NCBI GenBank assembly: GCA_001972305.1 | Contig: BDDD01001971.1 | Span: 306,965-370,964 of the forward strand | Origin: Cephalotus follicularis | Taxonomy: Eukaryota; Streptophyta; Magnoliopsida; Oxalidales; Cephalotaceae | Direction: 5' to 3' | DNA length: 64,000 nucleotides | Shown here: one piece after another, positions 1 to 64,000 of the stretch | How the letters are laid out: each line of letters opens with the position of its first letter | Position numbering within the stretch: position 1 is the stretch's first letter | Translations under genes and position numbers: made by a program | Notes under the pieces: generated by a model | The model's database searches: none | The model's input: the letters and a program-made list of their open reading frames with translations, nothing else | What the model was told of the DNA's origin: nothing

Positions 1-62
1 TAGACATTCCTTGCTGCCTGTTCTTGGTCCAAATAGTGTAAGGCAAGAGACATTTGTTAATC
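1..62. other. flank left of the Tat 3' LTR
   Basis: These 62 bases lie outside the leftmost recognisable LTR boundary at base 63. I see no coding potential, repeat or site in them. They could be target DNA of the Tat element or part of another repeat cut by the window edge. Confidence 0.3.
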
Positions 63-582
63 TGTTGATATGAAACCCGAGAATTTCGGGTGCTGATGCA
101 AGAATCTGCGCACTTGATCAACACTAAATATCAATGCTTGAAATCCCTTTCTTTCTATCTGCAAAATAAGACAAGATAGCAAGTGATCGGAGGTGGACTC
201 TGGGAACACCCTCCGATGGTTAAGACAGCTTCGAAGAAGGAGGAGATTATAATATTCTAAAGAATGAACGGTCGTACTTTTAGTGTCCGAGTTTTCCTCC
301 CGAGGTCTTGTATGTTAAGGTGCATCATATAATGAGTGATTAGGGTTACCATGTAAAGTCCTTATTAACTTCTAGCTGAGTACTAACCAGAGTGTTTATC
401 CTATAATAACAAAGTCATAGTGGAAATCCTCTTCCTAAATTCTGGGATTATCATTAAATAAGATCCCAGAAGGAATTTTATCATGACCTTTTCCCGTATT
501 TATTAAGGTTTAATTCGTTTCCATTAATGAGATTGTTGCCACGTGTCATAATGCGACTGGTGGGCAGTTTTTGTCCATATCA
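63..582 (-). mobile_element. Tat 3' LTR
   Basis: About 520 bp resembling 59682-60169 over nearly its full length, for example the shared stretches near 125-200 and 59720-59790. It ends next to a polypurine tract on the minus strand, so this is the 3' LTR of the minus-strand element. The first 60 bp differ from the right LTR by a short insertion. Confidence 0.8.
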
Positions 583-599
583 TATGTCCCCCTACTTTC
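583..599 (-). other. Tat polypurine tract
   Basis: On the minus strand this reads GAAAGTAGGGGGACATA directly before the LTR. That is the expected primer for plus-strand DNA synthesis in an LTR retrotransposon. Confidence 0.7.
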
Positions 600-1141
600 A
601 AGACTTCCGAGCTCTCTTGTCAGACCTGGAAAGTATTGCAGAGTTGTGGATCCGCTACTTGGGATTTTGCTCTATTGCAGAGTTGGACTTGGATGTCTTC
701 GTGTTAGGCAGTCTTGAGTTACCTTTGCCCTTTTTGGATATTGAAAAGGTAAGGCTACTCTAGTCTTTTGATCACTAGTCAGCTTGTAACACCCCGCGCC
801 CGTAGGGAGGACACGTGGAATTACGCTCAGTCCAATAACAATACAATGGTTGGAACTAGCAATATAAAATGCGGAAAAACAAAAACTTTGCAATATATAT
901 ATATCAGTTGTGGAAGAAACAATACACTGATCCATACATACGATACAATTTCCTTTACAATACAAGTCTTTTCAAAACATTAACAATCTTTCAATACAAT
1001 ACACTTCAATCTATCATAACCAACTCCTTGCTGTCCAAGCAGTCATGCGATCAATGGTTCTCAGTCTTTCTGTCCACTGCTACCTGCTGCCCTACCTATG
1101 CAGCACGCAAAGGTACAACACAGCCCCACCCCGAAGGATGG

Positions 1142-1407
1142 TGTCACACCCGTTCCCGACAACAACCGATAACCTACCGAGAACGAATGTGACCATCACG
1201 AGGCAAGCCTCCTTTCGGAAACCTCCACGTGATATCTTAAAACCTGTTTGAAAACTAACATAAAGTTAAAAAAAAAAAAAAAACTTTATGTTAGTTTTCA
1301 AACAGGTTTTAAGATATCACGTGGAGGTTTCCGAAAGGAGGCTTGCCTCGTGATGGTCACATTCGTTCTCGGTAGGTTATCGGTTGTTGTCGGGAACGGG
1401 TGTGACA
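1142..1407. repeat. perfect 126-bp inverted repeat with a 14-nt poly-A loop
   Basis: Bases 1142-1267 are exactly the reverse complement of 1282-1407, with no mismatch that I can find by reading. The spacer 1268-1281 is A only. The outer ends are the LTR-like termini TGTCACACCC and GGGTGTGACA. Confidence 0.95.
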
Positions 1408-1410
1408 TTT

Positions 1411-1422
1411 TGGTATCAGAGC
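1411..1422 (+). other. primer binding site, initiator tRNA-Met
   Basis: TGGTATCAGAGC matches the complement of the 3' end of plant initiator tRNA-Met. It lies 3 bases after an LTR-like end, in plus orientation. Confidence 0.75.
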
Positions 1423-2843
1423 TTGGGATATCAAGATTACAAAGCATATCACAATCCATAAAGAACATCGAGTTCCCAAAGAAATATCGAGATCACAAAG
1501 GGATATCGAGATTCCACAAAAAGCTAACTCATAAAAAGGAATCAAGATAAACAAGTGTAAGCGAAATCCGAGAAGGAAAGAAGAAGAAAGGAGGGAGAGG
1601 GAAGCTTACCGGCGGCTGGAGGAAGACCCGCGCAAGCTTTGAATCGACTATCGGGTTCTCGTCATCGTCTCGTAACTCCACCATCATCGATCAAATCCTT
1701 CGTGGATCATGATTGTTATGGATCTTGATTTCTTTTGTGATCATTGATTTTATTTCTTGCCGTAGATTCACTTTTATACTACTTTGAGCTTATTTTATTT
1801 TGCATTCTATTCAGTATATATGGGAGATGTATTTATTGTTTCTACTCACTTAGTCATTTGGACTAACCCCCTCCTTTTCTTTTCCTTCCAGATAGAGGTT
1901 AGATGATGGACCACGGAGGCAGGGCATGCTACCAGGATTTACTACATGCATAGCATAACTACATCAACTTTTAATTTAGCATTTACTTATATTTCTATAT
2001 CATGGTTTTGATTTTATGGTTTTGCTTTTGAATGGCTGAGCCATTTCATATTTGCTTTGCATGTTTGGATAAAATGGTTGAGGCTGAGCCCAACCCATGT
2101 TTACTGTTTTAAAATGTGTTTGCTGAGGGCTGAGCCCATTTTAAAACTGTTGATTCCTCCTTCGGGAGTGGGTATATAAAATGTATTTTCATTTACAGGG
2201 GGCATAGTCCTATAAATAGATACTACATGCCCGATTTTCGTAAAAATTTAAGAGTTAGAAAAATTTTCAAAGTTTTGGAAACGTTTTGACTTTTTGATAT
2301 CCAAGTTTAAGTGAGATTTATAAAATCCATATGGTGACTTCCGAAAGGAAGTTGTCATGTGGGACGTCATATCCGTTCTCGGTAGAATATTGGTTGTTGT
2401 AGGGAACGGGTGTGACAGATGGGGTTAGCCACACTGGCTAAGCAGAAACCCTATGCAGCATGTATGCATGTACAATGTGCAATATCGGTGACAATTTATA
2501 CAATAACAATTTTCGGTGTACAATATCAATGCATGACATGGCAAATGTACGTGTACAATTGGCGATCAGACTATCCGTATGACAATGGCCCAACAGAGCA
2601 TACGGATAGGATCTATAACAATCAATCAATAGCAGACACTCAGTGGTGGTGTATGAAACACCCGATCAATCAATCAATCAATATCCTATAGAGCATGCGA
2701 CCGGGTCAATACAATGTCAATCTGTCAGTGATGATCAATCCCACGGAAGGTAGTCTTTCAAAAAGGGTGGGAGATCTATCTACGGATTCCAGATTGATCA
2801 TGTCTGGAACTCATAGATCTTCCAGCCTATGGCTAGGTCGGTA

Positions 2844-2929
2844 CGGTAAGCTCAACCATAAAGGGACCAATCGGTAAGCTCGACCGTCAGGGAGCAACAA
2901 TCGGTAAGCTCAACCATAAAGGGGGCAAC
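2844..2929. repeat. short tandem repeat in family A LTR
   Basis: Three imperfect copies of a 27-30 bp unit beginning CGGTAAGCTC. The unit is not tandemly repeated in the other family A copy, so it probably expanded after insertion. Confidence 0.6.
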
Positions 2930-3440
2930 GATCAATACCGCTCGTCAGCGGGTCAATACAGTACAATAAATGAAATGATCGACGGAATAGGCGGACAAGG
3001 TCAACGCCCTAACCTGCCGACACGAATCATAAGGTCGCTCTATAGGATCCATACAATACAATCAATCAATCAATCCAGTCAATACAATATTGGGTAAAGT
3101 AAATAAGTGGTGGTGTCTAATGGAGAAATGGGAACGTGCGTCCATCGTACCGACTTAGGCTCGCAACAACACTCACTACTCAAGCAATCGATCGATGTAC
3201 CAATACAACGTCGAAGCAAAGCAATAAGTGGTGGTGCCTAATGGAGGGATGGGAACGTGCATCCATTTTACCGACTTAGACCCGCAGCAACACTCATGAC
3301 CCAAGCAATCAATCGGTCAGTACAATCAATAAAACTGTTTTCAAACACTTGAACAGCTCAAGTGAGGTTCCGATCAAGTGGCTATGTGAAAAGAAGTAGA
3401 AAACTAGCTTTAAAACAAACAAAACTCCTTTTAGTACATT

Positions 3441-3780
3441 AGGCGTCGACGTCTTTAATGAAAGACGTCGACTCCTCTTTAAAATGGAGGAAAGACGTCG
3501 ATGTCTTTCCTTGTTTATGTAGAGGATTGGCCAAAAGACGTCGACGTCTTTAATGAAAGGCGTCGCTGCTTTTCAATAAAATTAATGAGAGAGTACGCAT
3601 CGAGGTTCGGCATCGACGCCTTTTCTGGGAAGACGTCTCGATGCAAAGACGTCGACGTCTTCAGGAAAACGTCGATGTCTTTGCTGCAGAATCAAGAATA
3701 TTGCTCTCGTATGAGAAAGACATCGACGCCTTTGGGCTAGGGGTCGACGTCTTTCCTGTCAGTGTCGATTTTTCTGATAG
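3441..3780. repeat. GTCGAC palindrome array in family A LTR
   Basis: About a dozen irregularly spaced units of the form AAAGACGTCGACGTCTTT, intact or decayed (ATCGAC, GTCGAT, GTCGCT). Exact GTCGAC cores include 3445-3450 and 3467-3472. Spacers differ in length and sequence, so this is not a simple tandem repeat. Confidence 0.85.
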
Positions 3781-4539
3781 CAAATGGGTCAATCTCATAT
3801 CAAAATCCAATTAAAAGACATTATTTGAAAACCAAAGTTTACAATCAATCATTTGAGGTTAGTAAAACTAGTTACAACCTTCCAAAACCAATTTAATCAT
3901 TCAATTTAACAATTAGGTCAAGGGTTTGCTATAAACCCAAAAACCTCAATTCAATCACTCAATCATTCAATTCAATCATGCAATTCAGTCAATCAATCAA
4001 TAAAATAGTAGGTAATTCAGTAAATAAGTCCTACCTATCACTGAAGCTTCAAAAGTTGAGCTTCCACTCAATCAATCGGTAGAAAACGCCCAAAAACCGC
4101 TACTTTCTTGTTCAATCGGTAAGTTACAACTTGAATTCACTACTCTTGTTGATGGAGATGCAATCCCAACTGCAAGAGAGGAAGGTGGGGGCTGCCAGCA
4201 AGAGGGAGAGAGAGAGAAGATAGAGAGAGAGGAGAGGAAATGAGAAATGAGAGAAAAGAGAGAAAATTGACTTAAATAGTCAATTCGATCAACTCTCCGA
4301 AACTCCGTCCAAAAACCCGACTATACATGCATATAACCACTACAATATCAATAGGTATAAGAATACCTCAATACAATACGGTTCAGTACGGTCCAATATG
4401 GTACAAATACGGTACGGTGTATGCATGAATAGTACCAAAGGGAATTCGGTCGTCACACAGCTGGTTTTTGAGGATTTCCCTCATCAAATTTGAAGAGTCA
4501 TGCTTCATTAACCCTTGGATCCGATCAGTTTAACTTCTA

Positions 4540-6000
4540 GGGATTTAACTTCTAATCATAATCCTCTTTGGAATCGCTTCTATTTCAAAATCATTTTTGC
4601 TTCCAATTTCCTTTCGTTTACCCATTGCCTTCACTTTCAAAGCTTCCTCAGATTCCCCATATGCGTGCTCTTTTGGCCATTTATTTTTCTCGAAGCATTG
4701 TGTTCACATAATTAAATTAATACCGCAAGTGCACGAATCGTGCAACAATGGGTCGAACACGGGGTAACAAGTTTAAATTAATTTTAATTTATCAACCTAA
4801 GCAAAGTAAGCAAACTTGAAGGGATATTAAACTATGCAGAAATTAAAGTATGCAAAGATTATTTAATTAACAAAACAAAAAATATACTGAATAAAATATG
4901 TAAGATAAAATCAGTTTTAGGGTATAGAAACTAACCATAGATTTTATTGAGATATCCCTTTGATGTAGTTAGAGCTCCGACTAGATAATCTAGGAATTTT
5001 ATTTGCTTGGTTTGATCTTCACTTTATCTCTTCTGTTGATGTGTTGGTGATGTGGTATCTCTATAGCGGGAATCCATAAAATCTTTTCAATTAAATCCCT
5101 CATTTAATGATCCCAAGGCGACTTCTCAAAACAAGGGCTTTAATAAATGAAACGGTATCAACCAATTGAGATTTGTAACTTCTTCTTGTGCGGGTGCCTC
5201 AAAGAGTCTTTAGTAATTGCCCTTTAGGGATCGAATCTCTACTTTCAATCTATAAGTAGTACTTCCATGATTTGAGAGTGTCTTCATAGTAAGTCACCCT
5301 TTCGCTTAAATCCTTTCTTGAAATTGTTTGCCTTTAGTGATAGCTGATTACTCCTTGTGTGATGAAATGGTTGAGACCCAAGCAGAGGTCATCTCCATTT
5401 TGGAGAAGATCAACTTGTATGAACAACAGATGGTTTTAGAGAGAGAGAAGCTCTTCATCTTGCTGAGGACTCTCTCTGCCATTTGGGTCTTCTACAATTT
5501 AAGAGGGAGATCTCGATAGCCTATCGTAATGCGGACATGGTCAGATTTTTTGAGAAGCTTGAGGAGCAATTGTACTGGGTCTTCAAGAATCTGAAGCTGG
5601 TCAAAGAGATTCATAAGCCTGTGCACCCATCTCCTTACAATTTTAGGTTTCTTGGACCTTTTCCCCATGTAATTTTTCTTTATAATCAGACAATTCAATA
5701 ATATGAGCTTATTTTTGAATTGATTTCATGTTTTAATTCATTTCTTATCAATCATTTCGCCTTATTAAGGCTCATAAGTTTGTGCTCTGCAGTATAAGTT
5801 TTTTTTTTTTTTTGCATATTTCCTATATGCTTTTATAGGACTATAGGCGATCTCTGACCACACGTGATTTCTATGATGGGGGAGGTCTTGTTCAGATTAA
5901 AAGTTCCATTCCTCCTGTTGCAATTGAATCTCAGAGGTTCCATGACACGAGATACTTGCCCACTGTACATTCATCTCTGATGAATGACCTCTTTTCCTGA
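4540..6000 (+). pseudogene. antisense ORF (aORF) of the Tat element, spliced, broken
   Basis: This plus-strand ORF lies between the minus-strand integrase and the 3' LTR, where Tat elements are known to carry an antisense ORF. One reading frame runs through about 4540-4700, is cut by the LTR remnant 4701-5321, and resumes in the same frame from about 5327. It encodes a charged, coiled-coil-like stretch (VETQAEVISILEKINL). One frameshift near 5480-5520 moves it into the frame ending at 5668 with motifs such as HPSPYNFRFLGPFPH. GT at 5669 and AG at 5837-5838 flank a 170-bp T-rich intron. The last exon, 5839-6000, is in phase and adds 53 codons, including YDGGGLVQIKSSIPPV, then TGA. An earlier exon at about 585-750 (before the donor AAGGTAAGG) is possible. 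I do not know its function. Confidence 0.6.
4701..5321 (+). mobile_element. LTR remnant carrying the CCGCAAGTGCACG core
   Basis: It begins TGTTCACATAATT and carries at 4723-4770 the same conserved block found in the Athila LTR (11940) and the solo LTRs at 37736 and 47408. The right end has no clean CA. ATTG lies on both sides (4697-4700 and 5323-5326), and the interrupted aORF frame continues across it, so an insertion of about 620 bp fits. The rest of the sequence is noncoding and AT-rich. Confidence 0.6.
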
Positions 6001-6199
6001 GCCATTTATTTATTGACTAACTTAGTGCATTGCACCTATTATACCAGCTATGCTTTAACAAATAGTGTTTGTAAGTGAAATAGAGTTTCATTAATAATAA
6101 TAAGAAAACTCTTAACATACTAAGTAGGGAAGTTTCCCATTATTCGAGAATTCATTTTCCTAAACAAAAGTTCCTAAGGAAAAGACATGAAAGAGATTT
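6001..6199. other. Tat spacer between aORF and integrase ends
   Basis: About 200 bp separate the stop codon of the plus-strand aORF (5998-6000) from that of the minus-strand polyprotein (6200-6202). The two reading frames converge tail to tail. I see no further feature here. Confidence 0.4.
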
Positions 6200-7253
6200 T
6201 CACTGGTAATATTTGTAGAGATGTTCTGCATTCCAGGTTCTCAGAATTTCTCATCCTGAGAGAGTTTTGAGTTTGAATGTTCCTGGTCTAACGCCCCATT
6301 TTATTTTATATGGACATTTCCATTCTGGAGCATGTTTTCCCCTTGTTCCAATAGGATTAGATACACCTGCTCTTCGCAGAACTAAATCTCTTTCTTTTAT
6401 GCCTTTGAGATGAACCTTATTGTTATAATACCTGCTTATCCTCTGTTGATAAGCTACTACTCTGTTGGCTGCTTTATCTCAAAGATCCTTGAACAAATCC
6501 AAATTATGGGCAAGCCACTCTTCATTCTTTTGTTCATCAAAACTCGTCACCCTTTCTAAGGGAAATCCTATTTCCACTGGTATAACTACCTGGGATCCAA
6601 AGCACAGGCTGAAAGGTGTTTCGCCATTCATAGTCCTGGGTGTAGTTTTGAGTCTACAGAGCACACTTAGGAGCTCTTCCACCCATCTCCCTTTTGTGAG
6701 TTCAGCTATTATTTCACAATTTGTCACTTCCGCTTATCCGTTGCTCTGGGGGTATGTAATTGATGCTAAGTGGTGGATTATATGCCAATTTTTGCAGAAT
6801 TCCTAAAAGGCTTCGAAGTCAAATTGATTGCCATTATCTGTGACCAAAACTTTTGGAACTCCAAATCTGCAAATAATGTTCTGCTAGACGAACTTCTCAA
6901 TCACTTTCTCAGTTATGGTCGTTAAAGGTTCTGCTTTCACCCACTTGGTGAAGTAATCAATGGCAACTAGCAAGAACTTACTCGAGCCTGTAGCTAATGG
7001 GAGCGGTCCCATGAAATTGAGCCCCCATTGTGCAAATGGCAATGGGGCTGTTATGGTAGTCAAGAGTTCGCTAGGTTGATGACTTACTTTCGCAAACCGT
7101 TGACACTTATCACACCTTCGAGTGAAATCAATCGCATCATGATGCATAGTTAGCCAATAGTATCCCTGTCTGAGGATTTTATAAGACAAGGATCTACACT
7201 TGATATGGTTTCCATATATGCCTTCATGTACTTCTCTAAGGGCGTAGTCGGCT
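6200..7253 (-). pseudogene. Tat integrase, core and C-terminal part
   Basis: Minus-strand reading gives the HHCC zinc-binding end (CDKC with DFTRR before it), then the core with LNFMGPLP and FLLVAIDYFTKWVKAEP. After a broken stretch comes the C-terminal region with MNGETPFSLCFG, DLVLRR and a closing KYYQ before a TGA at 6200. Several stops and frameshifts break the core between 6730 and 6900. The N-terminal side is cut at 7253 by the family B LTR and resumes at 32321. Integrase inserts element cDNA into host DNA; this copy cannot be active. Confidence 0.85.
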
Positions 7254-8059
7254 TGTAAGCCCCGAATTTTGATGTACGGAATTGTATGTATCCATCTATG
7301 GTATTATACCCTGTTGTATTTACGGATGGTATGGATGGTATAATTGTGACGACCTGAATTCCCTTTTGTACTGTTCATGCATACATCGTACCGTATTGTA
7401 CCGTATTGTACTGTATCGGACCGTATTGTATGGTATTGAATTGAGGTATTCTTATGCCTATTGAGATTGTTTTGGTTTTATGCATGTATAGTCATGACTT
7501 TGAGCTGAGTTTCGAAGAGTTGACCGAATCGACTATATAAGTCAATTCTCACTCTCACTCTCTCATTTTCACACATCTTTCTCCCTCTCTCTCTCTCTCT
7601 AGCTGGAGCCTCCATCTTCCTCTCTAGCAGCCGGATTTGCAGCTCCTTCAACAAGGACACCGATTACAGGTGGTGGCTTACCGATTGAACAAGAAAGTAG
7701 CAGATTATTGGGCGATTTCTGCCGATCAATTGATTGGGAGCTCAACTTTTGAAGTTTCAGTGACATGTAGGACTTCTTTACTGAATTACCTACTGCTTTA
7801 TTGATTGATTGATTGAATTGCATGATTGAATGACTGATTGAATGATTGAATTGAATGTATTGAGTGAAATTAGGGTTTTTAGGATTTTTTAGTAAATCCT
7901 TGACCTAATTGTTAATAGAAAGATTGAAATGTTAAATTGAAGATTGTAACTAGTTTTACTAACCTTAAAGAATGATTTTTAACCCTTGGTTTCTTAAAGA
8001 ATGGATTTGATTGGATTTTGGCTTGAAATTTACTGGTTTTCTGCAGAAAAATCGGTCAT

Positions 8060-8405
8060 TCCCAGCAAAGACGTCGATCCCTTTGCCCATGGGCATAGAT
8101 GTCTTTCACTTTGGGACGTAGCCTCCTTGTTTTCGCAGCAAAGACATCGACGTCTTTGAAAGGCGTCGACGTCTTTTGCTTGAGATGCCTTTCCTCAGAG
8201 AAGGTGTCGACGCGAGACATCGATGCGCATTTCCAGGCCATTTTCATTGAAACGCGTCGACGTCTTTGTCCACGGACATCGACGTCTTCGGCCAAATTGA
8301 GAAATACATCGACGTCTTTGAAAGACATCGACGTCTTTCTACCGTTTTCAAAAGCATGCCCTGATACGCATCGACGTCTTTTTTTAAGGACATCGATGCC
8401 TTTCT
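8060..8405. repeat. GTCGAC palindrome array in family A LTR
   Basis: At least ten units of the AAAGACGTCGACGTCTTT type with decayed versions (CATCGACGTCTTT, CATCGATGC). It is the counterpart of the array at 3441-3780, but with differing unit number and spacing. Confidence 0.85.
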
Positions 8406-8661
8406 GGCCGAGTGGAATTTTTAACTGTTAAAGCTGGTTTTTCAACCCTTTTCACATTGCCGCTTGACCGGAGCCTCACTTGAGGTATTCAAGCGTTTAA
8501 AACATAGTTTCCAATGGTTTTTAAAGATCGAATTGATATATTGATAGAGTGACAGCTTGGGCCATAGGTGACGACTCAGTGACTCTCATTGACCAAATAG
8601 ATGTTCATTCCTATTCCGTCGATTTGATTGTCACCACCTAGCGGCTATAGGATGATTGATT

Positions 8662-8880
8662 GCTTGAGTCATGAGTGTTGTTGTGAGTCTAAGTCGGTAA
8701 AATGGACGCACGTTCCCATCCCTCCATTAGGCACCACCACTTATTGACTTTGCTTCGACGTTGTATTGATACATTGATCGATTGCTTGAGTCATGAGTGT
8801 TGTTGTGAGTCTAAGTCGGTACGATGGACGCGCGTTCCCATTTCTCCATTAGACACCACCACTTATTGACTTTACTTACA
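8662..8880. repeat. 121-bp tandem duplication in family A LTR
   Basis: Two copies start at about 8662 and 8783 with GCTTGAGTCATGAGTG. The inverted counterpart is visible at about 3105-3310 in the other family A copy, so the duplication predates both insertions. Confidence 0.75.
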
Positions 8881-10028
8881 TTGTATTGACTTGATTGATT
8901 GATTGTACTGTATGGATCCTATAGAGCGACCTTGTGGTTTACGTCGGCATATTAGGTCGACTTTGTCCACCTATTCTGTCGATCGTTTCTTGTATTGTAT
9001 TGTCTTGCTGACGAGCATGTGCTGATGAGCACGATTGATTGACGATTGACGCTCGTTGAGGGTCGTAGCTCCCTAACGGCATCAGTAGCTCCCTCAGTTG
9101 TAGCTCATCGAGATTGTATTGGCCCAGCCATAGGCTGGAAGATCTATGCGTTCCAGACCTGATCAGTCTGAGAACCGTAGATAGATCTCCCACCCTTTTT
9201 GAAGGACTACCTTCCGTGGGATTGATCATTGCTATCTTATTGACATTGTATTTGACACCGGTCGCATGCTCTATAGGATATTGATTGATTGATTGGGTGT
9301 TTCATACACCACCATTGAGTGTCTGCCATTGATTGATTGTTATAGATCCCATCCGTATGCTCTGTTATGGGCCACTATCATACGGGTAGTTTGATCACCA
9401 ACTGTACGCATGCATTTTCCATGTCATGCATTAATATTGTACACTGCACATTGATATTGTATAGATTGTCACCGATATTGCACATTGTACATGCATACAT
9501 GCTGCATGGGGTTTCTGCTTAGCCAGTGTGGCTAACCCCATCCTTCGGGGTGGGGCTGTGTTGTACCTTTGTGTGCGGCATAGGTAGGGCAGCAGGTAGC
9601 AGTGGACAGAAGGACTGAAGACCCGTTGACCGCACGACTTCTTGGGTATCTCGAAGCTGGTAAAGATATTGTAGTGAAGGATGGAAATGTATTGCATTGT
9701 AATACTGTATTGAAAGATTGATAAGTGTATTGTAAAAGACTAGTATTGTAAAGGATTTGTATTGTATTGATTTGTATGGATGGATCATTGATATTGTAAC
9801 TTCCGCAAATGAGATATATTGCAAAGTTTTAAAGTTTTCCGCAATTTTATATTGCTAGTCCCGACCATTGTATTGTGTATTGGATTGAGAATAATGCCAC
9901 GTATCCGCCCTGCGGGCGCGGGGTGTTACAATAATATACTATGGTATTTTCCTTTTTATGGATGTTTATGGGTTATGGGGGTTCATTAGAACCTAGGGAG
10001 AGCTTTTGAGTTTTTGCCCAAGGGAGCC

Positions 10029-10036
10029 TATATATA
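10029..10036 (+). promoter_or_regulatory. TATA box of family B LTR
   Basis: TATATATA followed by a C/T-rich stretch and a long untranslated-looking segment, as in plant LTR promoters. It suggests transcription on the plus strand. Confidence 0.5.
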
Positions 10037-10599
10037 GGCGATCTGAACTCTTCTTTCTCATAATTTCTCTTCTTATCCTTCTAGAGAGATAGTGAGAGAG
10101 TGAGTTAGAGAGAGGAAGCTCATATTTGGGCAAGGAAAGAGCCATTGGATTCGTGAAAGAGTTTAGAGCTTGAAGGAAGGATCACATCAAAGTTTCAATA
10201 GCAAATCCTTCCAGATCTGCATCTTAACAGTTATCGAGATAGGTTCTACTTATATGCTCTGAATTTGCATGTAGAACTGAATTGTATGATGGTATGGGTA
10301 TGGTTTGGTAGATCAGGGCTAGATGAATGAGTTAGGGTAAATGGTATGGTTAATAATGGATCAATATGGAAATCATAGAGAGAATTGAGAGTTTTAGGTT
10401 TGCAGGCCTAATCTCTTCTCTATATTGATTATAGATTTAAGGGTATGGATCTAACGGTTTAAAGTTGTTTTCAAGCTATAATCAATCATTGGAGCTTATA
10501 GCTTCCTTTGGATCGAGTTTTAAAGGGATTGAAATGGATTTTGGGCTATTAATAGCCGTATGGCGACTTGCTGCTAAGTCCGAAACCGTCAGCGCTTTA

Positions 10600-10825
10600 A
10601 CAAAAACGTCGACGTTGTTCTTAGTTGTTGACTATCAACACCTGCATAAACCATTGATGCTTGAGCAATAATCGTCGACACTTTGCCTAGTGTAGGGACT
10701 ATCAACGCTTTGCTCTATCATCGATGCTTGGATTAAGTGCATAAACCACCAATGCCTTGCATGAAACTGGAAACGCTTAGCCCTTAACAGCCGATACTTT
10801 CGACTGAACAGTCGGCGCTTTGCGC
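10600..10825. repeat. decayed GTCGAC array in family B LTR
   Basis: It contains one clean AACGTCGACGTT, one TCGTCGACACTT, and many degenerate relatives (ATCAACGC, ATCGATGC, CGACTGAACAGTCGGCGC). The density is lower than in the other arrays. Confidence 0.6.
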
Positions 10826-11460
10826 CATGTTTTATTTGAAATGAAATGGTTTTCAACCCCAAACCCTTTTATCTTAAAATGGGTTTCATAGGAAGCCTCC
10901 CTAAGGCCATGTAACCTATGGGAACCTCTTTTTAAACACAATCAATTCTCAAATCGATCTTCAATGGATTTCAACAAGGTTTTCTACAAATGGTTATATG
11001 AACTTTGATAGGATCAAGATAGGGATATGACAGGATATGGTTAGACCTAAGGGAACACCATTAGGGACTAGAACCTTTGATGACTAGCATTACAATGAGG
11101 GTATAAAAAGGGTTGACGGATGGATCCCATGGGATCCTTTATGGTTATGTCCCTATCTTTTAAATGGTAAAACGGTTTATGATTTTATGGCTTAAAGGGT
11201 TTCAATGGTTTTATGGTTTAAATAGGTTAAGGTTATGGCTTAAGGGTTTATGGTTATGGTGTTAAAGGTTTATGGTTAAGGGCTATGTTTGATATGGATT
11301 ATTCTTGACTAGATAACCCATTCCTAATCCTTACCATCATGGAGATTAGGGGTGTTGACCACACAGTACGAAAGTTGTATGGACCTATAGGAACCACTTT
11401 AAGGGTGAACCTACGAAGAGACACCGCATTGTGGATTGACCTATAGGACTGTGGCATTTA

Positions 11461-11700
11461 ATTAAAGGCTGGAACCTAAGGGGACTAGCTTTAAGGGAGG
11501 GTTAAAGAATTAAAGGCTGGAACCTAAGGGGACTAGCATTGAGGAAGGTTAAGGAATTGAAGGCTGGAACCTAAAGGAACTAGCATTAAGGGAGGGTTAA
11601 GGAATTAAAGGTTGAAACCTAAGGGGACTAGCATTAGGGGAAGGTTAAGGAACTAAGAGCTAGAACCTAAGGGAATTAGCATCAAGGGAGGGTTGATGTG
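11461..11700. repeat. five-copy tandem repeat, about 48-bp unit
   Basis: Units begin near 11467, 11516, 11562, 11611 and 11658, with GGCTGGAACCTAAGGGGAC and variants. They lie within the family B LTR. Confidence 0.8.
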
Positions 11701-11816
11701 GTCAACGTTATGTCGATCCCACTTGGCTATGACACAGAGAGTGAATGGACAGTGAATGTACCTCCTTGAGCCGAAGAGGCAGAGTGGTACTTAAACCTTA
11801 AGGATTGTTTGTATAA

Positions 11817-11906
11817 GGTATGGTTATGGTAGGGTCAGGGTATGGTTATGGTAGACTTAGGGTATGTCTATGGTAGGGTCAGGGTCAGGGTATAGTTATG
11901 GTATGG
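11817..11906. repeat. minisatellite cut by the Athila insertion
   Basis: Imperfect repeats of TATGGTTATGGTAGGGTCAG. It continues at 31688-31725 beyond the Athila element, so the Athila target lies within it (target copy TATGG). Confidence 0.75.
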
Positions 11907-12360
11907 TGTTCACGAATTTTGAAAAGAATTAAATTTATACCGCAAGTGCACGGTTGTGCAGTAATGGGTCGAACGCTAGGAAACAAGTTAAATCAGTTTT
12001 AATCTATCCAACCTATGCGAAGTATGCAAAATTGGGGGCTATTATAAAAAAAACTACTCATAAACATGTAAAAAGAAACTAATTATTAAAACAGGCGTGT
12101 AAAGCGTCGACGCTATGAACGAAGGTATCAACGATATAATCAAAAGCACTGAAATAGTCGACAAAAGGCGTTGATGGTTATAACCACTAAATTGAAAACC
12201 AACAAAAATTAAAGCATGCAAACTATTAAGTATCAAAGCAGGAAATAAAACTAAATGAAATATGCAAGATAAAGTCGGTTTTAGGGTATAGAAAACCAAC
12301 ATAAATTATATTGGGAACTAACTTACTTGATTTCTCAAACCTTGGTAATCAACAGCTGCT

Positions 12361-12511
12361 AGGTCGACACGGAGTGTGACAGTGATGACAAATCGTATGA
12401 GTAGTCATGCTAGGTCTATACAGAGTGTGGCAATGGCGACAAATCGTATTAGTACACATGCTAAGTCTATACGGAGTGTGTTCAGCGTGACAAACCGTAT
12501 GAGTAGACATC
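12361..12511. repeat. three-copy tandem repeat, about 51-bp unit, in Athila LTR
   Basis: Units start at 12361, 12412 and 12463 with the pattern AGGTCTATACGGAGTGTG followed by CGTATGAGTAGACATGCT. The same unit occurs three times in each related solo LTR (38101 and 47780). Confidence 0.85.
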
Positions 12512-12919
12512 CATTGATTTCATGCAAACACCATTCATTCAACTGTTTTCTTCTTCACAGACAAAGTGTATGTGGATTTTAATCAGACATACAAAGTGTG
12601 GGAGATGTCAAAAAATTGAAGAACAAATCAAAAGTTCAAGGATTTAATTAATGGAGTAGTATCAATATATCTAATGGCCTGTTCTAACCCTAAAAACCTT
12701 GAAAGTTTAATTACAAAACATTGTAATAAAAGATGGTAAAACTAAGGAAGAAGAGAGGAAGCTGCTAAGTGAGTGGCTAGCTTGTTTATGGCCAGACTCT
12801 CCTCCTTTTATACTGTTAAACATGTATAAAAACGAAAATAAAGTTTAACCTAATTAATCCATTTAAGGAAAGTATTACAATCATCAAAAACTCTAAAAAC
12901 TTTCCATTTTTGCTGTCTG

Positions 12920-13180
12920 ATACGTCGTAAGCGTCGACGCTTTTCTTCTGGGCGTCGACAGTTTGTCACTTGGTGTTGACGCTTTCATAATGTGAAGGTG
13001 AAATTGTTTCGCGCTTTAGTTGTTAAGCGTCGACAGTAATGAGCAAGGTGTCTACGGTTTAGTACAGATAGTTGTGGGAATTTCTCTACGCGTCTAAAGG
13101 TTGACGCTTAAAAAAATTCCCTCAGCGCTTTGCGTGTAGGCGTCAACGCTTAAGTGGAACCCGTCGACGCTTTGCCCTGT
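12920..13180. repeat. GTCGAC array in Athila 3' LTR
   Basis: The style here is AAGCGTCGACGCTTT, for example AAGCGTCGACGCTTTTC at about 12930, GGCGTCGACAGTTTG, AAGCGTCGACAGTAA and CCCGTCGACGCTTTGCC. Decayed forms such as GTTGACGC and GTCAACGC are mixed in. Confidence 0.85.
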
Positions 13181-13376
13181 TTTCTGTAGAAAATTGTCAA
13201 TTCTTCAAGATTTGGTCTTCTTATCTTCAATTCACGCCAATTTGACTAGTACTAATGCATTTTGATCTTTTTGGCATTGTTCCTGAAAATCAAATAAGAA
13301 TAACCAAAGTAGTATGTTCCAAGCATAAAAACATAATGAATAAATCCTTAAAAACAACATATTTTTATGCTAAACA

Positions 13377-14543
13377 AATACCCTCATACTTAAACTTTTG
13401 TTGTCCTCAAGCAATGAAAGGGAAAGCTAAAACAAGAAAACAAAAACAAAAACAAAAACCATAACTCACTTTAGTAGGAATCACGATTGCATTTAGCATT
13501 TGCAACAAGCCTTTAAACCCCTAGGTGTCCCTAGTGGACGAGTTTTGTCTCGTGAGTGTTTTCAACAAATAAAGACATAAAATTCAGTTCATCATAACTT
13601 TGCTAATAGGTTAAATGTATCTCCACTTAAAAATTCTTAGGCAACCCCCATACTTGAATTTAATTATCTTGCTCTAAATTCTAGAATTAGACACATCTCA
13701 ATTAAGAAGTCTTTACAAAAAAATATGTTATTCCACAATATATACCAATCAAGATATGCATTCTCATAATCATAAAATGCTACTTTGGATTCAGACAAAG
13801 AACTTTAGCACTAAGACATTTTTTTCTTTTCTTTCTCTTTTATCGAACTCTTTCCTCCACTACTGTTGTTTTGAATGACATAAATGGAGCATATACCAAA
13901 CACCCAAGTTACTAAGTAGCTTTGGATTTTATAATTCCCACATGAGATCAATAAAAAATTTACCAACTTAAATTCATGTAATGTCTGAGTCTCTTAGTTT
14001 TTCTATAAGACCCATGTAGCAAGCTTTGGACCAGTTACTCTCAAGCCAGTTGGTTTTTAAGGAACTAGGTGTAAAACACCCATCAGGCTTACTTGCTCAA
14101 ATCAAATAGGATACAGACCAAGGCTGAATTCAAATAGGTAAAATAAATATATTTTGTTTTCTCTTTCCTTTTTTATATGCAAGAACATCAATTCTTTATC
14201 CTCCTCCTTACTAATATTTATGAAACTTTGAAAACACACAAGATCGGTCTTTTTATTCATTCATTTTTTTTAATTTTTACACAAACTCCTACCTTGATAT
14301 GTATTCCTTTTCTTTTCCTTGAAAACAAATTTTTTATTATTTCTCCTATGGGGTTTCTATTATTTCTAAGTGTATCAACACTTACTCCTACTTTCAAAAT
14401 CAAAATGAACTTTGTACTAAACCCCCCATACTTAAACCTTGCATTGTCCACAATGCACTAAAAATAACTATAAAAATAACAATGAACGATCAAGAAATAT
14501 ATGTGAAGCAATGCAATAAATTAACGAACAATAGGGGTAGGGT
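13377..14543 (-). other. Athila 3' noncoding region
   Basis: This lies between the end of integrase and the 3' LTR. It is AT-rich with no conserved ORF. It contains phrases common in Athila 3' regions, such as CCCCCATACTTAAACCTTG, with a G-rich run on the minus strand that may serve as a polypurine tract. Confidence 0.5.
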
Positions 14544-15752
14544 TTACTGAATATGATCATGGAAACTCAAAATAAAGAAGCTCATGCAGGTCATGGCTTC
14601 TTCCATCGGTGCAGCTGTAAATTCGAGAAACTTCTTCAACCGTTGCCTGTTCACCTTGAAAGCATCTTCAGTACCTGGCTTACAAATCTCACAAACACCA
14701 TGTGAGTAAACCTTTTTAACAATATAAGGCCCATCCCAACGGGATCTCAGTTTACCAGGAAACATGTGTAACCGGAATTATACAAAAGCACTTTGTCTCC
14801 AACTTCAAAAAATTTCCTTAAAATACGTGTATCATGAAAGGCTTTGGTCTTTTCTTTTGAGATGTTAGGATTGTCATAGGCATCATTTCGGATCTCTTCC
14901 AAGTCAGAGAGTTAGAGAACACGATGACTACCCGCAGTGGAACGATCAAAATTAAATTGCTTAATGGCCCAAAAGGCCCGATGTTCCAATTCCAACTGAA
15001 GATGACAAGCTTTACCGTACACAAGGCGATAAGGAGATTGACCAAGGTCTGTCTTAAAGGCCATCCGATAAGCCCAAAGAGCATCCACAAGTCACGTGGA
15101 CCAATCATTTTTGCTGGGGTTGACTATTTTTTGAGTATTTGCTTCATTTGGCGATTGGATACCTCAACTTGCCCGCTAGTTTGGGGATGATATGGTGCAG
15201 CGAGTTTGTGAGTAATCCTATACCTTTTCATAAGGCCTTCAAAATAATGATTACAAAAATGGGTAGCCTTATCACTGATGATGGCACGTGGGGTGCCAAA
15301 CTGAGAAAAGATATGTTCCTTGAGGAACTTGACAACCACAGAGTTTTCATTAGTTCGACAAGGAATCGCCTCTATCCACTTTGAAACGTAGTCAACAGCC
15401 AACAAGATGTATAAATTCCCAAACGAGCTGGGAAATGGACCCATGAAATCAATGCCCCAAACATCAAAAATCTCAACTGTCAAAATCCGAGTCTCAAAGG
15501 CATCATATTCCTCTTAGTCACACGGCCTAATGATTGACATGACACACAAGCCCGACAGTACTGTAACGCATTTTTGAAAAGAGTCGGCCAATAAAATTCA
15601 CACTGTAAAACTTTGGCCACTGTCTTAGTTGGGATAAAATGCCTGCCACAAGCCTTGTCATGACAAAAAGAAAGAATAGAATGACACTCATGATTCGAAA
15701 TGCACCTCCGCATTATTTGGTCGAGGCACGCTTTAAAAAGGGAACGGATCAT
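14544..15752 (-). pseudogene. Athila integrase
   Basis: In minus-strand order: a zinc-binding region (CHDKACGRHF, CRACVSCQ), a core with [44 protein letters not shown] and [14 protein letters not shown], and a C-terminal FPGKLRSRWDGPY. The usual second acidic residue lies in an IISDKA context and the glutamate in QVEVSN, so the DDE triad can be traced. Frame breaks at about 14780, 15120 and 15480 and several stops prevent a full protein. Confidence 0.88.
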
Positions 15753-15774
15753 CCCAGAAAAAATGTTTGGCTTG

Positions 15775-16521
15775 CTAGAGAAACCGATTCTTATCTTGAC
15801 CAGAACACTTGGATGGTATGATCCCTGTAATGAGATAATTTACTATGTCCACATACCATGGTTCACTCTCGACACGCAAAAGCTGTTCATCAGGGAAATT
15901 CTCATTAATCGGACTCTTGACCTCTAACGAATTAGGGAGATGGGATAGGTGGTCGATCACCAAATTCTCGGTTCCTTTCTTGTCTCTTATTTCCACGTCA
16001 AACTCTTGAAGTAGCAAAACCCAACAGATGAGACGCGCTTTTGCATCCTTTTTGCCCACTAGGTACCGAATCGCAGCATGATTTGTATAAACAATGACAT
16101 GTGATCCTAGTAAATACGATAAGAATTTTTCTAGGGCAAAGACCACAGCTGAAAACTCCTTCTCAGTGGTCGTGTAATTTAATTGGGCATCGGAGATGAT
16201 CCTACTTGCATAGTAAATGACATGAGGAAATTTATTCAGCCTTTGCCTGAGAACAACTCCTATTGCACTGTCAGACACATCACACATAATCTCAAAAGGC
16301 TCAGTCCAGATGGGTGCCTGAATGATAGGAGCCGAGGTGAGCTCCTTGTTTAAGCGGTTAAAAGCTTCAAGGCACTCGTCAGAGAAAACAAATTCTTGAT
16401 CTTTCGCTAGGAGCGATGTCAAGGGTCGCGCCACCTTGCTAAAATCCTTGATGAACATTCGATAAAAACCAGCATTTCTGAGGAATGCTCGGATGTCTTT
16501 CACATTTCTTGGTGGAGGCAA
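15775..16521 (-). pseudogene. Athila RNase H
   Basis: A 248-residue open stretch starts [20 protein letters not shown], the RT connection. It continues into the RNase H domain with [39 protein letters not shown] and [13 protein letters not shown], and ends with the [15 protein letters not shown] and VIDHLSHLP motifs. The D-E-D positions of RNase H can be followed, although the usual TDH is TNH here. It is separated from RT by one nonsense codon near 16555. Confidence 0.88.
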
Positions 16522-16554
16522 ATGTTTGATGACTTCGATTTTAGCCTTATCGAC

Positions 16555-17586
16555 TTAAATTCCCTCTTTAGACACTACATGTCCAAGCAGAATCCCCTCC
16601 TTCACCATAAAATTGCACTTCTCCCAATTAAGCACCAAATACTTCTCCCTACTTCTTTCGAGTACTAATTTCAGATAATGAAGGCATTCGGAGAAGGTAG
16701 AACCATGCACAGAGAAGTCATCCATAAATACCTCAAGAAAGTCCTCCACTGTATCATAGAAGATACTCATCATGCACCTTTGGAAAGTCGCGGGGGCATT
16801 GCAGAGGCCAAATGGCATGCATTGATAAGCAAAAGTGCCAAAGGGGCATGTGAAGGTAGACTTCTCTCGATCTTCGGGGGCGATGGGAATTTTATTATAT
16901 CCAGAGTACGCATCGAGAAAGCAGTAGTAATCGTGGCCAGCCAGCCTATCCAACATTTGATCAATAAATGGAAGGGAAAAATGATCCTTCCAGGTTGCTG
17001 TATTCAACTTACGGTAGTCGATGCACACCCTCTATCCTGTTTGAATCTTAATAGGAATTAAGTCAGTGGTGGAGGATGGCACTATTGTCACTCCGGATTT
17101 CTTTGGAACTATGTGGACTGGACTCACCCACTGGCTATCCGAGATGGGATAAATGATCCCATTGTCCAGCCACTTCAGAATTTCTTTTTGTATGGCTTCT
17201 TTCATCATGGGATTTTCCCTTCTTTGAGGTTCTCTAGAAGGTTTGGATCCTTCTATGATATTTATATGATGCTCGCAAATAGAATGGCTGATTCCCTTAA
17301 TGTCATCCATTATCCAACCAATTGCCTCCTTATTTTCTTTGAGTAGGTGAATAATCTCTTCATCTTGACGTGGGGTAAGATTAGACGACAGAATAACAGG
17401 AAGAGTTTGGTTTTCACCTAAGAACGAGTATTTCAAAGTAGAGGGCAATTCCTTTAATTCAAGTTTTGGAGGCTCTTCAATTGATGGCTTAGGTAGAGAT
17501 GTGGATAAGGGACCCACTGGTTCTAAGGGTTGCATACTAAACACATCAAAGAAATTGCCTCTGTCTACATCCTTTAATTCCCGCAT
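16555..17586 (-). pseudogene. Athila reverse transcriptase
   Basis: Minus strand. It runs from the linker (PPKLELKELPSTLKYSFLG) through WVSPVHIVPKKSG, CIDYRKLNTAT, HFSLPFIDQMLDRLAGH and FAYQCMPFGLCNAPATFQR to the catalytic FMDDFSVHG. The YxDD box is FMDD, which is usual for Athila. A frameshift near 17030-17060 and a terminal stop (Q to TAA) break it. Confidence 0.9.
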
Positions 17587-18112
17587 ACACTCGCTGAAAT
17601 TTCCATTGAAATCAATGTCAAAGACTGTATCAATGTAGTCGAGAATTGAATGAGTATGTTCACTTCATCAAAGTCAGCTAGATACCTTCCCAAGAGGAAG
17701 ACATTAAAATCAACTGACATGTTTCTGAAACTCAACTTCATTAGACCATTTCGGCAATTTATCAAAGCATTACTCGTAGCCAAGAATGGTCTGCCAAGGA
17801 TAACTGGGATTTGATCATTCATATTCGCAACAGGCTGGGTATCTAAAACGATGAAGTCGACAGGAAAGAAAAACTCACCAACCTTACATATCCTCAATTT
17901 TTCCTCTCGGCACTTTCATATACCTAACAGCTAACTGGACGTCATGGTGGTCGGGCGAAACTCTCCTAACCCAAGTTTCTCATAAACCGATGATGGTAAC
18001 AAATTCACACTCGCTCCTAAGTCGAGCAGAGCATCTTCAATTTTGGTGTTGCCGATGACATAAGAAATTGTCGGGTAGCCAGGGTCTTTATATTTTTATA
18101 CCATGGGATGCG
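17574..18112 (-). pseudogene. Athila protease region
   Basis: Minus strand. It contains DPGYPTISYVIGN, the active-site region ALLDLGASVN (Athila uses DLGAS), PVDFIVLD and VILGRPFLATSNALI. Frame breaks occur near 17590 and 17910. Upstream it is cut near 18113, where copia gag begins. A repeated ACAATTCATAGTCGTGA at about 18117 and 18143 marks the junction. Confidence 0.8.
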
Positions 18113-18120
18113 AAAACAAT

Positions 18121-18462
18121 TCATAGTCGTGACTTCGAGAACAATTCATAGTCGTGAACTAACATACTTATTTTGGCATCTTTTACTTGGTTTGTACCTT
18201 CGTAGGTGACTTCGAGTCTATCCCACATTTCTTTAGCGAAAATTCCAGAAGAAACTCTATTAAATTCGCTAGAGTTTATGGCACAAATTATGATATGTTT
18301 GGATTTAGCATTCAATTGTACCCTCCTTCTATCATCATCATTATAGGTATTTTTAGGTTTAGGAATACTCTCTCCATTTTCATCTCTAATAGAGGGTAGA
18401 TATGGACCATCAACAATGAGGTCCCACAAGTTGTAATCTAGCGATTGATTAGAGATGGTCAT
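18121..18462 (-). pseudogene. copia gag fragment (UBN2-type)
   Basis: 113 residues, minus strand, with LWDLIVDGPYLPS, DDDRRRVQLNAKSKHIIICA, FNRVSSGIFAKEMWDRLEVT and MLVHDYELF. These are typical of the gag domain in SIRE-like copia elements. The C-terminal half and zinc knuckles are missing. Confidence 0.85.
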
Positions 18463-18597
18463 TTTAGCCTTCCAATGGCTATAATTATTTCCATAAAAAA
18501 AATGGAGGCTTAGAGATGTTTTGACTCTCTCCGGTGTTCATATTCATGTTCATTCTAGATCTTTAAGGCTCTAACACTTAAGAATTATAAGCCTACT

Positions 18598-18609
18598 GCT
18601 TTGATACCA
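18598..18609 (-). other. primer binding site, initiator tRNA-Met
   Basis: The minus strand reads TGGTATCAAAGC, two bases after the LTR end at 18612. One base differs from the usual TGGTATCAGAGC. Confidence 0.7.
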
Positions 18610-19198
18610 ATTGAATAAACTACAATGGGGGGTGAATTGTAGTTTTTAATAAACTAATTAACTTTTTTTAAATTTTCAATTTAAACAATGAACACAAAAT
18701 AAATAAGCAATCAAAATAAAATAAATAAAGTAATTACAGAGAAAAGGGTTAGAGAGATGCAAACACAATTTATAATGGTTCGGCAAAGTTCATGCCTACG
18801 TCCACTTTCCCAAGGTCCTCCTTGAGTTTCCACCAGTATTCCACCCGAATACAATCTCTGAATATCTTTACCAGGGGCTATTCGGTGCACCTTTACAATG
18901 TTTTGTGATTGACCTCAATCACAAGGGTTCACTCCCCTTTCTCACTTAGGGTTCACTCCCCTTTACAAGTGTGAATTACAAAGATTATATGTATTTTGTG
19001 TAACCTCTCAAAGGTTTGATATGGCTATTTTGATTACAAGAAATGATTGCTCAATAACAATAGAAAAGATCTTGTTCTTGCTTTGAAGTTGATTTGAAAT
19101 TGGAGGATCTTTTTCTTGATGATTTGTGCTTGTTTGATCTTGATCACTTTTCTATTTTCTTATCATACTTTGTTTGTAGCTGATTTGATTTAATAGAG

Positions 19199-20997
19199 AT
19201 GAAGCCGTATGAAGACAACTACCCGACTCATGACCTTGAACTTGCAGCTATTATCTTTGCCCTTCAGAAGTGGAGACACTATCTTTACGGGGCACAGTTT
19301 GAGATCTTCACCGATCATAAAAATTTAAGATACCTGTTCTGCCAGGACACGTTGAACATGAGACAGCGCAGGTGGGTGGAGTTCTTTAATGATTATGACT
19401 GCAGTATCCAGTACCACCCAGGGAAAGAGAATGTAGTCGCTGATGCCTTGAGTCGCAAGGCTATGGTCGCTAGTACAATGGTGTCGCAATGGAAGATGTT
19501 GGAAGACTTCCAGGAATGGTCTCCATTCAATCAGTCACCGGGGACCTTTCTGGCTCACATACGGGTAGAACCAGTGTTGTTGCATCGCATCAAAGATGCA
19601 CAACCACATGATCCTGAACTGCAGCGGATTCAAGAGAATCTGGATTCGGAGTCTGATTTTAGAGTACATGAAGATGGTATTATGAGATATCAGGAACGTG
19701 TATGTCTTCCGAATGAACCAAGAGTGAAGGATGAGCTACTCCGCGGGGCTCATAAATCCCTGTACAGTATCCATCCTGGTAGCACCAAGATGTACCAAGA
19801 TATGAAGAAGATTTACTGGTGGCCCGGCATGAGGCGCGAGATTGTAGAATATGTCGCGAAGTGTTTGACTTGCCAGAAGGTCAAGCCCGAGCACCAAAGA
19901 CCTACGGGACTATTACAGCCATTACCAGTGGCAGAATGGAAGTGGGAACACATTACGATGGACTTTGTTTCTGGGTTTCCACTGACTAGGCATCGTCATA
20001 ATGCTGTATGGGTTATTGTTGATAGACTCACCAAATCAGCACACTTCTTGCCCACACATGTCACTGACCCTGCGAGCAAGTTGGCTCGATTATATGTAAG
20101 GAAGATTGTGAGCCTGCACGGTGTTCCGGTGAGCATCGTTGTGATAGGGATTCGATCTTCACTGCCAATTTCTGGTAGAAATTTCAGACAACCTTCGGAA
20201 CGAGATTGAATCTCAGTACTGCCTTCCACCCTCAGACAGACGGACAGTCAGAGTGTACCATCCAAACCTTGGAGGATATGCTTCAGGCTTGTGTGATTGA
20301 TTTTGCTGGGACTTGGGAAGACCATATTCCTCTGATAGAGTTTTCTTACAACAATAGCTATCACTCGAATATGGGTATGACTCCTTACGAGGCACTGTAT
20401 GGGAGAAAGTGTAGGTCACCTGTCTGTTGGGACGAGGTTGGCGAACGACCACTGCTTGGGACGGATTTGGTGGAGGAGACTTCGGAGAAAGTCAAGTTCA
20501 TCAAAGAGAAGTTGCTAGCAGCACAAAGTCGGCAGAAGAGCTATGTCGACAGTGTGAAGAGAAGGCCCTTAACCTTCAATGTTGGGGATCACGTGTTTTT
20601 GAAGGTATCTCCGTGGAAAGGAGTGCAAGGATTCAGAAAAAAGGGCAAACTAGCGCCACGCTATATTGGTCCTTTTGAGATTCTGGAGAGAGTCAGGGAG
20701 GTAACCTATCAGCTTGCCTTACCTCCTGCACTGTCAAACGTGAACGACGTCTTCCACATATCTATGCTAAGGAGATATATCCCAGACCCGTCACATGTCC
20801 TAGATTATGATACTGTTCCTGTACAAGATGATCTATCTTGTGAGGAGTTACCTGCGCGGATTCTCGATCGGAAGACGCAGACTTTGAGGAATCGAACCAT
20901 TTCCATGGTCAAGGTTCAATGGCAGTTTCACAAACCTGATGAGGCAACTTGGGAGCGTGAGGAGGACATCCAAGAACGCTACCCGCACTTGTTCTAG
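19199..20997 (+). pseudogene. Tekay chromovirus RNase H, integrase and chromodomain
   Basis: Plus strand, 5' truncated. RNase H starts mid-domain ([44 protein letters not shown]). Integrase has the HHCC finger (HKSLYSIHPGSTKMYQ, CLTCQ), the core TMDFVSGFPL, a second aspartate in CDRD and the glutamate in HPQTDGQSE, so the DDE residues are all there. A GPFEILERV region and a C-terminal chromodomain (ILDRKTQTLRNRT, MVKVQW, TWEREEDIQERYPHLF) follow. A 1-nt deletion near 20140 and a stop near 20190 split the two open parts. It is followed 47 bp later by its own LTR. Confidence 0.9.
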
Positions 20998-21029
20998 ATT
21001 GATTTTAAATTTCGAGGACGAAATTTCTT

Positions 21030-21043
21030 GAATGAGGGGTGGA
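21030..21043 (+). other. Tekay polypurine tract
   Basis: GAATGAGGGGTGGA lies immediately before the LTR start at 21044. The same tract stands at the 3' LTR of the minus-strand Tekay element (40618-40632). Confidence 0.75.
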
Positions 21044-21219
21044 TATAACGCCCGACATTTTCCTTGATGTAATATTTCGATTTATGATGTATTATTAAAC
21101 TTGATTTAATGAGAAGGTCGAAGTTTCAAACTCAAAAGATGTCTCTAAACCCTAAATATTGCTTAAGGAAGGAAATGGAATATGGGTGTCAAAGCTTGAA
21201 ACGGCGCTGTTCTGGGATA

Positions 21220-22555
21220 AAGACATCGACGTCTTTGGAAAGACGTCGACGCCTTTGTGAAACAAGGTACACGTGAACGCATAGGCATGCACGTCGACAT
21301 TGAGAGAAGGCATCGACACCTTCTTACAAAAATGGAAAAGACATCGATGTCTAAGTAAAGACGTCGACGCCTTTGTAGGAATGTTTGTCGAGCTTTTTTG
21401 CTGGCAGAGTAACATGCAAGGGGATTTGTTTGGGGACTTTACCTGATGCCTTTACAAGTGCATTATGACGTGTTGAGCATGTCGGTGTATTTCCAGGAAT
21501 ACTAAAACATGCCCATCACCTGGAACATGCAAGGAATATGCAGCCTAACATGCAACCTGCAAAAAGAAAGAATAGAAAACAAAAAGAAAAACGCAGAAAC
21601 CTGGAAAGTGGGAGAAGGCACGAGGGTGGCCTGTTAAATGTGAGGAGAATGGTGTTAGGAGGGGACCATCTGCATAAGAATATCCCTCCCCACTTGTCTC
21701 TCTCGTTTTAAAACACCAGAAGAAAGAAAGAAGAAAAACCAGTGAGTGTGAGGAAGAGAGAACCACCATTGTTGAGCTTGGAATAAGCTGGAAGATTGGA
21801 GCTCGTGGGTAGCAGTTGCTGAGGAACCTTGGAGCTGCTGGTAGCCAGAACTTGGGGACTTAAAGAGGTGGACTTTCCAGTTCCTAACTTGGAACAATAA
21901 GGTAGGGGAAAGTGGTGGATTTATACATGCTTTTTGAGTTTTAAGTTAATGAATAACATGATGAATTGCATGTTAATGGTTGAATTGTGATTTTGGACTT
22001 GTTGTGATGTTACTGTGACACACTGAGTTAATTATGCATGTACGATTACATGAATATGTGAATCTGTTGTGTAAAGGGTGGATTTGAAGATGGCTTGGTG
22101 TGATAAAATCGTGGAAAACACGTCCTGGGTTGTAAAAGACATCGACGTTTATGTAAAGACGTCGACGCCTTCGTAGGAAAATATAAATGCCATCGATGCT
22201 TTTATAAAGACATCGACTCCTTTTCTGAGAAATCAATGAACTGTGATGTTCATTTTAGATGGCCATTTAGCCACATGGAATCGCCTGTTTGGTTCCGGAT
22301 TGATGTTCTGGTTGTGTTCCTATTAACCAGTAGCATGTCTTACACGTTTAGATAGTGGGATTCGCCTATACGAGGGATTAAAAGGTTGGATTTTACCCTC
22401 TAGAATCAAGACTCGCGATCTGATACTCTCTGGTATGAGAAAGACATCGACGTCTTTGGTTCGAATACGCCTGGGAATATTTGTACATAGGATTGACGCT
22501 TTAGGCTAAGAGACATCGACGCCTTAAGGAATGACATCGACGTCTTTCCTCCTGG
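21220..22555. repeat. GTCGAC palindrome clusters in Tekay LTR
   Basis: Three clusters at about 21220-21390, 22135-22225 and 22440-22555. The units are AAAGACATCGACGTCTTT, AAAGACGTCGACGCCTTTG and similar. Nearly every unit keeps the AAGAC..CTTT flanks seen in the unrelated family A LTRs. Confidence 0.85.
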
Positions 22556-23010
22556 AAAGTAGAATTTTGCTCGAATGGGACCCGCTAGACCCGAAACGAC
22601 TCTAGAAACAAACCTAGATGCATTCTGAGCATATGTTTACATTGTTACTGTGATTTGCATTATGGTTGCTTTCCTAAAAGTGTTAAACCATTTTGAAAAG
22701 CTTGCATGATCATTTGGGTACGAAAATGTATATTTGTCAACATATGAATTTATATATTTTCAAAATGTTTGGGGAAGTATTTCCAATGACATGTTTTAAG
22801 GGTTTGATTATAATGTAATTTGCGAAAATGTATAATTTATGAATGTATATATTTTCGAAATGATTGGGGAAGTATTTCCAAAGACAGATGTATTGTTTTA
22901 AGTTTTGTAACTTATTACAACTTGTGAACGGAATAATATATTTTAAACAAATATATTTTGATCAAGTAATTATATGTAATTGCTTGACTTGTACTTGAAT
23001 TGCTTGTGCT

Positions 23011-23133
23011 TGCTGATTATTAGCCACCGTGCTAATAACTTGTTGATTATTAGCCACCGTGCTAATAACTTGTTGATTACTCAGTCACCGTGCTAGTAAC
23101 TTGCTGTTGGTTTAGCCACCGTGCTAAACAACT
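23011..23133. repeat. four-copy 30-bp tandem repeat in Tekay LTR
   Basis: Units of TTAGCCACCGTGCTAATAAC with spacer, at about 23011, 23041, 23071 and 23101. Each unit holds a small palindrome, TTAGCCACCGTGCTAA. Confidence 0.85.
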
Positions 23134-23858
23134 TATTGAGAACTTGCTCCAAAACCGTTCACAAACGGGGGAGATGGAGTAAGAGTGCATGACGTTGGGG
23201 CCAGGAGGTGGCGACGGTCATGACGTTTGGCTTGTCTGGTTCCTTTTTGGGAACATATTTCTTGCTTGTGTTGATATAACTTATGAGTTATACTTGTATT
23301 GTGAGCATACATATATTTTTATATGTACATACAGAGATAAAACTACTGTGAAAATTACATGTCATACTGCATCATAATGCATTCATTCATGATACTCATT
23401 TTCATATGACTCGAACGGTATTTATGGGTTTATTCACTTAGCCGAGTGAGGACAAAGGCTAACCCCTACTGTAACAGATTGATGGAGTGGTCTTGACATG
23501 GGCATGCTGGAGAATCCAAGAGAAGACTTGTTATTTCTCTTATTTATGTATTTGGGTTATTGAACATTGATCATGGTTATTCGGATTTTGTAACAAATGA
23601 TAATTGTTATCTTGTATTGTATCATTTTCACGCTCCGTTTTGGGCGATCAACAGTTATGTTGGGATTATTTATAAACTCGTGGGCATCACGTAGTATGGG
23701 ATACGTGATACGTGTTTTATTCGGCTCATTTATGTTGTTGCTTCCGCTATCGAAGGTTTTAAATTATTGGTAATTTCGCATGAGCTGGATTATTTTATGT
23801 TGATTGCCTTACCACTTTATATGTTGTCTATGGTGTGGAAAGGCGGGGTGTGACAACG

Positions 23859-23870
23859 TGGTATCAGAGC
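23859..23870 (+). other. primer binding site, initiator tRNA-Met
   Basis: TGGTATCAGAGC, three bases after the LTR end at 23855, plus orientation. Confidence 0.85.
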
Positions 23871-23961
23871 ATATTCCATATATGCTTAGCTTGGATAAGT
23901 TTCTCGGCAATTAATGAACGTTTCCTGATGATTCTTTATATCATTCCTTATAGGGGACAGA

Positions 23962-24312
23962 ATGGACGGAAGGGGAAGACATGTGAGGTCGCGAACCATT
24001 GCGGATAACATTCCCCAAGATGTGAACAAGGGGAGAAATCCGGAAGACCGCATAAATGAATATTTCCAACAGCAGATAACTGCTAGCACGATTCATCTAC
24101 AAGAGATGAAGTGGTCATACACGGATCGCATTGCTGAATATTTCCAGCAACAGATAGCTACTAATACATCTCACTTAGAGGAAATGCGGCTGTTGTGTGT
24201 TCTAACACAACAAAACAAGCGGACTAGACCAGCTCCCTCAGAATGGCAACATGGTGGCTCCTCAACCAAGTCATCAAAGAACAGTTCTCAGCAAATGCAC
24301 AGCATAACTTAA
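23962..24312 (+). pseudogene. Tekay gag N-terminus, truncated
   Basis: It begins MDGRGRHVRSRTIADNIPQD, close to the gag start of the minus-strand Tekay element (45220). It contains a 26-codon internal duplication: DRINEYFQQQI at 24046 and DRIAEYFQQQI at 24124. The gag core domain is missing. The reading frame runs into the gag-only element near 24303 through a short match (GCACAGCATAACTTAAA) also found inside that element's LTR. Confidence 0.8.
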
Positions 24313-26506
24313 AACCACGCACACAGATGTTGTTCCCTAACTTACAACCCTGCTCAACTCAACAACACAACTAACAAAACGCGCATCATAACTTAAACAT
24401 TAACATCAAAACTTATGCCCGTCCTGGGCCTCTTCTAACAAGCCTTCCCCGGCACTACCCGAGGACTCCTTCCCGGGGTCATACTCCAAAGCAACCTTAC
24501 CGGGGACACCCTGCCACAACGGATAACACTTCACAAACTTAAGGCAACCACCTTAACCGCAACTATTCTCCCCCGCTAAGCTCTTCTCCGCTGTGCAAGC
24601 CCGGGGACTCTCTAGCTCCCCTGCCAGACCAGGGATCACCAAACTCAAAACATAAAAAGTTCATAAAAACACAAGATATACACATCTGTGAACTCAAAAC
24701 ATCCATAACATAACTGGAAGGTATAAAACGGTTACATATATGTCCTCTGGTATACAAACACTGCCTCCCCTGGCAGGCTAAAGAACATCAAGCTTACATA
24801 GAAAAGCTACTCTACTACAAACAAAGGGGTAACAGAACCCAAGGTATGCCCCATGCTATGCAATGCTAACGCTCGAGCTGACGTTCCCTGGTGCTAGCTC
24901 AAAAACTACCTTGCTAAGCTTTCTACTGCTAACCTGGAGGGTATCCTCCGGCTAGCTGGTCTGCAAAACAGTCTATGAGGGGATTAGTCCAGCTGACTAA
25001 GTGAATGAGAACGAACATCCTCTGGTACATTATTATAAATTAATGTGCTGAAAGAAAGCTTACCATGAACATGAAAAACTGTCCCAACTGGAGAAAAAGA
25101 CTGTAGCAAACATATGCCATCGCATACAATAAAGAAACGCTCAAAGTACTTGAAAAACTTACTCTTTCTCTACTTAGCTGGTTCTAGAACATTCATATAA
25201 GCTAAAATAAACTTAAGAGTACAACTTATTAAAAGAAAGGTGTTTGATAAAGAACTAGGGTCCTTCCCGGCTAAACACTCGAGGAGAACAACTAAGCTAG
25301 GAACTGGCTTTTCTTTGCTATGCTGGCCGAAGCCTGCTGGTTACATAATATAGTTGCCAACTTATAGTGGCGCTGAGCTGATCTAGGCCGAAGCCTGCTT
25401 GGCAGTAATTGCCGAGAACCCGTGGTTCCCCTATGTGCTTGCTATTTCTTGCTTTACTTACTTATCTGGGCTGATGGCATAACTACCGAGGACAAAGTCC
25501 TCCTCTAGAAGACTTACTGAAAGGCTCTAATCTCTACTTTTAGAAACTTAGCTATGCTGTACTCAAACCCTAAACACCATCATAGACAATAGCATAAAGG
25601 AGATCCAGGTAGGACCTGGGGACAGTCTCGCCCAGCTTCCTATCATAGACAATAGTAGACCGAGGAGGTTGGAGCTATGTACATAGTGCTCGACTACACT
25701 CATACCCTAAACACCATCATAGACAATAGTGCAAAGGAGATCCAGGTATGAAACCCGGGGGCAGACTCGCTCGACTTCCCATCATAGACAATAGTAGGCC
25801 GAGGAGTTGGGTTGAGCACGTACGCGTTACCTTACTGGAAAGTGACTAATTCACTTGAAGAACTTGAGCTCTAGTGCTCAAGAAATTCTCTTTCTCTCTC
25901 TTTCTATCAAAGGAAACATACAAAGACGCTAGGGAAAACAAATTCCGGTTAGAAAGCTCTCACTATACTAGGGATTAGAAACTGGAAGAGTCAACAAGAA
26001 CATCATGAAATAACTAGAAACATAGAAAGGATGTCCCACTCACAGTTCTTGCTACTTCCTTGGACGTTCACATCACTTCTTCTCTGCTACTCTCTTCCTC
26101 TGGCTGACTGCTTCTTTCCTCGTCCGCTTGTTCTTCTTGCTGAGGTCGGACGTTTCAAGCTCCCTCTGGTGCAGACGCTATGAACGGAAAGAAGAAGAAG
26201 ACTAGGACTCTCTCTCTCTCTCTCTCTCTAAACTCTCTGCTGAAGCTAGAAGAATGATGGCTACAACTCCAAAATCCACACTAATCCCAACTTAAGTCAT
26301 CTTTTGTCTTGGGACGTGGAACCTTCCTCAACAAGCTTTGCACTTAAGTCCATTAACTTCCACTAATCATGCTTTACACTTGGGCTTATAACACTTAACC
26401 ACACTTAACTTTCTTTTCTTACTTAATTGAGTCCAAAGACCATAAAAAAATTATACTCCATAAAAAGTTTTTCTTTTACGCTCCAAAACAGCTACAGGGC
26501 ATTACA
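24303..26506 (-). mobile_element. gag-only element 3' LTR
   Basis: It matches 28665-30843 closely, including an internal tandem duplication around CATCATAGACAATAG (about 25575-25800). It ends CAGGGCATTACA beside the polypurine tract. The outer 0.5 kb is missing. Confidence 0.8.
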
Positions 26507-26525
26507 ACCTCCCCACCTTAAGAAA
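26507..26525 (-). other. polypurine tract of the gag-only element
   Basis: The minus strand reads TTTTCTTAAGGTGGGGAGGT directly before the LTR start TGTAATGCCC. Confidence 0.75.
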
Positions 26526-26634
26526 ATTTGTCCTCAAAATTCCTCAAGTCACACCTTAGGAAAAACTGTTCTATCATCTCTGGCTTCTCTGCAACTATGC
26601 TCAACTAATAGATACTATAACTTAACTTATCCTA

Positions 26635-28011
26635 CTAAAGAAGAAACACAAAACATAAGATCTCACCTGGTGGCATCTCTGGTGCGGTCATGTATGTCCC
26701 TCTATGAAGAGAGTAAAGTCTTACTGTAGCCCCTGGTCTGCTACCACCAACTCTGGCTGTACTGGTGTGGGGTGTTGTATAACTCGTTCTCTGCGCTCCT
26801 GATGGCTGAGATGACTGGACCATACAGCTAGTCGTGGTCTGCTTCCTCACTGGAGCTGCCACAGGCATCATCGCTTCACTAAGAGTTTGTTAAGGGCAAT
26901 CTCTCTTCATGTGTCCTTCTTCACCGCACCTGTAACATGCAGAGCTTCCCTTCTTGCATTCTCCAGAATGCAGCTTGCCACAAACTTCACACTGAGGCGC
27001 TCTGTTGCTCTGTTAAGAACTCCCTTGAACACTGCTAGCAACTGGAGCCGTCTGTGTCTGCTGAGAAGTTCCTCCTCTGACGTTGCCTGAGGACTAAGGT
27101 CCCCACTACTTCTAAGCCTTGGAGTGGTTCTCTACCTGCTCGGACTGAGATGAGGATCTCTTCCGTCCTTGCTCTTGACGCATCCTCTGGTCTACTAAGA
27201 TCGACTCCACTCTCTTGGCAGCTTCCACCAAGTCGCCAAACACCAACCATGGGGTGACAGACACCATATGTCTGATCTCGGGTCTAAGTCCCTCAAGAAA
27301 CTTCTCACACCGCTCCTCTTGATATGCTACCAGGGCTGGAGCAAAATGGGACAAGTCCATAAAACGATACTCGTACTGAGATACGGTCTCATTACCTTGC
27401 CGCAGATACAAAAACTCTTTTCTATTCTCTTTAACAAACGTGGGTGGAAAGAAGTAATGCCTAAACTCCTTCTTGAACTTCTCCCACGTGATCTTTGCCA
27501 GGCTCTCGTGCCAAGCTACAAGAGCATCCCACCATATTCGTGCACCTTTTGCAAGGAAGAAAGACGCATTCCTTGCCCTCGTATCTTCTGCTATCTCCAG
27601 TTGAACGAAGATCTCCTCTAGGTGGTTCAACCACGCATCTGCATCCATGGGATCTCCTGTTCCCTCAAAGGATGTTGCTCCCAACCGTTACATGTGCTCC
27701 ACTGGAAGAGGTTGAGGTCTGCCATAACCCATAGTTTGAGCCCACATCGTCATCGCCTGCAACATCTCTGTAGGTCCACTGGTAGGTGCTGGAGGAGGCG
27801 TACGCGCAACTGACTACGCTGCTGGGGCAGGCTCCTTTGGTACATGCTGCGTTCCATGCTCTTCAACTTCAACATGCTCTTGTTCCTCCAATGCTTCCAT
27901 AGGAACCACTTGATCCACTGTCTGGCGAGGAATCGCTCTTCCTCTACGTCTACCACGACCTCTGACACGATCTGCATGACCTCCGCTACGTGTCTTAGGT
28001 GGCATCGTCAT
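26635..28011 (-). pseudogene. gag of the gag-only element
   Basis: Minus strand. It opens PPKTRSGGHADRVRGRGRRR, a basic N-terminus. The gag core follows (FEGTGDPMDADAWLNHLEE, ARIWWDALV, EFRHYFFPPTFVKENRKEF, YRFMDLSHFAP), then two zinc knuckles (CEVCGKLHSGEC and CYRCGEEGHMKRDC) and a Ser/Thr/Pro-rich tail. The frame is constant but is interrupted by several nonsense codons (after PAPAA, after VEHM, after HSKA, after RDCP). It resembles chromovirus gag. The protein would package element RNA if intact. Confidence 0.85.
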
Positions 28012-28129
28012 CTAGAACAACACGCTAACGTATCACAAAAACGTTGCAACCTATAAGCAATGTATGAATGCAACCCAACAAGATACCCCATTAACTAACA
28101 AGCAAAGCACAAGGAAACTCAAACCTTCT

Positions 28130-28140
28130 CTCTGATACCA
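28130..28140 (-). other. primer binding site of the gag-only element
   Basis: The minus strand reads TGGTATCAGAG, four bases inside the LTR end (TGTCAGGACCC on the plus strand at 28144). Confidence 0.8.
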
Positions 28141-28143
28141 TGC

Positions 28144-30843
28144 TGTCAGGACCCGTTCCCACTAACTCTAAGGGACACGTGCCCTTACCAAGGATGGCGC
28201 TCCTCTTGCCAACAACCCTCTTAAACTGCAACTGTCCGAGGTGAAATCCTGGGATGGACTGGGCACGCAGCTAACTGGGCAGCCGGGGCAGAGGGTCCAA
28301 CTCTACTCATGCTCACGCCGAGCGCACAACTTAAAACCAAAACTCCAAACGCGTCGTATCACTAACGCCCAAGGCTTTACTTAACCAAGGCTCCAAAACG
28401 CTCTGCATTACTTAAGCCCCACGTGCTCCTCACATGGACTTAACATAATGTGCAAGGCATGCCCGGGGAGAGAACACACGTGCAACTCACGAGCACACTT
28501 AACCAACATGCCCGGGGACACTCCTTGTCCTCGGGTCTTTCTCCTTCCCAGGATAAACATCCTTAGCCCAAGACCAAAACGCTGCGCATAACTAGCGCCC
28601 TGAGGAGAAGACAATATAAGCGCCTGGGGAGAACCCACGCACGCCTCATGTGCTCACTTAAACTCCCATGGCAGACCACGCACACATATGTTGTCCCCCG
28701 GTGTACAACCTTGCTCAACTCAACAACACAACTAATAAAACGCACAGCATAACTTAAATATTAACATCAAAACTTATGCTCGTCCTGGGCCTCTTCTAAC
28801 AAGCCTTCCTCGGCACTACCTGAGGACTCCTTCTCGGGTTCATACTCCAAAGCAACCTTACCGGGGACACCCTGCCACCACGAATAACACTCCACAAACT
28901 TAAGGCAACCACCTTAGCCTCAACTATTCTCCTCCGCTAAGCTCTTCTCCGCTGTGCAAGCCCGGGGACTCTCTAGCTACCCTGCCAGGCCTGGGATCAC
29001 AAAACTCAAAACATAAAAAGTTCATAAAAACACAATATATACACATCTGTGAAGTCAAAACATCCATAAAATAACTGGAAGGTATAAAACGATTACATAT
29101 ATGTCCTCTGGTATACAAACACTGCCTCCCCTGGCAGGCTAAAGAACATCAAGCTTACAAAGAAAAGCTACTCTACTACAAACAAAGGGGTAACAGAACC
29201 CAAGGTATGCCCCATGCTATGCAATGCTAACTCCCGAGCTGACGTTCCTTGGTGCTGAGCTCAAAAACTACCTTGCTAAGTTTTCTACTGCTGAGCTGGA
29301 GGGTCTCCTCTGGCTGGCTAGTCTGCAAAATAGTCTGTGAGGGGATTAGTATAGCTGATTAAGTGAATGAGAATGAACATCCTCTGATACATTCTTATAA
29401 ATGAATGTGCTAAAAGAAAGCTTACCATGAACATGAAAAACTGTCCCAAACGGGGAAAAAGACTGTAGCAAACATATGTCATGGCATACAATAAAGAAAC
29501 GCTTAAAGTGCTTGAAAAACTTACTCTTTCTTTGCTTAGCTGGTTCTAGAACATTCATATCAGCTTAAATAAACTTAAGAGTACAACTCATTAAAAGAAA
29601 GGTGTCTGATAAAGAACTCGGGTCCTTCCCGGCTAAACACCCGAGGAGAACAACTAAGCTAGGAACTGGTTTTTCTTTGCTATGCTGATCTAGGCCGAAG
29701 CCTGCTTGTTACATAATATAGTTGCCAACTTATAGTGGCACTGAGCTAATATAGGCCGAAGTCTGCTTGGCAATAACTGCTGAGAACCCATGGTTCCCTT
29801 CTGTGCTTGCTATTTCTTGCTTTACTTACTTATCTGGGTTGATGGCAAAACTGCCTAGGACAAAGTCCTCCTCTAGAAGACTTACTGAAAGGCTCTAATC
29901 TCTACTTTTAGCAACTTAGCTCTGCTATACTCAAACCCTAAACACCATCATAGACAATAGCATAAAGGAGATCCAGATAGGACCTGGGAACAGTCTCGCC
30001 CGGCTTCCTATCATAGACAATAGTAGACCGAGGAGGTTGAATCTATGTACCTAGTGCTCGGCCGTACTCATACCCTAAACACCATCATAGACAATAGTGT
30101 AAAGGAGATCCATGTATGGGACCCGGGGGCAGACTCGCTCAACTTCCCATCATAGACAATAGTAGGCCGAGGAGTTGGGTTAAGCATGTACGGGTTACCT
30201 TTCTGGAAAGTGACTCATTCACTTGAAGAACTTGAGCTTTAGTGTTCGAGAAATTCTCTTTCTCTCTCTTTTTGTCAAAGGAAACATACAAAGACTCTAG
30301 GGAAAACAAATTCCCGTTAGAAAGCTCTCACTGTATTGGGGATTAGAAACTGGAAGAGTCAAGAAGAACATCACGAAATAACTAGAAACATAGAAAGGAT
30401 GTCCCACTCATAGTTCTTGCTACTTTCTTGGACGTTCACGTCACTTCTTCTCTGCTACTCTCTTCCTCTGGCTGACTGCTTCTTTCCTCAACCGCTTATT
30501 CTTCTAGCTGAGGTCGGATGTTTCAAGCTCCCTCTGGTGTAGACGCTAAGAATGGAAAGAAGAAGAAGACTAGGACTCTCTTTCTCTAAACTCTCTGTTG
30601 AAGCTAGAAGAAGGATGGCTACAACTCCAAAAGCAACACTAATCCCAACTTAAGCCATCTTTTGTCTTGGGATGTGGAAGCTTCCTCAACAAGCTTTGCA
30701 CTTAAGTCCTTTAACTTCCACTAATCATGCTTTACACTTGGGCTTATAACACTTAACCACACTTAACTTTCTTTTCTTACTCAATTGAGTCCAAAGCCCA
30801 TAAAAAAAATTATACTCCATAAAAAAAATTTCTCTTAAGCTCC
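28144..30843 (-). mobile_element. gag-only element 5' LTR
   Basis: About 2.7 kb, starting TGTCAGGACCC next to the primer site. It contains the duplicated CATCATAGACAATAG block. It stops within AAGCTCCA and continues directly into the Athila LTR, lacking the final segment that ends the other copy. Confidence 0.8.
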
Positions 30844-31687
30844 ATTGATTTCATGCAAACACCATTCATTCAGCTACTTTCTTCTTCACAAACAAAGTGT
30901 ATGTGGATTTTAATCAGACATACAAAGTGTGGGAGATGTCAAAAAATTGAAGAACAAATCAAAAGTTCAAGGATTTAATTAATGGAGTTGTATCTTGTTC
31001 TAACCCTAAAAACCTTGAAAATTTAGTTACAAAACATTGTAATAAAAACTGGTAAAACTAAGGAAGAAGAGAGGAAGCTGCAAAGTGAGTGGCTAGCTTG
31101 TTTATGGCCACACTCTCTTTCTTTTATATTGTTACACATGCATAAAAACAAAAATAAAGTTTAACCGAATTAATCTATTTAAGGAAAGATTACAATTGTC
31201 AAAAACTCTAAAAACTTTCCATTTTTGTTGTATGATACGTCGTAAGCATCGACACTTTTCTTCTAAGCGTCGACGGTTTGTCGCTTAGCGTTGACGCTTT
31301 AATAATGTGAATATGAACTTGTTTTGTGCTTTAGTTGTTAACCGTCGACGGTAATGAGCAAGGTATCGACGATTTAGTACAGAGAGTTGTGGGAATTGCT
31401 CTACGCGTCTAAACGTCGACGCTTACAAAAATTATGTCAGCGCTTTGCCTGTTGGCGTCGACGCTTAAGTGGAACCCGTTGACACTTTGCCCTATTTTCT
31501 GTAGAAAATTTCAAATTCTTCAAGCTTTGATCTTCTTATCTTCAATTCGCGCCAATTTGACTAGTACTAATGCATTTCGATATTTTTTGCATTGTACCTG
31601 AAAATCAAATAAAAATAACCAAAGTAGTATGTTCCAAGCATAAAAACATAATGAATAAATCCTTAAAACATATTTTTATACTAAACA
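30841..31687 (-). mobile_element. Athila 5' LTR, outer part only
   Basis: It matches 12512-13376 (CCATTGATTTCATGCAAAC onward), ends TACTAAACA and is followed by the target copy TATGG. About 600 bp nearest the interior are missing, including the CCGCAAGTGCACGG block and the tandem repeat. A GTCGAC array is present at 31240-31490. Confidence 0.85.
31240..31490. repeat. GTCGAC array in Athila 5' LTR
   Basis: The counterpart of 12920-13180. Compared unit by unit, some sites are intact here but decayed there (AACGTCGACGCTTAC at about 31413 against GGTTGACGCTTA) and the reverse also occurs. Confidence 0.85.
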
Positions 31688-32320
31688 TATGGTTATGGTA
31701 GGGTCAAGGTATGGTTATGGAGTGTCTGTAGACCTAGGGTGTATAGATGATAAATTATATGATTAGGATTGGTTAAGTATGCCACCGCTTAGAGATGGTC
31801 GATGTACTAACGTTGTTCACAATTTGCATTCATGCATCTCACATACCATGCATATATCTGTATATCTTTTCACTTCATTGCATAAAGTATTGCCTACATA
31901 GCTGTGTTTGGCTGACCCATTCTTGAAATGGGCACAACATCTAGGGTTGAGTCCAAAGGATGCTTCAAAGTGAGATAGGACGGGTTGCAGAGTAGGATCT
32001 CCAGTGGCAGTTCCTATTGTTATTATCTACCTTATATGAGACTCGAAATGTTTAAGATTGATGTATAAGAAGCTTTAAGTTCCAGTTGTATTGACATGCC
32101 AGCTTGTGGCAGTGCTACACAAATATGTGAAATATGATGTATTTCTGGGTTTATCCACACAAGATTTTGAATGGTTGTTTCTGCATGCATATTTCTATAT
32201 TAAAGTTTTTAATTGTAGCGTATTTTGGTTATTATGCTATGATTATACTGATGGATTGATGGATGGTTTTCCACGTGCCTGGCAGTGGGGTTCTTAGATG
32301 GTTCGGGGCGTGACACTACT

Positions 32321-32525
32321 TCTGATGGTCGGAGGCACCTGAGGTATGGCATAGTGTAGGGGTTTTTGTAGAGAACCTCGTTCATCAAGTGGAACCTGTT
32401 GGCGCAGTACACAATTTTCCTTACCTTGGCTTTGTCTCCCAGGAGTATGCCATCTTTTAACCAGCCGATAATTGGATCCATCCAACTTGTTTTAGGGTCT
32501 CTGTCCATCTAGTCACTGGCTTCTT
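32321..32525 (-). pseudogene. Tat integrase N-terminal linker
   Basis: Minus strand. DPIIGWLKDGILLGDKAK, then FHLMNEVLYK and PYLRCLRPSE, the sequence that precedes the integrase zinc finger in Tat elements. It stops exactly at the family B LTR, and the next residues appear at 7253. Confidence 0.85.
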
Positions 32526-33663
32526 CTATGCTGGGGAATTGTAAGTCCTCTCTGAAGACATTCCCCATTTTTGCGGGATTTCCTTAGCTAAAGCCAGTTT
32601 CGACAGTACGTCTGCTCGGCTATTACTTTCTCTAAGAATCCTTAAAAAATGATAGTATTGAAAAATCGATGACAAGGATTGTACCTTAGTTAAATATTTA
32701 GTCATACCTTCGTCTCTGGCCTGATACTCGCCATTGATCTGGTTAATCACTAACTGAGAGTCACTATATACTTTAATTCTCTAAATTTCCATATGTTTGT
32801 CCAAGGTTAAACCTTTAATCACGACCTTGCACTCTGCCTAATTGTTGGTAGCCTTGAATTGAAAGCGTAAGGCATATTGCAGCATCCATCCATCAGGACT
32901 GATGAGAACTAGACCTACTCCACTTCCATTAAAAGATGGAGACTCATCCACATATAATGCCCAGAAACTTAACTCGGGGGTGTTATTTTTCTCATCCTCT
33001 ACCTTTATCTTGTTAGGCGTACACTCTACTGCAAAGTCCGCTAGCACCTGAGCTTTGATAGTTTGTATGGGTTCATCTCGAATGACGTACTCTCCCAACT
33101 TCACAAACCACTTTACCAACCTACCCTTCGGTTTCTGGCTTTTGCAGGACCTGTCTGAGTGGTCTGTTAGTAAACACTCTGACAATGTGTGCTTGGAAAT
33201 AAGGTCTGAGCTTTCATGTAGAGATAATTACCACATAGGAAAATTTTTTGATCTCTGGATATCAGCACTCTGCTTCATTTAGAACCTTGCTCACATAATA
33301 CAACAGTTTTTGAAGCTTCCCTTCTTCTTTGATTAAGACTAACCTTATTGTCTCTTCAGTGACTGAGATATATAATGCAAGAATGTTTCCTTGATGGGGC
33401 TTAGTCATCATAGGCGGCATTACCAAATAACGTTTGAGCCATAGGAAGGCTTCTTGGCATTCTGTAGACCATTCGAATCCTTGTGGATTTCTGATCACCT
33501 TAAAGAAAGGCAAGCACTTTTCTACCCTTATAGAAATAAATATGCTCAAGGCGTAAAATCTACCAATGAGTCTCTGCACTTCTCTTTCATTTTTGGGCGG
33601 AGCCATACCTTGAATTACTGTTATCTTCTTTGGGTTAACGTCGATTCCCCTGTTGGAGACCAT
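32526..33663 (-). pseudogene. Tat tandem RNase H domains
   Basis: Minus strand. The conventional RNase H follows RT (KKITVIQGMAPPKNEREVQR, FEWSTECQEAF, LALYISVTEE), though its first catalytic aspartate context is eroded. The second, archaeal-type RNase H has FWALYVDESPSFNGSGVGLV, YSDSQLVINQINGEYQARDE and NSRADVLSKLA. Stops at about 33260, 32835 and 32760 break it. Two RNase H domains in tandem are characteristic of Tat elements. Confidence 0.85.
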
Positions 33664-34500
33664 AAACCCTAGAAACTTTCTATAGGTTACTCCAAAAGCA
33701 CACTTTGATGGATTAAGTTTAACTTGTATAGCCTTAACACTTCAAAAGCATTGGTGAGGTCCTCTACGTGGGATCTCTGATCCTTAGTTTTGACCAGCAT
33801 GTCGTCCACTTAGACCTCCATATTTCTACCTATCTGGTCATGAAAGATCTTGTTGACCAGCCGCTGATATGTAGATCCTACATTTTTTAATATGAAAGAC
33901 ATCATTTTGTAACAATACGTACCTTGGTGCGTAATGAAAGAAGTTTTATCTTCGTCTAGAGGGTGCATTCTGATATGATTATACCCTAAGTAGGCATCCA
34001 TAAAGCTTAGTAGCCTGAGGTCGCATCTAATAATTGGTTTATCTTCGGAAGAGGAAAATGATCTTTAGGGAAGGCTTTATTAAAATCTGTGAAATCAATG
34101 CACATTCTCCATTTACCATTGGGTTTGTGCCCCATCACCACGTTCAATAGCCACTTTGAATAGTATTCTTCCCTGATAAACTTAGCCTTTAGTAGCTTAT
34201 CGACTTCTTCTAAAATTCCGTTTTGCCTTTCTGAAACAAAATTTCTTTTCTTTTGCCTGATTGAGGGGGTGATCTGTGTTTATACTGAGCTTGTGGACAA
34301 TTACATCAGAACTAACTCCTGGCACTTCCTCGGCAGACGAAGCGAAGACATCATTGTTGTCTCTAATGAACTGAATAATTTCATACTTCTCTTGTTCTTG
34401 CAATTTTGATCCAATTTGAAAACCGTTGACTTATCTTGAGTGTTTACCGATACCTGAATTAGGTCATCCATGGGTTCGGGTCGTTTCGGATCTATTTCAT
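33664..34500 (-). pseudogene. Tat reverse transcriptase
   Basis: Minus strand. WRMCIDFTDFNKA, DHFPLPKINQLLD, MDAYLGYNHIRMHPLDEDKT, and a catalytic box reading stop-VDDMLVKT. The tyrosine codon of YVDDM has become TAA. Further frameshifts lie near 34000 and 34200. Confidence 0.85.
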
Positions 34501-34524
34501 CTCTAAAATCCACATCCAAGCTTT

Positions 34525-34943
34525 TTATTTTGCCTTTTGCTTCACAACCGTAACTTTGCACTTTCGAGCAACTGCTTTATCTATTTTAATTTGTCCCACA
34601 CCACATTTAGTCAAAAATTTTGCCATCAAGTGTTTGGTCGATGCTATGACACCGAACAAATTTAGGCCTAGTCTACCCAAGATCGCATTATAGAGACTGG
34701 GTGTATCAACCACAATGAATGTTATATCCGCAAGAGCCTGTCTTGGAGAATTCCCGATAATGACCGAAAGAGTCACTAACCCTATTGGGTAGACCACTTG
34801 CCCTGAAAAACCAATCAGAGGAGTCTTAACAGGCTTCAATCTCTCTTTCAGCACCTTTAGTTGATCAAAAGCGTCTTTATATAGTATATCAGCTGAACTG
34901 CCACTATCAATCAAAACTTTTCGCACCAAAAATAGATCAACAC
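34525..34943 (-). pseudogene. Tat protease
   Basis: Minus strand, open for 134 residues. The retroviral-type aspartic protease active site is in VLIDSGSSADILYKDAF, with the later TFIVVDTPSLYNAILGR. The frame continues upstream across the DNA transposon at 34947-37516. Active-site DSG is intact. Confidence 0.88.
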
Positions 34944-34946
34944 TAA

Positions 34947-37516
34947 GGGTTTGTTTGGTAATGTTGTGTGTTTCGTAAAAGTGCTTTTTAAAAGTACTTT
35001 TAGTAAAAGTGCTTTTGTCAAAAGTGTTGTGAGGAAGCTGAAAGCGTTTGGTAAATTCAATTTAAAAGTGCTTTTGCAGTGAATATGTATTTGGTAAATA
35101 TATTTTTGAAACTGCTGTGGAAATTTTAAATAACTGAAATGGACATGAAATTATAAATGTTTATTTTGATTAGTTATTGGTAACAAACTTAAATAAAATT
35201 CATACTATCCATAATTTTTGTCCTTTAAATTGTGAATTTAGATTATTTATTACTTTTCTTTGTCAAATATTAAAATTCATAAAAATTCTTATCAACTTAC
35301 ATCATTTATGTCAGAGACGGATTCATATCATTTTTTTATATTGGAGAAATTGATTAAAAAATATATAAATTAGATTTTTTAAAATGATCTTGAAGAAAAG
35401 GATGGTTCATATAAAGTTCAAAATGGTGAAACTGTTCAGGCTGGTGGTAAACGGAAATCATTTAAGAAATATAAAGGAAATCTAATTCTTTAAATAAGCT
35501 CCATCCACTGCCTGGGAGCTTGACATCACGGCATATTCCCTTGAACGGTACTGTAAAAGAACAATAATGTGAGCCAATAAGTAGTGAATATTAAGCATAA
35601 CACTGAACATGGAAAACCCAAATTATTCATCTAGTTCAACAATATGGTTGTAATAAGATGCAGACAAGTTTTTTGGGCAACTCTTATTATTTCTTAAAAA
35701 AACTGACGATGAAAAATTATTCCAAATTGATCTTAAAATGCTGATTTTTGTGTTAAAAAAATGACACCCTAATTCCACCCTAGTCTTACTTAAACTTTCT
35801 TTATGGAGCCCTGTTAAGTTTAAAAATATGCATATAATTATTAGCTATGAACTAAAGAATATAGCAGACAAACTTAATCTCTGCAAGACGTTAAATTAAT
35901 CTTCGCTTTCCATGCTCAACATAGTAATAATATATGCGATATGCTGAAGTAAATTCTTAAAAAATATAAAAACAAACCTTAATGAAGCCAATTTCCTTGG
36001 CATTGCTGCGGGAGCACTGCCTGCAACACATGAGCCCATACTTTTTGATTATCCCATGAGGGTAGAAACACGGCTGATATACAGAGGAAAAGGAAAGTGT
36101 CAATATAAATGAACAATGATAGGTAAAATAGTCGGCTCTAAGACAAATACCAATCACTAATAAAACTTAAACATCTGAAATAGCATTTGCATTTGCATCT
36201 AACATACACCAGCCCACAGATCCGTATTAGACAGTTGCCCTCCAACACACCATGGAAAATGAAAATACAAAGATGCATGCATAAAAATACCTATGCATCA
36301 GTATATTTGAACAATCCAACTAAGAGAACACATGCAAGAGGAGCATATTAGAAATGCCATCCACCAGCTATTAGAACCAAGTACATAGCTCCATAAAATA
36401 TTTACCCTTTCAGTTAATCCGTGTTAGACCATAATAGTGAAGGAACGACGTTGGTGCATAATGACTTCACAACCCTTTAAAGCATTTAAAAGATGGAGCA
36501 TAAATATCATCAAAATAAAAGAATCGCCATTTAGGGGAATTATATCCAGTTATACCAAATCAATAAGAGGGGAAAAAATGAAAGGAAATTTGTTAAAATG
36601 TTGAAGAAACAAAGCATTATTAACAATGTCTGAAATATCAATTTTAAAATCAAATGGGCAACAAAAACATTGAATCAACACTACATAAACTGTTTATGTA
36701 TGCAAAAAAACAAAATAGAGTGTACATAGACATCATAAATCAATGTATCCACAATTCCCACACATAAGTAATCATTTATTATTAAAACTCATGTAATGAC
36801 AGATGGTAGAAAAAGGGCAACAACTATAAACCAAGAATCAAGAAAAAGGTAGCATGCAAGATAAGGCAAATAGTCCTTCAAGTCAGATCTTAAAACAATA
36901 AATATGATCATCAAATCTGAAATTTGATATTAAAAATAACAAGTAGAACAAAGAGAGGAAAGAAACACTGACCAGGAGCGAGAGCCCGGGCCATAGTTCT
37001 TGGGATGCGAGTTCCATACGTTTGAGTGACCCATCTTTGCGTTGCGGCTCTGCTAAATCTTGGAGATATATAACCCTAGCTCTAGTGACAAAAAATGGGA
37101 AAATCTTTTTATAAACGGAATTATTGGTTTTTAGATTGCTGGAGAGAAGGAGGATTTACTCGGCAGTGAGAGAGAAGGAGAAGGATTGAGAGAGAGAAAG
37201 AAGAAGGATTTGCTCGGCAGCGAGAGAGAGATTGAACGCTTTTTTGTTCTTCAATGGAGATCGAGAGAGAGAGAGATTCGAGAGAGGGAGCCTGAGATCG
37301 CGAGAGAGAGCTGAGAGGTGAGACAGAGCGAACGTTAATTGTGTTTGAGCCAACCAGTCTTTTTAGTTAAAGTCAAAAATCACGGCCGCATAATACAAAA
37401 CCTAAAATCACTTTATATTCACCGCATTTTTAAGTTTCTTTACCAAACAACATTTTAACGTGTGGTTGGGCCCCAAACACAGTTAGGGCAACCCAACCAC
37501 AATACCAAACGGCGCT
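34947..37516 (-). mobile_element. PIF/Harbinger-like element carrying an RPS29 gene copy
   Basis: The 2,570-bp insert is flanked by TAA (34944-34946 and 37517-37519), the 3-bp target preference of PIF/Harbinger. Its ends are imperfect inverted repeats sharing GTTTGGTAWTGT (GGGTTTGTTTGGTAATGTTG at the left). Removing it and one TAA rejoins the Tat protease frame without a stop. No transposase is present, so it was moved in trans. The cargo is a complete exon-intron copy of a cytosolic ribosomal protein gene. A hAT origin is less likely because hAT elements make 8-bp duplications. Confidence 0.75.
35541..37034 (-). pseudogene. RPS29: 40S ribosomal protein S29 pseudogene, three exons
   Basis: Minus strand. 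Exon 1 (37034-36973) encodes [20 protein letters not shown]. Exon 2 (36073-35978) encodes the [15 protein letters not shown] and [10 protein letters not shown] part. Exon 3 begins at 35550 with the last two residues, YR. Introns of 899 and 427 bp have GT..AG ends, so this is a genomic copy, not a retrocopy. uS14/S29 is a small zinc-ribbon protein of the 40S subunit, normally 56 residues. A 4-nt deletion early in exon 2 removes one of the first zinc cysteines and brings a TAA into frame. The stop after YR has become TCA. A TATA-like box (37064-37072) and an AGGGTTA telobox-like site lie upstream, so promoter sequence was captured too. Confidence 0.85.
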
Positions 37517-37519
37517 TAA

Positions 37520-37731
37520 GCTTTACTACCGCGAGATCTGAATGGGGTACTAATACGCCCTCAAGATCATCATGACTAAAACTGATGAGGTCTTCCTACT
37601 TATCTGACCTCTGCCTTTTAGGCTATTGAACACATAGTTCTTCAAGCATATGCCTTTTGAGATGAATTAGAATCACCAGCAAATATGGGTCATCCAAAAA
37701 TAGTATTAATTATACCTTGAGGTTCCCTAGG
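37520..37731 (-). pseudogene. Tat gag-protease linker
   Basis: Minus strand. It carries the HDDLEGVLVPHSDLAVVKL run that leads into protease, typical of Tat. It is separated from protease by the DNA transposon and from the rest of gag by the Tekay element and the solo LTR at 47408. The 35 bp at 47373-47407 belong here. Confidence 0.7.
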
Positions 37732-37735
37732 TGTC

Positions 37736-38885
37736 TGTTCACTGATTTAGAATGTTTTAAAATTTATAGCCGCAAGTGCACGGATCATGCAGTAACGGGT
37801 CGAACACAGGGAAACGTAAACTAGTTGTAATTTATCCAACCTAAGCGAAGTATACCAATTTCAAGAGATAAACTAACAAAAACTACTCCTAATTATGCAA
37901 AGGAAAATAAATAATCAAAACAAGAAATTTCGATAATTAAAAACGTTGAATTTGAAACACTAAGAAATAAAGCATGCAATAAATAAAAGTAAAGAGAATA
38001 TATAATAAAGAAACGGTTTTGGGGTATAGAAACTCACCGTAGATTGTATTGAACAATTCCATTGAGTTGAACGATCATACCTTGATAAACAACGAGAGCT
38101 AGGTCTATACGGAGTGCGGCGGTGATGACAAGACGTATGAGTAGACATGCTAGGTCTATACGAAGTACGGCAACGATAACGGCGGCAAGACGTATGAGTA
38201 GACGTGCTAGGTCTATACGAAATGTGTTCGTAGCGACAAATCGTATGAGTAGACTCCGTTGAATTACGCACCATTTATTCACCAATTTTCAGCTTCACCG
38301 ACAAGATGTTTGTGGATTTTAATCAGACAAACAAAGTGTGTGCGAAAACAGAAATATTGAAGAACAAATAAAATAGTCAAGGGTTTTTTATTGATGGAAT
38401 TGAAACAATAACAATCTAGGCTTTGTTCTAACCCAAAACCTTGAAAAACTAGCTACAAAACATAATAAAACTAAACTAAGGAGGGAGAAGGAGAACTAGG
38501 GTTTCTACCACCCTCTCTCTGCCCTATTTGGCCGAATAACATTGTTTATATACTATACAATTGATCAAAAACGGAATAAAAGCAATCCCCCAGAAAAGAC
38601 ATCGACTTGAATGAAAGACATCGACGCGTTTGATGAAAGCAAGAAAAGACATCGACTTCTTCTTGAAAGACATCGACGCTTTTGCCCTGTTTTCTGAAGA
38701 ATTTGACATTTCTTCAATCTTTACTCATTTAAACTCCAATTTGCACAACTTTGGGTAGTATTTTTGCACTTTGGTGATTTAACACTTGTACCTGAAAATC
38801 ATTAAAACACAACCAAAGTAGTCTATTCCAAGCATAAAAATATCACAATTAATGCATTAAAAACAACACATTTTTATGCTAAACA
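37736..38885 (+). mobile_element. Athila-like solo LTR inside the Tekay LTR
   Basis: Begins TGTTCACTGATTTAG and ends TTTTTATGCTAAACA, with GTGTC on both sides (37731-37735 and 38886-38890). It has the CCGCAAGTGCACGGATC block (37770-37815), the three-copy tandem repeat (38101-38260) and a small GTCGAC array (38600-38690). It is close to 47408-48924 but has lost several hundred bases of the array. Orientation is given relative to the window; the Athila LTR at 11907 has the same plus-strand reading. Confidence 0.85.
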
Positions 38886-38886
38886 G

Positions 38887-40617
38887 TGTCACACCCCGTT
38901 TTCCATTTAGACAACATTAAAGCGGTAAGGGCAATCAACATACATAATCCAGCTTAAGCGATTTTACGAATAATCAAAAACTTTCAATAGCGGAAGCAAT
39001 ATAACATAATAAGATGAATTTAATACGTATCACGCATCCCATACTACGTGATACCCAATTCTTTATAATAAACGAACATCAAAATTGTCGATCGCTCATG
39101 AAACGGAGCGTGATTATACATGCGATTACAAAATACCATTATCCAGGATAAACATATTATCCTTTAAATACAAAACCCAAATATAAATAGCGATGTTCAT
39201 TGTTCGTAACCCAACATAAGAGAAAACATCTCAGACTTCTTTTTAATCCATAATGCGCAGCCATGAAACCTGCTGCATCAATCTATAATAGTAGGGGGTT
39301 AGCCTTTGTCCTCACTCGGCTAAGTAGTAAAGTCATAGATGCAATTCGGGATCCAAGATAATTCATGCCATGTGATGTATGCAATTGTGGATGCAATACA
39401 TAGTATCAATAATAATAATAATACATATATATGTGTGTATATACATGTATAACGCCAATAGAGCAAACATGTCGATTGGCTACAATCCAATATGTAGACA
39501 AATGCTATGAAGACATCGCCACCTCCTATCCCAGATGATGTACTCCTCACTTCGGTCTCGACTCCCAGACGACATGAAGCAGGCCACAATCCAATGTTAC
39601 TAGCACGCGGCTAAGTAACCAATCCACATGGGTAACTCTAGCCAACTCCTGGCACCTAGAGAGAAACCCACCATTAGCCGTCCATGGCAATATCAACCAT
39701 GCGACTAATAGAGACAATCCACAATCCAATTCAAGCAATTTATGTACAATTACTTGAAAACATATATATATTTATCAAAATATATAACAATCCAGCTTAA
39801 ACGGCATGTTTATTCAAAATATACACCAATTCATTTTTCAAGTAAATTATGCGTTATAAAATACTTGTAACAACATATTTATTCAAAATATGTAACAATC
39901 CTTTTTAAACGACATGTTTATTCAGACATGCATCAAACCGATTTTTGAAACTACAATTTCATTTGAACATAGCAGTTTATACAAAATATTGATTTGCAAT
40001 AAACCATGTATGTAACTCCCTAAAAATGACAATTCATTTTTAAAGCAGTTAAACAATCCATTTCAATCCATCAATCCACAATTCAGACCCCATACAAATG
40101 CAAGTGCAATCCCCTCTTTCCCAGTTTTTGTTCTTTTCCTCTAACTTTATGCCATTGCAGGTAATGAAACCATATTCCCTTGCATGCAACTGCTAAGGCC
40201 ACTTTCCTGGTGCATGCCTGGCGCCTTGCAAGCATGGCTAACACGTTTCATATGCATGTGAAGCCGCCAGGAAGGTGATATACACTTGTCCCTTGCCCCA
40301 CGTTTTCTGTCAGCGCATAAACATGTCTGATATTTGATGCTAAGCATCGACGTTCACATGCAGGCGTCGACACTTATGTGTTTGAATTAAGCGCACTTTT
40401 TAATTGCTTAGGCGTCGACGCTTTAGCCTCAAAATTGTACCGTTTTGACTTAATCTTACACTTTATCATTTCCTTAGCATTTCCTCTTCCAAAATCGACA
40501 TTATTACAGTTTGGAAAACATCATCAAAGTCAAAAAATCTGATATTCTCATTAATTTCACAATACTGTTTTCATTACAAATCGAAATATTACAATAACGA
40601 AAATCTCGGGGGTTACA
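38887..40617 (-). mobile_element. Tekay 3' LTR
   Basis: Reads TGTCACACCCCGTTTTCC to CGGGGGTTACA. It matches 45330-47367 over its whole length except for about 300 bp missing near 40112. GTCGAC units remain at about 40345-40425. Confidence 0.88.
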
Positions 40618-40662
40618 TCCACCCCTCCTTCAAGGAATTTTGTCTTCGAAATTAAAACAACA

Positions 40663-42090
40663 CTAAAAGAAATGCGGGTAACGCTCTCGGATGTCATCCT
40701 CACGTTCCCAAGTAGCCTCATCTAGACGGTGGAACTGGCATTGAACCTTTACCATGGAAATGGTTCGGTTCCTTAATGCCTACGTTTTCCAATATAGAAT
40801 CCGCACCGGTAACTCGTCGCAAGATAGGTTATCTCACACAGGAACCGAATCACAATCCAAGAGATGTGATGGGTCTCGGATATATCTCCTTAGCATAGAC
40901 ACATGGAAGACATCGTGCACGTTTGACAGTGCGGAAGGTAAAGCAAGCTGGTAGGCCACCTCCCCAACTCTCTCTATAATATCAAAAGGACCAATATAGT
41001 GTGGAGCTAACTTGCCCTTCTTCCCAAACCTTTGTACGCCCTTCCATGGTGGAACCTTCAAGAACACATGATCACCAATATCGAAGGTTAACGACCTCCT
41101 CTTGACACTTTTCACATAGCTCTTCTGCCAGATATTGGCGGCAAGCAGCTTCTCCTTGATCACCTTGACTTTCTTCAAAGTCTCCTTAACTAGGTTAGAC
41201 CCAAGCAATGGTCGCTCACCGACCTCATCCCAACAGATGGGTGATCTACACTTCGTCCCATATAGTGCCTCGTACTGGGCCATACCGATACTCGAGTGAT
41301 AGCTGTTGTCGTATGAAAACTCTATCAAAGGAATATGGTCCTCCAAGTGCCTACAAAATCGATCACACAAGCCCGGAGCATATCCTCCAATGTATGGATG
41401 GTACGCTCTGACTATCCATCTGTCTGCGGGTGAAAGGCAGTGCTCAAGTTCAGCTTTGTCCCAAAATCTGTCTGAAACCTCTTCCAAAAGTTGGAAGTAA
41501 AGATAGAATCCCGATCACACACGATGCTTACCGGTATGCCATGTAGCCTCACAATCTCCTTCACATATAATCGAGCCAACTTGCTCGCCAAATCCGTGAT
41601 ATGAGTGGGTAGGAAATGAGCTGACTTCGTGAGTCTATCCATGATTACCCACACTACATTGTGACAATGCCTAGTCAGTGGAAATACTGAAACAAAATCC
41701 ATAGTTATATGTTCCCATTTCCACTCCGCCACTGGCAATGGCTGTAATAACCCCGCTGGTCTCTGGTGCTTGGCTTTGACTCTCTGGCAAGTCAAACACT
41801 TCGTAAAATACTCGACGATCTCCCACTTCATACCAGGCCACCAGTACTGCCTCTTCATGTCCTGGTACATTTTCGTGCTACCAGGGTGAATGCTGTATTG
41901 AGATTTGTGAGCCCCGTAAAGAAACTCACCCTTCAACCCGTTATCATTTGGAAGTTACACTCATCCCCGGAATCTCAAAACACCATCGGCATGTACCCGA
42001 AAACCAGACTCCGGATTCAGATTCTCTCGAATCTGCTGCAACTCAGGTTCACATGATTGTGCATCCTTCATATGATCTAGTAGGGCTGGC
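40663..42090 (-). pseudogene. Tekay integrase and chromodomain
   Basis: Minus strand. Zinc finger (HKSQYSIHPGSTKMYQDM, CLTCQRV), core with TMDFVSVFPL, CDRDSIFTSNFW and HPQTDG-stop-SER, so D, D and E are present but a CAG has become TAG just before the glutamate. A frameshift follows near 41360. IEFSYDNSYHSSIG, GDHVFLKVPPWKGV and the chromodomain (RNRTISMVKVQ, EATWEREDDIRERYPHFF) complete it, with the stop at 40663. The chromodomain of this family is thought to direct insertion to heterochromatin. Confidence 0.88.
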
Positions 42091-42650
42091 TACGCCCGTA
42101 TGGTAGCCACAAAGACTCCCGGTGACTGATTAAACGGGGACCACTCCTGCAAATCTTCCAACATCTTTCATTGCGATACCATCGTACTGGCAATCATGGC
42201 CTTATGACTCAAGGCATCAGCGACCATATTCGCTTTTCCTGGATGGTACTAAACATTGCAATCATAATCGTTAAAGACCACCCATCTTCGTTGCCTCATG
42301 TTCAGTGTATCCTGGCAGAACAGGTAACTCAAACTCTTATGATCTGTAAAGATTTCAAACTACGCCCCATAAAGATAGTACCTCCACTTCTGAAGGTCGA
42401 AGATAATCGCTGTGAGTTCAAGGTCATGCGTCAGGTAGTTCTCTGCATACAGCTTTAGCTTCTGAGAGGCATAAGCAATCACTCTGCCTCGCTACATCAG
42501 GACGCAGCCCAACCCCTTACCCGAAGCATCATTGTAGACTGCAAAGCCCTCATTACCGTCAGGTAATGCTAAGATAGGAGCGGAAACCAACCGATCCGTC
42601 GGCTCACAGAAACTAGCTTCACAATCTTCATCCCAGACAAATAAGGTCTT
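42091..42650 (-). pseudogene. Tekay RNase H
   Basis: Minus strand. [24 protein letters not shown] sequence and a [10 protein letters not shown] motif can be read across a few stops, between the integrase zinc finger and RT. It is equivalent to the start of the plus-strand copy at 19199. Confidence 0.7.
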
Positions 42651-43480
42651 CTTCTGGGTAGTCTAGTCAAAGCACTGCTACTCTCGAAAAGTTCTGGATG
42701 AACCTCCGATAATACCCTGCCAATCCAAGGAAACTATGCACCTCTGTCACACTCTTCGGTTGTGGCCAATCCCGCACAACTTCGGTCTCTGACGGATCCA
42801 CCGTCAAGCCTTCTACATATACGATGTGACCAAGAAAGATCACATGATCAAGCCAAAACTCACACTTGCTGAACTTGGCGTAATCCGATGCTCTCTGAGG
42901 GTCTGTAGTACTACTCTCAAGTGATACGCATGCTCCTCTTTGCTCCTTGAATACGCCAATATGTCATCGATAAACACCATGATGAACTGGTCCAGGTATG
43001 GTCAGAATACATCATTCATTAACGCCATGAATGCTGCTGGTGCATTGGTAACACCAAACGGTATCACTAGGAACTCGTAATGACCGTACCGCGTCCGGAA
43101 GGCAGACTTCTCAATGTCTCCTTCCCTCACTCTCAGCTGGTGGTAAACCGATCTCTAATCTAGTTTAGAAAACACCCTTGACCCTTGCAACTGGTCAAAA
43201 AAATCCTCTATGTGTGGGAGGGGATATTTGTTCTTGATGGTTGCCTTGTTCAACATTCTGTAGTTGATGCAAAGCCTCATCAACCCATCCTTCTTCTTGA
43301 CAAATAACACAGGTGCACCCACGGAGAAACACTGGGTCGGATAAAGCCCTTGTCAATCAGGTCTTGTAATTGTAACTTTAACTCCCTCAACTCGGTAGGA
43401 GCCATCCGATAAGGTGCTTTAGAGATAGGAGTCGTTCCAGGCACAAGATCAATAATGAACTCCATATTCCTCTTCGGTGG
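42651..43480 (-). pseudogene. Tekay reverse transcriptase
   Basis: Minus strand. PYRMAPTELRELKLQLQDLI and IRPSVSPWV begin the domain, followed by a frameshift at about 43280. The catalytic box is intact as [15 protein letters not shown] near 42965. It is broken by several nonsense codons. Confidence 0.8.
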
Positions 43481-44215
43481 TAAAGACCCTAAGTCTGCAG
43501 GAAACACATCCAGAAATTCACTTATAACAGGAATTTCTTCAATACTCATACCTTTCTCTTTCCTCTGATCAATCACGTAAGCCAGATATCCTTCGCAGCC
43601 CTTCTCTAGATACTTCGACGCACGAACGAAGGATATAATCGGCAGAGAAAAACCCTTGTCTCCCTTGAACTGAAATGTCGTTTCATTGGGTAGACAAAAA
43701 TCCACAGTCTTGTTGTAACAGTCCATGTGAGCACGATGGCCTGACAACCAATCCATTCCCAGAATGACATCAAAGTCACGAATGGGTAAAACAATCAAGT
43801 CTGCATACAGTGGAACATCCACCATAGACATCTCGCAACCCCTATACACTGAATCTGTATACATTGAGTCCTCAGCTGGTGTACTAACATCAAGCATACA
43901 CGGCATACAATCGTGTGTTACATCTAAGCATGATGCAAAACGTGAGACAATAAAAGAATGAGATGCTCCAGGATCCATCAATACTCTAGCAGAAAAACCA
44001 CAGATATACAAGGTACCTCTAACAAGAGAAGTCGACTCCAAAACTTCTGCCTGAGTGAGAGTGAAGATTCTACCTTTTGCGATACCCTTACCGGTGTCTC
44101 TACCCTGTGAAGATCCGGCGGCAATACTACCACTCGCAGGTCCTGTCGGTATTGTTGCTTGCCCCCTCGGGCAATCCCTTACCATGTGCCCAACTGTCCC
44201 ACACCTTAAGCACAA
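43481..44215 (-). pseudogene. Tekay zinc knuckle, protease and linker
   Basis: An uninterrupted minus-strand frame runs from about 44215 to 43280. It holds the second zinc knuckle CLRCGTVGHMVRDC, then protease with ARVLMDPGASHSFI (DPGA in place of DSGA, common in Tekay) and FDVILGMDWLSGH, and the linker to RT. It is the least damaged part of this element. Confidence 0.85.
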
Positions 44216-45220
44216 CCCATTTTTCTTCTAACAATCCTTATGCCGGTGGCCTGCACAGCCACAATGATAACAAACTCTAGTCTGTGCATTACTCCCCTGA
44301 CTAGGAGTACCCTGTGAAGTTGTCTGCTGAGATCTATTTTTGGATGATTTCTTCGGGGATCCTCCATCCTGCCATTTCGAGAAAGCCGGTCTAGATTGTG
44401 TTGGGCTCTGCTTATTCTATTGTGCACAGGCCCTCTCTGCTCGGTCCTCACTGGATATACTCTCCATTAGTCTCGCTTTTTGAGCGACCTCGGCAAAAGT
44501 CCTCAGCTCCATAGCCCTGATCCTTGACCGAAGATCCGGTCCTAGACCTCTCAAGAACCTCTGTATCCTTTTTTCTTCATCAGCTACCAGATAAGGTGAA
44601 TGTTTGGCCAACTCCATGAACCTTGCTTGATATTCTGTCACTGTCATCTCCCCCTGTCGTAGTTCCAAGAGCTCCATCTCTCGTCGCTCTTGCTCAATCC
44701 GAGGAACATAAGTCTCTAGAAACTCTGTCTGAAACCTAGCCCAAGTACTATCGAGCCTCATGGATTCCCTCTTTTCTTTGACCATTTCCCACCAGTGGGT
44801 GGCCTCTCCCCATAGACGATATACGGCAAACTTCAATTTATGATCGTCCGTACAGTCCATCACATCAAATATCTTCTCCAAATCCTATAGCCACCTTTCT
44901 GCAATAGTGGCAACGAGCTCCCCTCAGAAACTGGGTGGACTGTGTCTCATGAACCTCTCAAGGTCCCTTCAAAACTGATTACCATCTTCCCCCAGGCACT
45001 GATCGGGAGCTCTATGTCGTGGCCGAGCTTGCGCGTAGTATTGGCGCATCTCCTCTGCATTAGCCATATTAAAGGCAATCTGTTGCTGAAAATAATCCAC
45101 AATGCGGGTCATTGGATCCCTCTCATCTTGGGGGACATTCAGCCCTCGTGTAATATTCGCCTCCTTGGGGGCATCTGATCCAGCAGCCCTAGCTCTGTTA
45201 CGAGTCCTTCTTCTATCCAT
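44216..45220 (-). pseudogene. Tekay gag
   Basis: Minus strand. Starts MDRRRTRNRARAAGS, with DYFQQQIAFNMANAEEMR. The core domain is open for 154 residues (KIFDVMDCTDDHKLKFAVYR, WWEMVKEKRESMRLD, FQTEFLETYVP, YQARFMELAKHSPYL), followed by the first zinc knuckle CYHCGCAGHRHKDC. Stops lie at about 44970-44885, 44417 and 44230. Confidence 0.85.
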
Positions 45221-45313
45221 TCTGTCTCCTATAAGGAAATGATATAAACTATCATCAGGAATTATTTCATTAATCTACAAGGAAAATATCCTAGCTAAGC
45301 ATATATGGCATAT

Positions 45314-45325
45314 GCTCTGATACCA
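45314..45325 (-). other. Tekay primer binding site
   Basis: Minus strand TGGTATCAGAGC, four bases inside the LTR end at 45330. Confidence 0.85.
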
Positions 45326-46207
45326 CCGTTGTCACACACAGTTTTCCATTTAGACAACATTAAAGGGGTAAGGGCAATCAACATAACATAATCCAGCTTA
45401 TGCGATTTTACGAATAGTCAAAAACTTTCAATAGCGGAAGCAATATAACATAATAAGCTGAATTTAATACGTATCACACATCCCATACTACATGATACCC
45501 GATTGTTTATAATAAAACGAACATCATAATTATCGATCGCTCATGAAACAGAGCGTGATTATAAATGTGATTACAAAATACCATTATCCAGGATAAGCAT
45601 ATTATCCTTTAAATACAAAACCCAAATATAAATAGCGATGTTCATTGTTTATACCAAAACATAAGCGAAAACATCTCAGTCTTCTCTTTAATCCATAACA
45701 CGCAGCCATGAAACCTGTCGTATCAATCTGCAATAGTAGAGGGTTAGCCTTTGTCCTCACTCGGCTAAGTAGTAAAGTCATAGATGTAATTCGGGATCCA
45801 AGATAATGCATGTCATGTGATGTATGTAAGTGTGGATGCAATACATAGTATCAATAATAATAATACATATATATGTGTGTATATACATGTATAACGCCAA
45901 TAGAGAAAACATGCCGATTGGCTACAATCCAATATGCATACAAATGCTAGGAATACGTCGCCACCTCCTGGCCCAGATGTTGTACTCCTCACTTCAGTCC
46001 TGACACCCGGATGACACGAAGCAGGCCACAATCCAATGTTACTAGCATGCGGCTAAGTAACCAATCCACATGGGTAACTCTAGCCAACTCCTGGCACCTA
46101 GAGAAAAACCCGCCATTAGCAGTCCATGGCAATATCCACCACGCGACTAATAGCGACAATCCAAAATCTACAATCCAATTCAAGCAATTTATGTACGATT
46201 ACTTGAA

Positions 46208-46241
<34 letters not shown>
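46208..46241. repeat. AT dinucleotide microsatellite
   Basis: About 16 uninterrupted AT units. In the partner LTR the equivalent site (about 39762-39775) is only a few units long. Confidence 0.9.
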
Positions 46242-46242
<1 letters not shown>

Positions 46243-46644
46243 CAAAATATATAACAATCCAGTTTAAACGGCATGTTTATTCAAAACATACACCAATCCA
46301 TTTTCCAAGTAAATTATGTATTATAAAATACTTGTAAAAACATATTTATTCAAAATATGTAACAATCCTTTTTAATGTTTATTCAGACATGCATCAAACC
46401 GGTTTTTGAAACTACAATTTCATTTGAACATTGCAGTTTATATAAAATAATGATTTGCAATAAACCATGTATGCAACTCCCTAAAAATGACAATTCATTT
46501 TTAAAGCAGTTAAACAATCCATTTCAATCCATCAATCCACAATTCAGACCCCATACAAATGCAAGTGCAATGCAAACATATGCTCAACGCGCCTAGAGTC
46601 GTTTCGGAGTTAACGGGTCCAATCCAAGTAGAACCATTCAAAAC

Positions 46645-47175
46645 AGGAGGATAAGCGTCGACGCTTATCCTCTGGGTGTCGAAGCTTATCACCTCATGCG
46701 TCAACGTTCGTTTGCCCAATTTCCAGGCGTAGCAGAACTAAAGGCGTCGACGCTTTTCCAAAGGCGTCGATGCTTTCATGATATCAGAAGATATCATTTC
46801 AGCAGTCTCCATTCCAGGGGTTTCCGTTGCATGCATTTCCCAGGTCCCATTTCCCCATTTCCCCTCTTTCCCAGTTTTTGTTCTTTTCCTCTAACTTTAT
46901 GCCATTGCAGGTAATGAAACCATATTCCCTTGCATGCAACTGCTAAGGCCACTTGCCTGGTGCATGCCCGGCGCCTTGCAAGCATGGCTAACACGTTTCA
47001 TGTGCATGTGAAGGTGCCAGGAAGGTGATATACACTTGTCCCTTGCCCCACATTTTCTTTCAGCGCATAAACATGTCTGATATTCGACGCTAATCGTCGA
47101 CGTTCACATGCAGGCGTCGACGCTTATGTGTTTGAATTAAGCTCGCATTTTAATTGCTTAGGCGTCGACGCTTTA
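46645..47175. repeat. GTCGAC array in Tekay 5' LTR
   Basis: AAGCGTCGACGCTTATCC, AAGGCGTCGACGCTTTTCC, AGGCGTCGATGCTTTC, then after a gap AGGCGTCGACGCTTATG and TAGGCGTCGACGCTTTAG. The first cluster lies within the segment deleted from the 3' LTR. Confidence 0.85.
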
Positions 47176-47407
47176 GCCTCAAAACTGTACCGTTTTGACT
47201 TAATCTTACACTTTATCATTTCCTTAGCATTTCCTCTTCCAAAATCGACATTATTAGAGTTTGGAAAACATCATCAAAGTTGGGAATTCCGATATTCTCA
47301 TTAATTTCACAATACGGTTTTCATTACAAATCGAAATATTACAATAATGAAAATCCCGGGCGTTACACTAGGATTCCTGTTCTATGGTTGTTCTTCACAT
47401 TGCTCAG

Positions 47408-48924
47408 TGTTCACTGTTAAAAAGAATGTTTTAAAATTAATAGCCGCAAGTGCACGGATCATGCAGTAATGGGTCGAACACAGGGAAACGTAAACTAGTT
47501 GTAATTTATCCAACCTAGGCGAAGTATACCAATTTATGAGATAAACTATTAAAAACTACTCCTAATTATGCAAAATAAAATAAATAATCAAAACAAGAAA
47601 TTAAAACTTCGAGAATTGAAAACATTGAATTTGAAATACTAAGAAATAAAGCATGCAATAAATAAAAGTAAAGAGAATATATAATAAAGAAACGGTTTTG
47701 GGGTATAGAAACTCACCGTAGATTGTATTGAACAATTCCATTGAGTTGAACGATCATTCCTTGTTAAACAACTAGAGCTAGGTCTATACAGAGTGCGGCG
47801 GTGATGACAAGATGTATGAATAGATATGCTAGGTCTATACGAAGTAAGGCAAACGTGGCGGCAAGACGTATGAGTAGTCATGCTAGGTCTATACAAAGTG
47901 TGTTCGTTGCGACAAATCGTATGAGTAGACTCCGTTGAATTGAGCACCATTTATTCACCAACTTTAAGCTTCACCGACAAGATGTTTGTGGATTTTAATC
48001 AGACAGACAAAGTGTTTGTGAAGGCAGAAATATTGAAGAATAAATCAAATATTCAAAGATTTTTATTGATGGAATTGAAACAATAACAATCTAGGCTTTG
48101 TTCTTCCCCAAAACCTTAAAAGGTTTAGCTACTAAACATTGTGAAATAAAACTAAAGTGATAAAGAGAGAATTAGGGTTACTACTCTACCTACATACATA
48201 CACACATACTATTTTTGGCCGGCCATACATTGTTTATATACTGCAAAACTGATCAAAAACGGAATAAAAGCAATCCTAGTTACAAAATATGGCAAAAATC
48301 TAAACTTTCTATTTCTGCTGCAGAGGAAGACGTCGACTTCTTTGTAAAGGCGTCGACTTCTTTTGTGTAAAAGTCGCGACTTGCTGATATGCGAGTGAAA
48401 GGCGTCCACTTCTTTTCTAAAGACGTCGACTTCTTTTGCTCAAAAGTTACAGGACAATTTTGCTCAAAGACATCGATGTGTATGTTGAAAGACTTCGATC
48501 TTCATGAAAGGCGTCGACGTGTTTGTAAAAAGACGACGACTTCTTTTTCATAGCTCTTTCAAGATTGTTGCGTTTTCCAGAAAAGACGTTGACTTCTTCT
48601 TGAAAGACGTCGACGCGATTGTGTAAACCCAGAAAAGACATCGATGTACATGAAAGACATCGACGCGTTTGATGAAAGCAAGAAAAGACATCGACTTCTT
48701 CTTGAAAGACATCGACGCTTTTGCCCTGTTTTCTGCAGAATTTGGCATTTCTTCAATCTTTATTCCTTTAAGCTCCAATTTACACAACTTTGGGTAGTAT
48801 TCTTGCACTTTGGTGATTTAACACTTGTACCTGAAAATCAATATAACACAACCAAAGTAGTCTATTCCAAGCATAAAAATATCACAAATAATGCATTACA
48901 AACAACACATTTTTATGCTAAACA
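47408..48924 (+). mobile_element. Athila-like solo LTR
   Basis: 1,517 bp, TGTTCACTGTTAA to TTTTTATGCTAAACA, flanked by CTCAG (47403-47407 and 48925-48929). Same family as 37736-38885. Contains the CCGCAAGTGCACGGATC block (47443-47490), the tandem repeat (47780-47935) and a long GTCGAC array (48330-48725). No internal region. Confidence 0.88.
48330..48725. repeat. GTCGAC array in Athila-like solo LTR
   Basis: About 15 units. The prevailing form is AAAGACGTCGACTTCTTT, with AAGGCGTCGACGTGTTTG and AAAGACATCGACGCTTTTG. Units are often paired head to tail about 25-30 bp apart. Confidence 0.85.
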
Positions 48925-48929
48925 CTCAG

Positions 48930-49456
48930 CTCCCTTTTTCTATTTGGGGCTTCTTTAAATCGACCCAAATAGACTTTGCGGATCATCCTTTCTATCCGAT
49001 TCTTGAGATGTCATCATTTATTAGTATCATGGCCAATCGCACGATGAAATTCGCAAATACTTGTTTTGGTTTCTTTTCTCAAATGGCCTTTTCAATGGCT
49101 CTGGATACTTGATCAGCTCATTTTTCATTTCCTAGAGGATATTTGCATATGTTACTGTTAGGTTCGTATACTTCGCAAATCCCCTGAATTGGGGCTTCTG
49201 AGTTTCCATCCCTTTACTCCTTTTATTTTTATCTTTCGCTTTCATTGAATCCTCCTTTCCTTTTCTTTTCTCTCCTCGGGCTTGCGAAGATTTGCGTGAG
49301 TCACCTCTTCTATAATCTAGTGCATCTCTGACTTTCATAGCGTTCATTGCTTCTCCTGCATTTATATACTTCTCCGCCCATTTGAGGAGTTCTTCCATAT
49401 TTTTTGTGTGCTTCTTCATCAATGAAAATTTGAATTGAGTCTTTTTAAGTATGCTC
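48930..49456 (-). pseudogene. Tat gag C-terminal part
   Basis: Minus strand. KKTQFKFSLMKKHTKNMEEL and WAEKYINAGEAMNAMKVRD are typical of Tat gag. A lysine/arginine-rich run follows, then a CEFHRAIGHDTN zinc-finger-like motif in a shifted frame. The frame joins 58538 across the SIRE insertion with no stop. Confidence 0.8.
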
Positions 49457-50492
49457 TGTTGACATTTATGTCTCAATCCTAATTTTGATGATAACATATT
49501 TGTAACTAATGATTTAATTTTGTTCAGGATAAAACAGATGATATACTCACACAAACTGTTTAAAGCATCAACAGTCGACAGTTATTATTAAAGCGTCAGC
49601 GCTTATGGCATTAAGCGTCGAAGGCATCATTCTAAAGGAGATTAAAGTGCCAGCGCTTATGGCATTAAGCGTCAAAGGGCATAACTCTAAGCACCAGCAG
49701 TTGAGCACAAAAGCGGCGACAGTTAAAAACAAAGCGACAGTGGTTTAAGGACAAAGCGGCGACAGTTGATAACAAAGCGACAGCAGTTAAGGACGTGTAG
49801 CCTAGACAAATGAGAACAAAGCGGCAACGCTTTATTTTTGACCTTCAGCGCTTAATACTCAAAGCGGCAGCATTTTACTTAAAGCGGGGAAGCTTTACAC
49901 GGGTGAATAAAAACAAAGCATAATGGTAACATTTAAGCGTCGACGCTTAAATCGAAACTGTCGACGCTTTGGTCAGCAATTGCAATCTGATCGTGCCTTA
50001 TCAACGCTTAATTCAAGGCCAAGATTTCCAAAATGGTTACAACGGATATGTGATGATTCCAACGGCTCTTTTCAGCAAGAATACTATAAATAGATGTTCA
50101 ATTCACACCAACAAAGCATCAATGAATACTACAATATCTCCTGTCTCAAATTCAAGAGTCTTTATTGTTGTTAGCATTATTTTGAGCTATTCTTGTTTTA
50201 TTTTATTGTGAGCAACATTAGTCTATATCTGACCTTTGAGGGGTCACACAAAATCACAAAACATCTTTGTATTTGTTTGATTATTCAAGGAGAGTGAACC
50301 CTTTGTCTGTGTGATTGAGGTCAATCACAAGAAGTGTAAAGGTGCACCGAATATTTCCTGGAAAGATATTCGGAGAATAGTGGAAACTCAAGGACGTCCT
50401 TGGGAAAAATAGGCGTAGGCAAGAGTTTGGCCGAACCACTATAAAACTGTGTTTGCACTTTCTTACTCTCTCTTTATTTTATTGATATATTG
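49457..50492 (+). mobile_element. SIRE-type LTR, truncated at its 3' end
   Basis: Starts TGTTGACATTTATG directly after the target copy TGCTC (49452-49456). It holds a GTCGAC/AAAGCG array (49557-49980), a TATA-like ACTATAAATAG near 50085, and the SIRE-type boxes TGATTGAGGTCAATCAC and GCCGAACCA (50430). It ends ATTGATATATTG without CA and abuts the LTR of the next SIRE element. Confidence 0.7.
49557..49980. repeat. AAAGCG / GTCGAC array in SIRE-type LTR
   Basis: Units such as AAGCGTCGACGCTTAAAT, ACTGTCGACGCTTTGG and CAGTCGACAGTT are mixed with many AAAGCGGCGACAGTT and AAGCGTCAGCGCTTATGG forms. This array shares the AAAGC flank with the Athila and Tekay arrays although the LTR is copia-type. 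Confidence 0.75.
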
Positions 50493-51222
50493 TGTTGGCC
50501 TTTGCCACCCCGATTAATGGCATTGCCATATGTTATTTTGATGATTAACAAACATAGATTTCTTGTATGCATAATTCTTTGAGTTATAACTTCATATACT
50601 CACTTGATTTTATGTCCAAAGTTGTGCCAAGAACATTTCTGTAGATACAGGCCAATCCAGCCGACTGGCAAGCAATCCAGTCGACTGCCCAAGGTTGTGT
50701 AGTCGACTGCCAGAGGTTGTGTAGTCGACTAGTTCTTCAATCAAACACAGAAATTGCAGGAGCACAAATCCAGTCGACTGCCACAGGGGTCCAGTCGACT
50801 GCCAGGCAAATCCAGTCGACTGCCACAGGACACCAATCGACTACCATGGGTGCATATTTCAGGCAGTAGCTTCTGTATCTTTTTAACACCCAATCCAGCC
50901 GACTGAAGCAGGGCACCAGTCGACTGCCAGGGGATCCAGTCGACTGCCAGTGAATCCAGTCAACTGCTTTCAATTGTGCAATTTCAGGCAGTAGCATTTG
51001 TAATCTTCAATTTCAGCTCAACAACCGACTGGAACAGAGCAACCAGTCGACTGCCAAGCATACCAGTCGACTGCCTAGAGGATCCAGCCGACTGCCCAAC
51101 CCCAACGGCTATATTCAAATGTACGCGCCATCAATCCAGCCGACTGCCGTACAAATCCAGCCGACTGGATTTGTAACAGACCTTTAAAAATAGATCTGTT
51201 GGAGGCTCAACTATATAAAGGA
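50493..51222 (+). mobile_element. SIRE left LTR, 3' truncated
   Basis: It matches 57505-58230 almost base for base, from TGTTGGCCTTTGCCACC to the TATA box region CAACTATATAAAG. After that it departs into gag sequence. About 300 bp of LTR are missing relative to the right copy. Confidence 0.88.
50655..51180. repeat. CCAGTCGACTGCC array in SIRE left LTR
   Basis: I count 18 units in about 520 bp, at roughly 50656, 50676, 50700, 50722, 50770, 50790, 50811, 50831, 50893, 50909, 50935, 50956, 51021, 51041, 51061, 51086, 51137 and 51157. Most are CCAGTCGACTGCC; variants are CCAGCCGACTG, CCAATCGACTA and CCAGTCAACTG. It ends close to the TATA box at about 51206. Confidence 0.92.
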
Positions 51223-52117
51223 AGACACAAACAAAGAGGTGGCTCAAATAGCCTTGATGGCTTTAGAGGATCAAGAAGAAGAAGAAAATGATGAGGTAAC
51301 ATATGACGAACTTGTCTTATTAGTAGAGAAATATAGTTCTATGATTGCTTCATTGAAGAAAAAGGTTAAGTCATTAACATATGAAAATGATGGACTAAAA
51401 TTGGCTAAGGAAGAAACCTCAAATGAAATTGAGGTAGACCTCCTTGAAAATGAAATAGCTTACCTTGTTAAGGAAAACAAAAATCTCAAGGAAGAGATAG
51501 AGGCCCTAAAGAAAACCTTTTCAAAATTCTCTAATAGTAGTGAGAAGCTTGAAAAACTCCTTGGTATACAAAGATGTGTATTTGATAAAGCCGGATCAGG
51601 ATTTGAAGAAATGAACAATATAAAGCTTTATCAAACATTCTTTGATAGGAAGGAGAAAATTGAAAAGGAAAAGATTGATAAGGCCAAGATGAAAAAGAAA
51701 ACCATGTGTGATTATTATGGTAAAATAGGACACACATCCTTTACTTGCTTTCACAAAAAGAATGCCATGTTTAGAAAGAATGTGATTAGATCATGCAATT
51801 TTTGTGGTAAACATGGACACACACACTCACAATGTTATCATAGAAGAAATTCCATGAGTAAGAAAAATATCATGTGTACACATTGTGGTAAATTTGGTCA
51901 TGCTTTTTCATCATGTTTTCATAGAAGAAACAATGTAGTTGTGTCTTGCAATACTTGTGGTAATCATGGACACACTTCTACTTCATGTTTTTGTAAACAA
52001 AATGTATTGAATGGTTTGAACTTCTCTAGAACAAAAAGAAGTTGGGTTCCGAAAGGAACTATTTTGACTAACCCTAAAGGACCCAAGATTTGTTGGGTAC
52101 CTCAAACAAAAATTTGA
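51206..52117 (+). CDS. SIRE gag, N-terminally truncated, four zinc knuckles
   Basis: The open frame comes straight out of the truncated LTR (KEDTNKEVAQIALMALED) with no proper start, so it is a partial gag. An acidic stretch is followed by a long coiled coil (about residues 25-105) and then four tandem CX2CX4HX4C modules. They are CDYYGKIGHTSFTC (second Cys replaced by Tyr), CNFCGKHGHTHSQC, CTHCGKFGHAFSSC and CNTCGNHGHTSTSC. It ends in VPKGTILTNPKGPKICWVP, typical of SIRE gag ends. Pol lies in the same frame after two stops (52115 and about 52130). Confidence 0.8.
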   Translation, partial: LNYIKEDTNKEVAQIALMALEDQEEEENDEVTYDELVLLVEKYSSMIASLKKKVKSLTYENDGLKLAKEETSNEIEVDLLENEIAYLVKENKNLKEEIEALKKTFSKFSNSSEKLEKLLGIQRCVFDKAGSGFEEMNNIKLYQTFFDRKEKIEKEKIDKAKMKKKTMCDYYGKIGHTSFTCFHKKNAMFRKNVIRSCNFCGKHGHTHSQCYHRRNSMSKKNIMCTHCGKFGHAFSSCFHRRNNVVVSCNTCGNHGHTSTSCFCKQNVLNGLNFSRTKRSWVPKGTILTNPKGPKICWVPQTKI

Positions 52118-52132
52118 AATCTATGTTTGTAG

Positions 52133-55100
52133 GTGTGCTTGAAGGCATTATTCAAAAAGGCACAATGGTACTTGGATAGTGGATGCTCCAAGCATATGAC
52201 GGGTGACAAGAGTCTCTTCGTCAAATATGAATCAAAGGAAGGAGGAGAAGTAACTTTCGGAGACAATGCAAAAGGAAAAATCAAAGGTGTTGGCTCCATA
52301 GGTAATCTCAAAACTTCCATTCATAATGTGTTATTTGTTGATGAACTTAAGCACAATCTATTGAGCATAAGCCAATTATGTGACAAGGATTGTAAAGTCA
52401 TTTTTGAAAAGGACTTATGCAAGGTAATAGATATGAACAATGGTCAAGTAAAGTTTATTGGACATAGGCATGGAAATGTATATGTAGTAGACATAGATGA
52501 TTTAATAAATATTAAATGCTTAGTTTCCATGAATGATGATAGTTGGCTATGGCATAGAAGACTAGGTCATGTAGGAATGTCAACCATTTCAAAGCTTTTG
52601 AAACATGAACTAGTTAAAGGACTTCCTAAAATTAGTTTTGAAAAGGATAGAGTTTGTGATGCATGTCAATAAGGAAAACAAACTAGAGCCTCATTTCAAA
52701 GCAAGAACATAGTATCCACAACTAGGCCTTTGCAACTTTTATATCTAGATTTATTTGGACCAATAGATGTTAGGAGCCTAGGAGGAAAATCTTATGCCTT
52801 GGTCATTGTAGATGATTATTCAAGATATACATGGACTATTTTTCTAGCCCACAAAAGTGAATCTTTTAAAGAATTTTCAAATTTTTGCAAAACCGTTCAA
52901 AATGAAAAAGGCACTTCAATTTCTAAAATTAGAAGTGATCATGGAAAAGAGTTTGAAAATCATTTATTTGAAAACTTTTGTAATGAAAATGGCTTTATAC
53001 ATGAGTTCTCCACTCCTAGAATACCTCAACAAAATGGGGTTGTTGAGAGGAAAAATAGAACTCTACAAGAAATGTGTAGAACTCTTTTGAATGAAAATAG
53101 TTTACCAAAATACTTTTGGGCTGAAGTAATAAGTACTTCATGTTATATCCTTGATAGTATATCAATTAGGCTTATTCTAAAAAAGACTCCATATGAGTTA
53201 TGGAGGGGGAGAAAGCCTAACATTAGTTATTTCCATACCTTCGGATGCAAGTGCTTTATCCACAATAATGGAAAAGAGCATCTTGGAAAATTCGACTCTA
53301 AAGTCGACGAAAGCATATTTCTTGGTTATTCTTCCACTAGTAGGGCTTATAGATGTTTTAACAAAAGAACCTTACTTGTTGAAGAATCCATGCATGTGGT
53401 TTTTGATGAATCTAACCCTAAACTTCCAAAAGAAGTTAATATTGATGATTGTGTAGATTTCATTGAAAATGGTGTTAGCAAGATTAATCTAGATGAAGCA
53501 AAAAGGGAGGAGTCTACCGAAGGAGAAACCCCTCAAGAAGACTATCAAGAAGCTCTTCATGACCATACCTTGAAGGTGGTAAGAGGACATCCTCATGAAG
53601 CTATTATAGGTAACCCTAGATTAGGTGTTTCTACTAGAAGTAGCATTAATCATAATTATATTGCATTTTTATCTCAAATCGAGCCTAAAAATATAAATGA
53701 GGCCGAAAAAGATGAAAATTGGATCAATGCCATGCAAGAGGAATTAAACCAATTTGAAAGAAATAAAGTGTGGAACTTAGTACCTAGACCTAGCAATCAA
53801 AATATTATAGGTACAAAATGGGTCTATAGGAATAAGGTAGATGACCAAGGCATTGTTATTAGAAACAAAGCTAGGTTGGTTACTAAGGGTTATTCCCAAG
53901 AAGAGGGAATTGACTTTGATGAGTCATATGCACCCGTAACAAGATTAGTATCTATTCGTATGTTGCTTGCATATGCATCTTTTAAAGATTTTACTCTTTT
54001 TCAAATGGATGTCAAAAGTGCTTTTTTAAATGGGTTAATTAAGGAGGAAGTGTATGTGGAACAACCTCCCGGGTTTGAAAACCCTCATTATCCCAACCAT
54101 GTTTTTAAGCTTTCAAAAGCTTTGTATGCCTTGAAACAAGCTCCAAGAGCTTGGTATGAGAAGCTTAGTAGATATTTACTTGAAAATGGTTTTAAGAGAG
54201 GCACTATTGACATTACACTTTTTACAAAATCTGTCAATAAGGAAATTTTGATTGTTCAAGTGTATGTAGATGATATCATATTCGGTTCTACTAACAAAAA
54301 TTTATGCAAGAACTTTGCTAAGATTATGCAGGTGGAATTCGAGATGAGCATGATGGGTGAGCTCAATTACTTCCTTGGACTTCAAGTCAAACAATTGGAG
54401 GAAGGCATCTTCATAAATCAATCAAAGTATGTCAAGGACCTACTTAAGAGATTTGGGATGGAGAATGCGAAAAAGAGCAAGACACCCATGAGCACTACAA
54501 CAAGGCTTGACAAGGATGAGCAAGGTAAGTCAATCGATCAAAAATTATATAGAAGTATGATTGGATCATTGTTGTATTTAACGGCAAGTAGGCCGGATAT
54601 CTTGTTTAGTGTTTGTTTGTGTGCTAGATTTCAAGCTTGTCCCAAAGAATCTCATTTGCATGCCGTAAAACGCAATTTTAAATATTTAGCATATACACCG
54701 TCCTTAGGATTATGGTATCCTAAGAAATCGTCATTTGACCTACACACTTATTCCGATGCCGATTTCGGAGGATATAAGGTGGATAGAAAAAGCACAAGTG
54801 GCACTTGTCAATTCTTAGGCAATATGTTAATCTCATGGTTTAGCAAGAAACAAAATTCGGTAGCACTTTCGACTACCGAAGCCGAATATATTGCCGCAGG
54901 TAGTTGTTGCGCACAAGTAATGTGGATGAAGCAACAACTTCTTGATTATGGTTTTAACTTTGTAAAAGTGCCAATTAGGTGTGATAACACTAGTGCTATA
55001 TCCTTAGGGAAAAATCTTGTTCACCACTCTAGAACTAAGAACATAGACATTAGATACCATTTCATTAAATACCACATTGAAAAGGGTGACATAGAATTAG

Positions 55101-55207
55101 TTTTCGTCCTGATCGAAGAACAAGTCGCGGACATTTTCACCAAACCATTAGATGAACAAACCTTTTCAAAATTTAGATTGGAACTATGTTTGTGTGAAAT
55201 TGATTGA
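52133..55207 (+). pseudogene. SIRE pol: protease, integrase, RT, RNase H
   Basis: One continuous frame of about 1,025 codons with a single nonsense codon (TAA at 52670-52672) between protease/GAG-pre-integrase and integrase. Protease has WYLDSGCSKHMTGD. GAG-pre-integrase has SWLWHRRLGHVGMSTI. Integrase has LDLFGPI, IRSDHGKEFEN and VVERKNRTLQEMC, so D, D and E are intact. RT has WVYRNKVDDQG, QMDVKSAFLNG, LYALKQAPRAWYE and the catalytic VQVYVDDIIFGS. RNase H has YSDADFGGYKVDRKSTSG, STTEAEYIAA and VRCDN-like IRCDNTSAIS. By sequence every catalytic residue is present. Confidence 0.92.
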
Positions 55208-55479
55208 TCAATATGTTTCTATTATTATTGTGAATGGTTGATCAAAATGCATGTTTTCTCTTTTGTGCATCATTTATATTCAATTAAATCCCTTGATAAT
55301 TATTGTGTGAATTGGATTGAAAAATGTTTTTCAAAGATCATCATGCATTTAGACATTGAGTTTTCAACTCAATAACAAAAATTAGCTCATGTACCTAGGT
55401 TGCTATTAGTCCATAATAGTTAATCAAAGTATAACAAATCACTTGGATTGGCAATTTTTCTGCACCTTCTTTTTCTGCA

Positions 55480-55545
55480 GAAAACAGCCGACTGGAAATC
55501 AAATCCAGTCGACTGCCATTAGTGGGCCAGTCGACTGGACTCGCG
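55480..55545. repeat. GTCGAC units upstream of the env-like ORF
   Basis: Three units, CAGCCGACTGG, CCAGTCGACTGCC and CCAGTCGACTGG, lie about 110-170 bp before the ATG at 55652. They are of the same type as the LTR array and are the only copies I see in the interior. Confidence 0.85.
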
Positions 55546-55651
55546 ATGATCAGGGTTTTTAACCCGAAATCCCCCTGTCTCTCTCACTTCTATCATAATT
55601 TTAAAACATCCAAAACCCTATTTCTCTCAATTTCTCGACCTGCAATCATCA

Positions 55652-56473
55652 ATGGGACCTAAGAGACAAAGAGGAACTACTTCAAGGCAACCAAGGGGCT
55701 CACAAGAGGAGATTGACTTTGACAACACCCTCTTTCTCTCCAAAGAGAAAGAGATGAGGTATAATTCCTTTTTTAGCTCAGTTAAGTTGCATTATGAGAA
55801 ATGGCTGAGTAGAGATGTGTTAATTAGCAATCTTGCTGTTGTGATAACATGGTTAGAAGCTATGGGTTGGTTTAACTACATTTGCTCTTCTCATGTCATA
55901 TACCCTAGGTTAGTTAAGATGTTTTATGCTAACCTTGAGTCTTCCACCACTTGCATTGCAAAATCCTTTGTTTTAGGCACTCATATATCTATTACTCCTG
56001 AATTAATAGCAGAGACCTTAGAAATTCCAAATGAGGGAATTAATCATTTCAATGATATCGAAAAAACGGAGGCCCTAGGAATTTGTTTAGAGCAACCAAA
56101 TGTCAATCCTCTCATGAATGTGACTAGTAGTCATTTGCCTATTGCCTCTAGGATCATTCTACTTCTTGTAACAAACACATTCCTCCCAAGAGAAGGCTCG
56201 CATACTCTTCCTTCCGAGCGAGACCTAAAATTTGTTGCATGTGTCAAAAATGGTACTCACATTAACCTTCCTTACTTCATTGTCAACCATTTTCTATCTA
56301 GACCAAATCACACTCCTTATCCTATGCTTCTCAGTAGGATCATTGAGGTTGTCTTTGCATCTCTTAACATTGATATTCCTGATGATGAGCAAAGTATTAA
56401 ACCTTCCCATAAGCAATTGGTGAATAAAGCTGGGCTTAGACAATGTAACATTATATTTGAGGATGGTGAGTGA
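55652..56473 (+). CDS. SIRE additional ORF (env-like position), part 1
   Basis: 273 residues. It starts MGPKRQRGTTSRQPRGSQEE (basic N-terminus), then a largely helical domain with WLEAMGWFNYI, VKMFYANL and FVLGTHISITPELIAETL. This is the plant transposon-associated domain commonly found in the ORF that follows pol in SIRE/Maximus elements. It sits in the position called env-like, but I see no convincing signal peptide or membrane anchor. The frame ends with TGA at 56471-56473. Function unknown. Confidence 0.75.
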   Translation: MGPKRQRGTTSRQPRGSQEEIDFDNTLFLSKEKEMRYNSFFSSVKLHYEKWLSRDVLISNLAVVITWLEAMGWFNYICSSHVIYPRLVKMFYANLESSTTCIAKSFVLGTHISITPELIAETLEIPNEGINHFNDIEKTEALGICLEQPNVNPLMNVTSSHLPIASRIILLLVTNTFLPREGSHTLPSERDLKFVACVKNGTHINLPYFIVNHFLSRPNHTPYPMLLSRIIEVVFASLNIDIPDDEQSIKPSHKQLVNKAGLRQCNIIFEDGE

Positions 56474-56575
56474 GTCTAATTACAAGGCAGAGGTAGAGAG
56501 CAAGTAAGAGAGTAAGCCAATGTTAGGGTTGAAGATGAGGAGGATGATGATGAGGACGATCCTCAGCAGTTTGAG

Positions 56576-56806
56576 GTGCGTCCGAGTGTTGGCGCTAGCA
56601 GCAGCAGCAGCTGGCCTACCCTGGAGTCACTTCAGGCTAGGATGGATCTTGCCCAGGCCGACATCGAATATCTCAAAGGGAAAATGAACCAGTTCAGCGA
56701 AGGACAAGCCAATATTCTTCAAGGTCAAGCCGACCTCCTTCGGGGACAAGCAAACATCATTGAGATGTTTCAAAATGCTTTCCCACAGCACCCTCCTCCC
56801 TCCTGA
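56576..56806 (+). pseudogene. SIRE additional ORF, C-terminal coiled-coil part
   Basis: Separated from part 1 by about 100 bp with two or three stops, but the sequence between (EDEEDDDEDDPQQFEVRPS) is protein-like and in the same style. It has a Ser-rich stretch and then a repetitive helix with GQANIL, GQADLL and GQANII at 7-residue spacing, and ends QHPPPS. In related elements this forms the C-terminus of the same ORF. Confidence 0.65.
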
Positions 56807-57490
56807 GCTACATTTGTTGCATATCATGTTTTTCTTTTGTACTTTTGAACTTGGTTGTAATTTGTAAACCTTTTATGTGGTTTGCCTTTGTAAAAGGCAA
56901 TTTGAACTCGGTTATGTATTTGATGGTTTTTTTAAGCATTTAATGACAATATGCATTTGATCTTTAATGTTTTTATGGAATTACAATGTGTTTCATATTA
57001 TTGCTTTGATCTTGTTTACAATATGGCTAATGCACTTGTTTATGTACTTCAAGTTTTTAATTGATTAATGGAATTGTGCTTCAATCTTTATTGATCTTCA
57101 ATTGATTCTCTTATTGCATTGACATTATTGATAAAATTGAATTTGAATGCATATATTGAGGGGGAGCTCTTCAATCCATGCTATGATTGAGGGGGAGCTT
57201 CCATTTCTCTTTTTGTTGTTTGACAAAAAGGGGGAGAGATTTATATTTTATATTTTGCATTGCACATTGCATTGAAGTTGAAAGCTTGCATAAATGAAGT
57301 TGCATGCATTTGGGGAATATATTGCTAAAATTGCATATTGATGAGATGGGTTGTGATCTTGCGTTAAGCAAGTGTGTTTTGATATACCATATGCATTGGA
57401 TATGCCAAAATTGATAATATTGGACATTGGAACTAAAATTGGTTAAGTTTGTCAAGATTTATGCAAAATATGAATGTTTTGTCAATCATC
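56807..57490 (+). other. SIRE 3' untranslated region with repeated polypurine tracts
   Basis: AT-rich and noncoding. It holds three G-rich tracts, TTGAGGGGGAGCTC (about 57155), TTGAGGGGGAGCTTCC (about 57186) and AAAAAGGGGGAGAG (about 57226), before the final tract at 57491. Duplicated polypurine tracts are common upstream of SIRE 3' LTRs. Confidence 0.6.
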
Positions 57491-57504
57491 AAAAAGGGGG
57501 AGAT
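57491..57504 (+). other. SIRE polypurine tract
   Basis: AAAAAGGGGGAGAT directly before the LTR start TGTTGGCC. Confidence 0.85.
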
Positions 57505-58532
57505 TGTTGGCCTTTGCCACCCCGATTAATGGCATTGCCATATGTTATTTTGATAATTAATAAACATAGATTTCTTGTATGCATAATTCTTTGAGTTATA
57601 ACTTCATATACTCACTTGATTTTATGTCCAAAGTTGTGCCAAAAACATTTCTGCAGATACAGGCCAATCCAGCCGACTGGCAAGCAATCCAGTCGACTGC
57701 CCAAGGTTATGTAGTCGACTGCCAGAGGTTGTGTAGTCGACTAGTTCTTCAATCAAACACAGAAATTGCAGGAGCACAAATCCAGTCGACTGCCACAGGG
57801 GTCCAGTCGACTGCCAGGCAAATCCAATCGACTGTCAGAGGACACCAGTCGACTGCCATGGGTGCACATTTCAGGCAGTAGCTTCTGTATCTTTTTAACA
57901 CCCAATCCAGCCGACTGAAGCAGGGCACCAGTCGACTGCCAGGGGATCCAGTCGACTGCCAGTGAATCCAGTCGACTGCTTTCAATTGTGCAATTTCAGG
58001 CAGTAGCATTTGTAATCTCCAATTTCAGCTCAACAACCGACTGGAACAGAGCAACCAGTCGACTGCCAAGCATACCAGTCGACTGCCTAGAGGATCCAGC
58101 CGACTGCCCAACCCCAACGGCTATATTCAAATGTACGCGCCATCAATCCAGCCGACTGCCGTACAAATCCAGCCGACTGGATTTGTAACAGACCTTTAAA
58201 AATAGATCTGTTGGAGGCTCAACTATATAAAGAAATTTGGAGCTCTTGCACAAGTGATCAAGTATTAAAGTTGAACATTCATTCTAGCAATATCAAGCAA
58301 CCTCCAAGCAATTCTAAACATCAAAAGAGAGCAACACAAGTGATCAAATTTTGTAATATCCAACCTAGTGAGAGGTTTAGATCAAAACAATACTTCATTC
58401 ATTTTGATTGTAATAGGGGAGTGAACCCTAGTGAAGTTGGGGAGTGAACCCAAAGAAAATTGTAAGTGATTGAGGTCAATCACAAAGGTGTTCCGAATAG
58501 CACCCGGCCCCACAAACTCTTGTAGTATTTCA
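57505..58532 (+). mobile_element. SIRE right LTR
   Basis: 1,028 bp, TGTTGGCCTTTGCC to TTGTAGTATTTCA, followed by the target copy TGCTC. It includes the GTCGAC array (about 57665-58180), the TATA box CAACTATATAAAG at about 58219 and TGATTGAGGTCAATCAC near 58470. It lacks the GCCGAACCA box found in the other SIRE-type LTRs. Confidence 0.85.
57665..58180. repeat. CCAGTCGACTGCC array in SIRE right LTR
   Basis: The same arrangement as 50655-51180, with the same number and spacing of units. The two arrays differ only in a few bases, for example CCAATCGACTGTC here against CCAGTCGACTGCC there. Confidence 0.92.
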
Positions 58533-58537
58533 TGCTC

Positions 58538-59622
58538 AATAACGCTGCCACAGAAAATGATGGTTCTAGATCTCTGACCTGCAGAGATACTTCGTTGAAT
58601 AGTGCTAAGTACTTTCATAGACCTTCATTTTCTTTTTGAACTACAGTCATAAGGTGCGTAGAGGTCTTCCTTTGTGATCTACTATTTATGAACTTAGCAA
58701 CAAACAGCTCAGTGAGCTGAAAGAAAGAATAAATAGATTTAGGCGCTAATTTTCCATACCAAGTTTGAGTTGCACCAGTAGGAGTTGCAAGAAATGCTCT
58801 ACAGAGAACGGCGTCTGATACCGGATGTATAAGCATTACATTACGGTAAAGACGCAAGTGATCCAGCGGGTCTTTCATCCCATCATATTTCTCCATGGAA
58901 GGGGATTTAAACGACCCTGACAAGGGTTCTTCCGTGATGGCCGGGACAAATGGATGATTACTCATATCTATGAATTCTGCCGAATAACTTCCTCTTTGGT
59001 CCACTTCTCCATGTCTTGCGAACCTCCTTTCCATGTCAACCATCCACCATTGCAGCTCTGTTCTCTGAACAGGCTCTGCCCTAGTGCTACTAGTGGCCTG
59101 CGTATGTTCTCTCCTGGGAGATCTTTGTCTGCCAAGTTGAGGTCCCAGCCTATCTCTAGCTCTGACTCTCCCAATCCTATCAAAGATAGATCTAATAGGT
59201 CGTCTGTCGATCGACCTATTGCGATGAGGTCTGAGTTCTTCTCTGAAATTGTCATTTGCAGTATCATGAATAGAACAATGTCGATCGCGGGGTGCATTCC
59301 CTGTTCCTTGCGGTGCCCTATGAACAGACCTACTCAGGTGTGAGCCCCTACTCTGGCTTGCCTGAAGCCTTGAAAGGTCCCTTCGTTGATCTAGATTTTT
59401 CTATCTTTGTACCTCCTGTGCAGTCCGTTGCAGAGAATGTGCATATCTCCTATACGTTGGAGCAACCTATTAAACTCTGCCCTAGTGGCAGGGGGATCTT
59501 CTGGCCGGTTCTGTTATTGAAGTTGATCCTGAGGTTGCTGGTTTTGATCCAAGGGATTGTGTTGGTCATGTGTAGCCTCTTGATTCTGTTGGCTACGTGC
59601 AGTTTCTCTCCTTGGGAGCATC
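58538..59622 (-). pseudogene. Tat gag N-terminal part
   Basis: Minus strand. Starts MLPRRETARSQQNQEATHDQ, followed by an Arg-rich region (RRPLVAL, LGPQLGRQRS-like in broken frames). The gag core follows: NHPFVPAITEEPLSGSFKSP, YDGMKDPLDHLRLYRNVM, TPTGATQTWYGKL and LFVAKFINSRSQRKTSTHLM. Frameshifts and stops occur near 58618, 59045 and 59300. The frame stops at 58538, where the SIRE insertion begins. Confidence 0.85.
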
Positions 59623-59660
59623 TTTATCGTAAAAATTAATCTATGGGGGGAAAGAGAATC

Positions 59661-59681
59661 ATTCTCACATATGGTGTCAAC
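59661..59681 (-). other. Tat primer binding site, decayed
   Basis: Minus strand GTTGACACCATATGTGAG next to the LTR end. It resembles the TTGGCGCCATCTGTGGG type used by Tat elements, with several C-to-T type changes. The identity of the tRNA is inferred. Confidence 0.5.
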
Positions 59682-60169
59682 TGTTGATACAAAAATCTGC
59701 GTATCAACACTAAATATCAATGCTTGAAATTCCTTTCCTTCTATCTGCAAAATAAGACAAGACAGAAAGTGAACGGAGGCGAACTCCGGGAACACCCTCC
59801 AATGGTTAAGTCAGCTTCGAAGAAGGAGGAGATTGTAATATTCTAAAGAACGAGCAATAGTACTTTTAGTCTCCGAGTTTTCCTCTTGTGACCTTGTATG
59901 TTAAGGTGCATTATATAGTGAATGAATAGAGTTACCTTGTAGAGTTCTTATTAACTTCTAGCTGAGTATTAATCGGAGTGTTTATCCTCTAATAACAGAG
60001 TATTAGTGGAAATCCCCTACCTAAATTCTGGGATTATCATTAAATAAGATCTCAGAATGAATCTTATCATGATCTTTTTTCGTATTTATTGAGTTTCAAT
60101 TCGCCTCCATTAATGAGTATTGTTCCCACATGTCGCACTGCGACTGGCAAATAGTTTTTGTTCATATTA
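59682..60169 (-). mobile_element. Tat 5' LTR
   Basis: About 488 bp beginning TGTTGATACAAAAATC. Similar to 63-582, including AACACCCTCC and GAAGAAGGAGGAGATT. The right edge is placed at 60169 from the end of similarity with the left LTR. Confidence 0.8.
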
Positions 60170-61019
60170 TCGGGTAAAATCGAAAAACCCAAACCGCATT
60201 ACTTTTCCTTATCCCCTCTCTGTCTCTCTCTTTGGAGAGCAGTTTGGTTAAAAAATAGTCAGGTATTATAAGCCACATTGTTATTAATTTCTCTGTTTTA
60301 ATTAACTTTTAGTTGGTTGTTTTGTTGCTTACCAGTTGCTTCTTCATTTTCTGTTTTTCTTTGCTAATGCAGTTAAGATTATTATTACATGTCATATGTG
60401 TGCTAAAATTATTGTAGGCTTGTAGCACGACCGTTTTTTTTTTTTTTTTTTTTTTTGCTGAAGTGATATGAAACTTTTGGCTTGCATCCTCGTTTCAACA
60501 TATAATCACCCACTTGATTTTTTCCCCCTTACTAGTGTAGGCCTGGCATTGTGTTCAATAATAGTGTGAGTGACAAGTGTACTGGAGCTTTATTTCATTT
60601 GGATATGTTTTATGTGTTTTCTGCATATTTATTTTAAATAGTACTGTATTATTGATTGATTTATACCATCTGCATTTCTCTGTATACATAAAAGAGTACA
60701 TCCAGAGGCTTTGACAGGGTAAACGATAAAGTTGTATTAAACCCAATTACAACTTCACTGCGAAAGGCTGCAAAATTCTTTTGCACGAAACAATGGGAGA
60801 TGGGAGGGTTCTTCGGGTATTTGGGAAGTTAGTGCTGCTGTAAAGGTCGCTTTACGGGTCCAAGCACCGGACCTTCGTCAACAATACATAAGCATTCTCA
60901 GGTTGACTCTTTCGCCTATTCTCATTTTCTTACGAGTGTATTTATGGTTTTATCCGTAGAAGCATTAAACATATAGTTAACATTTCATTCAGTTTTCACT
61001 TTTTTCTGAAATTTTTACG
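60170..61019. other. unassigned sequence between Tat and copia elements
   Basis: AT-rich, with a poly-T run (60431-60453) and CT-rich stretches. The segment 60716-60900 is less AT-rich than its surroundings, lies between AG-like and GT-like dinucleotides, and in one frame reads NNGRWEGSSGIWEV and VALRVQAPDLRQQYISIL. I cannot assign it to a family. The stretch could be host DNA, possibly with an exon, or an old repeat. Confidence 0.3.
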
Positions 61020-61457
61020 TGTTAAAGCACACTTTAATTGATATTGGAATATGTCGAAATAATTATTGGCCACTTAATTTACGTATATGTTTATGGTTAT
61101 GGTAATATTAATGAAACTGTTACAATATTATAGAGATATTTTTGTCAATAGCATAATGGGAGTCTAAGGTTTTCTATCTTTAATAGGAATATAAACACCT
61201 AAAAATACAATAGATTTTGCTCTCAGTTGTCATCTGAACATTCTTTTCGTCTCCTAATTATTGAGATAAGAAAACACCCAAAAAACATCTTTACGATTCA
61301 GAGAGACAATTGAACATCAAATCATTCATAACGATTCCGCATCAAGATGTCTACTCTGCAAAACTGTAAGTTTTGTTATTATTTATATTCTTATCTTATG
61401 CGAATATAATGATCCTGGCATATGTGTTATTGATGTTATTGATACCTAAATCTAATA
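61020..61457 (+). mobile_element. copia LTR (Ale-like element), 5' LTR
   Basis: Starts TGTTAAAGCACAC and ends about AAATCTAATA (CA decayed to TA), two bases before the primer site. The gag that follows is Ale-like copia. The matching 3' LTR would lie beyond the window. Confidence 0.65.
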
Positions 61458-61459
61458 TT

Positions 61460-61471
61460 TGGTATCAGAGC
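61460..61471 (+). other. copia primer binding site, initiator tRNA-Met
   Basis: TGGTATCAGAGC two bases after the LTR. It lies inside the predicted gag intron. Confidence 0.85.
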
Positions 61472-62561
61472 GATTTATATTTGCATAAAATAGAATTAAT
61501 AAAATTATATTGATTTACTTTTAGATTTACACCATAGTGTTGTTAATGGTTGACATCGCGTAATTTATTGCATGTGCCATTACAGCATAATAGTTCACGC
61601 TTTATTTCAAGTTTTATCCTTTAATATTACTTTTGATAAAACCATACCAAATTTGATGCTATTGTTGTGATAATGTTTTCACGCCTTTAAACACAGAATT
61701 TTCTTTTGGCTTTATATGTTACTGACTCAAAATTGCAAAGGGCAATATGATACTCTTGTATTTTTGTTTGTTATGTATACTTGGTGTGTTTATATTGCTT
61801 AAATAATAAAGCAATGATTGTCATATGTTGTGCAATAACGGCATCCCTTTGAAAGGAAAATTGATTAATGAGATTAAAGCCACATTTATGTTAATATCAA
61901 AATATGGTTTATTTGATATAGCTTGTTATTGTTAGTTGTTGTTATTGGTACATAATTATTATTCTTGTAAATAACTTCAGTGATTATTTATTTGGAGCTT
62001 TTTATCACTTTAATGTTTTTGTTAATTAAATATTTTATTATCAATCTGATGACATATGGTTAATGGTTTTGCACATATGTTTGATAATTAATTAATTTTA
62101 AGTGGTTTTCCTATTGTCTTGAATAGCAATTGGACCAACGTAACGTTGTTGTCTTGGACAATAAGGAAAGATGTAAAGCCACTTTATGTCGTGTTTGACG
62201 AATTGTGACTGTTAATTTGACCAATATTAATTAATGGTTATACTTCATTAAATAAAATTTATGTTTTAAGTGATGAAATAAATTATATAGTGATTTTCGT
62301 TTCTGCCCAACAGTGATGCGAGATGAGCTGTGGAACTGTCATTAGTATATTATCAATCAGACCAACGTAGGATTAATAATATAAATGGACTGTTAATGAA
62401 TTTACTGAAATTATTTATGGGTGTTAATTTCAGTATAACTAACTGATAGCCCTACAGTTAGTTTTATGTTTTATGCTTTATAACTAATGATTGATGTTTA
62501 TTTCTTATGTGGAATTATGTAGTAATTTGTAAGCATGTTAATGCTAATGATTGTGATGCAG
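61472..62561 (+). other. copia leader, mostly the predicted gag intron
   Basis: About 1.1 kb, strongly AT-rich, without ORFs or recognisable repeats. It ends in a usable splice acceptor (TGATTGTGATGCAG). Confidence 0.5.
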
Positions 62562-63813
62562 TATTGAGTCCATTTGTTATTTCTGGATATATATCTGGTG
62601 TTGAACCTCTTAATGGGACTAACTTCCTCACTTGGAAAGAACAAATCAGTATAGTCTTGTGTGTAATGGATTTGGATCATGCCTTACGAATAGACACTCC
62701 CTCTACTATTACGACCCAAAGCACTATTGAGCAAAGGGCCGCTTATGAAAAGTAGGAGCGCTCTAACCGCATGCCCCTATGATAATGAAGAGCTCCATCT
62801 CTGTTGCGATTCAGGGAGCAATTCCTGATTCCAATTATGCCAAGACCTATCTTGCCTCTATGGAAGAGCAATTTAAGGGTTCTTCTAAAGCTCATGCAAG
62901 TACCCTTATAATGAAAATGCTCACGACCAGACATGATGGGACAAGTGGTATGCGTGAGCATATAATGATGATGAATGATATGGCCTCTAAACTAAAGGGC
63001 ATGGAAATGACAATTTCTAAAGGTTTTCTTGTTCATTTTATTATGACTTCTCTTCCTATGCAATTTGGTCTTTTCAAGATCAACTATAACATACAGAAAG
63101 AGAAGTGGAAAATGAACGAGTTGATTGCCATGTGTTTCCAAGAAGAAGAAAGGCTTAAGGTGGAGAGGCCTGATTTTGCTCACCTTGCAACTGTTGCTCC
63201 AATAAGGAAGAAGTTGAAAGGTAATGACAAAGGTAAAAAGAAAGTGGATCTGACAAAATCAATTAATAAAGGAAGTGCATCTGGTACGAAACCTGTGGAA
63301 GCTCCTAAGTGTCACTTCTGTAAGAAGGTTTGACACCTAAGGAAGGACTGCACCAGATTCAAAGATTGGCTCGCTAAAAAGGGTAATGATTTTAATTTTA
63401 TGATTTACGAATCCATTTTAGTTGATATTCTTTCAAATACATGGTGGTTTGACACAGGTTGCAATGTACACATTACTAATTCTTTACAGGGATTCCTTAC
63501 CGTGAGGAAGCTCCTAAAAGGTGAGCGGAACCTTAAGGTTGCTAATGGAGTGGAGGCTGAAGTTGAAGCTATAGGAACTCTTCGTTTAGTTTTGAAGAGT
63601 AGTTTTATTCTCCACTTATATGATGTTGTTTATGTTCCTAGTATAAGACAAAATTTAATTTCTGTCTGCAGACTTGACGCTTATGATTTTTCATTTGAGT
63701 TTGGTATCATAAATCTAATGTAGTTGGTTATGGCACTCTTGAGGATGATCTTTACAAATTATGTTTGGATGCTTCCTTTTCTGAATCTTTGTTATCCATG
63801 AATGTGTGTGATG

Positions 63814-64000
63814 TGTTGGAAGTCTAGAGGGGGGGGTGAATAGACTTATAAAAATTAATCTAGCAATTATGCCACCAATTAAAAATAAATGCACAACCAC
63901 ACAATGCGGAAAGTAAAGAGTGTAGGGTTTAGAAGGTGCAAACGGATTTATAGTGGTTCGGCAAACCGCCTACGTCCACTCCTCAAGGCCTCCCCTTGAG
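63814..64000 (-). mobile_element. SIRE-type LTR, minus orientation, cut by window end
   Basis: Begins TGTTGGAAGTCTAGAGGGG. It carries on the plus strand TGGTTCGGC (63954-63962) followed by CCTACGTCC, the inverted form of boxes in the LTRs at 18612 and 49457. It interrupts the copia polyprotein at 63811. Confidence 0.7.

Follow-up and report, generated by a model that had tools for sequence, protein, structure and literature searches.

Arrays of GTCGAC-centred palindromes in gypsy and copia LTRs of Cephalotus follicularis as putative binding sites for a dimeric protein

The window, the 64,000-nt stretch of Cephalotus follicularis DNA analysed here, contains LTRs of Ty3/gypsy and Ty1/copia retrotransposons that carry arrays of GTCGAC-centred palindromes (Table 1). 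TekP, taken to be of Tekay type, has a chromodomain (PF00385, E=2e-6) in the ORF at 20179-20997, 5' of its LTR, the integrase-end feature of Tekay chromoviruses. Reverse transcriptase and RNase H domains are present between the Ath1 LTRs. We take Ath1 and AthX to be Athila-type elements, a clade name carried over from the first-pass annotation. SIRE1 (50493-58235) resembles a Sirevirus in several respects. PF07727, the copia-type reverse transcriptase domain, occurs in nearly all listed relatives of its ORF at 52673-55207, and the pol region is followed by an ORF with PF20167 (55550-56473), read as env-like because of its place, with motif units upstream. At E≤0.001 the latter has 336 relatives, all from Cephalotus among the 120 matches listed. 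A second such case lies at locus L027 (array 7492-7667, then an env match at 7785-8588). Four GGGGGAG polypurine tracts lie at 57160-57502, the last reading GGGGGAG-AT-TG at the LTR start, and the palindromic LTR cluster, including GCCGAC units, ends ∼45 bp before the TATA-like box TATATAAAG. For SIRE2, genome locus L017 has a copia pol flanked by LTR copies of the family.

Table 1. Palindrome arrays and associated TATA-like boxes in the window, with LTR limits in brackets.
Feature	Position	Strand	Details
Type I array, inverted LTR family A copy	3441..3770	-	5 exact GTCGAC; 10 units (≤1 mismatch)
Type I array, LTR family A (LTR ∼7347-9930)	8063..8405	+	10 units
Degenerate array, LTR family B (LTR from ∼9931)	10595..10830	+	5 units
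Three extra GTCGAC of Ath1 LTR (12106, 12157, 12363), 3' of TATA-like box	12106..12368	-	
First TATA-like box 3' of Ath1 array	12806..12812	-	LTR position 568; array sites 212-442
Type II array, Ath1 LTR (11906-13379)	12925..13175	-	8 units; spacings 21,42,50,21,54,21,21
Type I cluster 1, TekP LTR (21046-23855)	21219..21385	+	LTR positions 180-318
Type I clusters 2 and 3, TekP, largely decayed	22135..22550	+	1 exact GTCGAC; LTR positions 1096-1491
Type II array, second Ath1 LTR (remnant 30845-31690)	31250..31480	-	Spacings identical to 12925-13175 array
Type II cluster 1, TekM copy 1 (38887-40617)	40366..40419	-	
Type II cluster 2, TekM copy 2	46647..46785	-	Includes 26-bp exact palindrome 46647-46672
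Type II cluster 1, TekM copy 2 (45330-47367)	47085..47180	-	LTR positions 199-267
First TATA-like box 3' of AthX array	48234..48240	-	LTR position 685; array sites 311-588
Type I array, AthX LTR copy 2 (47408-48924)	48330..48725	-	11 units
Type II array, SIRE2 LTR (49456-50491)	49565..50010	+	Includes 22-bp exact palindrome 49931-49952
First TATA-like box 3' of SIRE2 array	50085..50091	+	LTR position 630
Type III array, SIRE1 5' LTR (repeat 50493-51223)	50655..51175	+	17 units; 12/16 spacings 19-23 bp
TATA-like box 3' of SIRE1 array	51212..51220	+	LTR position 720
Type III units 5' of SIRE1 env-like ORF	55485..55540	+	GTCGAC at 55508, 55530
Type III array, SIRE1 3' LTR	57665..58185	+	17 units

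GTCGAC occurs 68 times in the window, as compared with a mean of 5.1 and a maximum of 12 in 100 dinucleotide-preserving shuffles, and has the top count among the 64 six-base palindromes. With LTR limits as drawn in this analysis (the 3' limit of family B, ∼10950, is a guess), LTRs make up 24.4 kb and hold 62 of the 68 sites; two more lie directly 5' of the copia env-like ORF and four elsewhere in the remaining 39.6 kb. Exact sites were found in 12 of the 16 LTR stretches, at 1.2-15 per kb and in each case at or above the highest of 300 shuffles, and were absent from the other four; site-free LTRs include both family E LTRs (24314-26485 and 28675-30844) and the AthX copy at 37736-38886. All ten intervals that the first-pass annotation had listed contain an array, with 3-11 exact GTCGAC each and 54 of the 68 in total. 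The extended palindromes it reported are also real, with exact arms of 9 (3534-3551, 18 bp), 13 (46647-46672, 26 bp) and 11 bases (49931-49952, 22 bp). Its observation of shared arrays holds, on a larger scale than first proposed and genome-wide, but not for every LTR.

In the whole C. follicularis genome GTCGAC has 849,481 copies, the reversed word 231,366. Twenty 10-kb genome stretches at fixed places contain 102 copies, with 16.1 expected, the strongest excess among 6-bp palindromes. Enrichment extends to the variants GCCGAC and ATCGAC. Chance as the origin of the GTCGAC excess is ruled out by the window shuffles, the per-LTR shuffles and these 20 stretches. A two-unit type I pattern also matched two viral contigs; we take these matches as chance, since the contig examined (L001) is 63% GC.

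The units fall into three main flank types, AAAGACGTCGACGTCTTT (type I), TAAGCGTCGACGCTTA (type II) and CCAGTCGACTGCC (type III), joined by many intermediates, and the portion common to all is GTCGAC. As a correction to the first-pass annotation, there is no single palindrome sequence throughout. Blurred typing speaks against the reading preferred below: many half-sites match none of the three types, TekM units have type II left halves, some with type I-like right halves, and the family B array cannot be typed, none of its five half-sites being classed as II. Types I, II and III all occur in Tekay-type LTRs, types I and II in Athila-type LTRs, and types II and III in SIRE-type copia LTRs. Genome-wide, the exact type I unit is found 4,083 times and the exact type II unit 3,257 times, as compared with 18 and 0 for the reversed controls.

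When units with up to one mismatch are counted, 89 of 158 gaps between them are 19-23 bp, against a shuffled mean of 0.5. This spacing is seen in all 16 arrays, with a single instance in each of the SIRE2, family B and TekM cluster 1 arrays. We do not rely on helical phasing beyond 21 bp, because the ∼10.5-bp period in the remaining spacings is weak (R 0.28 at 10.3 bp, p∼0.02, for a period picked post hoc and with a null range unlike that observed). In three aligned AthX-family arrays the units diverge less than the spacers (13.0% and 18.5%), despite being CpG-rich.

In four elements (Ath1, AthX, SIRE2 and SIRE1), 91-140 bp separate the end of the last exact site in the main array from the first TATA-like box on its 3' side. 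The extra GTCGAC of Ath1, which speak against an enhancer function, are on the 3' side of that box; those at 12106 and 12157 lie in a stretch without alignment to the other Athila-type LTR in self-comparison. Tekay arrays, some of them far 3' of the LTR start where TATA-like boxes are ambiguous, are likewise awkward for such a function. The families were first described as unrelated. This is true of the gypsy and copia lineages, which share the core, but the two Athila-type LTRs are related to each other, as are the two Tekay LTRs. The Athila-type pair is ∼73-77% identical on either side of arrays of different type (Ath1 II, AthX I); in the Tekay pair, with flanks ∼63-64% identical, type II cluster 1 of TekM lies at the LTR place matching type I cluster 1 of TekP. 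Arrays also vary within families: AthX copy 1 (37736-38886) lacks most of the array of copy 2, and TekM copy 1 lacks cluster 2.

Units are shared across lineages. Type II is identical across 16 bases between copia and gypsy LTRs, and type III across at least 13 bases between copia SIRE1 and a Tekay-type LTR (L009), whereas the copia type III unit has only the six bases of GTCGAC in common with the type I unit of gypsy LTRs. Ten exact type II genome sites were examined (the 2nd to 11th matches listed): four are in SIRE2-family copia LTRs (L031, L035, L036 and, by short matches only, L034), three in Athila-type LTRs (L032, L033, L037), and the other three have no family assignment. Such sharing could reflect the exchange of array modules between LTR families by template switching, gene conversion or insertion, a possibility that we regard as unlikely. 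In order to assess it, spacers were compared with all units masked, including degenerate ones, against 300 nulls, for thirteen pairs without correction for multiple testing. Five of the seven cross-lineage comparisons were at null level: TekP cluster 1 with AthX scored 15 (null mean 13.8), TekP clusters 2-3 with AthX 16 (16.4), SIRE1 with Tekay L009 14 (13.5), Ath1 with TekM 16 (12.9) and Ath1 with SIRE2 19 (15.7), while same-family controls scored 52, 60 and 30. In favour of exchange, family A with AthX and TekM cluster 1 with SIRE2 each scored 22, beyond the 99th percentile (2/300 nulls). An earlier block-transfer signal among type I arrays of different lineages did not withstand this fuller masking, that of TekP disappearing and that of family A shrinking to an 11-base match; much of the first spacer result thus came from unmasked units. 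A TTTCTG[CT]AGA box near the family A, Athila-type and SIRE arrays would also fit exchange; outside the window, however, four of its six matches lie at least 259 bp from any GTCGAC. The null-level spacers speak against a single transposed block. Among the three earlier readings, the third being a methylation-sensitive element, gene conversion or block transfer is disfavoured. Convergent capture is best supported, because units are shared while cross-lineage spacers mostly are not, and because of the 19-23 bp spacing and the position of the main Athila-type and SIRE arrays 5' of a TATA-like box.

Just as unlikely, in our estimate, is that the arrays are targets of a retrotransposon-encoded remover of silencing marks, comparable to VANC of the VANDAL elements, which are DNA transposons, with other families having acquired the sites and riding along. 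The different unit types at one place in related LTRs and the units immediately upstream of the SIRE1 PF20167 ORF would suit such a system. VANC target motifs (Hosaka et al., 2017, PMC5735166) are, as here, short tandem-repeat motifs that co-evolve and differ between related elements, one of them being present in an unrelated element too; those printed there are non-palindromic, unlike the units described here, and the factor is element-encoded with binding demonstrated. We consider it improbable that the arrays work at the RNA level, with hairpins formed by transcribed units feeding or evading small-RNA silencing, an idea put forward for Sirevirus LTRs of maize. Nine array pieces gave RNA-fold z-scores of -1.47 to -5.53, and in maize, palindrome-rich LTR regions of Copia elements are described as small-RNA hotspots (PMC5311732); nevertheless, good folding is expected of any palindrome array and does not separate the readings, and hairpins need neither a core common to several families nor 21-bp spacing. 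Neutral tandem amplification of short repeats, with the core shared by coincidence, seems very improbable. It would account for the overlap of just six bases between type III in copia LTRs and type I in gypsy LTRs, and for the AthX family, in which arrays diverge faster and have more gaps than the LTR flanks, and tandem duplication alone could explain the 21-bp repeat, but the longer type II and type III identities between copia and gypsy LTRs argue against it.

We give about an even chance to the arrays being rows of putative sites for a dimeric DNA-binding protein, convergently acquired as LTR enhancers. They are probably docking sites common to unrelated retrotransposon families; binding by a protein, the host origin of that factor and raised transcription upon binding are what we infer from this arrangement. 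The binder would act as a dimer on DNA and recognize the GTCGAC-centred palindrome; a transcription factor of the host, or a small set of related factors, is the likeliest candidate. Sites about two helical turns apart may hold several dimers side by side, which would enhance the activity of the LTR promoter. Selection together with local tandem duplication would have built up identical sites in Ty3/gypsy and Ty1/copia families, and the three unit types may reflect shifts in preferred flanks. As the flanks differ among types, a single protein would need to tolerate much variation. A broader proposal, that the Tekay, Athila-type and SIRE lineages are under one trans-acting system reading two-turn-spaced GTCGAC palindromes, with flank type changing in parallel and ∼0.7 million excess sites, is more tentative.

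The DREB/CBF-type site is RYCGAC. The enriched GCCGAC and ATCGAC variants would fit this site equally well, ATCGAC being tabulated as CBFHV in one paper. The usual bZIP site is shorter than an 18-bp palindrome, a length that counts against bZIP proteins, which we mention purely as a lead to one candidate class. In a type I unit a single GTCGAC overlaps two GACGTC, and Arabidopsis FD, a plant bZIP protein, is reported to bind both GTCGAC and the C-box, GACGTC, within the FT promoter (2026; PMC13360168). The six bases are identical; the FD site, as that account presents it, belongs to a host gene promoter, mediates repression rather than activation and has no link to LTRs.

The first-pass statement that no described system matches was too strong, because palindromic repeated motifs (RM) of Sirevirus LTRs have been described (Bousios et al., 2010, PMC2829016). 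An element carries 8-32 palindromic units, which cluster in the LTR ahead of a TATA box and, where the element bears env, also upstream of that gene, a layout matched by SIRE1. Most have CpG in the core, and the Vitis unit CGGTCGACCG contains GTCGAC. As characterized in that paper, the RM of every element except Tnd-1 has a CGG-CCG core, one unit is given for each element, and the motif is termed Sirevirus-specific. Here the units are CAGTCGACTG, AAGCGTCGACGCTT and AAAGACGTCGACGTCTTT, GGTCGACC is absent among 170 eight-base cores, and the units extend beyond Sireviruses, that of SIRE2 (type II) to Athila-type and Tekay LTRs and that of SIRE1 (type III) to a Tekay-type LTR. A system reported in 2016 (via PMC5311732) likewise has palindromes that evolve quickly and lie in the regulatory portion of the LTR; as summarized there, it concerns Copia families only and includes small-RNA data, whereas the Cephalotus arrays are described from their DNA letters. 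The open-access literature gave no match joining GTCGAC, palindrome and LTR retrotransposon, in a search whose word-start matching misses an embedded GTCGAC such as that in PMC2829016. Papers matching the unit sequences themselves have, among those listed, titles that seem unconnected with the subject. Within that literature, one core across Ty3/gypsy (Tekay-type, Athila-type) and Ty1/copia elements of one genome appears to be new.

If one factor does act on most LTR retrotransposons of this 1.6-Gb genome, genome growth could depend on a single regulatory input, and its capture by both copia and gypsy elements would be a striking convergence among parasites. What the palindromic LTR arrays of plants, known since at least 2010, bind becomes a testable question, as short and defined units that are plentiful and exist in three natural variants suit DAP-seq, one-hybrid and reporter tests.

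GTCGAC occurs 68 times in the window, whereas 100 dinucleotide-preserving shuffles averaged 5.1 and never exceeded 12. It ranks first by count among the 64 six-base palindromes. Each of the ten intervals in which the first-pass annotation had placed arrays contains 3 to 11 copies, 54 in sum. By our own delimitation of the LTRs, 62 of the 68 lie within 24.4 kb of LTR sequence; two are upstream of a copia env-like ORF and four elsewhere. The enrichment claimed for LTRs held in 12 of 16 LTR stretches, which carry 1.2 to 15 exact GTCGAC per kb, in each case at least as many as the largest of 300 shuffles. It did not hold in the other four, where exact GTCGAC is absent. These are the two family E LTRs, copy 1 of the Athila-type LTR AthX, which lacks the array, and a terminal family A fragment of 361 bp. 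Families A and B were taken as LTR families without lineage assignment.

The excess extends to the genome of the Australian pitcher plant, Cephalotus follicularis, whose 1,577,397,061 bases contain 849,481 GTCGAC and 231,366 copies of its reversed word, CAGCTG, a control that lacks the CpG. We also sampled positions 50001-60000 of 20 scattered contigs, irrespective of content. In these 10-kb stretches GTCGAC exceeded expectation more strongly than any other six-base palindrome, with 102 copies where dinucleotide frequencies predict 16.1, and at least two copies lay within 150 bp of each other in 11 of the 20. Because this expectation scales to a chance count of about 0.13 million, we infer that the genome carries some 0.7 million extra GTCGAC.

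The flanks of the core fall into three clusters, type I (AAAGACGTCGACGTCTTT), type II ((T)AAGCGTCGACGCTT(A)) and type III (CCAGTCGACTGCC), together with intermediates and decayed versions. Genome-wide, exact type I units number 4,083, against 18 for the reversed word, and exact type II units 3,257 against 0. The window and the 20 stretches together provide 170 sites, of which 68 have CGTCGACG as their eight-base core and 40 have AGTCGACT. The leading one-mismatch variants in 19 arrays were ATCGAC (37), which is consistent with CpG decay, and GCCGAC (21), which is not. Typing by half-sites was clear for AthX (type I) and for SIRE1 and the Tekay LTR at L009 (both type III), and fair for type I in family A and TekP. 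It was partial in Ath1, SIRE2 and TekM, with many half-sites matching no type; TekM has five type II left halves alongside two type I-like right halves, and the family B array gave no assignable type.

Array-bearing LTRs with their unit types, and positions of the TTTCTG[CT]AGA box (L-numbers are loci outside the window)
Feature	Unit type	Start of last exact main-array GTCGAC (LTR position)	First TATA-like box (LTR position)	Location or context
TekP, Tekay LTR	I			chromodomain in adjoining ORF
TekM, Tekay LTR	II			
L009, Tekay-type LTR stretch	III			
AthX, Athila-type LTR	I	588	685	window, L018 and L021
Ath1, Athila-type LTR	II	442	568	
SIRE2, SIRE-type copia	II	505	630	LTR copies flank copia pol in L017
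SIRE1, SIRE-type copia	III	574	720	
TTTCTG[CT]AGA box				8038-8050, 13181, 31496, 48730, 50636, 55472, 57648; L021:1110; L027:7591

The names Tekay, Athila and SIRE are those that we presume to apply to these elements, from the first-pass annotation and general knowledge rather than from trees. A piece of Tekay integrase matches a Cephalotus protein at 92% identity over 76% of its length. Ten exact type II sites fetched from the genome lay in four SIRE2-family LTRs (one of which, at L034, rests on short matches only), three Athila-type LTRs and three places without assignment.

Several structural features accompany these elements. A Tekay element (38887-47367) sits between two Athila-type LTRs with almost nothing else inside (37736-48924), as if inserted at a junction of tandem Athila-type LTRs. 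The family A LTRs are inverted relative to each other (784-4457 and 7345-9931), the left copy being interrupted at about 1142-2417 by an insert that has inverted ends as well as a palindrome of 266 bp. Element E (24314-30844) has long LTRs, 92.5% identical, that enclose a gag-like ORF, beyond which no ORF of at least 150 aa was listed between them. Within the TekP LTR (23009-23139) a 30-bp unit that lacks GTCGAC is repeated in tandem about four times, and L016:7701-9274 is occupied by tandem repeats, possibly a satellite, whose period is about 67-68 bp.

Related LTRs carry different unit types at corresponding places. TekP and TekM are 64% identical over LTR positions 1-253 and 3-272 and 63% over 1394-2810 and 610-2038; cluster 1 is type I in TekP (180-318) and type II in TekM (199-267). 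The flanks on either side of the type III array of L009 are about 63-67% identical to TekP. Similarly, Ath1 and AthX are about 73-77% identical on both sides of the array, yet their units are of types II and I, respectively. A comparison of three LTRs of the AthX family shows the array to be less stable than the rest, with differences at 13.0% of unit positions (77/594), 18.5% of spacer positions (60/324) and 6.7% of flank positions (60/896), and with gaps commoner in the array than elsewhere. In two LTR pairs, array sequence is missing from one copy (AthX 48277-48627; TekM 46572-46859).

An origin of all arrays from a single transposed repeat, an alternative named at first pass, was tested in thirteen spacer comparisons, with units and degenerate units masked and 300 shuffles as the null. 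Same-family controls gave scores reached by none of the 300 shuffles: 52 and 60 for AthX copies, and 30 for SIRE1 against a SIRE LTR at L027. Five cross-lineage pairs sat at the null, below its 99th percentile: TekP cluster 1/AthX (15; null mean 13.8), TekP clusters 2-3/AthX (16; 16.4), Ath1/TekM (16; 12.9), Ath1/SIRE2 (19; 15.7) and SIRE1/L009 (14; 13.5). SIRE2 against the array at L025, which has no lineage assignment, scored 22, under a 99th percentile of 23. Two comparisons exceeded their own 99th percentiles, each with a score of 22: TekM cluster 1/SIRE2, and family A, itself without lineage assignment, against AthX, which share the 11-base match TCTGCAGAAAA. TekM/TekP (21) and Ath1/AthX (22) also exceeded theirs, as expected from the LTR sequence common to each pair. 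Since most cross-lineage scores lie below the 99th percentile, units are common to lineages in which most spacers are not. Some room for module exchange is left by the TTTCTG[CT]AGA box (in places TTTTCTGCAGAAAA), which lies next to several arrays and may be a further shared site or may mark such exchange. Its hosts are family A, Athila-type and SIRE LTRs and an env leader; all nine matches in the window (seven distinct boxes) lie within 127 bp of GTCGAC, as do two of six matches outside it, the other four being at least 259 bp away.

A spacing of 19-23 bp recurs within arrays. Among 270 positions, 67 of the 150 gaps of up to 130 bp between adjacent GTCGAC measure 19-23 bp, one 6-17 bp and six 25-36 bp. 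When units with one mismatch were included, 19 arrays gave 158 gaps, of which 89 were 19-23 bp, against a shuffle mean of 0.5. Once the duplicates in three families were removed (the inverted one of family A and the second LTRs of Ath1 and SIRE1), this became 69 of 126, with at least one such gap in each of 16 arrays and just one in those of SIRE2, family B and TekM cluster 1. We read this distance as two helical turns. Spacing alone is no proof of protein binding, because tandem duplication of a 21-bp unit yields the identical number.

In Ath1, AthX, SIRE2 and SIRE1 the main array precedes the first TATA-like box (see table), so this order is common to gypsy and copia LTRs. Counted with its GCCGAC units, the SIRE1 array stops some 45 bp short of the box. 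Ath1 has three additional GTCGAC downstream of its box, and Tekay arrays occupy two or three places in the LTR, where TATA-like boxes are ambiguous.

Copia and gypsy LTRs have 16 bases in common where most of their spacers are not, and the units, repeated at a recurring distance, lie ahead of TATA. Selection for sites of a putative trans-acting protein, host- or element-encoded, fits this better than the alternatives. FD may be considered a lead as the array-binding factor since a 2026 paper reports it on both GTCGAC and GACGTC, although as a repressor there (PMC13360168). A DREB/CBF-type factor is another lead.

SIRE1 matches a Sirevirus host element in its pol, env-like ORF, polypurine tracts and layout. 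Its 5' LTR repeat ends at 51223, directly into a gag-type ORF, and the 3' copy extends beyond 58235; some LTR and leader sequence has apparently been lost near 51190-51260. The env-like ORF (55550-56473) belongs to PF20167, 'putative plant transposon protein', and has 336 relatives at E≤0.001; among the matches listed, 120 of 120 are from Cephalotus, and the family is strongly expanded.

The initial view that no described system matches these arrays is too strong, as palindromic repeated motifs are already known from Sireviruses; PMC2829016 terms the motif Sirevirus-specific and gives its core as CGG-CCG, which is not the core of SIRE1. Unlike that motif, the Cephalotus core, and even identical extended units, occur in Ty3/gypsy LTRs as well. 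We therefore regard the arrays as a novel variant of the Sirevirus kind, since SIRE1 fits the host element, the core differs and the units extend to Ty3/gypsy. There is a strong case that what is new beyond the Sirevirus motifs is a GTCGAC core, with its extended units, common to the Ty3/gypsy and copia LTRs of this genome.
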